A stretch of DNA of 64,000 nt from Planctomycetota bacterium. GTDB taxonomy: Bacteria > Planctomycetota > Brocadiia > Brocadiales > Bathyanammoxibiaceae. Positions 1-64,000 of the stretch are shown piece by piece. The stretch spans positions 42,853 through 106,852 of the forward strand of contig JACQVQ010000003.1 in the NCBI GenBank assembly GCA_016209685.1, read 5' to 3'. Numbering within the stretch: the stretch's first letter is position 1; each line of letters opens with the position of its first letter. The notes below the pieces were generated by a model. It worked only from the letters and a program-made list of their open reading frames with translations. It was not told where the DNA came from and ran no database searches. Position numbers and translations under genes: made by a program.

Positions 1-700
1 CCCGCTCGTTGGCTTTTTTACTGTGGCCGTAGAAGTTGTCCTCGGCAAGCATCAGCCCTTTATAGCTTGTGGAGGCCATCTCCTTGAGTACGTCCTCCAC
101 GGGGCGCTCGCGGTACTTCTTTCCCTGGAAGAGGGGTACGGCGCAGAAGTCGCATCGGTTGGGACAGCCACGGGTGGTGATTATGGAGGAATACTTATAG
201 TTATATTTCTTCTTCAGCAGTTCCCTGTCGGGGTATAAATCCCTGTATCTCTCCAGTGGGGTAAGGCCGCCGGAGTATTGTTTCTTCAGTCGTCCGTCTT
301 CCAGGTCCCTTAGCAGGTCTCCCCAGACGCTCTCTGCCTCCCCTGCCACGGCGGCATCCGCATAACGGACCACTTCATCAGGGATAGTGGAGGCGTGGGG
401 GCCGCCTATGACCACGGGTATATTGTGTTTCTTGCAGGCCCTGGCAATATCATACGCCCTGGGGGCCTGATAGCTCACGGCCGAGACGCCCACCAGGTCA
501 GCCCCGGCAAAACGCAGCTCGCCAGTCCTGTAATCTACCGCCAGCTCAATAGTCTCGTCTATGATGTCCACCGTCCATTTATCCCTGGGGGTGAGTGCCG
601 CCAGGTAGCCCAGGTTCAAGGGCATCTGGACCAGGGTGGTAACGTTCTCCTCACCGTAATGTACTTCAGGATGGGGGTTTATCAGGACTAGTTTTTTCAT
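1..700 (-). CDS. B12-binding domain radical SAM protein (partial, 3' end outside window)
   Basis: Reverse-strand reading from ATG at 700 (MKKLVLINPHPEVHYGEENVTTLVQMPLNLGYLAAL...) with radical SAM motif TTRGCPNRCDFC. Confidence 0.8.
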   Translation of the reverse strand, partial: MKKLVLINPHPEVHYGEENVTTLVQMPLNLGYLAALTPRDKWTVDIIDETIELAVDYRTGELRFAGADLVGVSAVSYQAPRAYDIARACKKHNIPVVIGGPHASTIPDEVVRYADAAVAGEAESVWGDLLRDLEDGRLKKQYSGGLTPLERYRDLYPDRELLKKKYNYKYSSIITTRGCPNRCDFCAVPLFQGKKYRERPVEDVLKEMASTSYKGLMLAEDNFYGHSKKANER

Positions 701-792
701 GTTTCCTCACAGTTTGTAGGGGCACCACGGCCTCCCCTTGCTCTTGAAAATTATAGTATCCTTCAGGTTTTCTTGCAAGGATTAAAATTTGT

Positions 793-850
793 AAGTAGCC
801 GCAGGCTTTAGCCTGCGAGAAACAACGCAACCTAAAGGTTGCGGCTACAT
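793..850. repeat. Inverted repeat, GTAGCCGCAGGCTTTAGCCTGCG...CGCAACCTAAAGGTTGCGGCTAC
   Basis: Palindromic halves; related copies near 29350-29390, 42642-42665 and 58366-58385. Confidence 0.75.
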
Positions 851-991
851 TTACCACTTGCAAGGATTAAAATTTGTAGAAGCGCCCCGGGCCGTCTCTA
901 CTCAGAAGGGGGCTTGAGTTGGGGCAAGAAATTGTTTAAAATCCTTCCAGGTATTTTATCGGACGGGTGTTACCTGGGAGGAGGTTAAATC

Positions 992-1189
992 TTGAGCATA
1001 CTTATTACCAAGGACATGATAATAAACGAGGTTATTCGCAGGTTCCCCAAGACCATGAAGGTCTTTAAGGATTTCAAGGTGGATAGCTGTTGTGGGGGCG
1101 GCTGTTCCATAGAGAAGACGGCCACTAACGACGGGGCTGATGTGGAAGCCTTGGTGAAGGCCCTCAATGCGTGCGCGGCCGGAAAGTAG
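992..1189 (+). CDS. DUF542/ScdA-N-like small protein
   Basis: 65 aa, ITKDMIINEVIRRFPKTMKVFKDFKVDSCCGGG resembles the N-terminal domain of RIC/ScdA proteins. Confidence 0.7.
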   Translation: MSILITKDMIINEVIRRFPKTMKVFKDFKVDSCCGGGCSIEKTATNDGADVEALVKALNACAAGK

Positions 1190-1281
1190 AAGCGGAGTAA
1201 GCACTAAGCAGAAACCCTGTTTCTTTTAGTCCATAGTGCCTAGTACCTAGTGCATAGTGCCTTCTGCCTACTACCTACTGC

Positions 1282-2373
1282 CTACTGCTTACTACTCGCC
1301 GGTTTACCATTCACCAGATTGTAGTAGAAGTCCCTCTGTCTGGCCTGGTAGCCGAGGTCTTCTATGAGGCGTACTATCTCCTCCCTGGTCATGCGGAAGC
1401 TTACCCCTGCGGCCCGCACTACGTTCTCCTCCAGCATAGTACTGCCCATATCATTGGCCCCGAACCTTAGGGCCAGTTGCCCTATCTTTGCCCCCTGTGT
1501 TACCCACGAGGATTGGACGTTCGGGATATTGTCCAGATAGAGCCTGGAGACGGCCAGGGTCTTGAGGTACTCAAATGCCCCGACGGGGGGGAGCTTCTCC
1601 AACTGGGTGTGCATGGGTTGAAAGGGCCAGGGTATGAAGGCCGTGAAGCCCCCCGTCTCGTCCTGCAGCTGGCGGAGCCTATCCATGTGGACTATCCTCT
1701 CCTCCAGGGTCTCCACGTGACCGAACATCATGGTGGCAGAGGTCTTCATGCCCAGCCCGTGGGCCTCCCGCATGACGGTCAACCATTCTCCCGCCGTATA
1801 TTTCTTGGGACTTACTGCCCCCCGACAGCGGTCCACGAGTATCTCCGCCCCGCCGCCAGGGATGGAATCCAGCCCAGCCTCCCTCAGCCTCAGGATTACC
1901 TCCCTTACCGTCAGCCCCTCCAGCCTGGAGAAATGGATTATCTCTGGAGGGGAAAAGGAGTGGATGTGTATGGAGAACCTCTCTTTTATGGAACGGAGCA
2001 GCCCCTCGTAGAAGTCCAGCCTTAGATGGGGATGGAGCCCCCCCTGCATGAGAATCTGGGTGCCCCCCTGTTCAATGGTCTCTTTTATCTTCTGGAAGAG
2101 GTCTCCTTCGCTGATTGTGTAGGCGTCCTCCTCATCCAGGTCTCTAGAAAAGGCGCAAAAACGGCACCTGGCCACGCAGATATTGGTATAGTTAATGTTC
2201 CTGTCTATGGCATAGGTACGATAGGGTTCAGGGTGGAGGATTCGGGACACCTCCTCCGCAGTCCTCCCCAGGGCAAGGACGTCCTTAGAGGAGATGAGGG
2301 CCAGGCCCTCCTCGGGTACTATCCGTTCCCTGGAGAGTGCCTTCTCTAATATGTGTCTTATTTCCGAAGTCAA
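1282..2373 (-). CDS. mqnC: Cyclic dehypoxanthine futalosine synthase (radical SAM)
   Basis: CVARCRFCAF motif, GSTMLEENVVRAAG; AAGGAG upstream of an internal TTG supports a start at 2373 rather than 2412. Confidence 0.85.
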   Translation of the reverse strand: MTSEIRHILEKALSRERIVPEEGLALISSKDVLALGRTAEEVSRILHPEPYRTYAIDRNINYTNICVARCRFCAFSRDLDEEDAYTISEGDLFQKIKETIEQGGTQILMQGGLHPHLRLDFYEGLLRSIKERFSIHIHSFSPPEIIHFSRLEGLTVREVILRLREAGLDSIPGGGAEILVDRCRGAVSPKKYTAGEWLTVMREAHGLGMKTSATMMFGHVETLEERIVHMDRLRQLQDETGGFTAFIPWPFQPMHTQLEKLPPVGAFEYLKTLAVSRLYLDNIPNVQSSWVTQGAKIGQLALRFGANDMGSTMLEENVVRAAGVSFRMTREEIVRLIEDLGYQARQRDFYYNLVNGKPASSKQ

Positions 2374-3256
2374 GATTAACTCCTTCCGAGGCCAGGCCCA
2401 TAGACAGGGCATAGCGATAGAACTGCCTCAACCCCGCGACCTCCGCTTCCCCCAGTTCGTAGCAGATGTTCTCAGAGAGGTATCTCAGGCAGAACCCTGG
2501 CTCCAGCCCCAGCCTCTTTGCCTCTCTCCGGGCAATCTCAGGGAGGGCCGCCAGGCCCTTCCTCTTTGCCTCGTTGAGCAGCCTCCTGGCACTGTCCACT
2601 AGTCCTTTTTTAGAGGTGCCCCACAGGGCATAGACGAAGGGGAGTCCCGTAAGGGCCTTCCACTCTGCCCCCAGGTCAAGGGAATGCGGAGTGCGTTCCG
2701 AGTGCGGAATGGGGAATGCGGAGTGCGGAGTTGTTTTAATTCCGCATTCCGCAATCCGGAATCCGCATTTAGAACATTCCGCATTCCGCATTCGGGAGGC
2801 CATCTTCATGGCATTATCCCCAATGACCAGTACTGCGTCGGCCTGGGTATCATTTAAATCCTGATTACGGGGCCAGGGGACATACTCTACACTGGATAAT
2901 CTGAGGCCGTACCTCTCCTGGAGGATTATCCTGACCAGCGCGGCGGAGGTCAGGGAGGATTCATCCAGGGCGACCCGCTTGATGTCCCTTACACTGGGTA
3001 CACGCAGGAAGAGTAACACGCTTTCCACCGCCCCTCTGGAGGCAATGGACGTGTCTGGCACTACAAAAAAGGGGCGGCCGCGCAGGTATTCTATGGAGGG
3101 TATGAGGGCCACGTCTAATTCCCCTTGTTCCAGGAGGTCGGGCAGTTGGGAGGGCACAGCAAGGCGTAATTCTACCCCTCTACCGCCCTCTATCCCCGCA
3201 ACCAGGGGCTTTGTATTCAGGTAGGGTACTGCTCCGATTCTCAGACCTTTTTTCAT
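2285..3256 (-). CDS. mqnA: Chorismate dehydratase-like protein with an internal repeat-derived insertion
   Basis: RIGAVPYLNTKPL N-terminus and adjacency to mqnC; insertion MRNAECSKCGFRIAECGIKTTPHSAFPIPHSERTPHS. Confidence 0.8.
   Translation of the reverse strand: MKKGLRIGAVPYLNTKPLVAGIEGGRGVELRLAVPSQLPDLLEQGELDVALIPSIEYLRGRPFFVVPDTSIASRGAVESVLLFLRVPSVRDIKRVALDESSLTSAALVRIILQERYGLRLSSVEYVPWPRNQDLNDTQADAVLVIGDNAMKMASRMRNAECSKCGFRIAECGIKTTPHSAFPIPHSERTPHSLDLGAEWKALTGLPFVYALWGTSKKGLVDSARRLLNEAKRKGLAALPEIARREAKRLGLEPGFCLRYLSENICYELGEAEVAGLRQFYRYALSMGLASEGVNLDFGNKTHIREGTLQGTDSTRGGPGPHLL
2681..2794. repeat. GCGGAATGCGGAGTGCGG-type repeat inside mqnA
   Basis: Same words at 38786-38852, 53400-53490, 54310-54355, 58505-58560 and 60131-60163. 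Confidence 0.8.
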
Positions 3257-3261
3257 GGTTG

Positions 3262-3293
3262 TAGTAGGGGCGACCGGCCGGTCGCCCCTACAT
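3262..3293. repeat. Palindrome GTAGGGGCGACCGGCCGGTCGCCCCTAC
   Basis: Perfect inverted repeat; GTAGGGGC...GCCCCTAC family. Confidence 0.85.
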
Positions 3294-3295
3294 TT

Positions 3296-3853
3296 CTACA
3301 CGGAGGAACGGTGGCCCTTCCTAACGGGCTGGAGGTATCCTTTGTCCTCCAGGAGTTGGACGACCTTATTTGTGGAGTCCCCTACGGATTCATTGTGGGT
3401 CTCCAGGATAAGTTCTGGGTGGAGAGGTTCTTCGTAGGGGTCGTCCACACCGGTAAAGCCCTTTATCTCCCCGTTGAGGGCCTTCTTGTAGAGCCCCTTA
3501 ACGTCTCGCTTTGTGCACACGTCAATGGGACACTTTACGTATACCTCCAGGAAGTCCCCTATCTCCTTACGTGCATAATCCCTGATCTCCCTGTAGGGGG
3601 AGATGGCCGCCGCAATGGCCACCACGCCATTCCTGGTCATGAGCTTGCATACGTAGGCAATCCGCTTGATGTTCGTGTCTCTATCCTGCTTAGAAAAGCC
3701 CAGGTCTGAGCAGAGGTGCTTCCTGATGACGTCTCCGTCAAAGACCTCTACTTTATGGCCTCTATCTCTCAGGATTCCCTCCAACTTGTGAGCGATGGTA
3801 GTCTTCCCTGAGCTTGGCAACCCTGTAAACCAGACTGTTACACCCTTTTCCAC
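3296..3853 (-). CDS. cysC: Adenylylsulfate kinase
   Basis: GLPSSGKTT P-loop, DGDVIRKHL, FSKQDRDTNIKRIAYV, PYREIRDYAR. Confidence 0.9.
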   Translation of the reverse strand: MEKGVTVWFTGLPSSGKTTIAHKLEGILRDRGHKVEVFDGDVIRKHLCSDLGFSKQDRDTNIKRIAYVCKLMTRNGVVAIAAAISPYREIRDYARKEIGDFLEVYVKCPIDVCTKRDVKGLYKKALNGEIKGFTGVDDPYEEPLHPELILETHNESVGDSTNKVVQLLEDKGYLQPVRKGHRSSV

Positions 3854-3887
3854 TTATCTTGCCTCCTTGGTGAAATTGATTAAATCA

Positions 3888-5438
3888 CTACCTGCGATTT
3901 ATGGCGTTCCCCTTCATATCCAGAGGCACCTCCAGTCTCATGCATCCTAACACCGTTGGCGCCACGTCAAGGATATGGGCTGGCCCTGAACCAGAACGGT
4001 TCAGCATTGGGGGCAGAGCCCCAATGCTATAGCCCTGGCCCTGAACCAGACGGTTCAGGGCCTGCTGGGATTGGCTGTGAACCCCATGTGGTTCACAGTG
4101 CTCCGCCACCAGGGCTGGCCCTCTCTTGGCGTGCGAGGCAAGCTCGCACGCTACAGGGGAATCCATTAAATCCTCATTATACAAAATAAAGATACCATAT
4201 TGCGAGTGGTTTGCGTCATCAGAACCGTTGTCGTTCTCCCTGGTCCAAAATTTCTTGTGGCCCACACTGCCTATGCTTCTATAGTATTGGTCGCCGAAAT
4301 AGACGAGCAGGTCGGGTGCAATCCCCCTGCACTCCGAGTATATTTCCTCGGGCCTGAAGGCCCTGGTGTTTATTCTTTGTCCGCATTCATTTCTGATGTC
4401 CTCAAGCCCCTGGGCAAGCTCCCTCCTTATCCTTTCGTAATCCTGCGGGGGGATTAAGCCCATAGGCTCCCGCCCTCGCACGTTGAGGAATACCCTGCCA
4501 TAGTAGCCGCTGTGGGCCCAGGCTACTGTACGTCTCCAGTCTACCTTTAGGTGTTGAAAGGAGGTAATCTCCTGCGGGTATTCCAGTAGCCTGAGGTAAC
4601 CATTGGCCAGGAGCCACTCGTTGACGCATATCCCGCCCTCCATCCTCTTGGCCCCGTGGTCTGAGACGACCAGCAGGGTGGCACGCCCTTCTATCAGGGT
4701 CAAGATTTCACCCAATTCCCTGTCAAGGTATTTGTAATAGTCCAGTATTGCGTCTCCGTATTCAGTACCGGGGCAATAAGAGGGATGGGCCTCATCAAGG
4801 TATCTCCAGAAGGCATGTTGGAGCCTATCCGTGCCCATCTCCACCATCATAAAGAGGTCCCAATCCTGTCTCTGCAGGAGGGCCTTTGCCAGGCGAAATC
4901 GCCTCTGGGTCATCTCGTAGACGGTCTTGAGGATAGAGCCCTTGTCTCCGGAGCGGAAGTCTTTTACGTCCGGTATGTAGCCCCCAGTCAGCGCTTCTAC
5001 TTCGGTACGGAATTCCCTGGGGTAGGTATAGTCTGGCGAGTTTCCGGCCATAAAACAGCTTACCATCCTCCCGTTAATGGCCCTGGGGGGGTAGCTCGGG
5101 GGTATGCCTACCAGGATGGACCTGCGGCCGTATCTGGAGAGTATATCCCACAAGGTCTCTTCCCTTACCCAGCTGGAATCTACAAAGGCCATCTCACTGT
5201 AATCGTATCTGGTACGGTTTCTGAAGCCGTAGATGCCCAGCCGTCCAGGGTCTTTCCCGGTGACCATGGAGGCCCAGGCGGGGCAGGTGATGGAGGGGAT
5301 GGTGCTCTCCAGCTCCCCATACAGCCCGTGTCCTGTTAACCGTTGAATGGTGGGCAGTTCGCCCAGCCAGCGATTAAATAAGAGCTCAGGAGGGGCAGAG
5401 TCCAGACCTATGATGACAACTTTATCGGTATGACCCAT
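3888..5438 (-). CDS. Type I phosphodiesterase / nucleotide pyrophosphatase-like protein with a C-terminal repeat insertion
   Basis: VVIIGLDSAPPELL, VSDHGAK, HILDVAPTVL; start taken at the internal Met (MGHTDKVVIIGLD), because the ORF-track extension is repeat-derived. Confidence 0.8.
   Translation of the reverse strand: MGHTDKVVIIGLDSAPPELLFNRWLGELPTIQRLTGHGLYGELESTIPSITCPAWASMVTGKDPGRLGIYGFRNRTRYDYSEMAFVDSSWVREETLWDILSRYGRRSILVGIPPSYPPRAINGRMVSCFMAGNSPDYTYPREFRTEVEALTGGYIPDVKDFRSGDKGSILKTVYEMTQRRFRLAKALLQRQDWDLFMMVEMGTDRLQHAFWRYLDEAHPSYCPGTEYGDAILDYYKYLDRELGEILTLIEGRATLLVVSDHGAKRMEGGICVNEWLLANGYLRLLEYPQEITSFQHLKVDWRRTVAWAHSGYYGRVFLNVRGREPMGLIPPQDYERIRRELAQGLEDIRNECGQRINTRAFRPEEIYSECRGIAPDLLVYFGDQYYRSIGSVGHKKFWTRENDNGSDDANHSQYGIFILYNEDLMDSPVACELASHAKRGPALVAEHCEPHGVHSQSQQALNRLVQGQGYSIGALPPMLNRSGSGPAHILDVAPTVLGCMRLEVPLDMKGNAINRR
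3968..4166. repeat. Composite of nested palindromic repeats inside the phosphodiesterase gene
   Basis: Contains CCCTGAACCAGAACGGTTCAG, CATTGGGGGCAGAGCCCCAATG, CTGTGAACCCCATGTGGTTCACAG, split halves of AGCCCTGG...CCAGGGCT, GCGTGCGAGGCAAGCTCGCACGC. Confidence 0.85.
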
Positions 5439-5442
5439 TGGC

Positions 5443-6603
5443 CTACTTTGTGGGGGCACGTTGCAACGTGCCCCTACCAACCTCTATCAACTCGTAATCC
5501 TTACTCCCCAGCCCAATCTCATGGGCGTAGTCTATCTGGGTGGTGTAGTCAATGTTGGGCCAGGCCTTGTGGAAGAAATCTTCCCTGACATGCTCCCGTA
5601 CCAGGTCAACGGTTGCCTGTTCTACGGCCACAGGGTCACGGGAGGCCAGTATCCCAATATCCTCAAAGGCAGGCGGGTAGGCCTTGTCCATGCAGTCGCA
5701 CTGTTCCGTGACGTGTATCAGGAAGTTGAGGAAGACGGACTTCTTCTCCTTCCCCTTAAGGATGGCCAGACAGTACTCGGCCACCTTCTTCTGCAGGTTT
5801 TCCGTATTCTCGTCCCAGGAAATCTTTACCGCCTCGTGGGGACATACTGCCAGGCACTCCCCACAGCCAATACATTTCCTGGCGTCAATGATGGAGTAGC
5901 CTTTTATGGTGATGGCCCCTGCCGGGCAGAACTCGGCGCAGAGTCCGCAGGCCTTACACTTGTCCGTAAGGATTTTGGGTACGACTCCTGAATGCATGGC
6001 CAGTTTGCCGCCCCTGGAGGCCAGTCCCATACCAATGTTCTTTAGCGTTGCCCCCAGGCCGGTCAGCATGTGGCCGGTAACGTGGGAGAGGGAGACGAAG
6101 CCGCTGGACGCCTTGGCCGCCCCAGCTATAAAGGCCGTCTTTGTCAACCCTGGGCCTTTAAGCCCTTGAGCCTTTGAACCTTTGAACCCTAGTTGTGGCA
6201 GGGGCATGGAGAAGTCGTTCTCCCCCCTGAGGCCGTCAGCGATGACTATTGGCGCCCCAATGGCCTCGGGGGTAAAACCCCGGTTGTAGGCGTGCTGGAT
6301 ATGGTCAATGGCGTTGCTCCTCTGGCCCACGTACAGGGTATTGGTCTCTACTACAAAGGGCTTTGCACCAGCGGCCCTTACGTACTCCACCGCCGCCCTG
6401 ACGATTGGCGGCTTCAGGTGTCCTATGTTCCCCTTCTCCCCGAAGGTGGTCTTTACCCCAATGAGGTCGCCCTTCTTGATGGGGACAGATTCGCCCGAGG
6501 TGGACCCCCCCAGGGTGGACTCCAACATCCTCCTGGTCTTTTGGGCCAGGGAGTCCAGACCCTCCCCGGTCTTTGAACGGATAAAAAATACTGTGCTCTT
6601 CAT
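5443..6603 (-). CDS. DUF362 family ferredoxin-like iron-sulfur protein
   Basis: CKACGLCAEFCPAG and CIGCGECLAVCPHEA 4Fe-4S motifs; C-terminus GRGTLQRAPTK is encoded by a palindromic repeat. Confidence 0.8.
   Translation of the reverse strand: MKSTVFFIRSKTGEGLDSLAQKTRRMLESTLGGSTSGESVPIKKGDLIGVKTTFGEKGNIGHLKPPIVRAAVEYVRAAGAKPFVVETNTLYVGQRSNAIDHIQHAYNRGFTPEAIGAPIVIADGLRGENDFSMPLPQLGFKGSKAQGLKGPGLTKTAFIAGAAKASSGFVSLSHVTGHMLTGLGATLKNIGMGLASRGGKLAMHSGVVPKILTDKCKACGLCAEFCPAGAITIKGYSIIDARKCIGCGECLAVCPHEAVKISWDENTENLQKKVAEYCLAILKGKEKKSVFLNFLIHVTEQCDCMDKAYPPAFEDIGILASRDPVAVEQATVDLVREHVREDFFHKAWPNIDYTTQIDYAHEIGLGSKDYELIEVGRGTLQRAPTK
5451..5478. repeat. Palindrome G(T)GGGGGCACGTTGCAACGTGCCCCTAC
   Basis: Near-identical to 10003-10030, 43436-43463 and 62098-62125. 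Confidence 0.85.
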
Positions 6604-6828
6604 GGATTTATTAGAAGAAATATCTTAACAATTTTGGGATGGGATGTTAAGTGAAAATACAAAATCCTTCTAACTAAAGCTTCGCTCAGAATGACATGAA
6701 GTAGTGCGGAGACTTTTTCAGAGGTCTCAGAGAATCATATTGACACCAAAGGGGTTAAGAGCCATAATATTTCAATTAAAACCAGGCGCTTAAGGACGTA
6801 AAATCCAACAACTGAAGAGAGGTTCCAT

Positions 6829-7290
6829 GTGCTTTGTTGGGGTAAGGGAAAAGAGTTATTTGTTTTGACCCTGGCCTATAGCTTGCTTGTCGGGTTCGCG
6901 GGGATAACGTCCGAAGCTATAGCAACCCCCCTGGAGGCGACAGGGAAAGCAACAGACTACATAGTGTTCTTCTACGTCCTCAACCTGAGTGGAAAGGACA
7001 TAGAGGTAAAGGCCCTGGCCAATCAAAAGGAATTGCTCCATGAGAAGATAGAATCTAAAGTGGGGGCGCCAGCAGGGGGTGAAGAACATCCCCCTCCAGG
7101 TATACATCCAGCACGAGAGTTGAAAGTCAAGATTGACAGGGAGACTAGCTCCCTTGAGGTGCAAGAAATAAATTCTGGACTGAAGGCCACATTTGACATA
7201 ACAAACTTCAGTACCAAAGGCCTGGGTTTCAGGATAACTATTGAAGAAAAGGGAATCTCGTTGAATCAAGATTATCTTCCAGTTCGCTGA
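6829..7290 (+). CDS. Hypothetical secreted protein
   Basis: 153 aa ORF with hydrophobic N-terminus; no family recognised. Confidence 0.5.
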   Translation: MLCWGKGKELFVLTLAYSLLVGFAGITSEAIATPLEATGKATDYIVFFYVLNLSGKDIEVKALANQKELLHEKIESKVGAPAGGEEHPPPGIHPARELKVKIDRETSSLEVQEINSGLKATFDITNFSTKGLGFRITIEEKGISLNQDYLPVR

Positions 7291-7325
7291 GTCTTTTGGT
7301 CCCGGAGGGATAGGAGGTAATAGAC

Positions 7326-9986
7326 ATGGGGAATTGTATGGACAGGGGACATGCTGAGTTTATCAGGAAAGGGACGGTATTTCTATTCACATCCGTTTCT
7401 TTGTGCATAAGTGTCATCCTCCTGGCCACTACGACGGTATTGATGGCAGACCAGCAGGAGACGCAGTCTGCCAGTGCAGGGACGGTAAGGAACTGGAGCG
7501 ACCTCGGACTGGAGCCGGTCAGCAGTGTCCCTCTTGGTGGATGTGAAATACCTCTCCTCTGCGAGATACCCCAGGAGGAATTAGAAAGGTTAAAGGCCCA
7601 GCCCTACGTCCCTCCTGCGGATGCAGGCATGGTCCAGCTTGATATGGACACTAGCGTCCTCGGTCTGGAGCCCCAGCCTTTAACTCCCGCCGTGGTCTCT
7701 GGTTTTGAGGCACGTGACAACGCCAGCCAGCCCAGCGGTTTTCGCCATAGGCCACCAGACCCCCATCTAGCCGTTGGTATCAGTCACATTGTGGAGATGG
7801 TTAACACCACTATAGTTGTCTACAATAAATCCGGGACTAAGTTAAAAGAGGCAAGTTTTAAGAATTGGTGGGGGAATGTTTATACAGGCTCCTCCAACCC
7901 ATTTGACCCGAGGGTGGCCTATGACCATAATGAGAATCGCTGGTTAATGGTAGTGCTTGTTAGAGAGACCACCACCCCTACATTGAGCAAGTATCTCCTC
8001 TCCATCTCTCAGACCTCTGACCCGACGGGCGCCTGGTGGAACTGGAGCCTTGAGGGAAAACTCACGATATCAAGTTCTGCTGGCTGGGCAGACTACGAGG
8101 ACCTGGGCTTTGACGGCATACCGAGTGGTTCTGGTGGGGCAATCTATCTCACCTCAAACCAGTTCACATTTTCTGCCAACGCATTTCAGACCTCTGCGAT
8201 TCTTATCTTACCCAAGTCCTCTCTCTATGGAGGGGCATCATTTGACTACTGGCGGGCATGGGATAGGACAAATTCAAGTGGCTCGCAGGCCGCCACACTC
8301 AGGGCGGCCCAGACCTTTGGCAACCCTGGTGTGGAGTATCTTGTCAATAGCGGTGGTAGCACCACCTCTGTTACCCTCTGGAGTATAACTCCCACCTTCC
8401 CGCCCACGGCCATCAACATAACAAGGCAGGCAACTGTAACGATAGGGAGCTACGCTGTGCCTCCCGATGCCGTGCAACTTGGTTGTGGCTCTACACTGGA
8501 TACCATAGGGAATCGTATTTATAACGCCATGTACCGTGATAACGCCCTGTATTGCGCCTTTTGTGAGGGCGTTGACTGGGGTGGTGGTGGTGGGACGGTG
8601 GCGGCGATCCGTTATCTGAAGATAAACACCGCTACCAATGCGGTTGCTATAGATGCCCGCTTCGGGGCAGATGGATTCTACTACTGGATGCCGGCTATCT
8701 ATACCGACAGGTTTGGGAATATTGTGGTGGTGTATGCACGGAGTAGTTCCACCGAGTATGCCGGCCTGTGGGCCAGTGTCCGCATGACCACCTCTAGTGG
8801 GATGCAGACCCTCCCCCAGTTGAAGGGGGGGGCACAGTGCATCACGGGTGATCGGTGGGGGGACTACTTTGGCGCCGTCCTTGACCCCGCTGATAATTCT
8901 CTTGTATGGGTCTGTGGCCAATGGGCAAAGGTAATCACAGGCGGCGACTCCATCTGGGACTGGGGTACATGGATTAGTTCCATCAGACCACGAGAAGCTA
9001 CTAACCGAGCAGATTTGATTGTAGACTTTGGCAATTTTAGTGCAGGCACCAATGTCTTTTATAATAATGCCGCCCCGTGGACCAGCCGCCACCACTGGGG
9101 CCCTGGGGCTTACAATATGGTCATTGGTGACCTGGACGGGAACGGGCAGGAGGATTTGATAGTGGACTTCGGCCCTCCCTGGGGGATAAACGTCTTTCAC
9201 AACAACACCGGCCCCTGGACCCGTATCCACAGTTTTAGCCCTGGCTCTGACAGGATGGCGATAGGTGACCTGGACGGGAACGGGAAGGATGACCTTATAG
9301 TGGACTTTGGCAATTTTAACGCAGGTATTAATGTCTACTATAATAATGCGGCCCCCTGGACCAGTGTCCACCCATTTGGCCCTGGTCAGGGCAGGATGGT
9401 TACCGGTGACCTGGACGGGAACGGGCAGGAGGATTTGATAGTGGACTTTGGCAACTTCAATGCCGGCATAAATGTCTACTACAACAATGCCGCCCCGTGG
9501 ACCAGCCTACATCCTTTTGGCCCGGGTGTAGGCAGGATGGTCACTGGGGATATGGACGGTAATGGGAAGGACGAGCTGATAGTAGACTTTGGCAACTTTA
9601 ATGCAGGCATTAATGTCTACTACAACAATGCCGCCCCGTGGACCAGCCGCCATCCCTTCGGCCCTGGGGCACACAGGATGGTTACAGGTGATATGGATGG
9701 GGATGGGAAGGCTGATTTGATAGTGGACTTTGGCAACTTTAATGCGGGCACCAATGTCTTTTATAATAATGCCGCCCCGTGGACCAGCCGCCACCATTGG
9801 GGCCCTGGCTCCGGCAGGATGGCAGTAGGCGACCTGGACGGGGAGGGGAAGGCGGATTTGATAGTGGACTTCGGCCCTCCCTGGGGGATAAACGTCTATC
9901 GCAACAATGCGGGCCCCTGGACCAATATCCACGCCTTTAGCCCTGGCGAGGGCAGGATGGTTACGGGGAATATGGATGGAAATTAA
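7326..9986 (+). CDS. Large secreted protein with C-terminal VCBS/FG-GAP-like repeats
   Basis: Repeated GDLDGNGQEDLIVDFGNFNAGINVYYNNAAPWTS units in the C-terminal third. Confidence 0.8.
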   Translation: MGNCMDRGHAEFIRKGTVFLFTSVSLCISVILLATTTVLMADQQETQSASAGTVRNWSDLGLEPVSSVPLGGCEIPLLCEIPQEELERLKAQPYVPPADAGMVQLDMDTSVLGLEPQPLTPAVVSGFEARDNASQPSGFRHRPPDPHLAVGISHIVEMVNTTIVVYNKSGTKLKEASFKNWWGNVYTGSSNPFDPRVAYDHNENRWLMVVLVRETTTPTLSKYLLSISQTSDPTGAWWNWSLEGKLTISSSAGWADYEDLGFDGIPSGSGGAIYLTSNQFTFSANAFQTSAILILPKSSLYGGASFDYWRAWDRTNSSGSQAATLRAAQTFGNPGVEYLVNSGGSTTSVTLWSITPTFPPTAINITRQATVTIGSYAVPPDAVQLGCGSTLDTIGNRIYNAMYRDNALYCAFCEGVDWGGGGGTVAAIRYLKINTATNAVAIDARFGADGFYYWMPAIYTDRFGNIVVVYARSSSTEYAGLWASVRMTTSSGMQTLPQLKGGAQCITGDRWGDYFGAVLDPADNSLVWVCGQWAKVITGGDSIWDWGTWISSIRPREATNRADLIVDFGNFSAGTNVFYNNAAPWTSRHHWGPGAYNMVIGDLDGNGQEDLIVDFGPPWGINVFHNNTGPWTRIHSFSPGSDRMAIGDLDGNGKDDLIVDFGNFNAGINVYYNNAAPWTSVHPFGPGQGRMVTGDLDGNGQEDLIVDFGNFNAGINVYYNNAAPWTSLHPFGPGVGRMVTGDMDGNGKDELIVDFGNFNAGINVYYNNAAPWTSRHPFGPGAHRMVTGDMDGDGKADLIVDFGNFNAGTNVFYNNAAPWTSRHHWGPGSGRMAVGDLDGEGKADLIVDFGPPWGINVYRNNAGPWTNIHAFSPGEGRMVTGNMDGN
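9012..9986 (+). repeat. Tandem repeats of about 141 bp inside the VCBS-like CDS
   Basis: GATTTGATAGTGGACTT-type words recur about every 141 bp, roughly seven units. Confidence 0.8.
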
Positions 9987-10002
9987 ACACCCTTTTTGCT
10001 TG

Positions 10003-10030
10003 GTAGGGGCACGTTGCAACGTGCCCCTAC
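10003..10030. repeat. Palindrome GTAGGGGCACGTTGCAACGTGCCCCTAC
   Basis: Perfect 28-nt inverted repeat. Confidence 0.9.
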
Positions 10031-10050
10031 TGATTATTGGAGGTGACAAT

Positions 10051-10785
10051 ATGGACGTTCACCAAAAAAAAGCGATGTTAATCACGGTTTTTTCTTTATT
10101 TCTTGCAGGTTCCTTGAATTGTCAGGGCGCCTTTGCGGCAGAGGCCCCCTCTTCAAGTGATGCCTCAAAATTAAGTCCCGCGAAAGTAAGTATAACAGGA
10201 AGTAACATCAGTGCAGACCTGAAAGCCGTTTCTCTTAAGACAGTGCTTGATAAACTCCAGAAGGAGTATGGATTGCAGTACAAGGCCGAGGAAGGGCTTC
10301 TACAGAGGGAGGTATCCGTCAGGTTTAAGGAGATGCCCCTTGAGGAGGGAATTAATAAGATATTAGCCCCGTTAAGCTCCTTGATAGTCTATGACGAGAA
10401 AGGGAAGATAAAAAGGTTATACGTTGTAGATGTATCTCAGGGAGGAAAAACAGAACTAAAAGGTGCGACAGCCTTGCAGACCTCTCCATCTGCGGAGGCT
10501 TTCAAGGACTACAAGCCACTCCCGTTTGCGGACTTTAAGCCAGTGCCGATGAGGAGTGTAGAGCCCGGGCCTGAATACAGGCCATTGCCCCAGTTTACAC
10601 CCGTAGAGGTTACAAGTGGCCCCTTTGCAACACCTGGCCCTGAGTACAAACCACTTCCTCAATTTGAACCGGTACAGATTACAAGCGGCCCCTTTGTAGA
10701 GCCAGGCCCTGAGTATAAGCCGCTTCCTCCTTATGACCCTGACGCCAATAAACCGAAGGCCAGCGGGTCTACTGAAAATAAGTAG
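10051..10785 (+). CDS. Secreted STN-like domain protein with PGPEYKPLPQF repeats
   Basis: GGAGGTGACAAT upstream of ATG; ADLKAVSLKTVLDKLQKEYGLQYKAEEGL and short proline-rich repeats. Confidence 0.6.
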   Translation: MDVHQKKAMLITVFSLFLAGSLNCQGAFAAEAPSSSDASKLSPAKVSITGSNISADLKAVSLKTVLDKLQKEYGLQYKAEEGLLQREVSVRFKEMPLEEGINKILAPLSSLIVYDEKGKIKRLYVVDVSQGGKTELKGATALQTSPSAEAFKDYKPLPFADFKPVPMRSVEPGPEYRPLPQFTPVEVTSGPFATPGPEYKPLPQFEPVQITSGPFVEPGPEYKPLPPYDPDANKPKASGSTENK

Positions 10786-10904
10786 CGCCCTGGGGAGTTG
10801 ACACCTAAAGTAGATTAGTCTACACTGGTGCAATAGCGTTCATTCCTCTTACAGTAGAGGTAAACAGGGAAGATTTTTATGTAAAGAGAACTCTGAAAAA
10901 CCCT

Positions 10905-11040
10905 GCTTCCGCCTGAGGCGGATCATTCCTTCGGCTTCGCTCAGGCTTGTAGTGAGCGAAGCGAATCTGACGGCGTCTGAGGGAGCGAAGGGTCTAGAGA
11001 TTCTTCCCCTTCACTTCGTTCAGGGTCAGAATGACAAATA
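10905..11040. repeat. Mixed dispersed repeat (CCGCCTGAGGCGG and CTTCGCTCAGG/TCAGAATGACA words)
   Basis: Same words at 6680-6725 and 26815-27165. Confidence 0.7.
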
Positions 11041-11085
11041 GTGCGATGTAGACTTTTGCAGAGGTCTCGTAGAGGCACTTTTATT

Positions 11086-11754
11086 ATGCGTATGCTTATT
11101 AATTCCCTCCCGATTCTGATTGTCTTTCTGTCGCTTGTTTTTCCTCCTGGCAGTAAGGCGCAGGAGGGCGTTATTCCTCCGCCAGGTACCCAGGTTATAG
11201 TGGAACCAAGTCAACTGTTGCTTGGTATTGGAGAAAGGGATTGGGTTAGGGTTACTGTGGTGGATGCCGCCGGCAGACCTTTGGCAGGGGTGACTCTGTC
11301 GGTACAATCGGACAGGGCAGATATCCTGTCCGTTTCAAAGGAAGGTCTTTCCGTTACAGACAATTATGGCCACATCAGTTTCTCTGCCTTAGGGAGACAA
11401 ACAGGCGGTTGCAACATCAATATATTTGACGGCCTGAATACTGTTCGTATTAATACAGTTGTAAAGGAGTTAAGACGTTATGTACTCACGTTTTATTACG
11501 GCAATTCTGAGATACAGCTGGTCAATCCAACAGAGGTTACCAACTTTATTAAAATAAAGTTTTATCCCGACGAAGGTCAGGCCTATCCACCCATGTACCT
11601 CACCCTTTTGGAAAAACAGAGAAAGAAAGTAGTCCTCTCTGAGCAATATGGTGAGCCCTTACCGTACGGATGGGTTGAAGTAATGTCTACTCAAGAATTG
11701 TTGGGTGGGCTATGGACCAATAAGGGCTACCTCCCCTTGTATGAAAGCAAGTGA
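11086..11754 (+). CDS. Secreted Big-1/Ig-like domain protein
   Basis: Signal peptide; VRVTVVDAAGRPLAGVTLSVQSDRADILSVSKEGLSVTDNYGHISF. Confidence 0.6.
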   Translation: MRMLINSLPILIVFLSLVFPPGSKAQEGVIPPPGTQVIVEPSQLLLGIGERDWVRVTVVDAAGRPLAGVTLSVQSDRADILSVSKEGLSVTDNYGHISFSALGRQTGGCNINIFDGLNTVRINTVVKELRRYVLTFYYGNSEIQLVNPTEVTNFIKIKFYPDEGQAYPPMYLTLLEKQRKKVVLSEQYGEPLPYGWVEVMSTQELLGGLWTNKGYLPLYESK

Positions 11755-11769
11755 GGACAGGGACGGCCA

Positions 11770-12213
11770 ATGCCAGGGAGTAAGAGTGGTTTTACTTTAA
11801 TAGAACTTATAATGGTTCTTAGCGTCATGGCCATTGCCCTGGGTCTTGCAACGCCGGGGCTTTTTACAACCTGGGAAAAGGCAGAGTTTCAGAAAAATCT
11901 AAACAAGATAGTCTTCTTTTTGCGTGAGAGCCAGTTAGAAGCCGTCTCAAAGGCGCAGAAGGTATCTGTTGTGCTGGATATTAGTCGGAGAGAATTTTCA
12001 CGGGGAGATGGACGGAGACTCGCCCTGCCGGACAATCTAAATATTGAACCCAAGTCCGATAAAACCTATACAAGGAGAAAGAAAATAAACTACCTCTTCT
12101 ATCCTGGCGGGAAGGTAGTTGGTACAGAGCTGTTGGTTACCGGAAAAAGGAACCGGAATGCCATAATTTACATAGAACCTTTAACTGGACGGGCAAAATG
12201 CGCACTACGTTGA
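11770..12213 (+). CDS. gspH: GspH-like type II secretion pseudopilin
   Basis: Prepilin motif SGFTLIELIMVLSVMAIALGLATPGL. Confidence 0.7.
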   Translation: MPGSKSGFTLIELIMVLSVMAIALGLATPGLFTTWEKAEFQKNLNKIVFFLRESQLEAVSKAQKVSVVLDISRREFSRGDGRRLALPDNLNIEPKSDKTYTRRKKINYLFYPGGKVVGTELLVTGKRNRNAIIYIEPLTGRAKCALR

Positions 12214-12647
12214 GGATTAGCTACAATAATCTCTTTAAGAATAGAGAAGGCTTCACTTTATTGGAGCTAATTTTTGTTGTAGTCATCATCGGCTTGCTGG
12301 CCGGTCTCATAGTACCCAGGTTTGTTGGAAAGGTAGGCAAATCTAAAGTTACCATAGCCAAGGCCCAAGTAGAGGCCCTGGCCACTGCCCTGGAGGCTTA
12401 TAAAATGGATACAGCCCATTATCCGAGCAATGAGCAAGGACTGGCCGCTCTGATAAAGACCCCGCCCGGTGAAGACCGTTGGGATGGGCCTTACCTCCAC
12501 AAGAATGTGGTTCCAAAAGACCCCTGGGGAGTTGAATACATATACAAATATCCAGGGCAACATGGCAGTTACGACATCATTTCTTACGGGTCAGATGGGA
12601 AAGAAGGCGGTACCGGCCAGGATGCCGATATTGTTAGCTGGGAATAG
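12198..12647 (+). CDS. gspG: Type II secretion major pseudopilin
   Basis: EGFTLLELIFVVVIIGLLAGLIVPR, YPSNEQGLAALI, DPWGVEYIYKYPG. Confidence 0.92.
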   Translation: MRTTLRISYNNLFKNREGFTLLELIFVVVIIGLLAGLIVPRFVGKVGKSKVTIAKAQVEALATALEAYKMDTAHYPSNEQGLAALIKTPPGEDRWDGPYLHKNVVPKDPWGVEYIYKYPGQHGSYDIISYGSDGKEGGTGQDADIVSWE

Positions 12648-12682
12648 CGTAATTTGACCTTCCGCACTGGAGACAGACAGGT

Positions 12683-14347
12683 TTGCTAACCGACGTAGAG
12701 ACAAAAGTAATAGAACTCTTGTTAAGCAAGGGAAGGGTCTCTTCCGCCGATGCTGAGCGTACAAGAAATCTGCAGAAGCAGACCAATGGAAAGGGCTGTA
12801 GGATATTATTGGACCTGGGCCTGATTTCCGAGGAAGACCTGCGGGACGCTTACGCCAGTTTATTAGACCTCCCCGTCTGGGAGAAGAAAAAGAAACAAAC
12901 TTACCCCATAGTGGATGAACTTTCCTATAACTTCTTACTGGCAAACAAAGTGCTCCCCTTAGCGGTAGACAACGACGAGCTTCGGGTAGCCCTGGCTAAC
13001 CCCTGCGACCCTTCTCTCATAGAGGTCCTCAGATACCAGGCAAATAAGAAAGACGTAAAGGTTCATGTGGGGTGTGAAAGGGATATAGTAGCCTCAATAA
13101 ATGAGACCTACGCAGAGGACACTGAGCAACCCGCCGTGTCGGAAGGGCTGGCAATTGAACTCACAAAAGACATTGAGAAGCTGAAAGACCTGGCCTCAGA
13201 GGCGCCGGTCATCCGTACCGTAAACAGCATTATAAACAAGGCAATAGAGGTGAATGCAAGCGATATACACCTGGAGATGTTTGAAAAAGCCGTCCGTTTG
13301 AGATACAGGATTGATGGAGTACTAATACCCTTCCCAGCACCCTCCATGGAATTCTACCCCGCCATAGTCTCCCGCATAAAAATCATGTCCAAACTGAACA
13401 TAGCGGAAAAGAGACTTGCCCAGGATGGGGGGATTAGGCTGGCTATCATGGGGAAACACATAGACCTCCGTGTCTCCATCATCCCCACAATCTACGGCGA
13501 GTCCGTCGTCCTGCGCATCCTTGACAGGAGCGCCGTCACGCTTGATTTGAACAAAATAGGTTTTGGAGAAGAGACGTTAGCCCAGTTAAGAGGGCTAATT
13601 TCCAGGCCGGAAGGGATGATACTCGTTGCAGGACCGACTGGCAGTGGAAAGACGACTACTCTTTACTCAGCCCTGGAGGAAGTCAAGAGTCCGGACTTAA
13701 AGATAATAACAGTGGAAGACCCCGTGGAGTATAGTATAGAGGGCATCAATCAAATCCAGGTTAATCCCCAGATAGGTCTTATCTTTTCTTCCGCCTTGCG
13801 GAACGTCTTGAGACACGACCCAGATGTAATACTGGTGGGCGAGATTAGAGACACAGATACGGCGAGGATAGCTATCCAGGCCTCCCTTACCGGCCACCTG
13901 GTACTATCTACCCTGCACACCTACGATGCGGCCTCTGCCTTTACGAGACTCCTGGATATGGGTATTGAGGCTTACTTGCTGTCCTCTTGCGTCATAGGTA
14001 TCCTTGCCCAGCGGCTGGTCAGACGGCTCTGTCAAAACTGTAGACAGTCTTACTACCCAGACGATGAGATGTCTAAGGGGTTGCAGATAGGGAAGGCCCA
14101 CCAACTTTTTCGTGCCAGAGGCTGTGAGGAGTGCAACAATACCGGCTACCGAGGCAGAACAGCCATTGCCGAACTCTTAATTGTGGATGACGACACCCGA
14201 AGGTTGGTATTAAGGCAAGAGGACTCCAAGGTTATAAAGAGTGAAATGAGGAAGAAAGGCATGAAAACCATCTGGGAAGATGGTATGTTCAGGGTCCTCA
14301 GTGGCATGACCTCCCTGGAGGAACTTTATCGTGTGGCAGTACAATAA
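12683..14347 (+). CDS. gspE: Type II secretion ATPase
   Basis: Walker A GPTGSGKTTT, ASDIHLE, GEIRDTDTARIAIQASLTGHLVLSTLHT. Confidence 0.93.
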   Translation: MLTDVETKVIELLLSKGRVSSADAERTRNLQKQTNGKGCRILLDLGLISEEDLRDAYASLLDLPVWEKKKKQTYPIVDELSYNFLLANKVLPLAVDNDELRVALANPCDPSLIEVLRYQANKKDVKVHVGCERDIVASINETYAEDTEQPAVSEGLAIELTKDIEKLKDLASEAPVIRTVNSIINKAIEVNASDIHLEMFEKAVRLRYRIDGVLIPFPAPSMEFYPAIVSRIKIMSKLNIAEKRLAQDGGIRLAIMGKHIDLRVSIIPTIYGESVVLRILDRSAVTLDLNKIGFGEETLAQLRGLISRPEGMILVAGPTGSGKTTTLYSALEEVKSPDLKIITVEDPVEYSIEGINQIQVNPQIGLIFSSALRNVLRHDPDVILVGEIRDTDTARIAIQASLTGHLVLSTLHTYDAASAFTRLLDMGIEAYLLSSCVIGILAQRLVRRLCQNCRQSYYPDDEMSKGLQIGKAHQLFRARGCEECNNTGYRGRTAIAELLIVDDDTRRLVLRQEDSKVIKSEMRKKGMKTIWEDGMFRVLSGMTSLEELYRVAVQ

Positions 14348-14543
14348 GCCTGTAAACTGCTGGTACCTTTGCGGACACGTCCTCTCACCACAACCTCTTA
14401 ACTCCCGTTCAGAGTCCCTGTAACCCTCCTCTCAGGGTTAAATTGTTAGAGCTCTCTGGAGAAATCCAGCACAAAGAGGTCATTGTGGGTCTGCCCGGGG
14501 CGGATAAAGCAATCCCTTAATCTGTCAGACACTGGGGCACAAG

Positions 14544-15743
14544 CTAGAAAGGCATATCATACAAGCTAAAGATTGCCATGAGCATGGAAATGACTACCAG
14601 GCCGATGACAAGGCCCATGAAGAGGATTAAGGCAGGCTCTACAAGGGTGACCAGTCTCTTAATGGACCTTTCTGCATCTGATTCCAGATTCTCAGCTACC
14701 CTGAGGAGCATAGTCCCTAATTTGCCTGTTTCTTCTCCGACGATGATGAGATGGGTCATAGCTCCGGGGAAGAAATCCTTGTTATCCAGAGAGGCACTGA
14801 GGGAGGTTCCCTTCTTTACATCTGCCTTGGCGCTCTCTACGACACTGGCCAGATAGGCATTGGAGAGCACCCCTTTGCCGATATCCAGGGATTTCAGTAG
14901 CGGTACTCCATTTTCCAGGAGGGTGCCTAGCGTTCGGGTGAAGCGGGCTACCTCTATGTCCCAGAGGAGTTTGCCAATAAGTGGGATTTTAAGCCTCTTG
15001 CGGGCTGTTTTTATATTTGTGGCCTTATTTTTAAATCGCCTGCGGTTGATGAGGTATATTGCAACTATAACGACAGGCACCAGCCAGCCATAGAATTTGA
15101 CAAAATGGTTAAGAAAGAGGAGGAAGTGGAGGGAAAAGGGTAACGCCACGCCCATGTCAGTAAAGATTTCTGAAAATCTGGGTATCAAGTAGAGGATGAT
15201 TACTGTAATGGATAGGGCCCCGGTAACGGCAAGGAGGATTGGGTAAAGCATGGCCGAGAATATCTCCTCCTGAACCTTGATGGTCCTCTCTTGGAAGGCG
15301 GCCAGGCGCTGTAATACTTGCGAGAGGACGCTACCCTCTTCACCGGCTTTGACCATATTGACGTAGACCTCTGGGAAGATTTTGGGATAGTGGGATAGTG
15401 AGGCCGCCAGGGACTTCCCTTCCTTTATACCTCTTAGTATTCCCTGGGAGGTGTCTCTGAGGACACTGCTTTTTTGAGAACGGGAGATAATCTGGAGGCT
15501 TTTATCCAGGGGGATGCCCCCTTCCAGCAGGGCCGCCAACTCCTGTGTAAAATACAAGAGGTCCCGCTTGGAGAGTCGCTGGACTGAGAGCCTCCTTTTG
15601 TGCCAGCCAATGTCCTGAACCTCAAGGACTATGTGGCCGGACCTCTTGAGCTCCTGTATCAGCTCTGCCTTGCTGGGGGACTCTTTGTTGCCCTCCACAA
15701 GCTGTTTCCCACTGGTAATGGCACGGTATCTAAAAGCAGTCAT
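14544..15743 (-). CDS. gspF: Type II secretion inner membrane platform protein
   Basis: T2SF family: FTQELAALLEGGIPLDKSLQII and second repeat TRTLGTLLENGVPLLKSLDI. Confidence 0.92.
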   Translation of the reverse strand: MTAFRYRAITSGKQLVEGNKESPSKAELIQELKRSGHIVLEVQDIGWHKRRLSVQRLSKRDLLYFTQELAALLEGGIPLDKSLQIISRSQKSSVLRDTSQGILRGIKEGKSLAASLSHYPKIFPEVYVNMVKAGEEGSVLSQVLQRLAAFQERTIKVQEEIFSAMLYPILLAVTGALSITVIILYLIPRFSEIFTDMGVALPFSLHFLLFLNHFVKFYGWLVPVVIVAIYLINRRRFKNKATNIKTARKRLKIPLIGKLLWDIEVARFTRTLGTLLENGVPLLKSLDIGKGVLSNAYLASVVESAKADVKKGTSLSASLDNKDFFPGAMTHLIIVGEETGKLGTMLLRVAENLESDAERSIKRLVTLVEPALILFMGLVIGLVVISMLMAIFSLYDMPF

Positions 15744-16627
15744 GGTTTATCTTCAAATACCTTTAGTTTCTCCAGGACTTCTTCTTCCCGTTTATCGTAT
15801 TCCTCTTGCGAGATTTTTCCCTCTTCCAGAAGGGTATCTAGCTCAAAGAGCCGATTATAGAGGGATTCTTTACTTATACCCTTTTCTCCTGGTTTGGAAG
15901 CCTCTGCCGCAACTGAAGGGGACTGTCCCACGGCACCGGGGGTGGGGGCCTTTGCACCGAGGGCCTGCCCTGCCTGTGCGCCTGGAAGAAGCTTTACTAC
16001 AAATTCCTCCTTGCCTTTTTCCAGGGTAATCTGCTTTTCTTCTATACGCCTTACCAGATAACCCGCTACTTCATCCCCTTCCTTTACAGTAAGGATGGGA
16101 TTCTGTCCTGGAGCCGGGCTTGGGTGGCTAATCAGGGCCTTTTTCTTGCCTCCAATCGTAGCAGTCCCGTAGAGGATGAACTTGTCAATGGATACTGGAG
16201 GCGCGGCGCCCCTGGACGTGGAGTTGGGTGTTTTTGCTGAACCTTCTTTGTCAGAAACTGCTACTGCCCAATCAGTTCGGGTGTTGGAGAAGAGGTTATG
16301 TTCGGTTACGGGGTCATATTTATTGAGAGTAGGGGTTAACTTCTCTGTTGGAGCCTGTAATGTGGGGGGTAGAGGGGCGCTCCCAACGCCTCCAGTGTGG
16401 GATAGGGTCTCAGGTAAAGGGATGGTTAGTAGTATTGCTATCCATATAGCCAGTCCGATGTTAGTGCAGACTAGACCGGAATTGATATACATCATGGTTT
16501 TCCTCCAACCCCTTAAAGGGGTCCTGAAGTAGACGGTTGGCTGATGGGCCTTCCCCTTTCTGGCAGGCAGTCCAGCAGTGGGGCCGCCAGGATTGATTCT
16601 CCGAAGAGACACTTTGCTAATACTCAT
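15740..16627 (-). CDS. GspC-like type II secretion protein
   Basis: N-terminal TM segment, EHNLFSNTRTDW...FILYGTATIGGKKKALIS; start uncertain. Confidence 0.6.
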   Translation of the reverse strand: MSISKVSLRRINPGGPTAGLPARKGKAHQPTVYFRTPLRGWRKTMMYINSGLVCTNIGLAIWIAILLTIPLPETLSHTGGVGSAPLPPTLQAPTEKLTPTLNKYDPVTEHNLFSNTRTDWAVAVSDKEGSAKTPNSTSRGAAPPVSIDKFILYGTATIGGKKKALISHPSPAPGQNPILTVKEGDEVAGYLVRRIEEKQITLEKGKEEFVVKLLPGAQAGQALGAKAPTPGAVGQSPSVAAEASKPGEKGISKESLYNRLFELDTLLEEGKISQEEYDKREEEVLEKLKVFEDKP

Positions 16628-16640
16628 GGTGTATTTGTTC

Positions 16641-17243
16641 TCAGGGTTTTCCCTCAATGTTAGCGAAGGTAACCAGGGTTGCTGATAATGATAGACCACT
16701 GGGTGTGTCAAATCCACGGGTACTTATCTGCAAATCGTCAAAAAAAAAGAATCTGCTGGCGTTACTTTCAACGTCGTAAAGGAACTTTTGGAGCCTTGAT
16801 GCACTGTTTATGTCCTCAATTTCTATGTTTACGAACATGCTGACCAGGTGTGGTACACTGGACAACAGTTCTTTCTTCTGGAACATACTCCGGGAGACAG
16901 ATAGTCCGTTTCGCTGGGCTATGCCCTTCACGTCTGACTGTATTTTAGCGTTGGCAAGCTCTTCTGTAGAGGCGGAGTAAAGCCGCTGGGAGATAGAGGT
17001 ATAATTCTTTTCCAGAAGCCTTAGATGATCTTTTATGTCTTTTTCCTTGGAGAGTAAATTCCTGTATTTTGTCAGGAGCATCTCTTGTGTTGCGATTCGT
17101 TCTCCCAAATCCCTCCGGGTGGCGAAAAAGGGCACTATGAGGGTGAAATAGATAATGGATATGCCTACCAGGGGTATTAATGCAAAAAGGATTACTCTTT
17201 CACGACGGCTAAGATTCTCTATAAACGCCCTTACTTTTTTCAT
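16641..17243 (-). CDS. GspM/PilO-like protein
   Basis: Short cytoplasmic N-terminus, single TM, coiled coil; position after gspL-like gene. Confidence 0.65.
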   Translation of the reverse strand: MKKVRAFIENLSRRERVILFALIPLVGISIIYFTLIVPFFATRRDLGERIATQEMLLTKYRNLLSKEKDIKDHLRLLEKNYTSISQRLYSASTEELANAKIQSDVKGIAQRNGLSVSRSMFQKKELLSSVPHLVSMFVNIEIEDINSASRLQKFLYDVESNASRFFFFDDLQISTRGFDTPSGLSLSATLVTFANIEGKP

Positions 17244-17250
17244 GTTACGT

Positions 17251-18534
17251 CTATTGTACAGGTTTACTTACGCTGAGAGTAATCTTGAATCGTTCCTTGC
17301 CCTCCCTCGTCTTGACTACTGGAGAACTTAGGGCTACGCTCTCAAACAGGGGGGATGCCTCCAACAGGGGTATCAGACTTGTAGCGGAGGGTGCGACACC
17401 CTCTATGGTCAGGTGGCCGTGTTCAAATCTGTACCTGGTCATCCAGGCATCGTCGTGTAGAATTTTAGTTAATTCAAGCAATACGTCTGAGTTGGAGACG
17501 TAATTAGCAGTAAACGCCTCTAACTTGCCCAACGTCGTCTCCTGGGCCGCAAGCTGGCTCTGTAGTATTTGGACCCCTTTGACCTTGTCTTTGAGACTAG
17601 CAATCTCATGCCCAATATTTTCCATTTTCCCGGCCTTTCTGTTCTCGTCCAGATAGGGGACAACAAAAGAAAGGGTGACAAGGAGCAAGGAGAGTATAAT
17701 GCATAAGGCTACTTGAATATCCAGTATCTTTTTGCGTGCGCCGGTAAGGCTAAAACTGTATAGGGCGGCTTCTGGGGTAAAAACGCCCGCCCCTACAGAT
17801 TCCGTAGTTTCTTCTAAACAAGTTATCTTTCGCGGGGACTGGTTTTGTGAATCGCTGGGCATTGCGTCTGCACCAAGAGTCCTTATCTGCCCTGGCCTAT
17901 CGGCCTCAAGCAGTGACGGAATATCGTCATACCCGGGGAGCAAGAGCGTCTTATGGAGGAAACCGTCCACGTAAAGACTGTAGTGGTAATAACCGTTCTC
18001 CTTGTTAATATAGGCTACGCCGCCTGGTGCACTTTCTGTAAGGGATAACAGCGCCAGGGGAGTAAAAATAACGCAAGAGGGGGACAATCCTAATGCCTTT
18101 AGTCTTTCTAGTACAGCGTCTAATTCTTCTTTTTTGGCTCCTGCAATAAATACCTTGGTAGCCTTGCCCTCATACCGTGAAGGAAATACATCGTAGTAGA
18201 CGTCTTCCGGCTTAAACGGCAAAAACGTATCCAGTTGAAAAGCCAAAGACTCTTTGAATTCTTCTATTTTAAGGTTCGGAAGGTCCGTCTCTCTAACTAC
18301 AGTTTTAGAGCGTGGCCAGGAAAGGATAATGGATTTTGAGAAGTTTATCAGGGGTTGAACCAACGGTTCAAATTCTGCCGGGTGTCTTACCAGAAAATTG
18401 CTTAGCCTCAGGCTTTCATAGGAGGCCCCATGGCCCCTTTTCCATACTTTTGAGACTATGAGGTCATTTCCGACGATGGAAAGGCCTACTGCCTTAGCGT
18501 TAAATAGATAGCGTAAAAAGGGAATCTCCACCAT
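17251..18534 (-). CDS. GspL/PilM-PilN-like protein
   Basis: Actin-like N-terminal part, TM segment and PilN-like C-terminus; locus context. Confidence 0.65.
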   Translation of the reverse strand: MVEIPFLRYLFNAKAVGLSIVGNDLIVSKVWKRGHGASYESLRLSNFLVRHPAEFEPLVQPLINFSKSIILSWPRSKTVVRETDLPNLKIEEFKESLAFQLDTFLPFKPEDVYYDVFPSRYEGKATKVFIAGAKKEELDAVLERLKALGLSPSCVIFTPLALLSLTESAPGGVAYINKENGYYHYSLYVDGFLHKTLLLPGYDDIPSLLEADRPGQIRTLGADAMPSDSQNQSPRKITCLEETTESVGAGVFTPEAALYSFSLTGARKKILDIQVALCIILSLLLVTLSFVVPYLDENRKAGKMENIGHEIASLKDKVKGVQILQSQLAAQETTLGKLEAFTANYVSNSDVLLELTKILHDDAWMTRYRFEHGHLTIEGVAPSATSLIPLLEASPLFESVALSSPVVKTREGKERFKITLSVSKPVQ

Positions 18535-18540
18535 TGAGTA

Positions 18541-19689
18541 TTACCAATCTGGATATGCGGCCAAGACCTTTAATTTTCCTTCTTCAGTAGTTACCAATAT
18601 TCTATAAGTAAAGGAACCTCTTTCGCCATATGCCAGGGAATCAATAGATAGGTATCGTGAGGTCTCAAGGGTAATGTATCCAAGTAGGTCTTGTAGCTTG
18701 CTACCTGCAATGCCCAAGTGGAAGAGTGTATCGCTCAATTCCTGAGGGTTGGCTATAAATCCTTTTACGTCACGAATTTTTATAAATCTATCTGCCAAAT
18801 CCAGGTCCATATGAGGGAGACTGGCAAGCACCTCCCGAGGGGCGTAATTTATATTAACCTTGTCACCATAGATGGTTATTTTATCACGAATTAGCCCATA
18901 TACGGCAGGCGTTGCGTCCTTTACAAGGGACAGTTCCTCTATGCCCTGAAAAGGGCCGTTCCTTGGCCCATAAGGTCTAGGTAAGGACTGGTAGTACTCA
19001 CTCTCTGCACCGTTTGCGTGAGGGAGGTCGTCCTTGTCCAGCCAATCCAGGACGCTGTCAGTAAGGCTGTCGGCCTCGGCTGAAGATGCGCCAGCGGCTA
19101 ATAGAAACTTGTGAAAATGTCCTTTCCTCTCTTCGTTTATGGTGTTAAGGTTAAACTTCCCAGCTTCATCCTCAATCCTGGTCTTACATGTTATATTTCC
19201 TGCTTTCATGACACGTACATAAGGGCCAGTGAGTAAGGTGGGGACATTCTTGCCGCCCTTTGATCCAGGAGCCTTCTCCGGTATAATTTCCTCCTCTCTC
19301 GTCAGTTCTTCTTCTGTCATGGATAAAGGGACCTCCTTCGTGGTTTCTTCTTTTGACAGCCTTTTCTCTTTCTTGGCGCTGATTCCCTGGAGCTCCCTTT
19401 CTGTCATTTCAGAAGGTGAAGAAAATACATAGTTTAGGGTATGCGTACATGCACTTCGTGCGGCGTAACTACACCTGGCCCTTTCAATATCCAGCCTCTG
19501 CCTCTTTAAGGAAAGGGCTGTAATTTCTGAAACCGACGCCGCAATAACACTGATAATAGTCACCACCCACAGGACTACAATAAGGACAAAGCCATTACTG
19601 GAGCTATAATCTCCTCTTTTGCTCCCTCTTTTAGAAGAGATAGTTTTATAGCCCTGGACGGATGGCCACTTGAGCCTATCTTTTCCCAT
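18541..19689 (-). CDS. gspK: GspK-like minor pseudopilin
   Basis: NGFVLIVVLWVVTIISVIA; DSVLDWLDKDD; VNINYAPREVLASLP. Confidence 0.85.
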   Translation of the reverse strand: MGKDRLKWPSVQGYKTISSKRGSKRGDYSSSNGFVLIVVLWVVTIISVIAASVSEITALSLKRQRLDIERARCSYAARSACTHTLNYVFSSPSEMTERELQGISAKKEKRLSKEETTKEVPLSMTEEELTREEEIIPEKAPGSKGGKNVPTLLTGPYVRVMKAGNITCKTRIEDEAGKFNLNTINEERKGHFHKFLLAAGASSAEADSLTDSVLDWLDKDDLPHANGAESEYYQSLPRPYGPRNGPFQGIEELSLVKDATPAVYGLIRDKITIYGDKVNINYAPREVLASLPHMDLDLADRFIKIRDVKGFIANPQELSDTLFHLGIAGSKLQDLLGYITLETSRYLSIDSLAYGERGSFTYRILVTTEEGKLKVLAAYPDW

Positions 19690-20264
19690 ACCTTTCTTTC
19701 CCCTTTGCTTCCGGTATATTTAGTCTGCGGCTTTTCTTCTGCCTGTTCAGACACTGCCCCCTGCTTATCCCCTGTCAGGTCAATCAAGTACTCAAAGCCG
19801 ATACGGCCATAGGAGTCCAGCAGTTTTAGTTCCTCCGTTTTCGCCTCTGCACTGATATTGGGGTACGACCCGAAGGGGTTTGCCTCCTCGCCAGGTAATA
19901 ATTTGGTCTCGCCATAAAGGAGGTCAAACAATCCCTGGCGGTTCTTTTTTACAGAATAATAGGCAATTACAAGCCCACTGTCGTAATGGTTATATAGAGA
20001 AAGAGGCGTTACAAAGGAGACGAAATCCTCCCTGGCTACAAACAGGCTGTTCGTATGCTCGTGAAATCTGAGGGACGCTACCTGTCGGGTAAAGAAACTA
20101 CATACAGCCTGTCTGTTCGCATTGGCCTCTATCCTTTCATACCTGCTTTCTACAAGGCGGAAGACCATGCGTAAAGAGCCTGTGGCCGCCAGTATCAGCA
20201 TTGAGCCGATGGTAACGGCAATCAGCAGTTCTATAAGCGTAAAACCATCGCTTTTCTTATGCAT
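19575..20264 (-). CDS. GspJ-like pseudopilin
   Basis: MHKKSDGFTLIELLIAVTIGSMLILAATGSL; internal ATG at 20264. Confidence 0.75.
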   Translation of the reverse strand: MHKKSDGFTLIELLIAVTIGSMLILAATGSLRMVFRLVESRYERIEANANRQAVCSFFTRQVASLRFHEHTNSLFVAREDFVSFVTPLSLYNHYDSGLVIAYYSVKKNRQGLFDLLYGETKLLPGEEANPFGSYPNISAEAKTEELKLLDSYGRIGFEYLIDLTGDKQGAVSEQAEEKPQTKYTGSKGERKVWEKIGSSGHPSRAIKLSLLKEGAKEEIIAPVMALSLL

Positions 20265-20283
20265 GACTACTAACAACGGAGGA

Positions 20284-20718
20284 TTACTCTCGTGGAGGTG
20301 TTTTAAGGACCTTCTTTTGTAGTCTTGCGCTGGAGACCTCAATGCCTCCAACGGAGACGTCATAGAATAAGGTTGGGGACGAAGTAGATTCCCTGGTGTC
20401 AGTCTTGTCCTTAGAAGATTCGTATTCCTTGATCTCCCAGGCAATATCCCTGGCTACAAGCCCCTGCCACACCCTCTCCTTTCCCTTTGTGGTGGATGTG
20501 TCCTCTAACAGCCCTAGCAAGGCCTCGTCTGCCTTTGATTGTGCCAGGAGTAGTTTCCGTGAGGCGAGTTCAGCCTTCCCCGCCAGCCGCAAGGAGTTGG
20601 CTATGAAGTCCAATAAAAGGCACAGGGAAAAACCCAAGATTGCCAGAGCAACCAGCATCTCTAGCAGGGTAAAACCCCCGCGGCTGGTGAACGACCTGTC
20701 TTTTAGGTGAAACATCAC
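20284..20718 (-). CDS. GspI-like pseudopilin
   Basis: GGFTLLEMLVALAILGFSLCLLL. Confidence 0.75.
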   Translation of the reverse strand: MMFHLKDRSFTSRGGFTLLEMLVALAILGFSLCLLLDFIANSLRLAGKAELASRKLLLAQSKADEALLGLLEDTSTTKGKERVWQGLVARDIAWEIKEYESSKDKTDTRESTSSPTLFYDVSVGGIEVSSARLQKKVLKTPPRE

Positions 20719-22901
20719 TACTTCTGCTCTTTTCTCAAGGACTCTATGAGTTTTAGTTTTTCTTCAAAGTTTTTGGTAGCTAAGTCAATTTCGTCACTAG
20801 TACTCACTATGCGTGGTGTCAAGAGTACCAACAGTTCAGTCTTTCGCTTCGTCTTGTCTTCGGATTTAAAAAGCTTGCCCAGTAGTGGTACTCTATTCAG
20901 TACGGGTACGCGCCTAATCGTATTTTCCAGGCGGGTTTCTATTATTCCACCGATGACTATTGTGTGTTCGTCTTCCACTGTCAGAAAGGTTTCTGCCTTT
21001 CTCGTAGTAAACCTCGGAGAGTTAATACCTCTGGTGACCTCTTGAGCCAGGTTGGTAACCTCCTGGGTAACCTGTATGGTGACCATTCGGTTCTCTCCAA
21101 TCCGTGGTTTTACGGTAAGGATGACTCCTATGTCTCTGTATTGAACCTGGTTCTGAGTGGCAAAGGTACCTCCAGTGGTAGTTGGGGTGGTTCCAGCTAT
21201 AGGTACAGATATTTGTTGGGCGAGGATGGGCTCTGATGCGCCAACTTGGATGGTAGCCGCTTCCTCATCCTGCACCAGGATATGGGGTGTGGATAAGACC
21301 TCCACCTGGGTGGTAGTGTCCAGGAGGTTAAAAATAGTGGTTATATCCTTTCTAAGTCTGAAGACCCTTGTTCCTCCTGACAAGGGGTTTGGGACGGCGG
21401 CGGCCGAGATAACGGAGCTGGGCTCCAGGGAAATGAGTCCACTGCCAAAGTTTTGCCTGAAAAAGTGCTCCACCCCGTATGCCAGGGCATCGGTGAGGGT
21501 CACCTCTGCAATAAGTACCTCTATGAGCACCTGCTGAGGGGTGGTATCCAGAATTTCTATGACACGTCTGATGTCCTGATAGTCAGCAGGTGGTGCCTTT
21601 ATGATTATAGAGTTGGTGGCTGGTTCAGCAATAATCTTCATAGGACCCCTTGTGGCCGCTGTCCTCCCTTGCAGGAGCACCCCACCACCTGTTACCTCTA
21701 CCTGGGTAGGCACAGCGGCGGGCGTAGGCCCTTTGCGCAGTTCTGCCCCCACCTGTTCGCTGTAAATCTCGTTCAGGGCAGCGGCAACGGTCTCAGCCTT
21801 TTGATGCTGTAACTTATATACATAAAGTTGCATGGCCTTTTCTGCTATTGCTACGTCTATGTTCTCAATCCAGAGGTCCACGGTGGAGAATAATTCCGGT
21901 GTGTTAGTGGCCACTAACAGTTTATTGGTGTCTTGAAAAGGTATGAAGGAAAGCTGACCCTTTCGCCCTTTGGTTACTGCCCCCAGGGACTGAGCCAGGG
22001 CATCCAGGTCTTTAGCGAGGTTCTGGGCGTTAGCATGGCGTATATTGTAGAATTTTAGGGCCTTGCCAGCAAAGAAGGGGACGTCAAAGGTGCCGAGGAC
22101 CGTAAGTAGCCTCTCCATATTGGAGGCCTTGTCGGAAATTACCAGGGCATGGGTGTCGTTGGGGGCAATAACAAAGCCAGCAACGGTCATGAAGGTGCGG
22201 AGCGTAGGTATTATATCTTGCGGGGCAATGTGTTCACAGGGGACGATTTGGGTTACTATATCCTCTGTGGAAGTCAATACCCTTTTCCCAACATCTACAA
22301 CGCCTTGCTCCTGTCTGGCCTCCTGAATGGGGAGCACCTCTAACACCTGACCCTTCTTGACATGGGCGAACCCATTTACGTTGAGGGCTGTCTGGATTAT
22401 CTGGAGCAACTCTGATTGTCGGAACTTGCCTGCGGCACGAAGGGTTATTGCACCGGTTACTTTTTTATCAACTGTGTAGTTAACATTAAGCAGGTCACCG
22501 AACAGGAGCTGGAGTACCTCCTTTATGTCTGCTGATTGGAAGTTTATAGAAACCTCTACCTTCTCTTCCTCGGAGGGGACAGGAGGAGCTACTTCGGCCT
22601 TTTCAGTCTTTTTGGGAAAGGTAAATTCCTTAGGTACTGCCTTTAATTCCTTTTCTCTTAGTACCTCTTCTTCTGTTTTTTCCTCAGAGACCTGCCATTC
22701 CCATTTAGGCGGCTTTTTGGTCTTGGCTTGCGGGGATACAGGCTCTGCTGTTTCCCCCTGGGTGACTTGCCCCTCTTGTTCAGGCCCTTCTCTCACCGCA
22801 GGAGGCATATCTGCCGCTTTTACTGGCTGAATACAGCCCAGGATGAGGCATATGACTAACAGAATGTACAACCCCATACTCTTGCACTCAGAAAATATCA
22901 T
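20718..22901 (-). CDS. gspD: Type II secretion secretin
   Basis: N-domains, VLIEVLIAEVTLTDALAYGVE, secretin C-terminus VPVLNRVPLLGKLFKSEDKTKRKTELLVLLTPRIV. Confidence 0.93.
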   Translation of the reverse strand: MIFSECKSMGLYILLVICLILGCIQPVKAADMPPAVREGPEQEGQVTQGETAEPVSPQAKTKKPPKWEWQVSEEKTEEEVLREKELKAVPKEFTFPKKTEKAEVAPPVPSEEEKVEVSINFQSADIKEVLQLLFGDLLNVNYTVDKKVTGAITLRAAGKFRQSELLQIIQTALNVNGFAHVKKGQVLEVLPIQEARQEQGVVDVGKRVLTSTEDIVTQIVPCEHIAPQDIIPTLRTFMTVAGFVIAPNDTHALVISDKASNMERLLTVLGTFDVPFFAGKALKFYNIRHANAQNLAKDLDALAQSLGAVTKGRKGQLSFIPFQDTNKLLVATNTPELFSTVDLWIENIDVAIAEKAMQLYVYKLQHQKAETVAAALNEIYSEQVGAELRKGPTPAAVPTQVEVTGGGVLLQGRTAATRGPMKIIAEPATNSIIIKAPPADYQDIRRVIEILDTTPQQVLIEVLIAEVTLTDALAYGVEHFFRQNFGSGLISLEPSSVISAAAVPNPLSGGTRVFRLRKDITTIFNLLDTTTQVEVLSTPHILVQDEEAATIQVGASEPILAQQISVPIAGTTPTTTGGTFATQNQVQYRDIGVILTVKPRIGENRMVTIQVTQEVTNLAQEVTRGINSPRFTTRKAETFLTVEDEHTIVIGGIIETRLENTIRRVPVLNRVPLLGKLFKSEDKTKRKTELLVLLTPRIVSTSDEIDLATKNFEEKLKLIESLRKEQK

Positions 22902-22930
22902 ACTGCAGGCCCTGTCTAAATCTCACAGCC

Positions 22931-23578
22931 TTACGGCTCTTCGGTAGATACCTCAATTATCCCACCCAGCACCGCCTCGCCCGCTGTTTCCCTTACACTC
23001 CCACTAAAAGGGGTATCAAAGGCAGGGGCTCCTGCCTTACTGGCATCTTCGGCACTGGCAAAATATATCCGCACCGCCCTTAGCTCAACCAGTTCTGTGG
23101 GGGTGTCCAGGGAATAATCGCCCTTACCGTCAACAACCCCCAGTGCCTTTGAGCTTTGGGCGTCAAATTCTGTAAATTCAGTTGCAAAGAGCAAATCTTC
23201 TCCAGAAGTGTACGAAAATACCCCTCTGCCTCCTTCATCGGTTGTGAAAATACCGAGAAACCTTGCGGGTAAGTCTCTACCCTCTGTTGTCTCGGTCAGA
23301 AATATATTAAAGCGGGTCGTGGCGGGCAGTCCCCTTACCCTTACAAATAGTTCACTCCTCAGAGGGTTAAGTGACACAAGAATTGTTATCCTGCCCCTGG
23401 CATCTGGCAGTAAGGTTGGTTCCAATTCAAAGGCTCCCACCGTTCTTAATTCGCCCCTTCCCCGTTTGTCATAGGTATGTGGTGCTTCCACCTCTGCAAA
23501 GGCATGCCCCATCCCCAGCGTTACCAATGAGATAAAAAGGGGAAGCCAAATAAAACAGCGTAGCAATGGGCTTGCCAT
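22931..23578 (-). CDS. Hypothetical secreted protein
   Basis: 215 aa, signal peptide, no family recognised. Confidence 0.5.
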   Translation of the reverse strand: MASPLLRCFIWLPLFISLVTLGMGHAFAEVEAPHTYDKRGRGELRTVGAFELEPTLLPDARGRITILVSLNPLRSELFVRVRGLPATTRFNIFLTETTEGRDLPARFLGIFTTDEGGRGVFSYTSGEDLLFATEFTEFDAQSSKALGVVDGKGDYSLDTPTELVELRAVRIYFASAEDASKAGAPAFDTPFSGSVRETAGEAVLGGIIEVSTEEP

Positions 23579-23872
23579 CCTATATCCCTCCGATGCAAAA
23601 GAGTCTTTCCTAACCCTAGAGAAATAGTTGCTATAAAAACAGTTTATGTTTGACCGCCTTAGAAATCAAGAATAATCTTTTTCTCTATCTGGGGCCGATA
23701 TGGGCGTGGGCAAATACTTTTTGTCTTATATCTCCCGTTTATGTAAGGAGATAAAATCCCCCTCGCCACCCCTAAAGAGGGCTTCTCCTAACGTCGTGTT
23801 GCTTATGTCTGTGGTCAATACAAAGAGTAACTAAGAATGACAGGTGGATTCTTTCCGCCCGTGCAAAATAGG

Positions 23873-26512
23873 CTATAGCTTTCCCAGCGCATCAATGGTG
23901 GCCTTTACCAGGGGGTGAATCTCTAACTGGGCGTTTTTATCAATAATCCAATCGTTACCGTCTGCCTTGTCGTGTGAAACGAAGCCGTCCATCCTACTTA
24001 AAACCTTTTTTTGCAGTATGCCCTTCGCCTTTGAGTATTTACCCTCCCTGACCTCATCTATTACCCTGTCCAATATAGTAATCAACTTTTCTTGGTATTC
24101 ACTCTTTTCGTACTCCGAATCGGGGCGTTTAGACATTTTATGTTTTATTATTCGGAGCTGTCTAACAATTTCGGCAGGGGTGGAAGCGGGTGTGGTGGCA
24201 GAACGGGCTTTTTGCTTGGGTGTGGGTTCTTCGCTGGTCGTTACAACCTCTTTTGCAGGAGAGGTTTGTGGGCCTTTTACCCCTGTGTGGGACACAGAAA
24301 TGGTTACATTGCTGGTAGCGCTCATAGGAGGGGTTCCATTGTCTGTAGCTGTGAAACGGACCGCATAGCTACCTGCGGAGCCTGTGGGGGGCGTCCACTG
24401 AAACGTCTGGCTGGAGGGGTCAAATTCTGCACCCGTGGGCAGTGTGCCAGTGGCAAAGGTGAGGGTGTCTTCATCGGTATCCAGGGCCTCTATTTTGGTG
24501 TAGAATGAGGTGCCCTCCACTAGACTCCATCTGCCCGGGAGCATCAACATCGGTGGATTATTTCCCTTGAGCACATTTATGGAGACCTCTTGCGCATCGC
24601 TCAAGGGTGGAGTGCCGTTATCCGTTACATCAAATTTTATGTTAAAAATTCCTGGCGTCTTCGGCTCCCAACTGAATACCCCCGTATTTTTGTCCAGATG
24701 GGCACCAGGGGGTAGTTTACTGGCCGCAAAGGTAAGCGTATCACCGTCTTTATCCGTGGCCTTGAGTTCAAGCCTTACACCCTCGCCCACTTTCACTGTT
24801 TTGCCTTCTATAGGATGCCATGTGGGCGGGCTGTTTTCCCCCAGTACCCTTATGGCCATCTCTCGTGAGGCGGTAAGTGGGACAGGACTCTGGTCGGTAA
24901 CGGTGAACTTTATGCCGTAATAATTATTTGCAGAACCCTTCCCCGGCGTCCACTTAAAGATGCCACTAACGGGGTCAAGGGAGGCGCCTTTGGGGAGATT
25001 GGTAGCTGAAAATATTAATGGGTCCCCATCCGGGTCAGAGGCCTTTAGCTGAAAACTCAATTCTTCTCCCTCCTTTATGGTCTTGTCCTGGAGGGCATAA
25101 AGGCCAGGAGGTTGATTCTTTCCCACGCTTATTGTAGTGGTGGCACTTGCGGTGGCCCCGTACTCATCTACAACCGTCAGGCTCACCTTATAAATGGACG
25201 GTACCTTGTACCTGTGTTCAACCCTTGGGCCGGAGGCTGACTCCCCATCCCCTAAATTCCATTCGTAAGAGACTATGTTGCCATCCGGGTCAAGGCTGTG
25301 GCTACCGTCAAGGGTCACCTTTTCACCGTATATGACCCACTGCTCTGGGCCAGCACTGGCCACGGGCGGGAGGTTGGAAGTGGCTATAGCATAAAGCCTG
25401 GCGTCACTGCAAAAGTAGACCGTGCCGTCCGTACCTATGACAGGCGGGGTGATTCGTTGCCCCTTGACCAGGTATTTCCACTGCTCCCGGCCGTCTCTAT
25501 CCACTACGTACAGGCTACCGGTGTCTGCATCCCTTTGAACTGTTAGGAATATTTTGCCCTCTTCGCTGAGGGCTGGTGTGGTTATCACTCCTGGGATTTC
25601 CTGTTTCCACTTGAGATTGCCCCTGGAATCCAGGGCATAAAGGTAATCCCTTCTATCCGTAGATGCCCCTGAACCTATGTACACAGTGCCGTCTCTACCT
25701 AGAGCAACAGAGGACTCTCTGATTTCGGCTTCTTCTATTGTGTATTTCCACCTCAGGGCCCCATCTCTACCCACGGAATGCAGTTCTCTGTTGGACGAGG
25801 CAAAGTACATCGTCCCATCTGTGCCCATGACGACGGGGCCAGTCTGTCCGGCGGCTTCGTATATAGATTTTGCATACCCGTTTGCTGGAGAGATGGAAAA
25901 TAGCTTGTTGCCGCCAGTTGTATATACGGACCCGTCAGGGGCTATAACCGGGCAACCCCGAAAGGTTGTAGGGATAAACCACCTGAGCGAACCATCTAGT
26001 TGGAGTGAAAACAGGGACTGTGCCGCAAAATAGACCATCCCTTCCTGGCTCAGGCTGGGAGAATCAATCCCCACCGAACCTCCTGCGTAGTGCTTCCATT
26101 TTGTCTTACCTTCTGGGTCGATGGCGTAGAGAATTTTTTGCACGTCATTACCCACGTACAGTGTACCGTCCGTACCTATGGCAGGGACGGCTTTTACTGT
26201 CCCTCCTATAGATATTTGCGACTCCAGTGTACCTCTGGTATTAAGACCGTATATAATGCCGTGGTTAGTAGAGACCACAAAGATTTTGCCTTCGGGGCCG
26301 ATAATGGGAGTCCCTAGGTCGTCTTCCCTGGAGGCGGTGTGGATCCAGCGTATCTTAAACTCATTTCCACAGGTGGTAGGAGTGGAGGCCGTATTACCCA
26401 GGTCATGCCTTAGCTTTGGCCATGCCGAGTCAGCTAATTGTGCACTGACGTTACCGCCAGCCATAAGGCATAACACAAGATAAAGCGCAAGGACCACAGA
26501 GGTACGATGCAT
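23873..26512 (-). CDS. Secreted PQQ-like beta-propeller protein with PKD and cadherin-like/putative Ig domains
   Basis: GTLYVGNDVQKILYAIDPEGKTKWK-type repeats; PKD DGSHSLDPDGNIVSYEWNLGDGESASG; three LxATDxDGDxLTF units. Confidence 0.85.
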   Translation of the reverse strand: MHRTSVVLALYLVLCLMAGGNVSAQLADSAWPKLRHDLGNTASTPTTCGNEFKIRWIHTASREDDLGTPIIGPEGKIFVVSTNHGIIYGLNTRGTLESQISIGGTVKAVPAIGTDGTLYVGNDVQKILYAIDPEGKTKWKHYAGGSVGIDSPSLSQEGMVYFAAQSLFSLQLDGSLRWFIPTTFRGCPVIAPDGSVYTTGGNKLFSISPANGYAKSIYEAAGQTGPVVMGTDGTMYFASSNRELHSVGRDGALRWKYTIEEAEIRESSVALGRDGTVYIGSGASTDRRDYLYALDSRGNLKWKQEIPGVITTPALSEEGKIFLTVQRDADTGSLYVVDRDGREQWKYLVKGQRITPPVIGTDGTVYFCSDARLYAIATSNLPPVASAGPEQWVIYGEKVTLDGSHSLDPDGNIVSYEWNLGDGESASGPRVEHRYKVPSIYKVSLTVVDEYGATASATTTISVGKNQPPGLYALQDKTIKEGEELSFQLKASDPDGDPLIFSATNLPKGASLDPVSGIFKWTPGKGSANNYYGIKFTVTDQSPVPLTASREMAIRVLGENSPPTWHPIEGKTVKVGEGVRLELKATDKDGDTLTFAASKLPPGAHLDKNTGVFSWEPKTPGIFNIKFDVTDNGTPPLSDAQEVSINVLKGNNPPMLMLPGRWSLVEGTSFYTKIEALDTDEDTLTFATGTLPTGAEFDPSSQTFQWTPPTGSAGSYAVRFTATDNGTPPMSATSNVTISVSHTGVKGPQTSPAKEVVTTSEEPTPKQKARSATTPASTPAEIVRQLRIIKHKMSKRPDSEYEKSEYQEKLITILDRVIDEVREGKYSKAKGILQKKVLSRMDGFVSHDKADGNDWIIDKNAQLEIHPLVKATIDALGKL

Positions 26513-26689
26513 ATAACTCTCCCTTTGCGGAAAATCACGAAAATTTTTATGAAAACTATTATACCGAGACCTCTGGAAAACGCAATTTTTTTAAAACTGA
26601 GACCTACGAAAGACCTTTATTTATGGGTATCGGCCCAACTGCGTTCCGAACAAAGTACCTCCTTATCTACTACATCAAAAATCCCACAC

Positions 26690-26743
26690 AGCATTGGGGG
26701 CAGAGCCCCAATGCTATAGCCCTGGTGCTCCGCCACCAGGGCT
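26690..26743. repeat. 54-nt double-hairpin repeat AGCATTGGGGGCAGAGCCCCAATGCTATAGCCCTGGTGCTCCGCCACCAGGGCT
   Basis: Essentially identical (one strand or other) at 28229-28281, 53118-53171 and 59928-59980. Confidence 0.9.
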
Positions 26744-26814
26744 TACCAGGGATTATCTCCTTGATATCTGGCTGAGATAATTCTAAACTTTGTGTGGTAA
26801 GGGACCTCTGCAAA

Positions 26815-27165
26815 AGTTACCGCCGCACTGCCTGTCATTCTTCGCTTCGCTCAGGCTTGTAGTGAGCGAAGCGAATCTGACGGCGTCTGAGGGAGCGAAG
26901 TCCGCCTGAGGCGGATTAGAGTCGCAACCTAAAGTCACGCCTTAGGCGGATCCGCCCGCCCAAAAGTTCGCCTCGGCGAATCTGTCTCAGGCACGACTTG
27001 CCCTGAGCGAAGCCGAAGGGATGGCGGACTTTCAGCCTGAGGCGGAAAGAATCTGACACGAAGTGTCACCCTGAGCGGGAGCGAAGGGTCTAGAGATTCT
27101 TCGCTTCCCCTTCGCTCTGCTCAGGGCTTTGGCTCACTCAGAATGACAGGTGGTGTTTTGACGAC
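26815..27165. repeat. Long mixed dispersed repeat region
   Basis: CTTCGCTCAGGC, CCGCCTGAGGCGG, GGGTCTAGAGATTCTTC and CAGAATGACAGG words shared with 6680-6725, 10905-11040 and 57272-57320. Confidence 0.7.
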
Positions 27166-27194
27166 TTTTGCAGAGGCCTCAAGAGGAGAAACCC

Positions 27195-28004
27195 ATGAAA
27201 TCAAAGAGCCTTTTTATAGCACTTTTATCCTTCTACCTTTCTATTGCCAGTCTCCAATACCTTACCTGTGGCGAGACACAAGCCTTTTCAGACAATGGCA
27301 AAGAACATAGTGCGTGGGGACTCCCAAAACCTCAAAAACAGTTATTGATAAGAATAGGCTATGTGGTTTCTCATGACCCTAATTGGAAAATACCACACTG
27401 GGTGAGCTATCATCTAACTAAACACTATGTCAAGGCTGAAGCGCTTGTGCCAGGAAAGCCTTTTAAAGCCGATCCCGACTTACTACCAGGACAAAGGGCA
27501 GAGTTAGCAGACTACAAAAACAGCGGTTATGACAGAGGACACTTAGCGATGCAGGCAGACATGCGAGGCCGTAACAAACAGTGCGAATTTGAGTCATGTT
27601 ATCTATCAAATATTGCACCACAATTGCCCTCTTTGAACCAGAAGATATGGCTACACCTGGAGAAGAAGGTACAAAAATGGGCTGAAAAATTCGGCGGGGT
27701 TTGGGTAATCACAGGCCCTATTTTCAAGGATGGAAAGATTAGGAAGACCATAGGTTCAAACAGAGTTGCTGTACCTGCGCAATTTTATAAGATCGTTGTG
27801 CGAAATGTCCATGGTAAGCCTGAAGTCTTGGCCTTCATCATAGACCAGAACACGCCTTATAATGACGAAACTAAGCGACTGACACAATTTTTAACTTCCG
27901 TTAATAGAGTGGAAGAGCTCACAGGACTAAACTTCCTTCGTGAGCTACCTGATGACATAGAGGATGCTATTGAAGCAGCCGTTCCACAAGAGATTTGGAA
28001 TTAG
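27195..28004 (+). CDS. Secreted DNA/RNA non-specific endonuclease (NUC1 family)
   Basis: Signal peptide; YDRGHLAMQADMRG, ESCYLSNIAPQLPSLNQKIWLHLE, VWVITGPIF. Confidence 0.85.
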   Translation: MKSKSLFIALLSFYLSIASLQYLTCGETQAFSDNGKEHSAWGLPKPQKQLLIRIGYVVSHDPNWKIPHWVSYHLTKHYVKAEALVPGKPFKADPDLLPGQRAELADYKNSGYDRGHLAMQADMRGRNKQCEFESCYLSNIAPQLPSLNQKIWLHLEKKVQKWAEKFGGVWVITGPIFKDGKIRKTIGSNRVAVPAQFYKIVVRNVHGKPEVLAFIIDQNTPYNDETKRLTQFLTSVNRVEELTGLNFLRELPDDIEDAIEAAVPQEIWN

Positions 28005-28160
28005 GTTTTCCTGTATATCGTAAAGAAATACCAGTTACTTTGGGAGAATGTGGGGCTATCAGGAGGGGCGCACTAAACTTCTAGGTCTGCTCCACAGACT
28101 ACAGCGCCTTGGGATTGGAAGAGGCTTATAAATACAATAGCTTAGCTACTAGAAGAAGTC

Positions 28161-28197
28161 CCGGGAAGGGGCCGATAAGCCGAGTTCTGTCGTGGGT
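28161..28197 (-). pseudogene. Duplicated 3' end of RNase P RNA
   Basis: 37 nt CCGGGAAGGGGCCGATAAGCCGAGTTCTGTCGTGGGT identical to 29448-29484 at the 3' end of the intact rnpB. Confidence 0.85.
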
Positions 28198-28228
28198 ATT
28201 CAATCGGGCCATTACCTGCGCTGAAAAG

Positions 28229-28281
28229 GCCCTGGTGGCGGAGCACCAGGGCTATAGCATTGGGGCTCTGCCCCCAATGCT
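28229..28281. repeat. Copy of the 54-nt double-hairpin repeat (reverse orientation)
   Basis: Reverse complement of 26690-26743. Confidence 0.9.
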
Positions 28282-28369
28282 AGGGCATAGCTCCATAAGC
28301 CGTACCATGATTTACTGCCAGGTATTGGCCAGGGACACCAGGGCCTTTTGTGAGGCCATAAACTTCTAG
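28279..28369 (+). pseudogene. Tyrosine recombinase C-terminal remnant
   Basis: LGHSSISRTMIYCQVLARDTRAF resembles the integrase C-terminal LGHSSIxTTxIYTHV region. Confidence 0.6.
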
Positions 28370-28465
28370 CCAAAATATTCTTGCCTTGAAAGATATTGGT
28401 GGTACAATTTGAATTGCAACAATACATTTTCTTAAGGGGTGGTCTAAATACGAAGGGGAGGCAGG

Positions 28466-29098
28466 ATGGCTAATTTTGATACCAAAATGGTTTGTGAGAT
28501 TGTAGGAATTACTCCTACACAAGTACATTACTGGGACAAGACGGGTATTATGAAACCCTCTGTAGTCCCGGCCAGTGGTTCAGGTTCAAGGCGTTTGTAT
28601 TCCTTTGTTGACCTGGTTCAGTTTAAGGTGGCTAAGTCCCTGAAAGATGCTGGGCTTAGCCTCCAGAAGATTAGAAAAAGTCTCAGGTGGCTAGGGGCAA
28701 ACTATCCTGACATTAAACATCCCCTTGCAACCCTTAAATTTCTTACTGATGGGGAGACCGTATTCAAAGTGTCCAGTGATAAAAATGTTATTATTGACAC
28801 CCTGAACAGCGGACAGATTATACATAGCATAGCCCTCGGCGGACTCATACAAGAGCTAAAGAATAAAGCCAAGACCTCTACTATGAAGTGGAGGGAAAAG
28901 GTAGAGTATCGGGGCAGGGAATACGCCGTAGTCGTAGAACCAGACCTGGAGGACGGGGGCTATGTAGTGGAGTGCCTTGGCATCCCAGGGTGTTTCTCCC
29001 AGGGGGAGACAAGAGACGAGGCCGTTGAGAATATTAAGGACGCCATAAAGGAGTGTAAGGCGGTACTGGAGAAGAAGGGGAAGCTGGTCTATCGGTAG
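28466..29098 (+). CDS. MerR-type HTH domain fused to a HicB-like antitoxin domain
   Basis: N-term VCEIVGITPTQVHYWDKTGIMKPS...GSGSRRLYSFVDLVQFKVAKSLKDAGLSLQKI; C-term YAVVVEPDLEDGGYVVECLGIPGCFSQGETRDEAVENIKDAIKE. Confidence 0.8.
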   Translation: MANFDTKMVCEIVGITPTQVHYWDKTGIMKPSVVPASGSGSRRLYSFVDLVQFKVAKSLKDAGLSLQKIRKSLRWLGANYPDIKHPLATLKFLTDGETVFKVSSDKNVIIDTLNSGQIIHSIALGGLIQELKNKAKTSTMKWREKVEYRGREYAVVVEPDLEDGGYVVECLGIPGCFSQGETRDEAVENIKDAIKECKAVLEKKGKLVYR

Positions 29099-29225
29099 AG
29101 GAGTTTCTTGGATACTACTAGGAAATCTTGGTCTGGTGAGTACCAGGAAGAAGAAAGAGGGCAGGAAAGGGGTGCCCCCTTCGGTGGACTATGACGCCAT
29201 AGAGTTGATGATAGCAGTTTGAAGT

Positions 29226-29330
29226 AGTAGAAATCACTCCGTGAGGATAAAGGCTAGACCCTGGAAAGACTGGCAAGGGCCACTGGTACTGAGCTAACAA
29301 TTGGGTTTCGGCCTGTACGACGGAAACAGG
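29226..29330 (+). pseudogene. Possible HigA/XRE antitoxin C-terminal remnant
   Basis: Out-of-frame TLERLARATGTELTIGFRP downstream of stops. Confidence 0.35.
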
Positions 29331-29449
29331 TAGCCAGTAGCAGCAGGCTTTAGCCTGCGTTAGAGTCGCAACCTAAAGGTTGCGGCTACCTGGCTACTAG
29401 CTACCAGTCAACACTGGGCAGGGGCAAGCCCTGCCCCCACTAGTCAACC

Positions 29450-29896
29450 GGGAAGGGGCCGATAAGCCGAGTTCTGTCGTGGGTGGCCATTACTCTAGGG
29501 TAGTGGTTGCCCACTACCTCGCCCTGAACCTTATTGGTTCAGGGCCTCATAGCGGCTTACCCGGAGGGACACTCCGTACCAATAAGGTGCGGGGCCTGAA
29601 GCGGGCCACTTCCTTCCCTCCCTATTTAGCCTTTCTCCAGGTGGGGTTTGCCGTGCCAGCCCTGTCGCCAGGACTGCGGTGGGCTCTTACATTAAGGGGC
29701 CTTGATTGGCCCCCCCGCCTTTTCACCCTTATCCGCCTGAGGCGGACGGTATGTTTTCTGTGGCACTTTCCCTGAAACCCCTGTTACGGGGTCCCGGTGG
29801 GCGTTATCCACCACCTTGCCCTGTGGAGCTCGGACTTTCCTCTCGTCCGCTCCGCCTGAGGCGGAACGGACGGGCGGCCACCTGGCCCCTTCCCGG
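29450..29896 (-). ncRNA. rnpB: RNase P RNA (bacterial type A-like)
   Basis: Reverse strand carries GAGGAAAGTCCGAGCTCCAC, CACAGAAAACATACCG, GGGTGAAAAGG...GTAAGAGCCCACCGC and terminal GACAGAACTCGGCTTATCGGC; ends pair GGGAAGGGGCC/GGCCCCTTCCC. Confidence 0.95.
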
Positions 29897-29968
29897 CAAG
29901 AACAGTATGCAGTAGGGAGTAGGCAGTAAGGAGAAAGACAACAGGTTTTGGTGCCTACTGCTTACTGC

Positions 29969-30680
29969 TTACTGTTCCGGAAGGTACAGAATCTTACAGC
30001 AGTTCTTGCAGAGGGTCAGTTTCTGGTGTCGGAGCAGGAGGTTTATCGTCTGAGGGGTTAGCCTCATGTTGCATCCACCACAGTCTTCACCGTGTACTTC
30101 TACCACTGCAAGACCATCTTTTTCAATAAGCCTCTGGTACTGCGTAAGGGCTTCTTTATCAAGGAGGTCGGCGTTTTCTTTCCATTGTTTCTGATATACC
30201 AGGGTCTCTTTTTCCAGAGCCTCTAGTTCTGCCTCTACGGAGCCAGCATACGCCGAAAACTCCTTTTCTTCCCCCTGAATCTTTTTCTCTAATTCTTTCT
30301 CTTCTATACGGAGTCCTTCCAGTTTGGACATCATGGAGAGGATTTCGTCCTCCAGTACGCTCTTATCCGCCTCTTTGCTGCCTACCTCTGATAGTAGGGC
30401 GGTGTATTCTTTATTGTTCTTAATCTGGAAGAGTTTGCCCCTTAATTTCTTTATCTCCTCTTCCAGGCATTTGTATTCCAGTTCCTTGCCGTCTGTATCT
30501 TTTTGGAAGTCTCTTGATTCCTTTTGTTTTTGTGTCAGAAGTCCCTTCCCTTGTTGGACCTGTGCACGCCCTTTTTCCAGGGCGGCCAGCAAGGTCTCCC
30601 TCTTTTTTGTAAACTCAATTAGCCTGTTATCTATGGACTGTAGGTGTTTTAAGACCTCCATTCTATCGGTTAGGGTGGTC

Positions 30681-30697
<17 letters not shown>
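29969..30697 (-). CDS. Coiled-coil protein with C4-type zinc ribbon (CT398/DUF164-like)
   Basis: Long coiled coil then [25 protein letters not shown]...[12 protein letters not shown]. Confidence 0.8.
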
Positions 30698-32327
<1,630 letters not shown>

Positions 32328-32331
32328 TAAT

Positions 32332-34263
32332 CTATAAACCTCCAACAGATTCGCTTTGCCCACTACGAGTTTTATCTTTGGGTACGAGTCCGCCTGAGGC
32401 GGATGCCCTTACCTTATTCCTCTCATGAAATTCCAGCAGGAGACTATCTTCCTCCCCTTGCTGATGGGATTTTGAGCCTATTGCCCTCTCCTTAGTATAA
32501 CTTATTTTTTCCCTATTTTCCCGCCGTTTCATAAAATTAAGACAGTCCGCAAAATGCCTCCGGTAATCCCCTTTTTCTTCCTCCATAGCAACGTCTGCCA
32601 GCATCCTGGCCACCTCTCCCTCGTCAAAAAGGGGGGCAAGGTCTTTTTCTGTCACCTTCCCCCTTTCTTTGTATGTCTCAAAGGCCTTCTCCGCCAACTG
32701 GTTAATGGCCTGATTGATAAACTTATTGTGGCCTACCTCCAGGAGGTACTCCCCTATCAATTCATTGTGGGCCAGGAGCAGTCCCAGGAGTCCTTTCTCC
32801 GTCATGCCCTTATGCGTGGCCCCGGTAGGGGTCGTATCCGTCCCTTCTCCGCCTGAGGCGGACCCAAGGGCAGGCCCTGAACCAGAACGGTGCAGGGCAG
32901 GCTTAGGTAGATTAGGCGACGAATGGGCAGTCTTGCCACTCCTGGCCGGCCCTGTACCAGTACGGTTCAGGGCTGGCAGAGACCTTGAGAGCTGACGCCG
33001 TAACACCCCCTCCTCCACAGATATCTCCTCGGCCAAGTGTTTGATGGTAAGCTCCCTCTTGAGTTCGTCGGGTATCTGGGCCACCAGGGGGAGGAGTCCC
33101 CTGGCTACCGCCAGCTTTCCCGAAGGGGTAGAGAGGTCCCATCTCTGAGAGGCCCTCTTCACCTTAAAGTCAAAGAACTCCGCAGCCCCCCCTACCTTCT
33201 CCAGGAAGGAATCCCTTCCTTCTTTTAAGAGGAGGTCACAGGGGTCATAGCCCTCGGGGAGCTCTGCTATCCTGGTCTCAACATCCTCTTTTATAAGGGT
33301 TTCCACGTTTCTCTCGGCAGACTTTAGCCCTGGGGCGTCACCATCCATCACCAGCACCACCACCTCTGTCCACGGGCGGAGGAGTCTTACATGCTCCTCC
33401 GAAAGGGCAGTCCCTAATAGCCCTACTGCCCAGGAGATCCCATATTGGTGGGCCATAATCACATCCGTATAGCCCTCCATTACCAGTACCTTCTTTTCCC
33501 TAAAGATGGTCCCCCTGGCCAGGTCAACCCCATAGAGACATCCCCCTTTATGGAATAGGGCCGTCTCAGGGGAGTTAAGGTATTTAGGCTCCGTCCCGTC
33601 TAATGACCTGCCTCCGAAGGCTATCACCTTACCAGTCAGGTCTGAGATGGGGAACATCAACCGGTTTCTGAACCTATCGTAGCAACCTTTCTTACCTTCC
33701 CGGGCTATCACCAGCCCCGCCCCTAGCAGGGTCTCGGCAGAGATACCCTTACCCTGGGCTGCGGTCAAGAGGCCGTCCCAACGGTCAGGGGCATAACCTA
33801 TACGGAATTTCTCTATAGAACCCCTGTCTATCCCTCGTTTGTCCAGGTATTCCCTTGCCTGCTTACCCTCCTCAGAGGCTAGACATGCCTGAAAGAATCC
33901 GGCCGCCAGGCTGTTTGCCTGGTAGAGATAATCCCTTTTCTCGTAGGAGGCATCCCGTCTCGGGGGTATATCCACCCCTGCCTTCCTGGCCAGTGACCTG
34001 ACCGCCTCAGAGAAGGAGAGACCTTCCTTCTTCATCAAGAAGTTAAAGACACTCCCCCCCTCTCCACAACCAAAACACTTGTAGAACTGTTTTTCCTGAC
34101 TTACGGTAAAGCTAGGGGTCTTTTCGTTGTGGAAGGGGCAAAGACCTGTATAATTTTTGCCCCGTCGGTTGAGGGGTACGTACTGGCTGACGATAACTAC
34201 AATATCTGTATACCTTTGGACCTCTTCTATCTTTTCTCTGGGTATACGTACTGTCCCGGTCAT
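32332..34263 (-). CDS. dnaG: DNA primase with several in-frame palindromic insertions
   Basis: [67 protein letters not shown] and RASASGG segments coded by palindromes. Confidence 0.93.
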
Positions 34264-34424
34264 TAGCAGACTAAGCTTTCAAAAATACCAAGTATACCAC
34301 AAAAAAAGAAAATGTCAAGGAGGGTGGGGGGTATATTGCGGTGAGGAATGACTGGCCAGTAGCTAGTAGCCAGGGAAAAACATTATTCCTTTATGCTGAC
34401 TACTAGCTACTACGTATTAGGTCC

Positions 34425-34504
34425 CATGTTCCACAGCCTCTGCCTGGCCTCGTTCACGCTCCACAGCCCCGAGCGTACCAGACGCTCCGCTATCTGGCTC
34501 TTAA
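34425..34504 (-). pseudogene. Duplicated 3' end of the portal gene
   Basis: Encodes IAERLVRSGLWSVNEARQRLWNM, matching the C-terminus of the portal ORF at 35742-36950. Confidence 0.85.
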
Positions 34505-34524
34505 GCGGAAGACTCCGGTTTGAT

Positions 34525-35499
34525 CTACATTGCAGATTTTTCTGGTGAAGGGGGCTGAATACCAGGTAACGGTAGTTGTATTTGGAGAGGAGGTTGTGGT
34601 GACGGCAGGAAACGTGACCAAGAAACACCTCTTGAATTCTCGAAGGTTTTATACGCAAGGGTACGGTCAAAGAAAATATCTAAGAGACAATATAGCGTCC
34701 ATATTTTTTCACTAAGCTCGCTATCTTTACTAAGGTCTTCCACTTTTAGTCCGACTTCTTTTGCCTTTTCAATATTTATGCCTCTCCTATGGGAAAAATG
34801 GGTTTTCTGTGTGGAGAGAAAATAGTTCGCAATTTTCGCAGCTTTTTTCTTATCAATTTTCATGTATCTTATTAACCATTCCAGGGCAAGTTGTTTAGAA
34901 AGCTTTATAGCGTTTTCACATATTTCAAAGATGGTAAAATCATATTTTGACAAAAGAGGTAGATATACAGGCATAGCTTTGTATCCTTCTTTCTCCATCG
35001 TCTTTCGTGCCTTTTTAAAACCCTCTAAAACAGCTTGAGATGGAACATACTTTCCCGTAAACGTATCAAAAATTTGTGGGTCTATGGGACCCAGCGCCGA
35101 TCTTGCATCCATAAGAATCTTATCACCAGATAGAGTAATTAAAGTTGCTGCGCTATAAGCTGAATGAGGGATAAAATACCTTATCTCTTCAAATTTTGCT
35201 CTTAATAAATTTACTATTCGTTCGGCAGACTCTGCCAAACCACCCGGACTATGAATTAAAACATCCAAATTCTCACCTTTCAAGTTTTTAATAAGGTCTG
35301 AAAATCCGAGAATGTCAGAATCGTCTATACCGTTGGGGGAAGGAACATGGCGCAACTTCAAAAAATCAGAGGCGTATATTATAAGAGGTCTTTCGGTTTT
35401 CTTTTCTATTTCTTGTATTAAATGAACTCGGCGGGTAAATAGTTCTTGAGGGGTTTTTAGGGTTTCGTCAGTTAGTAGGTCGTGATACGTTGGCATCAA
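34525..35499 (-). CDS. SDH-type Clp-fold serine proteinase
   Basis: LDVLIHSPGGLAESAERIVNLLR, YFIPHSAYSAATLITLSGDKILMDARSALGPIDPQI. Confidence 0.75.
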   Translation of the reverse strand: MMPTYHDLLTDETLKTPQELFTRRVHLIQEIEKKTERPLIIYASDFLKLRHVPSPNGIDDSDILGFSDLIKNLKGENLDVLIHSPGGLAESAERIVNLLRAKFEEIRYFIPHSAYSAATLITLSGDKILMDARSALGPIDPQIFDTFTGKYVPSQAVLEGFKKARKTMEKEGYKAMPVYLPLLSKYDFTIFEICENAIKLSKQLALEWLIRYMKIDKKKAAKIANYFLSTQKTHFSHRRGINIEKAKEVGLKVEDLSKDSELSEKIWTLYCLLDIFFDRTLAYKTFENSRGVSWSRFLPSPQPPLQIQLPLPGIQPPSPEKSAM

Positions 35500-35728
35500 T
35501 TTTGGCCTTTGAGGAAATCTGCGAATGCCCAGAAAGGACAGGAGTAGGTGAAGACATGAATTTTAAACATTCCATATACTCTTCCTCAGATACGCGGAAC
35601 AAATCGAAAATTTCCTTTGCCTGAGGATTTTTCTTAAGATATTCTTTTGCGTATTCAAAAAGAGTTTTTTCTTTTTCCACCTTTCTCTCCCTCCTACAAA
35701 ATTGTAACCAATAAACAACGTTAGTCAA
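35468..35728 (-). CDS. Small hypothetical protein, overlapping the serine proteinase gene
   Basis: 86 aa ORF overlapping the next ORF by about 30 nt. Confidence 0.45.
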   Translation of the reverse strand: MTNVVYWLQFCRRERKVEKEKTLFEYAKEYLKKNPQAKEIFDLFRVSEEEYMECLKFMSSPTPVLSGHSQISSKAKIDANVSRPTN

Positions 35729-35741
35729 GGTTTTTCTACGC

Positions 35742-36950
35742 TCAAGGTATCTCTACCGGCGGCATGTTCCACAGCCTCTGCCGGGCCTCGTTCACGCTCC
35801 ACAGCCCCGAGCGTACCAGCCTCTCTGCTATCCGACTCTTGAGGTCCTCGTTCTCCTTGAGGGCCTCCACCCTGGAGAGGTCAAACTCCCCGAAGATGCC
35901 TCCCCCGAAGCGGGGCAGAAGTGAGGTATTCAGTGCCTCCTCTATCTTCTTCAGCCTGGGGATTACGCCCTTGGTCCAGAATATCTTGTCCTGGGTCTCG
36001 CTGTTGGCGTAATTGGCATACTCTAGTATTCCCACCTCTATGGGTGGCACCTTATAGACGGCCAGGATTTCCCCCCTGGAGAGCTTGCGCTGTTCAATGA
36101 ACTCCATGTCCTTCTGTGGCAGGCTGACGGACTGCCACTGTAGGCCCTTCTCCAGCAGTATCACCCTGTGACTGCGTTCGGCCCCAGTGTAGGCCTGTTC
36201 AAACTCTGCCTTGAGACGGCGGAAGCTGGAATCGTCCAGTTCCTCCTCTGTGGAGAGTACCCCGGAGGGCCTGGCCCCCTGGCGGAAGAACTTCTGGTTG
36301 TAGAGGACGGCGTAGAAGTCGGCCAGTAGCCCCTGCCTTGCCGCCGCCAGTGGAGACGCCCCCCAGCGTTCGTTTAAGGGATTAAAATACTTGAGGTGGA
36401 TGACCTCCTCCCTGGAATAGGCCACGCTCCGGCCACCCACGTCAAATAAATAACCCTGGATGAACTTCTCCTTATCCGGGACGATCCTCATGCGGTCGGG
36501 CCTGAGCGGCCAGAGTTCCGTTGGTAGCCCCTGTGCATCCCCTAGGTTCGCTCCGCTCACTACAGGCTTTTCCAGGGCCCAGAAGCAGTTGCCCGTGAGT
36601 TCCAGGTATATTACACTTGCCTCCCAGAAGTCATAGCGGGTCATGAGGGGGTTTACGCCCCAGAAGAGCCTCATGAGCGGGTGCTGTGGGGGGAGCTTCT
36701 CACGTCCACGGGGTGTGTCCCTGTAAAAGACCATTGGGGTACTTGCAATGGCCTGGGCCAGGGCCTTCACGCAGGCGTAGACCCAGACGCTGGAGTATTC
36801 AGCCTCCCCGTATAGCTCCATGTATTGCCTGGAGCGCCAATCTGCGGGAGTGGCCATCTCACCACCCCAGGGATAGAATAAGGGGGAGCCAGCCCTAAGC
36901 GTATTAGATTTCTTCCAGAAGAGGGACAGTATCTTGTTCGTTATACCCAT
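35742..36950 (-). CDS. Phage portal protein (HK97 family)
   Basis: YSSVWVYACVKALAQAIASTPMVFYRD, LYLELTGNCFWALEK-like region, SPLAAARQGL. Confidence 0.85.
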   Translation of the reverse strand: MGITNKILSLFWKKSNTLRAGSPLFYPWGGEMATPADWRSRQYMELYGEAEYSSVWVYACVKALAQAIASTPMVFYRDTPRGREKLPPQHPLMRLFWGVNPLMTRYDFWEASVIYLELTGNCFWALEKPVVSGANLGDAQGLPTELWPLRPDRMRIVPDKEKFIQGYLFDVGGRSVAYSREEVIHLKYFNPLNERWGASPLAAARQGLLADFYAVLYNQKFFRQGARPSGVLSTEEELDDSSFRRLKAEFEQAYTGAERSHRVILLEKGLQWQSVSLPQKDMEFIEQRKLSRGEILAVYKVPPIEVGILEYANYANSETQDKIFWTKGVIPRLKKIEEALNTSLLPRFGGGIFGEFDLSRVEALKENEDLKSRIAERLVRSGLWSVNEARQRLWNMPPVEIP

Positions 36951-37206
36951 GGGTTACCTCGCATACGTGTTTATTGGAAGGCCACAAGAAAAGATTTAAG
37001 TCCAAATGCCAAATGTCAAATCAAATCCAAAATCCAAATGCCAAACAAAAAACCCATTTGACATTTATTTGTCATTTGGGCTTTGGCATTTGGATTTTCC
37101 ATCATCCTTTAAGCTAACCATATTGAATGATGGATGTAAATGGCTGGATTCAACAAGATGCAACGGGGTTAAATAGGGATAATGGATTTTTATTGGCTGG
37201 CTGGTC

Positions 37207-37290
37207 TCACACAAACCTCACCCTCGGCTCCCCGTGCCGGCGGAGCATACGGACGGCCATCTCAAGGGCGTCGGGGGCGTGGTCGCGTGC
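37207..37290 (-). pseudogene. Duplicated 3' end of the terminase large subunit gene
   Basis: Reverse strand reads ARDHAPDALEMAVRMLRRHGEPRVRFV*, matching the terL C-terminus at 38419. Confidence 0.88.
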
Positions 37291-37293
37291 ACC

Positions 37294-37938
37294 TCAAATC
37301 TCAGAAACAAGTTTATCTAGCTTATCAAACTCAATACGTTTACTTATTACTTGTGAAGATACCTCAAAACTTTTCGCCACCCACTCCTCAACAATTTCTC
37401 GCAGGAAGCCGGAGTTTGCGTGGGCTTTTATATTGTTAGAAATACCGTCCATAGTCCCTTTTATGTCTTTAATTGCCTTCTGGATCTCTACCTTCAGGGG
37501 GGCTTGTGGAACCAGCAATAAACCCGCAAAACAACGCCCCTGCCATTCCACCCTTCTCAAGAGACTGTCAGGAATGGCTTTCACAAATGTTTTCCAACCA
37601 TCTACGTCTTGAACTTTTGACACTTTGAATAACTGTGGATGTAACACTAGGTGGCCAACTTCATGAGCTATGGTAAAACGGTATCTGGCGGGGTTTACGT
37701 GTTCCATTACCCCTTTGTCCACTGCAATGGAAGAAAAGTCTCCGTACAAGAAACCATCCATATCCAGCACATTGTATAGACCAGGAAGAGGGATGATATC
37801 AAGATTAAGTTTCCGCTCTGCGATGTCATCAATAGGAACTGGTATGGAGAGGGAGGGGTGATATTTTTCTAGGAAGGAATCGGCCTTCTTACGTATTTCC
37901 TCATAATCCATCCAAGGAACATCTGGGAAATCCTCCAA
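37294..37938 (-). CDS. ImmA/IrrE-type zinc metallopeptidase
   Basis: RFTIAHEVGHLVLHP. Confidence 0.8.
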   Translation of the reverse strand: MEDFPDVPWMDYEEIRKKADSFLEKYHPSLSIPVPIDDIAERKLNLDIIPLPGLYNVLDMDGFLYGDFSSIAVDKGVMEHVNPARYRFTIAHEVGHLVLHPQLFKVSKVQDVDGWKTFVKAIPDSLLRRVEWQGRCFAGLLLVPQAPLKVEIQKAIKDIKGTMDGISNNIKAHANSGFLREIVEEWVAKSFEVSSQVISKRIEFDKLDKLVSEI

Positions 37939-37940
37939 GA

Positions 37941-38321
37941 TTAGGCCCTCTTGATAATTTGAATTAGTGCCTTTAATTGTTCATCCGTAACCTTTTGCCC
38001 TCGTATAGTCCTGAAGAGTATGGGAAGCTTTTCTACGACCTCTTCATCTTCCATAACTTCCTCCGGAATCTTGCCCTGGGCCACGTAGGCCAAATCGAAG
38101 AACTCATACCATTCCGCCGAACCCTCTTTAAGCTCTAAATGCCTGGCGTACTCTTCCAGTTTTTCACGCTTATCAGGAGGTGACATTTTCCCCCTCTCTA
38201 GCTTACTAATATTGGCAGGGTCCAGTCCCTTCTCCAGGCAGAAACGCCTCAGGGTATAGCCCAGGTCCATTCGCCTATTCTTAAAGAATTCCCCAAACTC
38301 CTTTAATGTCTCCCTTTTCAT
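37941..38321 (-). CDS. XRE-family regulator
   Basis: GEFFKNRRMDLGYTLRRFCLEKGLDPANISKLERGKMSPP; paired with ImmA-like gene. Confidence 0.8.
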   Translation of the reverse strand: MKRETLKEFGEFFKNRRMDLGYTLRRFCLEKGLDPANISKLERGKMSPPDKREKLEEYARHLELKEGSAEWYEFFDLAYVAQGKIPEEVMEDEEVVEKLPILFRTIRGQKVTDEQLKALIQIIKRA

Positions 38322-38418
38322 AACCTTCTCCCTCCCTTTCTCTGTGGTAATAATTATACCACACATCTTGGGATTTTTCAACACCCTTCAAAATGACTGG
38401 TTGGATTTCTTTTAATGG

Positions 38419-40092
38419 TTACACAAACCTCACCCTCGGCTCCCCGTGACGGCGGAGCATCCTGACGGCCATCTCAAGGGCGTCAGGGCCGTCGTCGTGG
38501 GCGCCCTTCGGGAATTGAATAAGCTGGTCTATCAGGGCCTTCTGGCCCTGTACCTTATTGGCTCTGAACCAGAACGGTTCAGGGTTGGTACAGGGCTGGT
38601 CGTCTTTCCTGAAAAGGATACTACCGGATTCAACCAGTGGCGAAAGGCTCCCTACCCTTGCCACCTTGTCAGAGAAATTCCTTACGGGACGGATGGGTAT
38701 GAAGAGCCCTTGCTTACGAGACATCTCCTCAAGCATGTCCTTTAAGACCACCTGGAAGGCGTTGGTCTCAATGGCCAGGCACAAGAAATGCGGATTGCGG
38801 AGTTCGGAATTCGTAATTTTAACTCCGCACTCTGCACTCTGCATTCCGCATTGGGTAGACCACCTCTGGAAGTTCCTGACGGCGGCCTCCAGGGTCTCCC
38901 TGGGACTCCCACGTACAAGCTCCACCTCAAGTACATAAATCCTCCCCGCCTGCTGGCCCACCGTGACCAGGGCGGAGTAGTCGCCTGGATGGGAGTGCCC
39001 GCCTGAGGCGGACCACCGCCCGCCCCCGCCAAGGGCCGGGTCAAGGGCAGTAACTATGAGGAGTTCTCCCTTTAACTCCTCTGGACTGTAGTATCTTATC
39101 CACTCTGGCCTGAAGAGTTGCTCCTCAGGGCTTATGGGGTTATTCTGGTACTCGCACTCAAAGGCCAGTGTGCCTATGCCCTCCTTCTGGCCGTCCCCGT
39201 TCTTTATCAACAGTAGCCTCTCTCCGTCATAATAACCCGGCCACAGCGCCTCCCCCTCCGGAGAGAGGGCCTGGTAGCGACGCCCCCTCCAGGCCTTAAT
39301 AAGTAGAGAAAGCAGGCTGTCGTGGTGGAGGATAGTGCCGATGACAAAGACGTCCCCCGTGGGGCCAAGGAGGTTTAGTACCGAGCCAAAGAACCAGTTC
39401 TTCAACTTCTCCCGGTTCTGAGGGTTAAGTACCACCTCCTCATCCTCCAGGTCGTCGCAGATTATCAAATCCGGACGGCTCTCAAAGCTCCGCATGCCCC
39501 TCAGGGAGGAATCCACCCCACGGGCCGATACCCTTATGCCAGTAGAGGTGAGGATGTCACGGTCTGTCCATTTCTCCCTACCCACAAGCTCCCCAAAGTC
39601 CCGTCTGAGGAGGGCGTTCTCCTCTAGCTCCCTGGTAATGGAGGCCAGGAAGCCCTCGGCTATGGCGCTGGAACTGGATAGGAGGACGATGAAGCGTTTC
39701 CTCCGGGTGCAGATGGCCCAGAGGGGAAAGACCAGGCTCGTGAGGACGCTCTTACCGTGACCCCTTGGGGCGGCGATGGCCTCACGCTTGCCCTGCACCG
39801 TCCTGGTGCAGGGCTTGTTGGCCTCCTTTGAGGCCATAAGGTGGTATAACTCCTTGTGGAAAGGGGCGGCAGGGGCAGTGAGATAGTGTGAGAGGTAACG
39901 CCTTGCGAAGGTCTCGGGGTCATCCCCCGACTCCGTCTCCTTGAGTACATCCTTCAGGAGGGGTCGTGTCTTCGGCCGGCTCATCAAGGTCAATAATCTC
40001 TTTAAGGAGCGCTTTGACCTTCTGTCTCTCTTCTTCGTTAAAGTCTCCAAAGTTGGTTTCATTTTTGCCACGTAATTGTCCGAGGTAATCAA
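38419..40092 (-). CDS. terL: Phage terminase large subunit with several in-frame repeat insertions
   Basis: Walker A-like APRGHGKS, LIICDDLEDEE, VTALDPALGGG; insertions KPCTRTVQGK, RWSASGGH, NAECGVKITNSELRNPH, NPEPFWFRANKVQGQ. Confidence 0.88.
   Translation of the reverse strand: MITSDNYVAKMKPTLETLTKKRDRRSKRSLKRLLTLMSRPKTRPLLKDVLKETESGDDPETFARRYLSHYLTAPAAPFHKELYHLMASKEANKPCTRTVQGKREAIAAPRGHGKSVLTSLVFPLWAICTRRKRFIVLLSSSSAIAEGFLASITRELEENALLRRDFGELVGREKWTDRDILTSTGIRVSARGVDSSLRGMRSFESRPDLIICDDLEDEEVVLNPQNREKLKNWFFGSVLNLLGPTGDVFVIGTILHHDSLLSLLIKAWRGRRYQALSPEGEALWPGYYDGERLLLIKNGDGQKEGIGTLAFECEYQNNPISPEEQLFRPEWIRYYSPEELKGELLIVTALDPALGGGGRWSASGGHSHPGDYSALVTVGQQAGRIYVLEVELVRGSPRETLEAAVRNFQRWSTQCGMQSAECGVKITNSELRNPHFLCLAIETNAFQVVLKDMLEEMSRKQGLFIPIRPVRNFSDKVARVGSLSPLVESGSILFRKDDQPCTNPEPFWFRANKVQGQKALIDQLIQFPKGAHDDGPDALEMAVRMLRRHGEPRVRFV
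38543..38595. repeat. Nested palindromes inside terL
   Basis: GGCCCTGTACCTTATTGG[CTCTGAACCAGAACGGTTCAGGGTT]GGTACAGGGC. Confidence 0.85.
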
Positions 40093-40369
40093 AGAGGATT
40101 TTAATGGCCTGGACGTTACCCTCCTTGGCCTTCTCCGTGAGGGCCTGGAGGAGGCGGGGCATTTCCTCCATAATGCGGTCCTTACACGTCTCTTCCAGGG
40201 CCTCCTGGAAGCCCGGCAGTGACCTCCACCTGGACAGCAATTTGGGATTTACCTTGAGCTCCCGTGCAATCTCCTCCGGGCTGCTCCCGGAGGAAAGCAG
40301 TTGCAAGAAGCGTCTTTGTTTGGGTTTCCAAACGGTAGAGCCGCCGTGCCTGGAGGGTCTGGAATTCAT
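39920..40369 (-). CDS. Terminase small subunit-like HTH protein
   Basis: KQRRFLQLLSSGSSPEEIARELKVNPKLLSRWRSLPGFQEAL; start taken at internal Met. Confidence 0.7.
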   Translation of the reverse strand: MNSRPSRHGGSTVWKPKQRRFLQLLSSGSSPEEIARELKVNPKLLSRWRSLPGFQEALEETCKDRIMEEMPRLLQALTEKAKEGNVQAIKILFDYLGQLRGKNETNFGDFNEEERQKVKALLKEIIDLDEPAEDTTPPEGCTQGDGVGG

Positions 40370-40823
40370 AGAGAGGATAGCCCCACAAGAAAGGGGGCCA
40401 GGGCTGTCCGCCTTGGCGGATGTTCTATCGGCCTTTATTTTTTTTAGCCTGCCTCTTTGGGCACACGCCCTGGCCCACAAGTTTTTTGTAGTGCCAGCCC
40501 TGAACCAGAACGGTTCAGGGCCAGTGGAAATCTTTAAGTAGAAGTCTACCACATCTCCAGTGGATGTCAACTCATAGACGCCACAAGTTTCCACTCCGTT
40601 AAACAATAATTTCAAAAATCAGCTATCAGTAATCAGCAATCAGCTATCAGGAATCAGCAAGCTGACCGCTGTTTGTCATTTGGGCTTTGACATTTGGATT
40701 TTCCCCACTCCCTAGCCTTTGAGGTCTGTATTGACATGCCCACAGCCGCATGTATACTGGAGAAAATATTAAGGATAATTAAAAGGCCTATCTAGGCCAT
40801 AACGAAGGAAAGGATTAGGGCGT

Positions 40824-41657
40824 ATGTGGAGAGTGGTAGTATATCTTATTTTAATGTTTGCCCTGGCCAATCTGCACCAGGCACGACTGGTCTTGTCCTT
40901 ACTGCCAGTTGTAGGGGCAGTTGCAGGGGAGGATAAACCCCAGGCAGAAAAAGGGGCGGCAGAGAAGGCCAGCCCTGAAGGCAGTGAAGTATCCGCTCCC
41001 GAAGAAAAGACCTCTGATAAGGATAAAAAGCCTGTCCTGAGTCCACCCGAGGTGCGTGGAGAGGGCGCCAGGGATTTCCTCAAGCTGGCCGAGCCCAGGC
41101 CCTTGACAGAAAAACAGCCTCAAAAGAAGGGCCAGTGGGGAGGCTACTGGGGGGCCGTCTACAGGAGGTCCCTGGATGAAGAACCCGAGGTGGGCGAACG
41201 GGAGAGTGAACCTGATAGCAGTGCGTCCGCCTCGGACAGATTACAGTCCCACCCTGGTGAACCAAAACGGACACCCCTCCCGGAAAAACCCGCCTCCCTT
41301 GCAGAGTATAAGGAGGTGGACTTTGCCAGGTTTGCCTCAGGCTCCTACGCCTCGGACTACGGGGACAAATACGTGAAGCTCCGTTGCCGCTTCGCCAGCC
41401 TCGCACCGGAGGGGATGCGGCTACAGGACTTCCCCCCTCCAGGGTATCTTAATTTTATTGTGGTAGGTACTGGAAGTTCCATGGAAAACCTCACCGTAGT
41501 AGCCAGTATGGGTAAGTCTGCCTCTGGAGGGGCAGGGCCAGGTGATAGGATGTTCCGAATAGAGTCGGGCAGGGAGATAACCCTTTACGGCCGTGCCCAC
41601 CGCCTGGGCCTGAGCGGGCTGACGCTGGTGGTGGACGAGATAGAGACCCGTAAGTAG
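40824..41657 (+). CDS. Hypothetical secreted protein
   Basis: Signal-like N-terminus MWRVVVYLILMFALAN; no family recognised. Confidence 0.5.
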   Translation: MWRVVVYLILMFALANLHQARLVLSLLPVVGAVAGEDKPQAEKGAAEKASPEGSEVSAPEEKTSDKDKKPVLSPPEVRGEGARDFLKLAEPRPLTEKQPQKKGQWGGYWGAVYRRSLDEEPEVGERESEPDSSASASDRLQSHPGEPKRTPLPEKPASLAEYKEVDFARFASGSYASDYGDKYVKLRCRFASLAPEGMRLQDFPPPGYLNFIVVGTGSSMENLTVVASMGKSASGGAGPGDRMFRIESGREITLYGRAHRLGLSGLTLVVDEIETRK

Positions 41658-41953
41658 GGTTGGGGGGCATCCGCCTCAGGCGGACAACCCTATAGGGGGC
41701 ATGCCCTGCACCACAGGGGTGCAGGACAGGCTCAGACATGCCCCCCTTAGCCCGCGAATAACACACCCCAACCCCTCTCCCCCCTAATAAGGGGGGTAGG
41801 GAGGTGTTAGAGGGGAGAGGGGTGGAAGTAGCCGCAGGCCGTGCCTGAGGCAGGGTTGGGGACAGAGCCCCAACCCTATAGCCCTATAGCCCAGGTGCTC
41901 CGTCACCTGGGATGCCTTTCTGAGCATAGTGAATGAAAGGAGGGTTTGAATGT

Positions 41954-42523
41954 ATGAGTAGGGTGCTAGTATATCTTGTTTTAATGTTGGTCGTATCCCT
42001 CCCGTCAATTGCAGGAGAGGACTACCTTGAACAAGGCGATGTACTCTTTGAGCAGGGCAGGTACGAAGAGGCCATTACCTGCTATGACAAGGCCCTGAAG
42101 CTTGACCCGAAGTACGCCCTGGCATGGTACAAGAAGGGCGTGGCCCGGAGCTTTCTGGGCAGGTACGAGGAGGCTATCACCTGCCTTGACAAGGCCCTTG
42201 AGCTTGACCCGAAGTACGCCGAGGCATGGTACCTCAAGGCCATAGCCCTGGGCAATCTGGGCTGGCACGAGGAGGCCATTAAGTCCTACGAAAAGGTCAT
42301 TGAGCTTGACCCGAAGTACACCCGGGCATGGGGATACAAGGGCGTGTCCCTGGGCAAGCTGGGCAGGCACGAGGAGGCCATTACCTGCTATGACAAGGTA
42401 CTGGAAATTAACCCAAAGTCAGCCGGGATATGGAAAGGCAAGGGCGCGGCCCTGGACAAGCTGGGCAGGCATAAAGAGGCCCAAACCTGCTTTGACAAGG
42501 TACAAGAGCTTCTTGGGCTATAA
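41954..42523 (+). CDS. TPR-repeat secreted protein
   Basis: Repeated GRYEEAITCYDKALKLDPKYALAWYKKGVA units. Confidence 0.85.
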   Translation: MSRVLVYLVLMLVVSLPSIAGEDYLEQGDVLFEQGRYEEAITCYDKALKLDPKYALAWYKKGVARSFLGRYEEAITCLDKALELDPKYAEAWYLKAIALGNLGWHEEAIKSYEKVIELDPKYTRAWGYKGVSLGKLGRHEEAITCYDKVLEINPKSAGIWKGKGAALDKLGRHKEAQTCFDKVQELLGL

Positions 42524-42648
42524 GTCAGCCCCCCGTTGAGGCGGGTCAGGAATCAGTAATCAGCTATCGGCTATCGGCAATCAGCTATCAGGAATTTTTG
42601 TAGGGGCGGGGTAACCCCGCCCCTACTGACTGCTTATTATCACGCAGG

Positions 42649-43176
42649 CTAAAGCCTGCGGCTACTGTCCACTGTCTTTATTATTGCCTTTAAGAAGTCA
42701 GGGAGGTCTGAGGGGCATCGGGAGCTTATCATGTTACCGTCCACCACCACCGTCTTATCCTCATACAAGGCCCCGGCATTCTGGAGGTCGTCCTTTATGG
42801 CAAAGAAGCAGGTCATTTTCTTACCTTTCACTATTCCTGCCGAGATGGGTACCCAGGCCCCATGGCAGATAGGCGCCACCACCCTGCCTGCCTCTCCCAT
42901 TGCCCTTACCAGCTTCAACACTGCAGGGTAACGCCTGAGCTTATCGGGGGCGTAACCGCCGGGGATGACCACCCCATCAAAGCCCTTCCAGTCCACATCC
43001 TCCACCCTGCAGTCCGCCTCCATAGGGTAACCCTTCTTGCCGTGATAAACCCTCTTTTCCGGACCAGCCACTACCACCTCCATCCCTTCCTCAAGCAGAC
43101 GGAGCTTAGGGTACCACCCTTCAAGGTCCTCATACTCGTCCTCTATCAGTATCAATACCTTTTTCCCTTTTCCCAT
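42649..43176 (-). CDS. PfpI/DJ-1-type protein
   Basis: FDGVVIPGGYAPDKLRRYPAVLKLV...VAPICHGAWVPISAGIVKGKKMT. Confidence 0.88.
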   Translation of the reverse strand: MGKGKKVLILIEDEYEDLEGWYPKLRLLEEGMEVVVAGPEKRVYHGKKGYPMEADCRVEDVDWKGFDGVVIPGGYAPDKLRRYPAVLKLVRAMGEAGRVVAPICHGAWVPISAGIVKGKKMTCFFAIKDDLQNAGALYEDKTVVVDGNMISSRCPSDLPDFLKAIIKTVDSSRRL

Positions 43177-43219
43177 AACACGGCCTGATTATCATATAAA
43201 GGGTAACTTTGTCAATCCC

Positions 43220-43414
43220 TCACTCCAGCTTCTCCTCCCACCTGTTCCTCTTGAGTCTCTCTACGAGGGCCTTGATGTCCTCCTCCGGCCAGCGGAGGTA
43301 GAGACCATATTTTATGGGGGCAGGGAACTTGCCCTTTTCCACCCAGTTCCTGATGGTGTAACGGCTGACGCCAAAGAGCTCACAGACCTCCTTTACCTTT
43401 AAAAAACGTGTCAT
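43220..43414 (-). CDS. Excisionase/AlpA-like HTH protein
   Basis: LKVKEVCELFGVSRYTIRNWVEKGKFPAPIKYG. Confidence 0.75.
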   Translation of the reverse strand: MTRFLKVKEVCELFGVSRYTIRNWVEKGKFPAPIKYGLYLRWPEEDIKALVERLKRNRWEEKLE

Positions 43415-43435
43415 CTCATCTCCTCCTTTGCTAGT

Positions 43436-43463
43436 GTAGGGGCACGTTGCAACGTGCCCCTAC
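43436..43463. repeat. Palindrome GTAGGGGCACGTTGCAACGTGCCCCTAC
   Basis: Identical to 10003-10030. Confidence 0.9.
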
Positions 43464-43538
43464 TACCACCCGGCGGACGTGTCCGCCTCAGGCGGACTGA
43501 TTGCTGTCTGCTGACTACTGACTGCTGACTACTGTCTA

Positions 43539-43730
43539 TTACCGCCGCCTACCCATTAACAGATACAATAGACTCCCCTCCAGCTCCAGTATCTCCTCCA
43601 GACACCCATCGTCATGGGCGATGATGTCATCCACCAGGGCTTCTCTTGAACCGTACTGCTCCCCCCTGAGGACATAGAGTTCCTCTAGCGACTTGTGCAT
43701 CAATACCTCTTTTAGTTGCTGATAATCCAT
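43539..43730 (-). CDS. Small hypothetical protein
   Basis: 63 aa ORF beside divergent repressor. Confidence 0.4.
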   Translation of the reverse strand: MDYQQLKEVLMHKSLEELYVLRGEQYGSREALVDDIIAHDDGCLEEILELEGSLLYLLMGRRR

Positions 43731-43889
43731 TCCTTCACGCTCAGTCTTCAGGTAGGGGCGACTCGCCTAAGGCTGACAGTCGCCCCCACAGTATTGCCAA
43801 ACCCCCAGCTTGGCTATTGACTATTTGCAAGAAATTGGGTAAAGTAAGCACATAAATGCCTAATACAACTTAGATACCCACAACCCTGT

Positions 43890-43980
43890 TGGCCAAAATA
43901 TACATTTTTGGCTAAAATAGCAAAAATAGGCTATTTTGTCAAGGGTAATTAATAAGTTTTTGCCATATTTGACCATATAG
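43890..43980. promoter_or_regulatory. Possible operator region of the S24-type repressor
   Basis: AT-rich; GGCTAAAATAGCAAAAATAGGCTATTTTG dyad between divergent genes. Confidence 0.5.
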
Positions 43981-43986
43981 ACAACC

Positions 43987-44826
43987 GTGAAGGCAGATAA
44001 AAAACTTAGACATCTCCGGGCTGAGAAGGGATGGACCAAGTCTGAAGTGGCCAGGGTCGCCGGGATACCTATCTCCAGTTACAGGAACTACGAGAAGGAG
44101 AACCTAAAAGAGCTGCCTGGAAAGGCAGCCCTGAGCCTGGCAAGGGCCTACGGTGTTACGGTAGAATATCTCCTGAACGACAGCAAGGACTTTCCACCCG
44201 ACCCAGGGGACAGGGTGACCAAGGAGGGGGTATCAGGTAATCTGCCTAAGGTCCGCCATGGCGAATTCCTTGGGGGTCTGCCTAAAGAGGAGGCCGTAGG
44301 TAAGACAGGTGCTACTGCACAGACAGCCGGCGGCAGGACTACCCAAACGAGGCTTCCAGGGTTCATCGCTCCGCTACAAAACATCCCTGTCGTAGGCTAT
44401 GTGGCGGCAGGGGAGACGGAGATTGCCTACGACGATGCTGGTCTGCCCGTGGGCGGGTCAATAGACGAACCCCTGGAGAGGCTCCCTGATGTCACTGATG
44501 AGCATGCCTACGGGCTCACCGTGAGTGGCAACAGTATGTTGCCGGGCTACCCCAGGGGGACAAAGGTCATAGTCTGCCCTTCTGAGAAGGTAAGGTCGGG
44601 GGACCTGGTCATCTGCCGCCTCCGCAGCACTGGTAAGGTCTATATCAAGGAGATAGCCTTTGTAGGGAGTCCGTCTAAGCCTGCACTTGAGCGGAGCGAA
44701 GGGGCGTATGCCACCTCTGGCATGGTAGTCCTCAAGTCTCACAACATGACGGCCCACGAACCCATGGTGGTGCCAAGGGAGGACATACTATTCTGCCACA
44801 AGGTGGTCTGGACGAAGAGGCCGTAG
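43987..44826 (+). CDS. XRE-S24 (LexA/CI-like) phage-type repressor
   Basis: N-terminal HTH KLRHLRAEKGWTKSEVARVAGIPISSYRNYEKEN; VSGNSMLPGYPRGTKVIV and VYIKEI peptidase S24 motifs; GTG start. Confidence 0.85.
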   Translation: MKADKKLRHLRAEKGWTKSEVARVAGIPISSYRNYEKENLKELPGKAALSLARAYGVTVEYLLNDSKDFPPDPGDRVTKEGVSGNLPKVRHGEFLGGLPKEEAVGKTGATAQTAGGRTTQTRLPGFIAPLQNIPVVGYVAAGETEIAYDDAGLPVGGSIDEPLERLPDVTDEHAYGLTVSGNSMLPGYPRGTKVIVCPSEKVRSGDLVICRLRSTGKVYIKEIAFVGSPSKPALERSEGAYATSGMVVLKSHNMTAHEPMVVPREDILFCHKVVWTKRP

Positions 44827-44982
44827 ACAGCAGACAGCAGTCAGTAGTCAGGGGTCAGCAGATCATGAAAATTGCGAATTTCTAAATTCTAAATCCGCAA
44901 TCCGAAATTCTATTTACTGATAGCTGATTGCTAATTTGCTGATTACTGATAGCTGTCTACTGTCTACTTTTTAGAGAAGGTT

Positions 44983-45552
44983 ATGGACAGACAGAGGAAA
45001 TTATTATTGGGGGTACTAGCCGTCTTGTTCGTCATTGTGGTGATAGTCAACTACCGCAACCTGAAAGGAAGCCCCCCAGTGACGAGGGAGGTTGCAGCAC
45101 CAGCAAGAGAGAGGGGTGGTGGTAGGGCCGCCGCCCGTCCCAAGGACAAAGAGGAGAAGGGGGCACCAGAAGCCCCAGTGGTTACCCTGGCAAAGTTTGA
45201 ACCCATCCCTATGGATACCGGCTTGTTAGAGAGTCAACAGGACAAAGGGCAGTGGGGCAGAGAGCCATTCCTTACCCCTGAGGAAATCCACCCAGTGGTT
45301 ATAGAAGAGGGTCCCCCGGAGATAGAAGGGCCTTTGCCCACCGTCAGCTCAATCCTCATAGATAGCAACGGGCAGAAGGCGGCTATCATCAATGGTCAGT
45401 GGTACAGTGAGGGGGCAGCAATCTTGGGGACAGAGTACCGAGTGGCTACCATAACTCCTGAGGGGGTACTGCTAGAAAAGGCAGATAAGCAGAGGATGAA
45501 ACAGTTGAGGCCAAACCCCGTGGAGGGCAAGATTAGGTCAAGGGAGAAGTAG
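44983..45552 (+). CDS. GspB/MshK-like membrane-anchored protein
   Basis: N-terminal TM; ILIDSNGQKAAIINGQWYSEGAAILGTEYRVATITPEGVLLE. Confidence 0.5.
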   Translation: MDRQRKLLLGVLAVLFVIVVIVNYRNLKGSPPVTREVAAPARERGGGRAAARPKDKEEKGAPEAPVVTLAKFEPIPMDTGLLESQQDKGQWGREPFLTPEEIHPVVIEEGPPEIEGPLPTVSSILIDSNGQKAAIINGQWYSEGAAILGTEYRVATITPEGVLLEKADKQRMKQLRPNPVEGKIRSREK

Positions 45553-45627
45553 GTAGACAGTAGTCAGCAATCAGCGTTCAGCATTCTATTGACTGCTGAC
45601 TGCTGTCTACTGTATGCTGTATGCTGT

Positions 45628-46752
45628 CTACTTGTTAGCGGGGGTGGGTATGGCAGGCTCAATCTCTTCCACATAGACATCGGCCACCTCGGTACCGTCT
45701 ACCTCCTTTCTCATCAGGAGATATAGCACCGTCTGGGCCGAGCCTACGTAGGCGGCGGCTATAGACCAGACCACCAGTTTTAACAACAGGAGATAGACCA
45801 GGAGGCCTATGGTGGTGAGGGTCATGGTGGTGGATTGTAGGCCGGAGAAGGCCATCTTTATCTGCATGGGGAGGCTGTAATTGGCAGACAGCCCTGTGGG
45901 TTGTACTACCCCATTTATAGCGACCACAATGGTCTGAAACTTCTGTCCCATGCCGAGTCCCACTGTGGCAAAGCTGGTCTGTACCAGGAGGTTGGCGGCC
46001 GTGGAGGCGATGGCCAGGGCGAACACCCCAAAGACCGCGGCTGAGGCAAGGTAGGTAAAATATTTAAGAGGCTGGGATAATACATAGGAATAGGCCCGGC
46101 TCATGGAGTCAAAGGCGTCGGAACCGTCGGCACTTATGGTAGGAATCATAAGCCAGCAGCCTATTACGCCGATAATTACCACAAACAGGGTCAAGAAACT
46201 AAACATCAGTATGATGGGGAAGCCTAGGACCACGAGGATTTCCAGGAACTTTATCTTTCCCAGGAGCCCGGCAATCCCGTTAAGCAGGACAAAGAAGAGG
46301 GCGCCGAGTGTAGGGGCTACGGGGGCCCAGTAGTAGGACCAGAATTTTGAGGTTGAGTATCTGAGAGAATCTCCATACCCGATACCGCTCCCCCTGGCAT
46401 AATCCAGAGAGGCTACCCTGGTTATGGCACCACCGGCTAGTGACCAGATGGCCAGGAGACCAAAGAGCATGAAGGCCAGGGGCAGGTAAGCCCTCCAATC
46501 CCCTGAGGTAAAGGCCGTAGTAAAGGCATTGAGGAACCAGCAGGCCGCTACCGTGGGGGGTTGGAGAAGGGTAACCAAAAAGGTAGAAGGACCCGTACTG
46601 ATAAATCCTACCACGGAGAATACCCAGAGGACCCCAGATACCCACAGGAGGGTCATCACCATCCCCAGGAACCCAAGTAGCACCCTCTTAATATCAAAGG
46701 CGCCCCAGAAGGCGTAGTACATGTCCTGCCAGTTTTCTTTCCTCTCCGCCAT
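45628..46752 (-). CDS. Multi-TM hypothetical membrane protein
   Basis: 374 aa with many hydrophobic segments. Confidence 0.6.
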   Translation of the reverse strand: MAERKENWQDMYYAFWGAFDIKRVLLGFLGMVMTLLWVSGVLWVFSVVGFISTGPSTFLVTLLQPPTVAACWFLNAFTTAFTSGDWRAYLPLAFMLFGLLAIWSLAGGAITRVASLDYARGSGIGYGDSLRYSTSKFWSYYWAPVAPTLGALFFVLLNGIAGLLGKIKFLEILVVLGFPIILMFSFLTLFVVIIGVIGCWLMIPTISADGSDAFDSMSRAYSYVLSQPLKYFTYLASAAVFGVFALAIASTAANLLVQTSFATVGLGMGQKFQTIVVAINGVVQPTGLSANYSLPMQIKMAFSGLQSTTMTLTTIGLLVYLLLLKLVVWSIAAAYVGSAQTVLYLLMRKEVDGTEVADVYVEEIEPAIPTPANK

Positions 46753-46935
46753 CCGTTTCTCCTGTTTATTGGTCTACTGAAGGTGGCTAAAAATTTAGCA
46801 GAAACGGGAGGAATGTCAAGGACTTTCCGAAGGCAGGGGGTAGGGGTTAGGGAGTAGGGAGTAGCAAGATTTTATCCTGCTACTACCTAGTTCTGGCCAT
46901 TGATTTTCCCGTTCTCCCTGCTAATATGGGCAGAG

Positions 46936-47607
46936 ATGAAGACATCAGATACCCTCATGAAGATATACCGCGAGCTATTCAAGGCCTTTGGTCCCCAGGG
47001 CTGGTGGCCGGGGGATGGGCCGTTTGAGGTGCTGGTGGGGGCGGTGCTTACACAGAACACCAACTGGGGCAACGTAGAGAGGGCAATAAAGAATCTCAAG
47101 TCGGCAGGAAAGCTAAGTCCAGAGGGCCTACATAAAACTAAACTACCCGAACTGGCCCAACTTATCCGCCCCGCCGGCTACTTCAACGTCAAAGCAAAAC
47201 GGCTGAAGAACCTCATTGGCTGGTTCTTTGAAAACTATAATGGTAGCCTGAAGGAGATGTTCTCTGAGAAATTGGATCCCCTTCGGGAAGGACTCCTCTC
47301 TGTCAAGGGCATAGGCAGGGAGACGGCGGACTCTATCCTCCTCTATGCCGGGGATACGCCCTCCTTTGTAGTGGATGCCTACACCTACCGTGTACTCTCC
47401 CGACACCTCCTCATCCCAGAGGATAGTACGTATGAGGAGATAAAGTCCTTCTTTGAGGACAATTTGCCCAGAGACGTACAGCTTTACAATGAATACCACG
47501 CCCTCCTGGTGAAGGTGGGCAAAGACTACTGCAAGCCCAGGAACCCCAGGTGCAGGGAGTGTCCCCTGGGGGAGTTGCTGGGGGTGCCGTCCCTAACAGC
47601 TATCTGA
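46936..47607 (+). CDS. Endonuclease III-like HhH-GPD protein
   Basis: VLVGAVLTQNTNWGNVERAIKNL, LLSVKGIGRETADSILLYAGDTPSFVVDAYTYRV, CKPRNPRCRECPL. Confidence 0.85.
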   Translation: MKTSDTLMKIYRELFKAFGPQGWWPGDGPFEVLVGAVLTQNTNWGNVERAIKNLKSAGKLSPEGLHKTKLPELAQLIRPAGYFNVKAKRLKNLIGWFFENYNGSLKEMFSEKLDPLREGLLSVKGIGRETADSILLYAGDTPSFVVDAYTYRVLSRHLLIPEDSTYEEIKSFFEDNLPRDVQLYNEYHALLVKVGKDYCKPRNPRCRECPLGELLGVPSLTAI

Positions 47608-47632
47608 CATCGTACTGGAAAGGAGGTAGCAA

Positions 47633-48283
47633 ATGGGCCACCAAATCAAACCTCGCATCGGCATCTATGTGTTTAACGGAGCCGAAATCGTGGACTGGGC
47701 GGCGCCTTTTGGTGTGATGGCCGTCGCCAGGCGGCTAGACCCCGAGATTGATGTCTTCCTGATTAGCGATTCAGGCACGCCGGTAGTAGCAACCGGCAAC
47801 ATGTTGGTAACGCCTCGCTACTCCCTGGACCATCGGTCCGCCATGACTGCCTTCGTTGTACCCGGCGGCATCGGCACACGCACCGAGATTCACAACCACC
47901 GCCTGCTCAGGTTTGTGCGTGAACTACCCGAAACAACATTGTTATGTTCAGTCTGCACAGGCTCATGGGTTTACGGGGTGATTGGGCTACTTGATGGGCT
48001 ACCGGCAACCTCCCGAAAAGAGGCAGACCCAAGCGAACCAATGACACCGCTAGAGCGGCTTAAGGTCTACGCCCCCAAAGTTGAAATTAACCGTGCCCGA
48101 GTGGTGGACGTCGGCCGAATAATCACCGCTGGAGGTATTAGTAGCGGCATGGAACTTGGCTTATATCTGCTAGAACGTCACGGCTACGAGGAGAAATTCG
48201 TAAATGAAGTCGCACGCATCATGGAGTACCAGCGCCAGTGGGAATTGATGCGCAGTGACCGACTGGTAGTAAAGCGAACATGA
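47633..48283 (+). CDS. DJ-1/PfpI-family GATase1-like protein
   Basis: GIYVFNGAEIVDWAAPFGVMAVA, FVVPGGIGTRTEIHN, TLLCSVCTGSWVYGVIGLLDG. Confidence 0.85.
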   Translation: MGHQIKPRIGIYVFNGAEIVDWAAPFGVMAVARRLDPEIDVFLISDSGTPVVATGNMLVTPRYSLDHRSAMTAFVVPGGIGTRTEIHNHRLLRFVRELPETTLLCSVCTGSWVYGVIGLLDGLPATSRKEADPSEPMTPLERLKVYAPKVEINRARVVDVGRIITAGGISSGMELGLYLLERHGYEEKFVNEVARIMEYQRQWELMRSDRLVVKRT

Positions 48284-48304
48284 CTTATTCTCTGCATAAG
48301 GCGT

Positions 48305-48400
48305 TCAAGATAGGGAAGGACTACTGCAAGCCCAGGAACCCCAGGGGTAAGGAGTGCCCTTTGGGAGAATTACTTGGGTGCCGGAGTTGGAGGAATAGAT
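48305..48400 (+). pseudogene. Duplicated 3' end of the endonuclease III-like gene
   Basis: AFKIGKDYCKPRNPRGKECPLGELLGCRSWRNR* vs KVGKDYCKPRNPRCRECPLGELLGVPSLTAI*; 27-nt exact match. Confidence 0.85.
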
Positions 48401-48421
48401 AAAAAATCCTTTTATTAGACC

Positions 48422-49804
48422 ATGACCCTACTTAACCTCCAACCACTCCTCCTCAAAAGCGGCCACGTGATTGACCCGGCCACCGGGCTGGACTCGGTAA
48501 CTGACATACTTGTGAAGAAAGGCCGCATATCACTGATTGCCCCAGATATAACCCCCGAAGAGGGGGAAGAGGTAATTGATGCAGGTGGTAAATACGTAGT
48601 ACCAGGGCTTATTGACTGCCACGTACACCTGAGGGACTTTGGGGAGTGCCAGAGGGAGACCATTGCCTCCGGCACCAGGGCGGCGGTTATGGGCGGTTTT
48701 ACTACCGTTATCTGTGAACCCAACACCAAACCACCACTGGACTCTCCAGAGAGACTTGAGGCCCTCAGGGAGAAGGTGGAGAGGGAGGCCCTGTGCAGGG
48801 TGTATGCAAAGGCGGCCATGACCAGGGGCAGGGAGGGGGAGGCGTTGACGGACTTCAAGGCCCTGAAAGGCCATCCCTTAGTCGTGGCCCTCTCCGAGGA
48901 CGGTAACCCCATCGTGGAAGAACAACTTATGAGAGAGGCCTGCCGCCAGGCCGCCAACCATCAACTACCCCTTAGCCTTCACTGTGAGGATTCTGGCTTC
49001 TCCCTATCCAAAATTTGTAGGGACAGACCTTCAGGTCTGTCCTCGGACAGGTCTAAAGACCTGTCCCTACGTCTTGGCTTTGGCCCTAGAGAGCCATTCC
49101 ACAACGAGCCTGGCTTCATTGCCAGGGACTTACGCCTGGCCCAGGAAACGGAGGCGAGTGTCCACATATCCCACGTCAGCCTGGCCGAGTCCATCCAGAT
49201 AATTGAGGAGGCCAAAAAGGACGGTAAAGGGCCTGCCCTGCACCCTTGTGGTGCAGGGAGGATTACCTGTGAGGTCACCCCCCATCACCTCTTCCTTGAC
49301 GAGGCCAGTAGAGGGCCTCATGGACTGCCCTTCACCGTCAATCCCCCCCTCAGGAAGAAAGAGGACTGCACCGTACTACAAAAGGCCATTAAAGGTGGTA
49401 CAATTGACGCCATTGCCTCCGACCATGCCCCGCACAGGGAGGAGGATAAGAGGGCCGGTGCCCCTGGTCTAATTGGACTGGAGACCACACTAGGTGTGGT
49501 GCTTACCAGGTTAGTACACCCCGGTATTATCTCCCTGAAGGAGGCCGTGAGGCTGATGTCCAACAACCCTGCCAGGATTTTTGGCCTGGGAGGCGGCAGT
49601 CTGGCCGTGGGGAGTCCGGCGGACATAACCGTAATAGATATGGAAAGGGAATGGATAGTAGAAGGCAAAAGATTCCAATCCCTTGCCCGGAACTGCCCCT
49701 TTGAGGGCTGGAGGTTAAAGGGCCAGGCCGTCCTTACCATGGTAGGAGGGAGGGTGGTGATGAGGGAGGGGGTTATTAAAGGGTTCAAGCGTTTAAGGGT
49801 TTAA
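48422..49804 (+). CDS. pyrC: Dihydroorotase with in-frame palindromic insertions
   Basis: VVPGLIDCHVHLRDFG, CEPNTKPPLDSPE, TIDAIASDHAPH; palindrome-encoded SKICRDRPSGLSSDRSKDLSLRLG and ALHPCGAGR. Confidence 0.88.
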   Translation: MTLLNLQPLLLKSGHVIDPATGLDSVTDILVKKGRISLIAPDITPEEGEEVIDAGGKYVVPGLIDCHVHLRDFGECQRETIASGTRAAVMGGFTTVICEPNTKPPLDSPERLEALREKVEREALCRVYAKAAMTRGREGEALTDFKALKGHPLVVALSEDGNPIVEEQLMREACRQAANHQLPLSLHCEDSGFSLSKICRDRPSGLSSDRSKDLSLRLGFGPREPFHNEPGFIARDLRLAQETEASVHISHVSLAESIQIIEEAKKDGKGPALHPCGAGRITCEVTPHHLFLDEASRGPHGLPFTVNPPLRKKEDCTVLQKAIKGGTIDAIASDHAPHREEDKRAGAPGLIGLETTLGVVLTRLVHPGIISLKEAVRLMSNNPARIFGLGGGSLAVGSPADITVIDMEREWIVEGKRFQSLARNCPFEGWRLKGQAVLTMVGGRVVMREGVIKGFKRLRV

Positions 49805-49955
49805 GAGTTCAAGGGCTTAAGTTGTAGGGGCAGGGGTTACCCCTTCCCAACCTTTAGCCGCAGTCTGCCTCAGGCGGATTAGCCTGCGTTTCTTTCTGGC
49901 AGTAAGTAATAGATAATAAATAGTAGGCAGTAAGCAGTAGGGAGTAGTCAGAATT

Positions 49956-50468
49956 ATGCTAAACCTCATTGACGGTTACAACTTCATCTTCAAGATCCCC
50001 AGGCTGGAGGGGGCCGTTGAGAGGTCTAGCCTGGAGAAGGCCAGGGAGGAACTCCTCTCCCTCCTGGCCCGCTACAAACTCATCACCCACCAGGACTTCA
50101 CCGTGGTCTTTGATGGCAGGGAACAGAAGGGGTATCAGCCCGGCCCCGCAGAACAACTCTTTCAGGGGATAAAAGTAATGTTCTCCAAGGCCACCACGGC
50201 CGATGAGGACATAATCTCCCTGATACAGGTCTTCCCGAATCCCGGAGAGATTACCGTAGTCACCTCAGATAACAGCATACTCAGGGCGGCCAGCCGCTCG
50301 GGCTGTCACACAAGCCCTCCTGATGAATTTTACAAAAAGATAACCCACACCCTGAAGAAGGAGAAATTTGGCTCCACTAAGGAGCCTACTGGCAAGTACC
50401 AAGAACTCCCTGAGCACGAGGTGAAGTACTGGCTAAAGTACTTCCGGGGGAGGTTGGAAGGGGAGTAG
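49956..50468 (+). CDS. YacP-like NYN-domain RNA-binding protein
   Basis: MLNLIDGYNFIFKIP, DFTVVFDGREQKGYQ, SKATTADEDIISLIQ, ITVVTSDNSILRAA. Confidence 0.75.
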   Translation: MLNLIDGYNFIFKIPRLEGAVERSSLEKAREELLSLLARYKLITHQDFTVVFDGREQKGYQPGPAEQLFQGIKVMFSKATTADEDIISLIQVFPNPGEITVVTSDNSILRAASRSGCHTSPPDEFYKKITHTLKKEKFGSTKEPTGKYQELPEHEVKYWLKYFRGRLEGE

Positions 50469-50473
50469 TCCAG

Positions 50474-50866
50474 GTGGAACCTTTCACTGTCCCTACATGG
50501 CTGAGGTGGATACCTGCCACCACGTACGCAGGACTAATCTTCGTGGCCTCTTCCCTGCCCCAGCCCGTCCCCTATATCCCAATACCCCAAATTGACAAGC
50601 CCATCCACACCGTAGAATATGCCATACTCTGCCTCCTCATCTGTTGGGCCCAGTCCGCCGGCAGGTCAGGCGAACCCGTAAGGCCCATTAGAAAGGTGAT
50701 ACTGTTTTCTATAATTGCTAGTTCTTTGTATGGGGTCAGTGATGAGGTACACCAATACTTCGTCCCTGGCAGAAACTCGGACGTGGTGGACTGGACCTTT
50801 GATACAATAGGGGCCTCGCTGGCGGGGTTTTTATGGTATAGATGGAAACCAGGAGGCCCGGAATAA
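50474..50866 (+). CDS. VanZ-like membrane protein
   Basis: IPQIDKPIHTVEYAILCLLI...YGVSDEVHQYFVPGRNSDVVDWTFDTIGASLAGFL. Confidence 0.8.
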   Translation: MEPFTVPTWLRWIPATTYAGLIFVASSLPQPVPYIPIPQIDKPIHTVEYAILCLLICWAQSAGRSGEPVRPIRKVILFSIIASSLYGVSDEVHQYFVPGRNSDVVDWTFDTIGASLAGFLWYRWKPGGPE

Positions 50867-50909
50867 AGGGCAAAAGAATTAGGACTCAATATATAAACCA
50901 GAGAATTCC

Positions 50910-51320
50910 ATGTTCTTCAAACTCTTCCTCTTCTTTACAATCGTACCCCTGACGGAGTTTTATCTCTTACTCAGGCTGGGGCAGGCCATAGGACTCTGGC
51001 CCACTCTCGGGGTGGTCTTTGGCACAGGGTTTCTGGGTGCTGTCCTGGCCAAGAGGCAGGGGCTGGTAATCCTCCGCCGACTCCTCAGCGAGGTGGAGCA
51101 AGGAATCCTGCCCGCAGAGACCCTCTTTGACGGGGTGCTCCTGCTACTGGCAGGGGCACTCCTCATCACCCCCGGCCTGCTGACCGATTGCCTGGGGATT
51201 ATGCTCCTCTTTCCCCCGGCCCGCAGGGCCTTAAAGGCCTGGCTGAGGCGAAAGATTGAGCAAAAGATTGCCAGGGGGGAGTTCAGGGTTTATACCCGCT
51301 TTGGCGGCCGTCTAGATTGA
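50910..51320 (+). CDS. FxsA-like membrane protein
   Basis: PLTEFYLLLRLGQAIGLWPTLGVVFGTGFLGAVLAKRQG...LITPGLLTDCLGIMLLFPPAR. Confidence 0.85.
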   Translation: MFFKLFLFFTIVPLTEFYLLLRLGQAIGLWPTLGVVFGTGFLGAVLAKRQGLVILRRLLSEVEQGILPAETLFDGVLLLLAGALLITPGLLTDCLGIMLLFPPARRALKAWLRRKIEQKIARGEFRVYTRFGGRLD

Positions 51321-51338
51321 AAGGGGGGGATAGATTTC

Positions 51339-52505
51339 TTAACGGGCTTTCTTTTTTGTAGCCGTTAATAGTTCCATCAGTTTGGGGGCGATAAAGAGCT
51401 TATTCCTCTTCCTTCCAGGCACTTCTATGAGGATACCAATTTCAAGGAGTCTTAACACCCCCGTTTTTACTGAAGGAAATGATATATTCCACTTATGGCT
51501 TAACCCAGAGATGGAAATCATGGGATTTAAGAAGATTTCATCAACTAGCCTGTGTGCAGATTCAGGAACCTTCTTAGTACCCTCAAGCAATCTTTGATAT
51601 TCAGCATGGAGTTCTAGTATCTTTTTGGCGTCTGTCAGGGCATCCTCTGCCTGGGTGGCCACTCCACGCAAAAAGAACTTAATCCAACCCTGCCAATCTC
51701 CCTTCTGGCTCACGGCAAGGAGTCTTGAGTAATATTCTTCCCTATGTTTTTCAAAAAAGGCCGAGAGATAAAGGAGAGGCTGAGTTAGGTATCCCCTTTC
51801 ACAGAGAAAGAAAGTAATGAGAAGTCTCCCAATACGGCCATTACCGTCAAGAAATGGGTGGATTGCCTCAAACTGGTAGTGCATAAGGGCACACTGGATT
51901 AAGGGGGGTTCTTCGGGGTTTGAGTGGAGGTACTTCTCCCAGTCGTTGATCGCCTGTTTCATCTCCTCTACGGGTGGCGGCACATAGGCGGCCTCATTCA
52001 GTGTGCATCCTGGCCGACCTATCCAGTTCTGACTGAGGCGCATTTCTCCAGGGGTAATGTGTTCGCCACGAACCCCCTCCATCAAGATTTTGTGAATCTT
52101 GCAGATTAACCTGATAGAAATAGGTAAGTCTTTCAGACGGTTAATTCCATATTCCATTGCCTGGACATAATTCCACACCTCCCTAACGTCGGGTACTTTG
52201 GGTTCTTCCTGCCTTGCGGCCTCAAATAAAAATAAATCACCAAGAGAGGCCTGCGTCCCCTCAATGCGAGAACTTAACACTGCCTCACGCCTACTGTAGG
52301 GGGCAATTAGAAGATAGGGATTAGGCAATAACCTCCCAGTTCCTGATAGATTCCCTAACAACCTGTCTGCCTCAGAAAGGATGGAGACGAGACCCCTATC
52401 ATAATGGGTCTTTGGCGGTAGGGGGTTAGGTATAAATGCCCAGTATCCCTTTGGTGCCTTAATACATTTTCCTGCCGATGAATTTTTAAAGTCTTTAGTG
52501 TCCAA
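51339..52505 (-). CDS. Fic-family protein with C-terminal winged HTH
   Basis: SSRIEGTQASL inhibitory-like motif, HPFLDGNGRIGRLLI Fic motif. Confidence 0.92.
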   Translation of the reverse strand: MDTKDFKNSSAGKCIKAPKGYWAFIPNPLPPKTHYDRGLVSILSEADRLLGNLSGTGRLLPNPYLLIAPYSRREAVLSSRIEGTQASLGDLFLFEAARQEEPKVPDVREVWNYVQAMEYGINRLKDLPISIRLICKIHKILMEGVRGEHITPGEMRLSQNWIGRPGCTLNEAAYVPPPVEEMKQAINDWEKYLHSNPEEPPLIQCALMHYQFEAIHPFLDGNGRIGRLLITFFLCERGYLTQPLLYLSAFFEKHREEYYSRLLAVSQKGDWQGWIKFFLRGVATQAEDALTDAKKILELHAEYQRLLEGTKKVPESAHRLVDEIFLNPMISISGLSHKWNISFPSVKTGVLRLLEIGILIEVPGRKRNKLFIAPKLMELLTATKKKAR

Positions 52506-52538
52506 TTTAAGAAACCTCTTCTAAAAATTTTGCACGAG

Positions 52539-52667
52539 TATCCTTTAATAAGCAACTGTATTATTAAAGGATTTGGCACTATCCTTTAATAAGAACATTA
52601 TATATAACATTATCCTTTAATAAGCAACTGTTTTATTAAAGGATTTGCCCGTATCCTGCAATAAGGC
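52539..52667. promoter_or_regulatory. Array of ATCCTTTAATAA/TTATTAAAGGAT boxes upstream of the Fic gene
   Basis: Two TATCCTTTAATAAGCAACTGTxTTATTAAAGGATTTG dyads 72 bp apart with a third box between. Confidence 0.7.
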
Positions 52668-52776
52668 TACCTTCGCCTTAAGCACATAAAAGTAAAGGGG
52701 TTATGCGTTAGGGCCTGCCTTAAAACCACTTTTGACCGCCCTTAACCCACAACCCCTTGACTACTACTACCATGAC

Positions 52777-53289
52777 TCAGAGGTATTGCTGGGCTGTCTC
52801 TACTGTCCCCACCGCATCCCCGGCCTTGAAGGTGATGATGGCCCTGCTCCCTGAGAAGTAGGCCACTCCCTTCACGGTAAATACGGCCTTGCCGTTTGCG
52901 TCTGTCTTTATCTCCTCAGGCTCTACAGAGGCACGATTGGGGGTATCGCTTGAGGCCGTAACCAGGACGTTTGGTACGGGTTTCTTGTCTCTGTCCAGAA
53001 CGGTTACATAAACGGTCTGAACCTCCCCAACTCCGGCACTTAAACCTGTGGGCACTGCCTCTATAAATGCAGGGGCTTTGGCAGAGGCATCCTCTGCATA
53101 CACCTCAGGGATACCACAGCCCTGGTGGCGGAGCACCAGGGCTATAGCATTGGGGCTCTGCCCCCAATGCTGAAGACCAGCCACCACTATGTTACTTCCC
53201 GGCAGCATCCATAGGCCGGAAAAGAGCAGCAGGAACAACGCTATTTTAAGGTCTAGCTTCATAACACCTTCTCCTTTCATTGCATCCAC
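52777..53289 (-). CDS. Secreted Big-1/Ig-like domain protein with a 54-nt repeat inserted after the signal peptide
   Basis: VQTVYVTVLDRDKKPVPNVLVTASSDTPNRASVEPEEIKTDANGKAVFTVKG; GLQHWGQSPNAIALVLRHQG coded by the repeat. Confidence 0.7.
   Translation of the reverse strand: MDAMKGEGVMKLDLKIALFLLLFSGLWMLPGSNIVVAGLQHWGQSPNAIALVLRHQGCGIPEVYAEDASAKAPAFIEAVPTGLSAGVGEVQTVYVTVLDRDKKPVPNVLVTASSDTPNRASVEPEEIKTDANGKAVFTVKGVAYFSGSRAIITFKAGDAVGTVETAQQYL
53118..53171. repeat. 54-nt double-hairpin repeat inside CDS
   Basis: Reverse complement of 26690-26743. Confidence 0.9.
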
Positions 53290-53502
53290 AAAGACTGGTA
53301 CACCTAATATTAAATATAAAGGCAGATGCAGTAAAAGGCAACATTTGCAATGGGGAATGCGGGGTGGCTAGTCCGCCTAAGGGGGAGTAGATAGCATACA
53401 ACCTAATGCGGAGCGTTCCAAGTGCGGAATGGGGAGTGCGGAGTGCGGAATTTAACTCCGCATTCCGAAGTCTGCATTCCGCATTCCACAGTTGCTGTCT
53501 AC

Positions 53503-54177
53503 TTACTTTCTTCCGTGCACCTCGTCCAGGGACTCCTTTAACAGCTTAATCCAGTCCTTAAAGGCGCCCTTGGCATGGTCCCATTGGCCGTAAGACCCCA
53601 TGAAGCCGCCCAGGGTAAGGGGAGAGCCTCCCTTCCTGTCCACCACGGCCGCCAATCGCTCCCCGGTCATGGAGTCCATGAATTCTGCCTCCATCGCCGC
53701 CCCGCCCGTGTCTACCGGCATCATAATAGCCGCAGTAGCGGCGAGGTTTAGCCATGGGTTGGCTGAATCCAGGTCGGTAATGGCCGCACGGATGCGCATG
53801 ACGTCCGGGGCAGGTTTATCCACCACAGGGTAGGCGTCCTTCAACGTAGCAACGGCCTCGTTGCGGAAGTAGTCTGCCAGTTTCTGGAGTTCTTCGGGGT
53901 TAGCCGCCTTCTTCGCCTTCGGGGCACGGTAGACCACCACGGGGTCAATCATCAGCCTGGTGTACTTCTTCCAATTAACGTTTGGCCTCTCACCGTACAG
54001 CATTGATGGGTCTTCCGGGACTGGATTCATGCCGGAATAATCCTTCAAAAAACCCGAGGGCTTGGTAGGTTTGTTGGAGGCACAGCCCATACCCAGGGGC
54101 GAACAGAGACCCAGGGCAAATATTAAGCCCGCAGTTACCGCCAGCCTATGGTTTGTGATTCTGGTTAATGTCTTCAT
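53503..54177 (-). CDS. DUF3313-like lipoprotein
   Basis: Lipobox-like GMGCAS; GFLKDYSGMNP...YTRLMIDPVVVY. Confidence 0.7.
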   Translation of the reverse strand: MKTLTRITNHRLAVTAGLIFALGLCSPLGMGCASNKPTKPSGFLKDYSGMNPVPEDPSMLYGERPNVNWKKYTRLMIDPVVVYRAPKAKKAANPEELQKLADYFRNEAVATLKDAYPVVDKPAPDVMRIRAAITDLDSANPWLNLAATAAIMMPVDTGGAAMEAEFMDSMTGERLAAVVDRKGGSPLTLGGFMGSYGQWDHAKGAFKDWIKLLKESLDEVHGRK

Positions 54178-54549
54178 AATGACTTACCTCCCGGGAGCTA
54201 ATATTGTCTTCTAATCCGCCTGAGGCGGATTGTGTATGAAAGGCCCTTTGCTATGATTTTACCCGCCCTTATACTATGCTCCTGGTCTCTTTTCAAGGAT
54301 AAAGTGGTAGTGCGGAATGGGGAGTGCGGGGTGCGGAATTTAATTCCGCATTCCGCTGGCGGTAGTATTGACATAACCCGTCCTGCCTGGTATCTTCCTT
54401 AATCCAGGGATTAGGGGTTAGGGATTAGAGGGAAAGGAATTGGAAATTAGAAATTGTAAATTTAAAATTTGCAATTTTCAATTTACAATGTGTTTTATCC
54501 CCTGACCCCTAATCCCTGGTTTTAAATGTCTTAGAAGGGAGGGAGAGGA

Positions 54550-54996
54550 GTGAGGAAAAACTTATTCTACGGCGCATTTGCCCTGCTGCTAGTAACCCTG
54601 GGCTTTGTTATGGGCGGCTCCACAACGGCCCAGCACATAGACGTATTCAATATCCCTAGAGAAAAGGCCGAGCCGCACAAAATCCAGGGGCCTGAACTCT
54701 TAGAGGTGGTAGTAACGGATACCTACACCTACAAGGTGCTGGTGGAAAAAGATAAACTGGATAAGGGTAACGTCTTTGCCAACGAACTGGAGGTCCAGGA
54801 ACTGGTGGGAGACCAGAGAACCCCTTACCTCTGGGGCCAGGTGGAGTATTACGACCGCAGGGTCGTTAGCCAGATGCAGACCCGCACCACGGAGTTCCTC
54901 AAGTGCTTCCGTACCCGTACGGGGACGCTATTCTATCTCCCTGACGGGAAACGGATGATAGACTGGGGACCCTGGAGCTTCTGGGACTGCCGGTAA
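54550..54996 (+). CDS. Hypothetical secreted protein
   Basis: 148 aa, hydrophobic N-terminus; no family recognised. Confidence 0.5.
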   Translation: MRKNLFYGAFALLLVTLGFVMGGSTTAQHIDVFNIPREKAEPHKIQGPELLEVVVTDTYTYKVLVEKDKLDKGNVFANELEVQELVGDQRTPYLWGQVEYYDRRVVSQMQTRTTEFLKCFRTRTGTLFYLPDGKRMIDWGPWSFWDCR

Positions 54997-55179
54997 GCTA
55001 GGGGGTAGGGAGTAGGCAGATTAAAAATGCCAAATTCCAAAGCCCAAAGTTCAAATGAAATCCAAATGTCAAAACTCAAATATCAAATTTGGAATTTGGA
55101 TTTTTGACATTGATTTGACATTTGGATTTTGGTATTTGGATTTCTGCTTACTCCTTACTGCTTACTGCCTACTGTTTAT

Positions 55180-55977
55180 ATGTGCTATATCTTCTTACTA
55201 AACTTTTGTCTCTTCCTAATGGCCTCTACCTTGCACGCACAGGGACTACTGGATGCCCTTTCCACGGGGAAGACCAGGGTGATAGACCTCACCTACCCCC
55301 TCAACTCAAAGAATGCCTTCTGGCCCGGGGAGTCTTACAACTCCTTCAAACACGAGGTCCTTGCCTCACTGGAAAAGGACGGGGTTTACTCCGGCAGGTA
55401 TTCTACCCCGGAACACCTGGGGACGCACATGGACGCCCCGGCCCACTTTGAACCCAACCAACCCACCGTAGACAAGATACCCCTGGAAGACCTGGTCGGT
55501 CTGGCCGTGGTCATAGACGTCAGCCTGAAGGCATCCGCCTCAGGCGGAGACCCCGATTACCGGCTGAAGGTGGAAGACATCACGGAATGGGAGAAAAGAC
55601 ACGGCACCATACCACAGAGGGCCATTGTACTCTTATATACGGGGTGGGGGAGGCGGTGGGCAGATTATGGTAGATATAAAAATGCCGATGAGAACGGGGC
55701 ACTCCACTTCCCGGGCTTCTCCAGGGAATCTGCCCTGTTCCTGTCAGATACCCGCCAGGTCAAGGCCCTGGGGATAGATACCCTGAGTGTGGACTATGGT
55801 CTCTCAGGAGACTTCCCAGTCCACCACATCTTCAACTCCAGGGGGCGGTGGCTACTGGAAAACCTGGCCAATCTGGACAAGCTCCCACCCACCGGGGCCA
55901 CGTTAATCGTCGCCCCCATAAAGATAGAGGGAGGCTCAGGCGGCCAGGCACGTGTGTGGGCGCTGATTAGGGAATAG
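55180..55977 (+). CDS. Cyclase family (kynurenine formamidase-like) metal-dependent hydrolase
   Basis: RVIDLTYPLNSKNAFWPG, STPEHLGTHMDAPAHF; palindrome-encoded ASASGG. Confidence 0.85.
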   Translation: MCYIFLLNFCLFLMASTLHAQGLLDALSTGKTRVIDLTYPLNSKNAFWPGESYNSFKHEVLASLEKDGVYSGRYSTPEHLGTHMDAPAHFEPNQPTVDKIPLEDLVGLAVVIDVSLKASASGGDPDYRLKVEDITEWEKRHGTIPQRAIVLLYTGWGRRWADYGRYKNADENGALHFPGFSRESALFLSDTRQVKALGIDTLSVDYGLSGDFPVHHIFNSRGRWLLENLANLDKLPPTGATLIVAPIKIEGGSGGQARVWALIRE

Positions 55978-56168
55978 GAATCGTAAGGGCAATCCGCCTC
56001 AGGCGGACGGTTGCCCAAGGGACAGAGATAAAAGTTTCAAAGACCTTGAGATTTGGAAAAGGTCTATGGAGTTCAGCGGTCTCAGAAAATCTTTTTGCAC
56101 CTTTCTCCCAGATTCTATACAATCTTTCTAAAAGACCTTCTAAGAAAACTCTTTGAGGAGTATCATGG

Positions 56169-56420
56169 ATGGACATATGGATTCATCCGCATGCTAGGGG
56201 ACGCATGGAAGAACGTGGAACCACTGAGGAAGAGATTATAAAAACCGTAGAGGAAGGGGAAAGATTCCCGGCCAGATTCGGACGGACAGGATTCAGGCGA
56301 AATTTTTCTTTCGGCAAGGTGTGGAAAGGAAGAGCATATAAAACTAAACAAATAGAGGCATACGGCGTGAAAGAAGGGAAAGAGTGGATTATAATTACCG
56401 TGATGGTAAAGTATTTTTAA
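56169..56420 (+). CDS. DUF4258-like putative toxin
   Basis: MDIWIHPHARGRMEERGTTEEEIIKTVEEGER; pairs with DUF2283 ORF. Confidence 0.7.
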   Translation: MDIWIHPHARGRMEERGTTEEEIIKTVEEGERFPARFGRTGFRRNFSFGKVWKGRAYKTKQIEAYGVKEGKEWIIITVMVKYF

Positions 56421-56432
56421 GGAGCTCAAAAA

Positions 56433-56681
56433 ATGAAACTTACCTACGACCCACGTTATAACATTGCCTATATACGGCTAAGGAAAAAGACAAAAGAAGT
56501 AGAGACTATTCGGGTAAGCGATGAACTCAATGTTGACCTCTCCCCGGATGGGAAGATATATGGGATTGAATTATTAAACGCAAATGAACAGCTTAAACTG
56601 GGAAAGGGTGGGGAGTTCATCGTTACGGATGAATCAACCCACAAGACCTCAAAACTACCTATTAGCATAGAGAAAAAGTAA
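56433..56681 (+). CDS. DUF2283 protein (putative antitoxin partner)
   Basis: KLTYDPRYNIAYIRLRKKTKEVETIRVSDELNVDLSPDGKIYGIELLNA. Confidence 0.8.
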   Translation: MKLTYDPRYNIAYIRLRKKTKEVETIRVSDELNVDLSPDGKIYGIELLNANEQLKLGKGGEFIVTDESTHKTSKLPISIEKK

Positions 56682-56750
56682 TTGTAGGGACAGGGAAAAG
56701 ATTTTCTACCTGTAACCTGTTACCTGTTGCCCGTTACCTGCCTCTGTCTC

Positions 56751-58310
56751 CTATCTCTTCACCTTCCGCCTAAGGGCCAGGGCAAAGAGAGCAATTTGGA
56801 CGTAAACAACAATAGATTCCAATACCAAAATCCATTTATTCCAGCCAGCAACATGCATTGCCTCACCAATTCTAGTAACGCGCGTAAAAGTAGCTACCTC
56901 TAAGCTATACCAAAAAGAGTTACACAAATCCTCTACCCAATTCCCAAAACAGAAGGGTCTATCGCTGAACAGCAAAGGTGGTACTAAAACATCCAGGGAC
57001 AATAGTAGAGGAAATGCAACAAGGACAAGCAAGGCCAGAACTATAGAGGCCCTTTTGGGTCTCTCGCCGTAGCCACTAGTCCAGTAGAGGGCCTCAAGGG
57101 AAAGGATATTGCGTCCCAGCCACCCGTACATCTTCCGCCTGCACTCCATCTCCCCGTAGTGGAAGTCCCCGGCCGTGTTCCAGTCCTTCTTATCCTCAAA
57201 GTTCCGCTTAAGCTCCAGGTAGAGCCGACGTACAGGCTCGTATTTCTCCTCCCTGAGCTTCTCTTCGCCCTTTGTCATTCTGACCCTGAACGAAGTGAAG
57301 GGGAAGAATCTCGTATCTGTCTCACTAAGATTTTTCTCCACATCCTCATCGCCATCCAGTTCGTCTACCGTAGGGGCAGGTTTTAAACCTGCCCCTACAG
57401 CCTCATCCGCCTCAAGCTCGTCCCTTAAGACGTTTTGCTTCCTCGGAGGGAATATGAAAAAGGACTTCTCCTCTTTACCAAATTCACAATACCTGAAGTC
57501 CACCTTGTCTATGCTGGAGTGGAGGAAGGAACAGTGGGAGAGGTCAACGTTCTGGAATACCACCTCACCCAGGAATCTGGTGTACTTGAACGAACTCCCA
57601 GGACCCAGAAGTACGGGCCTCCTTTCATTACCCAACTCCAACGACTGAAAGCGTACCCTCTTCCTGAACTCGGCATCATTAAAATTTGCCCCTTTACTGA
57701 AGGTAGTACCTACAAAATCCCCCTCAGAGAATGTGGCCCTACTGAAATCCGCCCTCTCAGAGAATTCGGCCTCACCGAAATACGCCCCCCCAGAGAATGT
57801 GGCCCCACTGAAACCCGCCCCCTCAGAGAACGTGGCCTCAATGAAAACCGCCCACTCAGAGAACGTGGCCTTAATGAAAACCGCTTCTTTAGAGAACGTG
57901 GCCCGCTGGAAATCTGCCACCTTAGAGAATTTGGCCTCACCGAAAAACGCCCACTTAGAGAATTTGGCCCCGCGGAAATCCGCCTCCCCAGAGAATTTGG
58001 CTCCACCGAAATCCGCCCTCTCATAGAATGTGGCCTCACTGAAATCTACAGGCACAGGCACACCAAAACTGTAGTTAATACGAATACATGTGTGGTCAAA
58101 GCCTTCGGGGAAGTAACAGCCCTTTAAGTCTATGCTGTCCTTACCTTCTATCCTCTCCTCCACCTTTTGTTTAAAGGCCTCCAGGTCTTTGTCATCACGG
58201 GTGGAATGTAGGATGCAGAGGCCGTCCCTGTCGCCTTCCAGGGGAGGTTCATTACATACATAACTTGAATATTTTGATTTCCAGTTGCACATCCTTCTTT
58301 TCCCTTTCAA
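56751..58310 (-). CDS. Pentapeptide-repeat membrane protein with repeat-derived insertions
   Basis: (A/S)DFxxAxFS pentapeptide array and C-terminal TM segments; AVGAGLKPAPTV and TDTRFFPFTSFRVRMTKGEE from palindromic repeats. Confidence 0.8.
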   Translation of the reverse strand: MKGKRRMCNWKSKYSSYVCNEPPLEGDRDGLCILHSTRDDKDLEAFKQKVEERIEGKDSIDLKGCYFPEGFDHTCIRINYSFGVPVPVDFSEATFYERADFGGAKFSGEADFRGAKFSKWAFFGEAKFSKVADFQRATFSKEAVFIKATFSEWAVFIEATFSEGAGFSGATFSGGAYFGEAEFSERADFSRATFSEGDFVGTTFSKGANFNDAEFRKRVRFQSLELGNERRPVLLGPGSSFKYTRFLGEVVFQNVDLSHCSFLHSSIDKVDFRYCEFGKEEKSFFIFPPRKQNVLRDELEADEAVGAGLKPAPTVDELDGDEDVEKNLSETDTRFFPFTSFRVRMTKGEEKLREEKYEPVRRLYLELKRNFEDKKDWNTAGDFHYGEMECRRKMYGWLGRNILSLEALYWTSGYGERPKRASIVLALLVLVAFPLLLSLDVLVPPLLFSDRPFCFGNWVEDLCNSFWYSLEVATFTRVTRIGEAMHVAGWNKWILVLESIVVYVQIALFALALRRKVKR

Positions 58311-58739
58311 TGCATTATATTTTGGAGTCTCCGCCTGAGGTGGACAATGGCCCCTTCATTATTCGCAGGCTAAAGCCTGCGGCTACTCCCTACTCTCTAT
58401 CCCCTATACTCTGACATGCGGGCTGGACTCCATAAGCAGCGGTGGCCTATTATATTGCACTCCAGGGGAGATGTCTAACCTGTAACCCCTTTTAAAAATG
58501 CAGGGTGGGGAATGCGGAGTGAGGAGTTAATTCCGCAATCTGCACTCAGCAATCCGCATTTCCTACTCCCTACCCCTGTGAACCACGTGGGGTTCACAGC
58601 TAAGGTACAGGCAAGCCCTGCACCCTGCGTGGTGCGGGGACTACCCCCTATCTTTCCCCCGTTCCCTGTTTATTGAAACCAGTGGAATCCCGTGGAATCT
58701 AGACATTTACTCTTTTGGTACGTCTGCTAGACTTGGGGC

Positions 58740-58961
58740 GTGATGGGCACCGGAGAGAAACTCGTAAATAAGAGGGCCGTCATGCGGCTTCAGGAGAAGG
58801 CAGAGAGAACCCTGGAGGCCGTCATGCGTCAGGGCTTCTACGGCTCCGTGACCCTGGAGGTCTCCCTGGTGGACGGCCTCATCAGAAGCATCCGTACGCG
58901 TGTGGAGGAACAGGAGGTGGTGGGGAAGGGGGAGGGGGCAGGGAGTAGGGATCAGAATTAA
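58740..58961 (+). CDS. DUF2292-like small protein
   Basis: FYGSVTLEVSLVDGLIRSIRTRVEE. Confidence 0.55.
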   Translation: MMGTGEKLVNKRAVMRLQEKAERTLEAVMRQGFYGSVTLEVSLVDGLIRSIRTRVEEQEVVGKGEGAGSRDQN

Positions 58962-59331
58962 GAATTCAGAAGTCAGAATTCAGAATACTAATCCGCCTGA
59001 GGCGGAAAGACTTTGGATTATGGGCTAACCGCTGGTTCAATCCCGCCCGAGGCGGACTTTCAGCTTGAAGATTGAACCAGCATTAAGGTTGAGTTTTTTT
59101 TCCTGGCTACTTGCTACAGTTTTTGACTTACCTGTTAAACCTAGTTGCAACCTGTTGAATCCAGCCATTTACTCTTTTGAAAGATATGTTATACAAAGAG
59201 GTGTAATCAGTAGTCAGCAGTCGGGGGTCAGCAGTCAGTAGGGGCGGGGTTACCCCGCCCCTACAAAAATTCCTGATTGCTGAATTCCTGAAAAACGGTA
59301 ACCGAAGGTTCCGCTTAACAACGGATTCCAA

Positions 59332-59378
59332 GAGGCCCGAAGGAGTTGCCATACCCTCCCTCGGGCCTTTTTCTTTTT
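59332..59378 (+). terminator. Intrinsic terminator upstream of the prohead protease gene
   Basis: AGGCCCGA...TCGGGCCTTTTTCTTTTT hairpin plus T-run. Confidence 0.65.
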
Positions 59379-59410
59379 ACAGACCTGACACTATCAAAAA
59401 GGAAGGGAAG

Positions 59411-60166
59411 ATGCCAAATACCCTATACAAGGCCTTTCAGGCCGACGTTCTAAACCAGGAGGATTCCCGGAGGACTCTATGGGCAGTGGCCAGTATGGAG
59501 GCGCCTGACAGAGAGGGTGACGTAATACTGGCGGAGGGGTGGGAACTGGAGAATTACAGGAAAAACCCCGTCATCCTCTTTGCCCACAAGTACGACCAGC
59601 CCCCAGTGGCCAGGGCACTGGAGATTGGGGTCTCTCAGAAGGGGCTGCGGTTCAGGGCCCAGTTCCCCAGCCGCAAGGAGTATCCCTTTGCCGACACCAT
59701 ATATCAGCTTTATCGGGGTGGGTATCTCAGGAGCTTCTCCGTAGGCTTTATCCCGAAACTCTGGGAGGACAGGAAATCTCCCTCAGGGGATGGGCAAGGG
59801 GGCAGGCTTTTCAGGCGGCACGAATTGGTGGAAATTTCTGTCGTCCCCATCCCCACACATCCCAAGGCCCTGGCTGAGGCCCAGAAGAAGGGACTCCTGG
59901 GACGGGAGGAGGTGAGGGTGCTGGAAACATTGGGGGCAGAGCCCCAATGCTATAGCCCTGGTGCTCCGCCACCAGGGCTGGCCAGTGTCTCAGCAGAGGC
60001 GGAGGCGGGAAGGGAGGCCCTGGTGAGGCTGGAACTCCTCCTGAAGGGGGTACAGGACCTTCAGGCCCAGGCCACCCTCTCCCAGGAGGAGGTGGTGACC
60101 CTGGTGGAAAGGGCGATGAAGGAATCTCTGGAATGCGGAATGGGGAATGCGGAGTGCGGAATGTAG
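59411..60166 (+). CDS. HK97-type prohead maturation protease with repeat insertions
   Basis: ASMEAPDREGDVILAEGWELENYRKNPVILFAHKYDQPPVA, YLRSFSVGFIP; C element encodes TLGAEPQCYSPGAPPPGLA. Confidence 0.88.
   Translation: MPNTLYKAFQADVLNQEDSRRTLWAVASMEAPDREGDVILAEGWELENYRKNPVILFAHKYDQPPVARALEIGVSQKGLRFRAQFPSRKEYPFADTIYQLYRGGYLRSFSVGFIPKLWEDRKSPSGDGQGGRLFRRHELVEISVVPIPTHPKALAEAQKKGLLGREEVRVLETLGAEPQCYSPGAPPPGLASVSAEAEAGREALVRLELLLKGVQDLQAQATLSQEEVVTLVERAMKESLECGMGNAECGM
59928..59980. repeat. 54-nt double-hairpin repeat inside prohead protease CDS
   Basis: Matches 26690-26743. Confidence 0.9.
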
Positions 60167-60237
60167 AAAAACTTTAATCCGCTTTAGGCGGAAAAAGAAA
60201 TTGAGGGTCAGTTTGACACACACAAGGAGGTAATTGA

Positions 60238-61407
60238 ATGAGCAAGGAAATGTTGGAAAGAGTAGAGGCTTTGGAAAAGGCACTTAAAGGGATGCCCGAT
60301 TGTCTGGAGAAACACAAGGAGGGCCTAGCCAGCCGGATTGAGGAGGTGGTAAAGGGCAAGGTACAGGAGGCCGTATCTACCTACCTGCCTGGAAAACCAC
60401 TGACCAGGAAGCTGGAGTTTGCTGGAGGCGAGTCCGCTCCGGATAGCCCCGAGGGGTTCAGCCTGGGACGACTCTTCAAGGCCCTTAGCACCAAGGACTG
60501 GACGGGGGCCCGTGTAGAGAAGAAGGCCCTTGGAGAGGCCACCGGCCCTGCCGGGGGTTACCTGGTCCCCGAGGAATACGTAAGAGAGGTAAAGGACAGG
60601 ATTACCGCCCAGTCCGTGATACGCGGGGCGGGGGCCACCGTATATCCGATGGCCACCGACACGCTAAACATCCCCAGGGTCTCAGGTGGTGCAACGGCCT
60701 ACTGGCTGGGGGAGAACACCCAGATACCCGCCACAGACCCCACCTTTGCCCAGGTGCAACTAGTGGCCAAGGTCCTGGCGGCCATGGTGAAGGTCTCTAA
60801 CCAACTCCTGGCCGATAGCTCAGGGGCAGCCGAGGCGGCCATCCGAAGGGATGTGGCCAAGACCATAGCCCTGGCCGAGGACCTGGCCTTTATACAGGGT
60901 TCGGGTACGGGTAATGAACCCAGGGGATTCCTCAACACCTCTAACGTAAACGAGGTGAGCCTGGGGGCCAACGGTGGTACCCCCACCTTTGATACCGTCT
61001 ACGACGCCCTCTACCAGGTGGAGAAGAACGATGGGGTGGCCTCGGCCTGGATTATGCACCCCAGGACCAAGAACACCCTACGGAAGATTAAGGACTCTCA
61101 GGGCCACTACATCTACACCCTGAGCCCCAGCCTCAAGGAGCCTGATAGTCTAGTGGGCATCCCCGTCTTTCTCACCACCCAGCTCCCCGTCAACCTCACC
61201 GTAGGTACCTCTACGGATTGCTCCTATATGCTCCTGGGGCAGTTTGAGGAGGCCATCATCGGGGAACGGCTGGGTATGGAGTTCGCCATAGACCAGTCTG
61301 GTACTGCCTTTGAGTACTACCAGAGCTGGATCCGTGCCATAAGCCGTCTGGACTTCGCCCTGAGGACCCCGGAGGTCTTCTGCAAGGTAACGGGCGTAAG
61401 GCCGTAG
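60238..61407 (+). CDS. HK97-type major capsid protein
   Basis: GGYLVPEEYVREVKDRITAQSVIRGAGATVYPM, AWIMHPRTKNTLRKIKDSQGHYI, GIPVFLTTQLP. Confidence 0.92.
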   Translation: MSKEMLERVEALEKALKGMPDCLEKHKEGLASRIEEVVKGKVQEAVSTYLPGKPLTRKLEFAGGESAPDSPEGFSLGRLFKALSTKDWTGARVEKKALGEATGPAGGYLVPEEYVREVKDRITAQSVIRGAGATVYPMATDTLNIPRVSGGATAYWLGENTQIPATDPTFAQVQLVAKVLAAMVKVSNQLLADSSGAAEAAIRRDVAKTIALAEDLAFIQGSGTGNEPRGFLNTSNVNEVSLGANGGTPTFDTVYDALYQVEKNDGVASAWIMHPRTKNTLRKIKDSQGHYIYTLSPSLKEPDSLVGIPVFLTTQLPVNLTVGTSTDCSYMLLGQFEEAIIGERLGMEFAIDQSGTAFEYYQSWIRAISRLDFALRTPEVFCKVTGVRP

Positions 61408-61506
61408 GACCAGGGGACAGGGTACAGGGATCGGGGGACAGGGGAAAAGATTTTTCCCTGTTCCCTGTCTACTGTAACCTGTTACCTGTTAAGGGAGGTA
61501 ACCAAG

Positions 61507-61575
61507 ATGCACAAAGTATACAAGAACAAGATGGTCAGGCCAGGCCAGACCGTCAAAAAGACAAAGGGTAGATAA
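61507..61575 (+). CDS. 22-aa small ORF between capsid and connector genes
   Basis: GGGAGGTAACCAAG-ATG, MHKVYKNKMVRPGQTVKKTKGR*, TAATG overlap with next gene. Confidence 0.45.
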   Translation: MHKVYKNKMVRPGQTVKKTKGR

Positions 61576-62096
61576 TGCCGCTTACCACGCTGATAACCGC
61601 AAAGGAGTACCTGGGTCTTACAGGTACCGGGGAGGACAGCCTCCTCAATCGTCTCATGGACTGGGCCACGGACTTTATCCACTCCTACTGTGGGAGGATT
61701 TTCCCCCAGGGGGGCTATGATGAGTATACAGATGGGGATGGGACAGAGACCCTCCTCAGCCACCAGTTCCCCATCCTCTCCGTGAACTCCCTGGAGGTGG
61801 ACGGGGTAGTCAAGGACTCCACAAGCTTTGTCCTCTACGCCCCCCTGGGACTCCTGAAGCTCAAGTCGGGTGTCTTCCCCAGGGGGAAGAAGAACGTAAG
61901 ACTCCAGTACACGGCAGGCTATGCCACCATCCCAAAGGACATAGAACAGGCCTGCATTGAGCTGGTAGCCCTGAGGTACTATGACAGGGGCAAGGAGAGG
62001 CTGGGCGTGACTAGTAGCGAGGGTACCTCTTTCGTCTCCCAACTCCCGCAGGAGATTAGACAGGTGCTGGAGCTTTATAAGAGGTATGGGGTTTAG
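61575..62096 (+). CDS. Phage head-tail connector (gp6-like)
   Basis: LITAKEYLGLTGTGEDSLLNRLMDWATDFIHSYCGR. Confidence 0.8.
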   Translation: MPLTTLITAKEYLGLTGTGEDSLLNRLMDWATDFIHSYCGRIFPQGGYDEYTDGDGTETLLSHQFPILSVNSLEVDGVVKDSTSFVLYAPLGLLKLKSGVFPRGKKNVRLQYTAGYATIPKDIEQACIELVALRYYDRGKERLGVTSSEGTSFVSQLPQEIRQVLELYKRYGV

Positions 62097-62097
62097 A

Positions 62098-62125
62098 GTA
62101 GGGGCACGTTGCAACGTGCCCCTAC
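62098..62125. repeat. Palindrome GTAGGGGCACGTTGCAACGTGCCCCTAC
   Basis: Identical to 10003-10030. Confidence 0.9.
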
Positions 62126-62146
62126 CTTAGACGTAGGGAGAAACAC

Positions 62147-62503
62147 ATGACATACAAGGAACCCGACTATGAGACGGTAATCGTCCAGAAACTAAGGGCC
62201 ATGGAAGAGTCCCTGAAATCTTTCATGGCCGGCTTGGAAGAACCACTCCTTAGGAAAAAGGTGTTAGCTACAATTGAAGCCCCGGTAAGTGGCACTATCG
62301 TTAGGTGGAAGAGGACGTCCGGACTGGTATGACCTGGTACTCACATCTGCACCATCAGAGCTACGAAGCTGTACGGAGGTGGGATTTTTTTTGTCAAGTC
62401 TATACATGAAGGCTATCTCCACCTCCACATCAGTGCAGTAGAAGGCTATGAAGTTAGTGCCGGAGAAACCATAGCCACTATAGAGGATACCGTCTGGATT
62501 TGA
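62147..62503 (+). pseudogene. Possible biotinyl/lipoyl-like domain protein interrupted by an in-frame TGA at 62330-62332
   Basis: Same frame continues after TGA to 62503: ...VLATIEAPVSGTIVRWKRTSGLV*PGTHICTIRATKLYGGGIFFVKSIHEGYLHLHISAVEGYEVSAGETIATIEDTVWI*. Confidence 0.5.
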
Positions 62504-62535
62504 GCAGGCAAACCACGGCGGGGCAAGGCATTTGC

Positions 62536-63903
62536 CTATCTGACCGAAAATCTAGCCAAGACGGTGGTCTCCTGTACCACTGCCAGGGATTCTTGTGGAC
62601 TCGTATTACTGTCTCTAACGCCGGCATTCGTGTCCAGGATTATAGCATGGCTGTTTCTACCAGAGATGCCCGCATTACCTATTATAAAGTTACAGGAAGG
62701 GTTTATAGAGCCGTCCGGCCTGAGCTTCAGGACCCAAATGTCCTCCTGTCCGCTACCAAAAGAGCTGGTCCATCCAGCCACTATGTAACCCCCGTCACCA
62801 GTCTGTTGAAGGTACTCAACCCTTTCATCACCCACTCCCCCGTAGGTCTTCTCCCACTCCACAGTTCCATCGTACTTGAGCTTCAATACCCAGAGGTCAA
62901 GGTCCTCCACGTCAAAGGTCTCTGTATTGAAGTAGCCTGCACTACCGGCCAATATGTACCCTCCATCACGGGTCTGGAAGATGGAACTGGCTGTACATAG
63001 GTAGCCCTTTTTCCCATAGAGCTTTTGCCACTGCACAGTTCCATTTGCTCGGAGCTTCAAGACCCAGGCATCCTCCTCCGCCGTCTCCTCCCCCGTGCCG
63101 AAAGAGTTGGTCCACCCGGCCACTATATAACCCCCGTCATGGGTCTGTTTGATACAAATGGCCCAATCATCTACACCCCCCCCATAGCTTTTCTGCCACT
63201 CCACAGCCCCATCTGACCGCAACTTTAAGACCCAAAAATCATAAACCCCCGCGCCAAAGGACTCTGTCATGCCTGCTACTATGTAACCCCCGTCTCGGGT
63301 CTGCTGAATACAATTGGCTATGTCGCTCTTATTTCCCCCATAGGTCTTCTGCCACTCCACGGCCCCATCTGGTCGGAGCTTCAAGACCCAGACGTCGTTC
63401 TCTCCCTCAGCAGAGGACGTTACACTAGCCACTACGTAGCCTCCGTCAGTGGTCTTGTGGAGGGAACGGGCCTCATTACTATCATCCCACTTATAGGTCT
63501 TCTGCCACTCTACAGTGCCATCGGGCCTGAGCTTTAATATCCAGGTGGTTCTCCCGGCACTGAAAGATTGGGTCCAACCAGCCACTATGTAGCCTCCATC
63601 ACTGGCCTCGTGGATGGATTCGGCCGCATCCCAATTAACCCCCCCATAAGCCTTCTGCCACTCCACCGTACCACTAGCCCCGAGTTTCAAGACCCAGGCG
63701 TCCCCCTCTCCAGCACCGAAGGAGCGTGTATCACCAGCCACTATATAGCCCCCATCGGTAGTCTGCTGGATGGAATGGGCCCTATCAGAGTTAGCTCCCC
63801 CGTAGGTAGCGGCCCAGCCCATTGTCTCAGAGGAGACGGGGGTGGCCAGAAGAAGGAGACAGTAGACAGTAGGCAGCCATGCACCACGTAGGGTGCATGG
63901 CAA
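62536..63903 (-). CDS. Secreted beta-propeller-like repeat protein (SBBP/delta-60-like)
   Basis: Repeated KTYGG...DGGYIVAGxTxSFGAGxxDxWVLKLRPDGTVEWQ units. Confidence 0.75.
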   Translation of the reverse strand: MPCTLRGAWLPTVYCLLLLATPVSSETMGWAATYGGANSDRAHSIQQTTDGGYIVAGDTRSFGAGEGDAWVLKLGASGTVEWQKAYGGVNWDAAESIHEASDGGYIVAGWTQSFSAGRTTWILKLRPDGTVEWQKTYKWDDSNEARSLHKTTDGGYVVASVTSSAEGENDVWVLKLRPDGAVEWQKTYGGNKSDIANCIQQTRDGGYIVAGMTESFGAGVYDFWVLKLRSDGAVEWQKSYGGGVDDWAICIKQTHDGGYIVAGWTNSFGTGEETAEEDAWVLKLRANGTVQWQKLYGKKGYLCTASSIFQTRDGGYILAGSAGYFNTETFDVEDLDLWVLKLKYDGTVEWEKTYGGVGDERVEYLQQTGDGGYIVAGWTSSFGSGQEDIWVLKLRPDGSINPSCNFIIGNAGISGRNSHAIILDTNAGVRDSNTSPQESLAVVQETTVLARFSVR

Positions 63904-64000
63904 GCCATGAACCCCTGTGGTGCATGGTAAGCCATGAACCCCTGTGGTGCATGGTAAGCCATGAACCCCTGTGGTGCATGGTAAGCCATGAACCCCTGTG
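63885..64000. repeat. 27-nt tandem repeat GGTGCATGGTAAGCCATGAACCCCTGT reaching the window edge
   Basis: About four consecutive units with one variant position. Confidence 0.85.

Follow-up and report, generated by a model that had tools for sequence, protein, structure and literature searches.

How do palindromes of several unrelated kinds come to lie both between genes and, in frame, inside them, all within one short stretch of a chromosome? The stretch analysed here (the window, 64,000 nucleotides) belongs to a Planctomycetota MAG, and a sequence-only reading of it had proposed that mobile or copied hairpins have colonised its coding sequences. Here, we examine this proposal by comparison with Brocadiales relatives, an uncultured lineage known from metagenomes. 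The comparison set comprises two congeners (G001 and G002), the sister genus G006 and up to 36 orthologs, the genome of the window being G000; statistics draw on 464 kb from G000, 894 kb from G001, 277 kb from G002 and 52 kb from G006. Copy numbers refer to a genome size of 2.02 Mb, and a reversed-sequence pattern serves as the control. The answer that we hold to be likely is that several families of non-coding, hairpin-forming mobile elements coexist in these genomes, are copied in trans, cost about 6 nt of target in two families (PAL and F3) and are filtered in genes.

Palindrome families and their copies

Every palindrome family named in the proposal is present at its place in the window, copies occur far above chance, and the claim that several unrelated families share these 64 kb is borne out. 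The 15-nt palindrome TCCGCCTNAGGCGGA, termed PAL, has 194 copies in the genome with any centre base, and exact matches to TCCGCCTGAGGCGGA number 152 in the 2.02 Mb, the control being 0 for both; within the window, PAL as CCGCCTNAGGCGG occupies 17 sites at up to one mismatch. Also found in the window are F2 (~33 nt; CCCTGAACC..GGTTCAGGG), the 54-nt element F3, F4 (~28 nt; GTAGGGGC..GCCCCTAC), heptamer hairpins built of (GCGGAATG)n and the REP-like F6 (TCAGAATGACA). One 28-nt subtype of F4 has 44 exact copies in the genome (control 0). Chance palindromes are ruled out by these whole-genome counts. Identical copies are dispersed through the genome of the window and its congeners, and the same families occur at other sites in three separate MAGs, two of congeners and one of the sister genus.

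The hairpins are kept by compensatory change. Position 6 of the F2 stem covaries (A-T 22, C-G 20, T-A 11, G-C 1; n = 59), while F4 combines constant ends with many differing inner sequences that are self-complementary in 122 of 138 cases. Elements are also nested in one another, with PAL found within F4 and within F6 and a 24-nt hairpin within the loop of F2.

Protein genes and RNase P RNA as hosts

Ten protein genes had been named as hosts, and ortholog alignment finds the site empty or differently filled in relatives for eight of them (mqnA, phosphodiesterase, dnaG, terL, pyrC, S24, Big-1 and prohead protease), leaving the proposal unrefuted; for the cyclase, the contigs of relatives end too early to give a full-length ortholog, and the ortholog of the pentapeptide protein is too divergent for comparison. 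Length differences from the congeners are clean in Big-1, prohead protease, phosphodiesterase, dnaG, terL and S24. Mis-called ORFs are ruled out for the tested genes, in which relatives retain the protein sequence on either flank.

In mqnA (2285-3256), a heptamer hairpin of the GCGGAATG-type inverted repeat lies at 2683..2798 on the minus strand; the site holds F4 in the congeners and a short loop in more distant orthologs, and residues ~155-191 have a counterpart in 0 of 36 other genomes with a match. The spacer between mqnA and cysC contains the F4 palindrome GTAGGGGCGACCGGCCGGTCGCCCCTAC (3264..3291), where the congeners have other hairpins, in one of which a PAL takes over from a 6-nt loop. 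The phosphodiesterase gene (3888-5435) carries a composite of F2, an F3 half, F2 again and a third hairpin (3984..4116, minus strand), which is net +126 against G001 and +108 against G002 and is lacking in G006; a PAL in this gene occurs in G001 only, the 6 nt being retained in G000, G002 and G006. At the C-terminus of dnaG, a PAL (32389..32403, minus strand; net +9) filled only in G000 replaces CTGACG of the congeners, turning RQ into SASGG. The dnaG linker (32803..32995, minus strand) houses another PAL (32848-32862) and two F2 (32875-32897 and 32950-32972), net +75 against G001.

The portal gene (35742-36950) has a clean insert of the 24-nt element TAGGTTCGCTCCGCTCACTACAGG (36543..36566, minus strand) that G001, G002 and G006 all lack. 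Elements on the minus strand in terL are an F2 (38562..38584) common to G001 and lacking in G006; a heptamer hairpin (38790..38853; net +48) lacking in G001 and represented in G006 by a different, longer repeat; a PAL (38998..39012) common to G001, where it is decayed, and lacking in G006; and an F2 directly 5′ of a Walker-A-like GHGKS (39791..39813; net +27 against G006), the loop of which holds an extra 24-nt hairpin in G001. An F2 close to the 5′ end of ORF 39920-40615 (40498..40520) has a PAL in its place in G001; the 5′ part of this ORF probably lies upstream of the real start. Unrelated families re-use one site in mqnA, terL and this ORF.

An F6-like segment of the S24-repressor gene (43987-44826; segment 44670..44708, plus strand) is net +30 against G002 and lacking in G006. 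In pyrC (48422-49804), both on the plus strand, a palindromic insert of the GTAGGGACAG..CTGTCCCTAC type (49006..49084) is net +48 against G001, and the nine residues of an F2 (49228..49258; net +27) are found in no other among 20 orthologs. Complete 54-nt F3 elements, each net +48, replace AGCACT in the Big-1 gene (52777-53289; element 53118..53171, minus strand) and AGACCT in the prohead protease gene (59411-60166; element 59926..59979, plus strand), the latter lacking in G001, G002 and G006. The prohead protease ends in residues encoded by a heptamer run (60131..60163, plus strand), where the congeners have other sequence. The cyclase gene (55129-55977) contains a PAL translating as SASGG (55534..55548, plus strand), the pentapeptide-protein gene (56751-58310) an F4 reading VGAGLKPAPT (57370..57398, minus strand), and an F4 that G002 lacks directly follows the 3′ end of a gp6-like gene (61575-62096; element 62098..62125).

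The hosts had been taken to be proteins; this stands, and RNA helices must be added. The gene of the essential RNase P RNA (RF00010; 29447..29893, minus strand) contains two PAL and one F2, all at helix tips, and the RNA measures 447, 418, 561 and 604 nt in the four genomes. The F2 (29522..29544; net +28) lies in a 3′ helix, about P19; it is lacking in G001 and has a different loop in G006, and a possible 4-nt CCTC repeat accompanies it at this site only. The P12 hairpin is PAL-like (29732..29746), and this helix is occupied by long heptamer hairpins in G002 and G006. The PAL of the P3 hairpin (29851..29865) is common to G001 and G002 and lacking in G006. None of these three elements was on the earlier list of hosts. 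The tmRNA, inspected as a further RNA host, has no insert and is 355–357 nt long in seven genomes.

That in-gene hairpins leave the frame unbroken agrees with the length differences between congeners, which are divisible by three in 37 of 41 cases in genes and in 16 of 46 outside them, some of these being same-locus double comparisons or tandem repeats. Three of the four in-gene exceptions come from the 5′ part of ORF 39920-40615 and the 3′ end of mqnC, and one from a contig end with Ns. PAL is depleted about ninefold in genes (31 of 82 copies are genic where 84% is coding), and 21 of the 31 genic copies are read as Ser-Ala-Ser-Gly-Gly (SASGG) where one in five is expected (p about 1e-8), a reading-frame bias that favours a small, flexible peptide. 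AlphaFold models of mqnA and pyrC place the inserts, as supposed, in low-pLDDT stretches between secondary-structure elements.

Target replacement and how the elements may move

The idea of hairpins that are copied and tolerated in loops and linkers is upheld by the copies, the filled and empty sites and the frame; it needs amending in that PAL replaces about 6 nt and is not simply inserted. The empty allele in the relative is exactly 6 nt at 11 of 13 independent coding PAL sites, whereas random 15-mers remain 15 nt long in 1166 of 1200 cases. Noncoding PAL sites, which are few and mostly inside F6 elements or hairpins, have empty alleles of 6, 6, 6, 6, 5 and 4 nt, plus two unclear ones near 0. 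F3 goes from 54 to 6 nt at both of its sites (n = 2); the net +27/+28 of F2 fits the same rule, with ambiguous element ends, and at F4 sites ~10 nt is lost, or the site is swapped. The rule is firm for PAL only, and its near-constant 6-nt replacement is the new finding of this analysis. A preference for hairpin-forming targets was not significant and is not claimed (p = 0.09 with GC matching and F4-nested sites excluded); an earlier test giving p = 7e-4 had included those sites without GC matching.

In the reading we favour, elements would be copied in trans to new sites, and a landing PAL or F3 would remove about 6 nt of target for a gain of 9 or 48 nt, respectively. Most copies lie in spacers; a copy in a gene or in RNase P RNA would last only where it leaves the frame intact, codes for a bland peptide (SASGG, NRSGSGPA) or lengthens a helix tip already present. 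Because only such copies would persist, surviving genic elements would lengthen linkers and loops and be translated along with the host gene, presumably as neutral additions. The argument for mobility is wholly comparative, drawn from MAGs in which no element was caught moving. Tentatively, a single, previously undescribed replacement reaction might read hairpin shape, not sequence, and swap about 6 nt for any of the unrelated hairpins PAL, F2 and F3; these would then rank with the smallest mobile elements known and would continually supply in-frame linker inserts and ribozyme helix extensions.

Two readings that dispense with mobility carry next to no weight. Ordinary expansion of linkers and loops, or loss of ancestral sequence in relatives with palindromy arising by chance, would suit the dnaG linker and the terminal heptamers, which lie in regions of variable length anyway, but is already refuted by identical copies at unrelated loci and opposed by covariation and by empty alleles in several relatives, an outgroup included. 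It is equally improbable that assembly or binning produced the pattern: the congeners and the sister genus are indeed MAGs, some congener contigs ending or having N runs at repeats, but the families recur in separate MAGs and the genic differences keep the frame and fall on repeat boundaries.

The rivals that accept copying deserve more attention. We judge it possible, if rather doubtful, that the elements are ordinary REP/REPIN sequences moved by the genome's own RAYT (Y1) transposases and entering genes incidentally, with no new reaction. G000 has three Y1_Tnp genes, one of which (L166), with an N-terminus that we take to be RAYT-type, is flanked on either side by F6 in direct orientation, and F6 probably serves as the REP of a RAYT. 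Yet F6, the sole family tied to a RAYT here, is genic in 1 of 40 copies in G000, which corrects the claimed colonisation of coding sequences for this family. PAL, F2 and F3 were not seen to bracket any Y1 gene of G000 as RAYT substrates do, and PAL number is uncorrelated with Y1_Tnp counts over 61 genomes: G001 has 227 PAL and one weak Y1 match, and Y1 genes are numerous in anammox genomes that lack PAL. PMC3733652 describes GTAG-tagged REPs as thought to be RAYT substrates, and intragenic REPs in Opitutus terrae and Rickettsia conorii; F4 does end in GTAG/CTAC, but its GTAG pairs with CTAC and so is not unpaired, and PAL, F2 and F3 have neither a GTAG nor a CGTC tag. We consider it unlikely that, instead of transposition, stalled forks paste in any short palindrome in exchange for a few nucleotides, through template switching or ectopic gene conversion. 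Replacement in place of insertion would follow, as would the same-length PAL swap at L102:15115 (15 to 15 nt), the change from 12 to 15 nt at another site, PAL nested in F4 or swapped into F6 hairpins, and the sites common to unrelated families; this process, however, predicts variable lengths, against the exact 6 nt of 11 of the 13 coding sites, and needs flanking microhomology, against replaced hexamers with no consensus visible by eye.

The movement of elements of 15–50 nt (REPs, RPEs, SDRs) is an open question to which the 6-nt swap gives a clue. Recent congener events that can be polarised yield the footprint of the reaction (a net gain of 9 nt by PAL and of 48 nt by F3), and the numerous conserved proteins that occur both with short inserts and without them, like RNase P RNA itself, form a natural mutagenesis set. 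The enzyme behind the 6-nt loss and the protein and ribozyme sites that tolerate insertion are now testable, and annotators should note that SASGG, VGAGLKPAPT and RNAECG motifs in these genomes are often element-derived.

Comparison with known systems

The elements resemble RPEs, REPs and Nostoc SDRs and, by test, belong to none of them, RPEs and SDRs being set apart by description and not by sequence. A literature search with the element sequences gave a single match, in a study of bacteria from cheese and skin that its title and abstract mark as unrelated.

The Nostoc SDRs of Elhai et al. in 2008 are reportedly hairpins of ~21–27 nt with compensatory changes, in several unrelated families inferred to be mobile, and are said to lie inside one another and amid heptamer repeats. 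Both the compensatory changes (F2 position 6, F4 inner stems) and the nested insertions recur here. Unlike SDRs, compared by description, the present elements occur in a different phylum, enter genes under a peptide filter, extend ribozyme helices and show a near-constant 6-nt loss. GGGNATC-type heptamer repeats of Xanthomonas and Nostoc are dispersed 7-nt units, mostly intergenic (PMC4692102), whereas the heptamers here form long inverted repeats, some of which lie within RNase P RNA or, in frame, within mqnA and terL.

The likeness to Rickettsia palindromic elements, drawn by the sequence-only reading, is fair as an analogy. Like RPEs and Wolbachia palindromic elements, which lie in frame in exposed regions of unrelated genes and also between genes, palindromic inserts absent from orthologs of other genera occur in mqnA, pyrC, prohead protease and Big-1. 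RPEs are described as repeats of 100–150 bp (PMC3767692), unlike the 15–54 nt of the present elements, which are unrelated in sequence by description. The same paper reports that in R. japonica every ortholog has the insert at the same locus, whereas empty or swapped sites are common between the congeners here, and its accessible part contains no mention of a fixed 6-nt target loss.

REP/REPIN systems with RAYTs share palindromes of 20–40 nt, hundreds of copies, inverted pairs, known intragenic copies and, in F6, the bracketing of a probable RAYT gene. PAL, F2 and F3 differ in lacking an unpaired GTAG/CGTC tag and in showing no RAYT linkage, and F4 in its paired tag; 6-nt replacement is not mentioned for REPs in the accessible parts of PMC3733652 and PMC3116915. 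MITEs, finally, are longer (70–300 bp) and have terminal inverted repeats, and where a MITE duplicates its target site, PAL and F3 lose about 6 nt of theirs.

Hairpin repeat classes and their spread

Bases 42853-106852 of contig 2 make up the window; the genome (G000) spans 2.02 Mb in 14 contigs. Its DnaG kin are Planctomycetes bacterium RIFCSPHIGHO2_12_FULL_52_36 (MHYW01000095.1; 87% protein identity), Candidatus Brocadiaceae bacterium Yes70-17 (96% over the available part) and Planctomycetota nzgw511 (71% protein identity), taken here as the congeners G001 and G002 and the sister genus G006, respectively. The six repeat classes previously claimed in the window could all be mapped: PAL (TCCGCCTNAGGCGGA, 15 nt); F2 (GCCCTGNACC-5-GGTNCAGGGC, ~33 nt including outer arms); F3, a 54-nt element with two hairpins; F4 (GTAGGGGC-inner palindrome-GCCCCTAC, ~28 nt); HEP, hairpins made of heptamers; and F6 (AGATTCTTC-hairpin-TCAGAATGACA). 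Other repeats are 141-nt repeats at 9009-9982 within the ORF at 7326-9986, encoding DLIVDFG-type units; a repeat protein at 62536-63903 (units of ~153-156 nt, DGGYIVAG..WQKTYGG), whose unit number varies between congeners; and a 27-nt tandem array, GGTGCATGGTAAGCCATGAACCCCTGT, at 63865-64000, where both window and contig end.

Genome-wide searches with the palindromes, proposed in the sequence-only reading, found 194 PAL copies in G000, 227 and 259 in the congeners and 158 in G006, against 0-2 matches per genome for the reversed pattern used as control. Some further family members have 72-96 copies and G009, which belongs to a second family, has 88, while the order's other families have at most four per genome and nearly all have none. 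Exact copies of a 28-nt F4 subtype number 44 in G000 and 51 in G002; three further genomes of the order have 1-3, and the remaining 387 planctomycetes sampled have none. On these counts, the PAL and F4 expansions are recent and lineage-specific.

Hairpin structure is constrained in these elements. The sixth stem pair of F2 is A-T in 22, C-G in 20, T-A in 11 and G-C in one of 59 copies; F4 combines constant ends with many unrelated self-complementary inner sequences, with at most one mismatched pair in 122 of 138; and F6 swaps its hairpin module, at times for PAL. Sites are also re-used: mqnA holds F4 or HEP, the FQRWS site of terL is empty or holds HEP or a long F6-like insert, and ORF 39920 holds F2 or PAL.

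Elements within genes

Length differences of at least 9 nt were listed between the window and the two congeners, some loci being counted twice. The claim that palindromes in genes keep the frame held: 37 of 41 in-gene differences are multiples of three (p = 5e-14), compared with 16 of 46 outside genes, the chance value (p = 0.88). The four exceptions lie at a gene end, at a contig end with Ns and in two stretches upstream of a probable start. Across 464 kb of G000, 31 of 82 PAL copies are in genes, although 84% of bases are coding, giving a roughly ninefold lower density. PAL has five stop-free readings in genes, of which SASGG is used in 21 of 31 copies (p = 1e-8). This bias and the preserved frame would be unexpected if inserts were cut from mRNA or skipped, so the elements are most likely translated with the host gene.

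Alignment with orthologs, also suggested earlier, located segments that relatives lack. Orthologs of mqnA align in two blocks with no counterpart to residues ~155-191; the loop holds F4 in the congeners and G006 and is short in more distant relatives. F2 in pyrC encodes nine residues, GPALHPCGA, present among 20 orthologs in G000 only. The prohead protease and Big-1 genes each carry one F3 in the window and none in G001, G002 or G006. In AlphaFold models of MqnA and PyrC, both underlain by shallow alignments, the inserts fall between secondary-structure elements in low-confidence stretches (pLDDT <50 at MqnA 173-190 and PyrC 190-224 and 269-278). A composite in the phosphodiesterase gene (F2, F3 parts and another hairpin) is missing from G001 and G006, and G002 has one F2. 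The dnaG linker holds two F2 and one PAL, with a second PAL in the C-terminus; terL has four elements, which differ in their presence in G001 and G006 and one of which lies directly upstream of a Walker-A-like motif; the S24 repressor has an F6-like segment shared with G001 and lacking in G002 and G006; and the portal gene contains a 24-nt hairpin.

HK97-type phage head genes, named by eye, form two groups, at 35742-40615 (-; terL, portal) and 59411-62096 (+; prohead protease, capsid, gp6), ~20 kb apart with the host genes pyrC, nth and Fic in between. Capsid identity is 99, 97 and 87% in G001, G002 and G006. Scattered yet apparently vertically inherited, these genes are perhaps gene-transfer-agent-like.

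The RNase P RNA gene (29447-29893; Rfam match) is a non-protein host. In the window PAL forms the P3 and P12 hairpins, and F2 lies in a 3' helix (~P19). G001 has no F2 and an intact CCGCTATGAGGTAGTGG; in G002, P12 and a position upstream of it each bear a heptamer hairpin (~70-90 nt); G006 likewise bears a heptamer hairpin at P12, and its F2 differs in the loop. Lengths are 447 (G000), 418 (G001), 561 (G002) and 604 nt (G006). The hairpin elements in this essential ribozyme gene thus differ from species to species and lie at helix ends. Separately, a congener contig (L001) has an Rfam DUF3800-IX RNA motif near cysC (14755-14825, -), without a match in the window.

Replacement of a short target

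The elements had been read as mobile or copied hairpins. Dispersed copies, lineage-specific gain and a purifying filter bear this out; plain insertion does not stand, since PAL and F3 replace a small target stretch of ~6 nt. Both flanks of every PAL copy were anchored in another genome and the intervening length measured; for random 15-mers, the control, 1166 of 1200 comparisons gave 15 nt. Alleles without PAL measured 6 nt in 15 coding comparisons, 12 nt in two (one locus) and 15 nt in one. With one site added from a separate comparison, 11 of 13 independent coding loci have 6 nt (p = 2e-7 against a flat distribution over 0, 3, ... 15). The phosphodiesterase site is polarised, with PAL in G001 only and 6 nt in G000, G002 and G006. 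F3 stands in place of AGCACT in Big-1 and AGACCT in the prohead protease, again its length minus 6. For F2 the net gain is +27 at each of three coding loci and +28 in the RNase P RNA gene, which fits a 33-nt element that displaces 6 or 5 nt, though its ends are not sharp; F4 (net 17-18 at four sites) fits less well. At L102:15115, compared with L164, PAL occupies the exact place of an unrelated 15-nt sequence in a gene, with identical flanks and no net change.

A coding filter is unlikely as the sole cause of the 6-nt length, because 0, 3 and 9 nt would be equally allowed and were never found at coding sites. Within F6 elements, noncoding empty alleles are 6 nt at three loci (four comparisons); elsewhere they are 6 (mqnA-cysC spacer), 5 and 4 nt, with two ambiguous near 0, and such sites outside F6 or other hairpins are sparse, the weakest link. 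We favour a replacement reaction, ssDNA- or hairpin-based and shared by the families, that would move the elements; the main alternative is that template switching produces the hairpin copies. As to candidate enzymes, L166, one of three Y1 genes in the genome, is RAYT-like and has copies of AGATTCTTCGCTCCGCTCAGAATGACAATTGAAGGGATACAGCAA (F6) in direct orientation on either side (L166 1401-1411 and 2114-2124), and F6 is therefore probably its REP. No such link to the three Y1 genes was found for PAL, F2 or F3, and PAL counts do not track Y1 counts across genomes. Another Y1 (RAYT-like) gene, L170 (G000:C11:254021-254416), has an in-frame F4 in its own coding sequence (VGAGFKPAPT).

Comparison with known systems

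A text search of the literature for the element sequences returned no description of them. Small dispersed repeat (SDR) hairpins were reportedly found in Nostoc (Elhai 2008). The size and target duplication that define MITEs separate these from the present elements, and PAL, F2 and F3 lack the defining feature of tagged REPs. The literature describes in-frame palindromes in genes of Rickettsia and Wolbachia (PMC3767692), REPs within genes of Opitutus terrae and others (PMC3733652) and REPINs mobile with RAYTs (PMC3116915). The resemblance to Rickettsia palindromic elements (RPEs) drawn in the sequence-only reading extends to palindromes in frame and stops at length, a feature that defines RPEs. 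By analogy, the present elements work like RPEs, intragenic REPs, REPINs and the SDRs of Nostoc.
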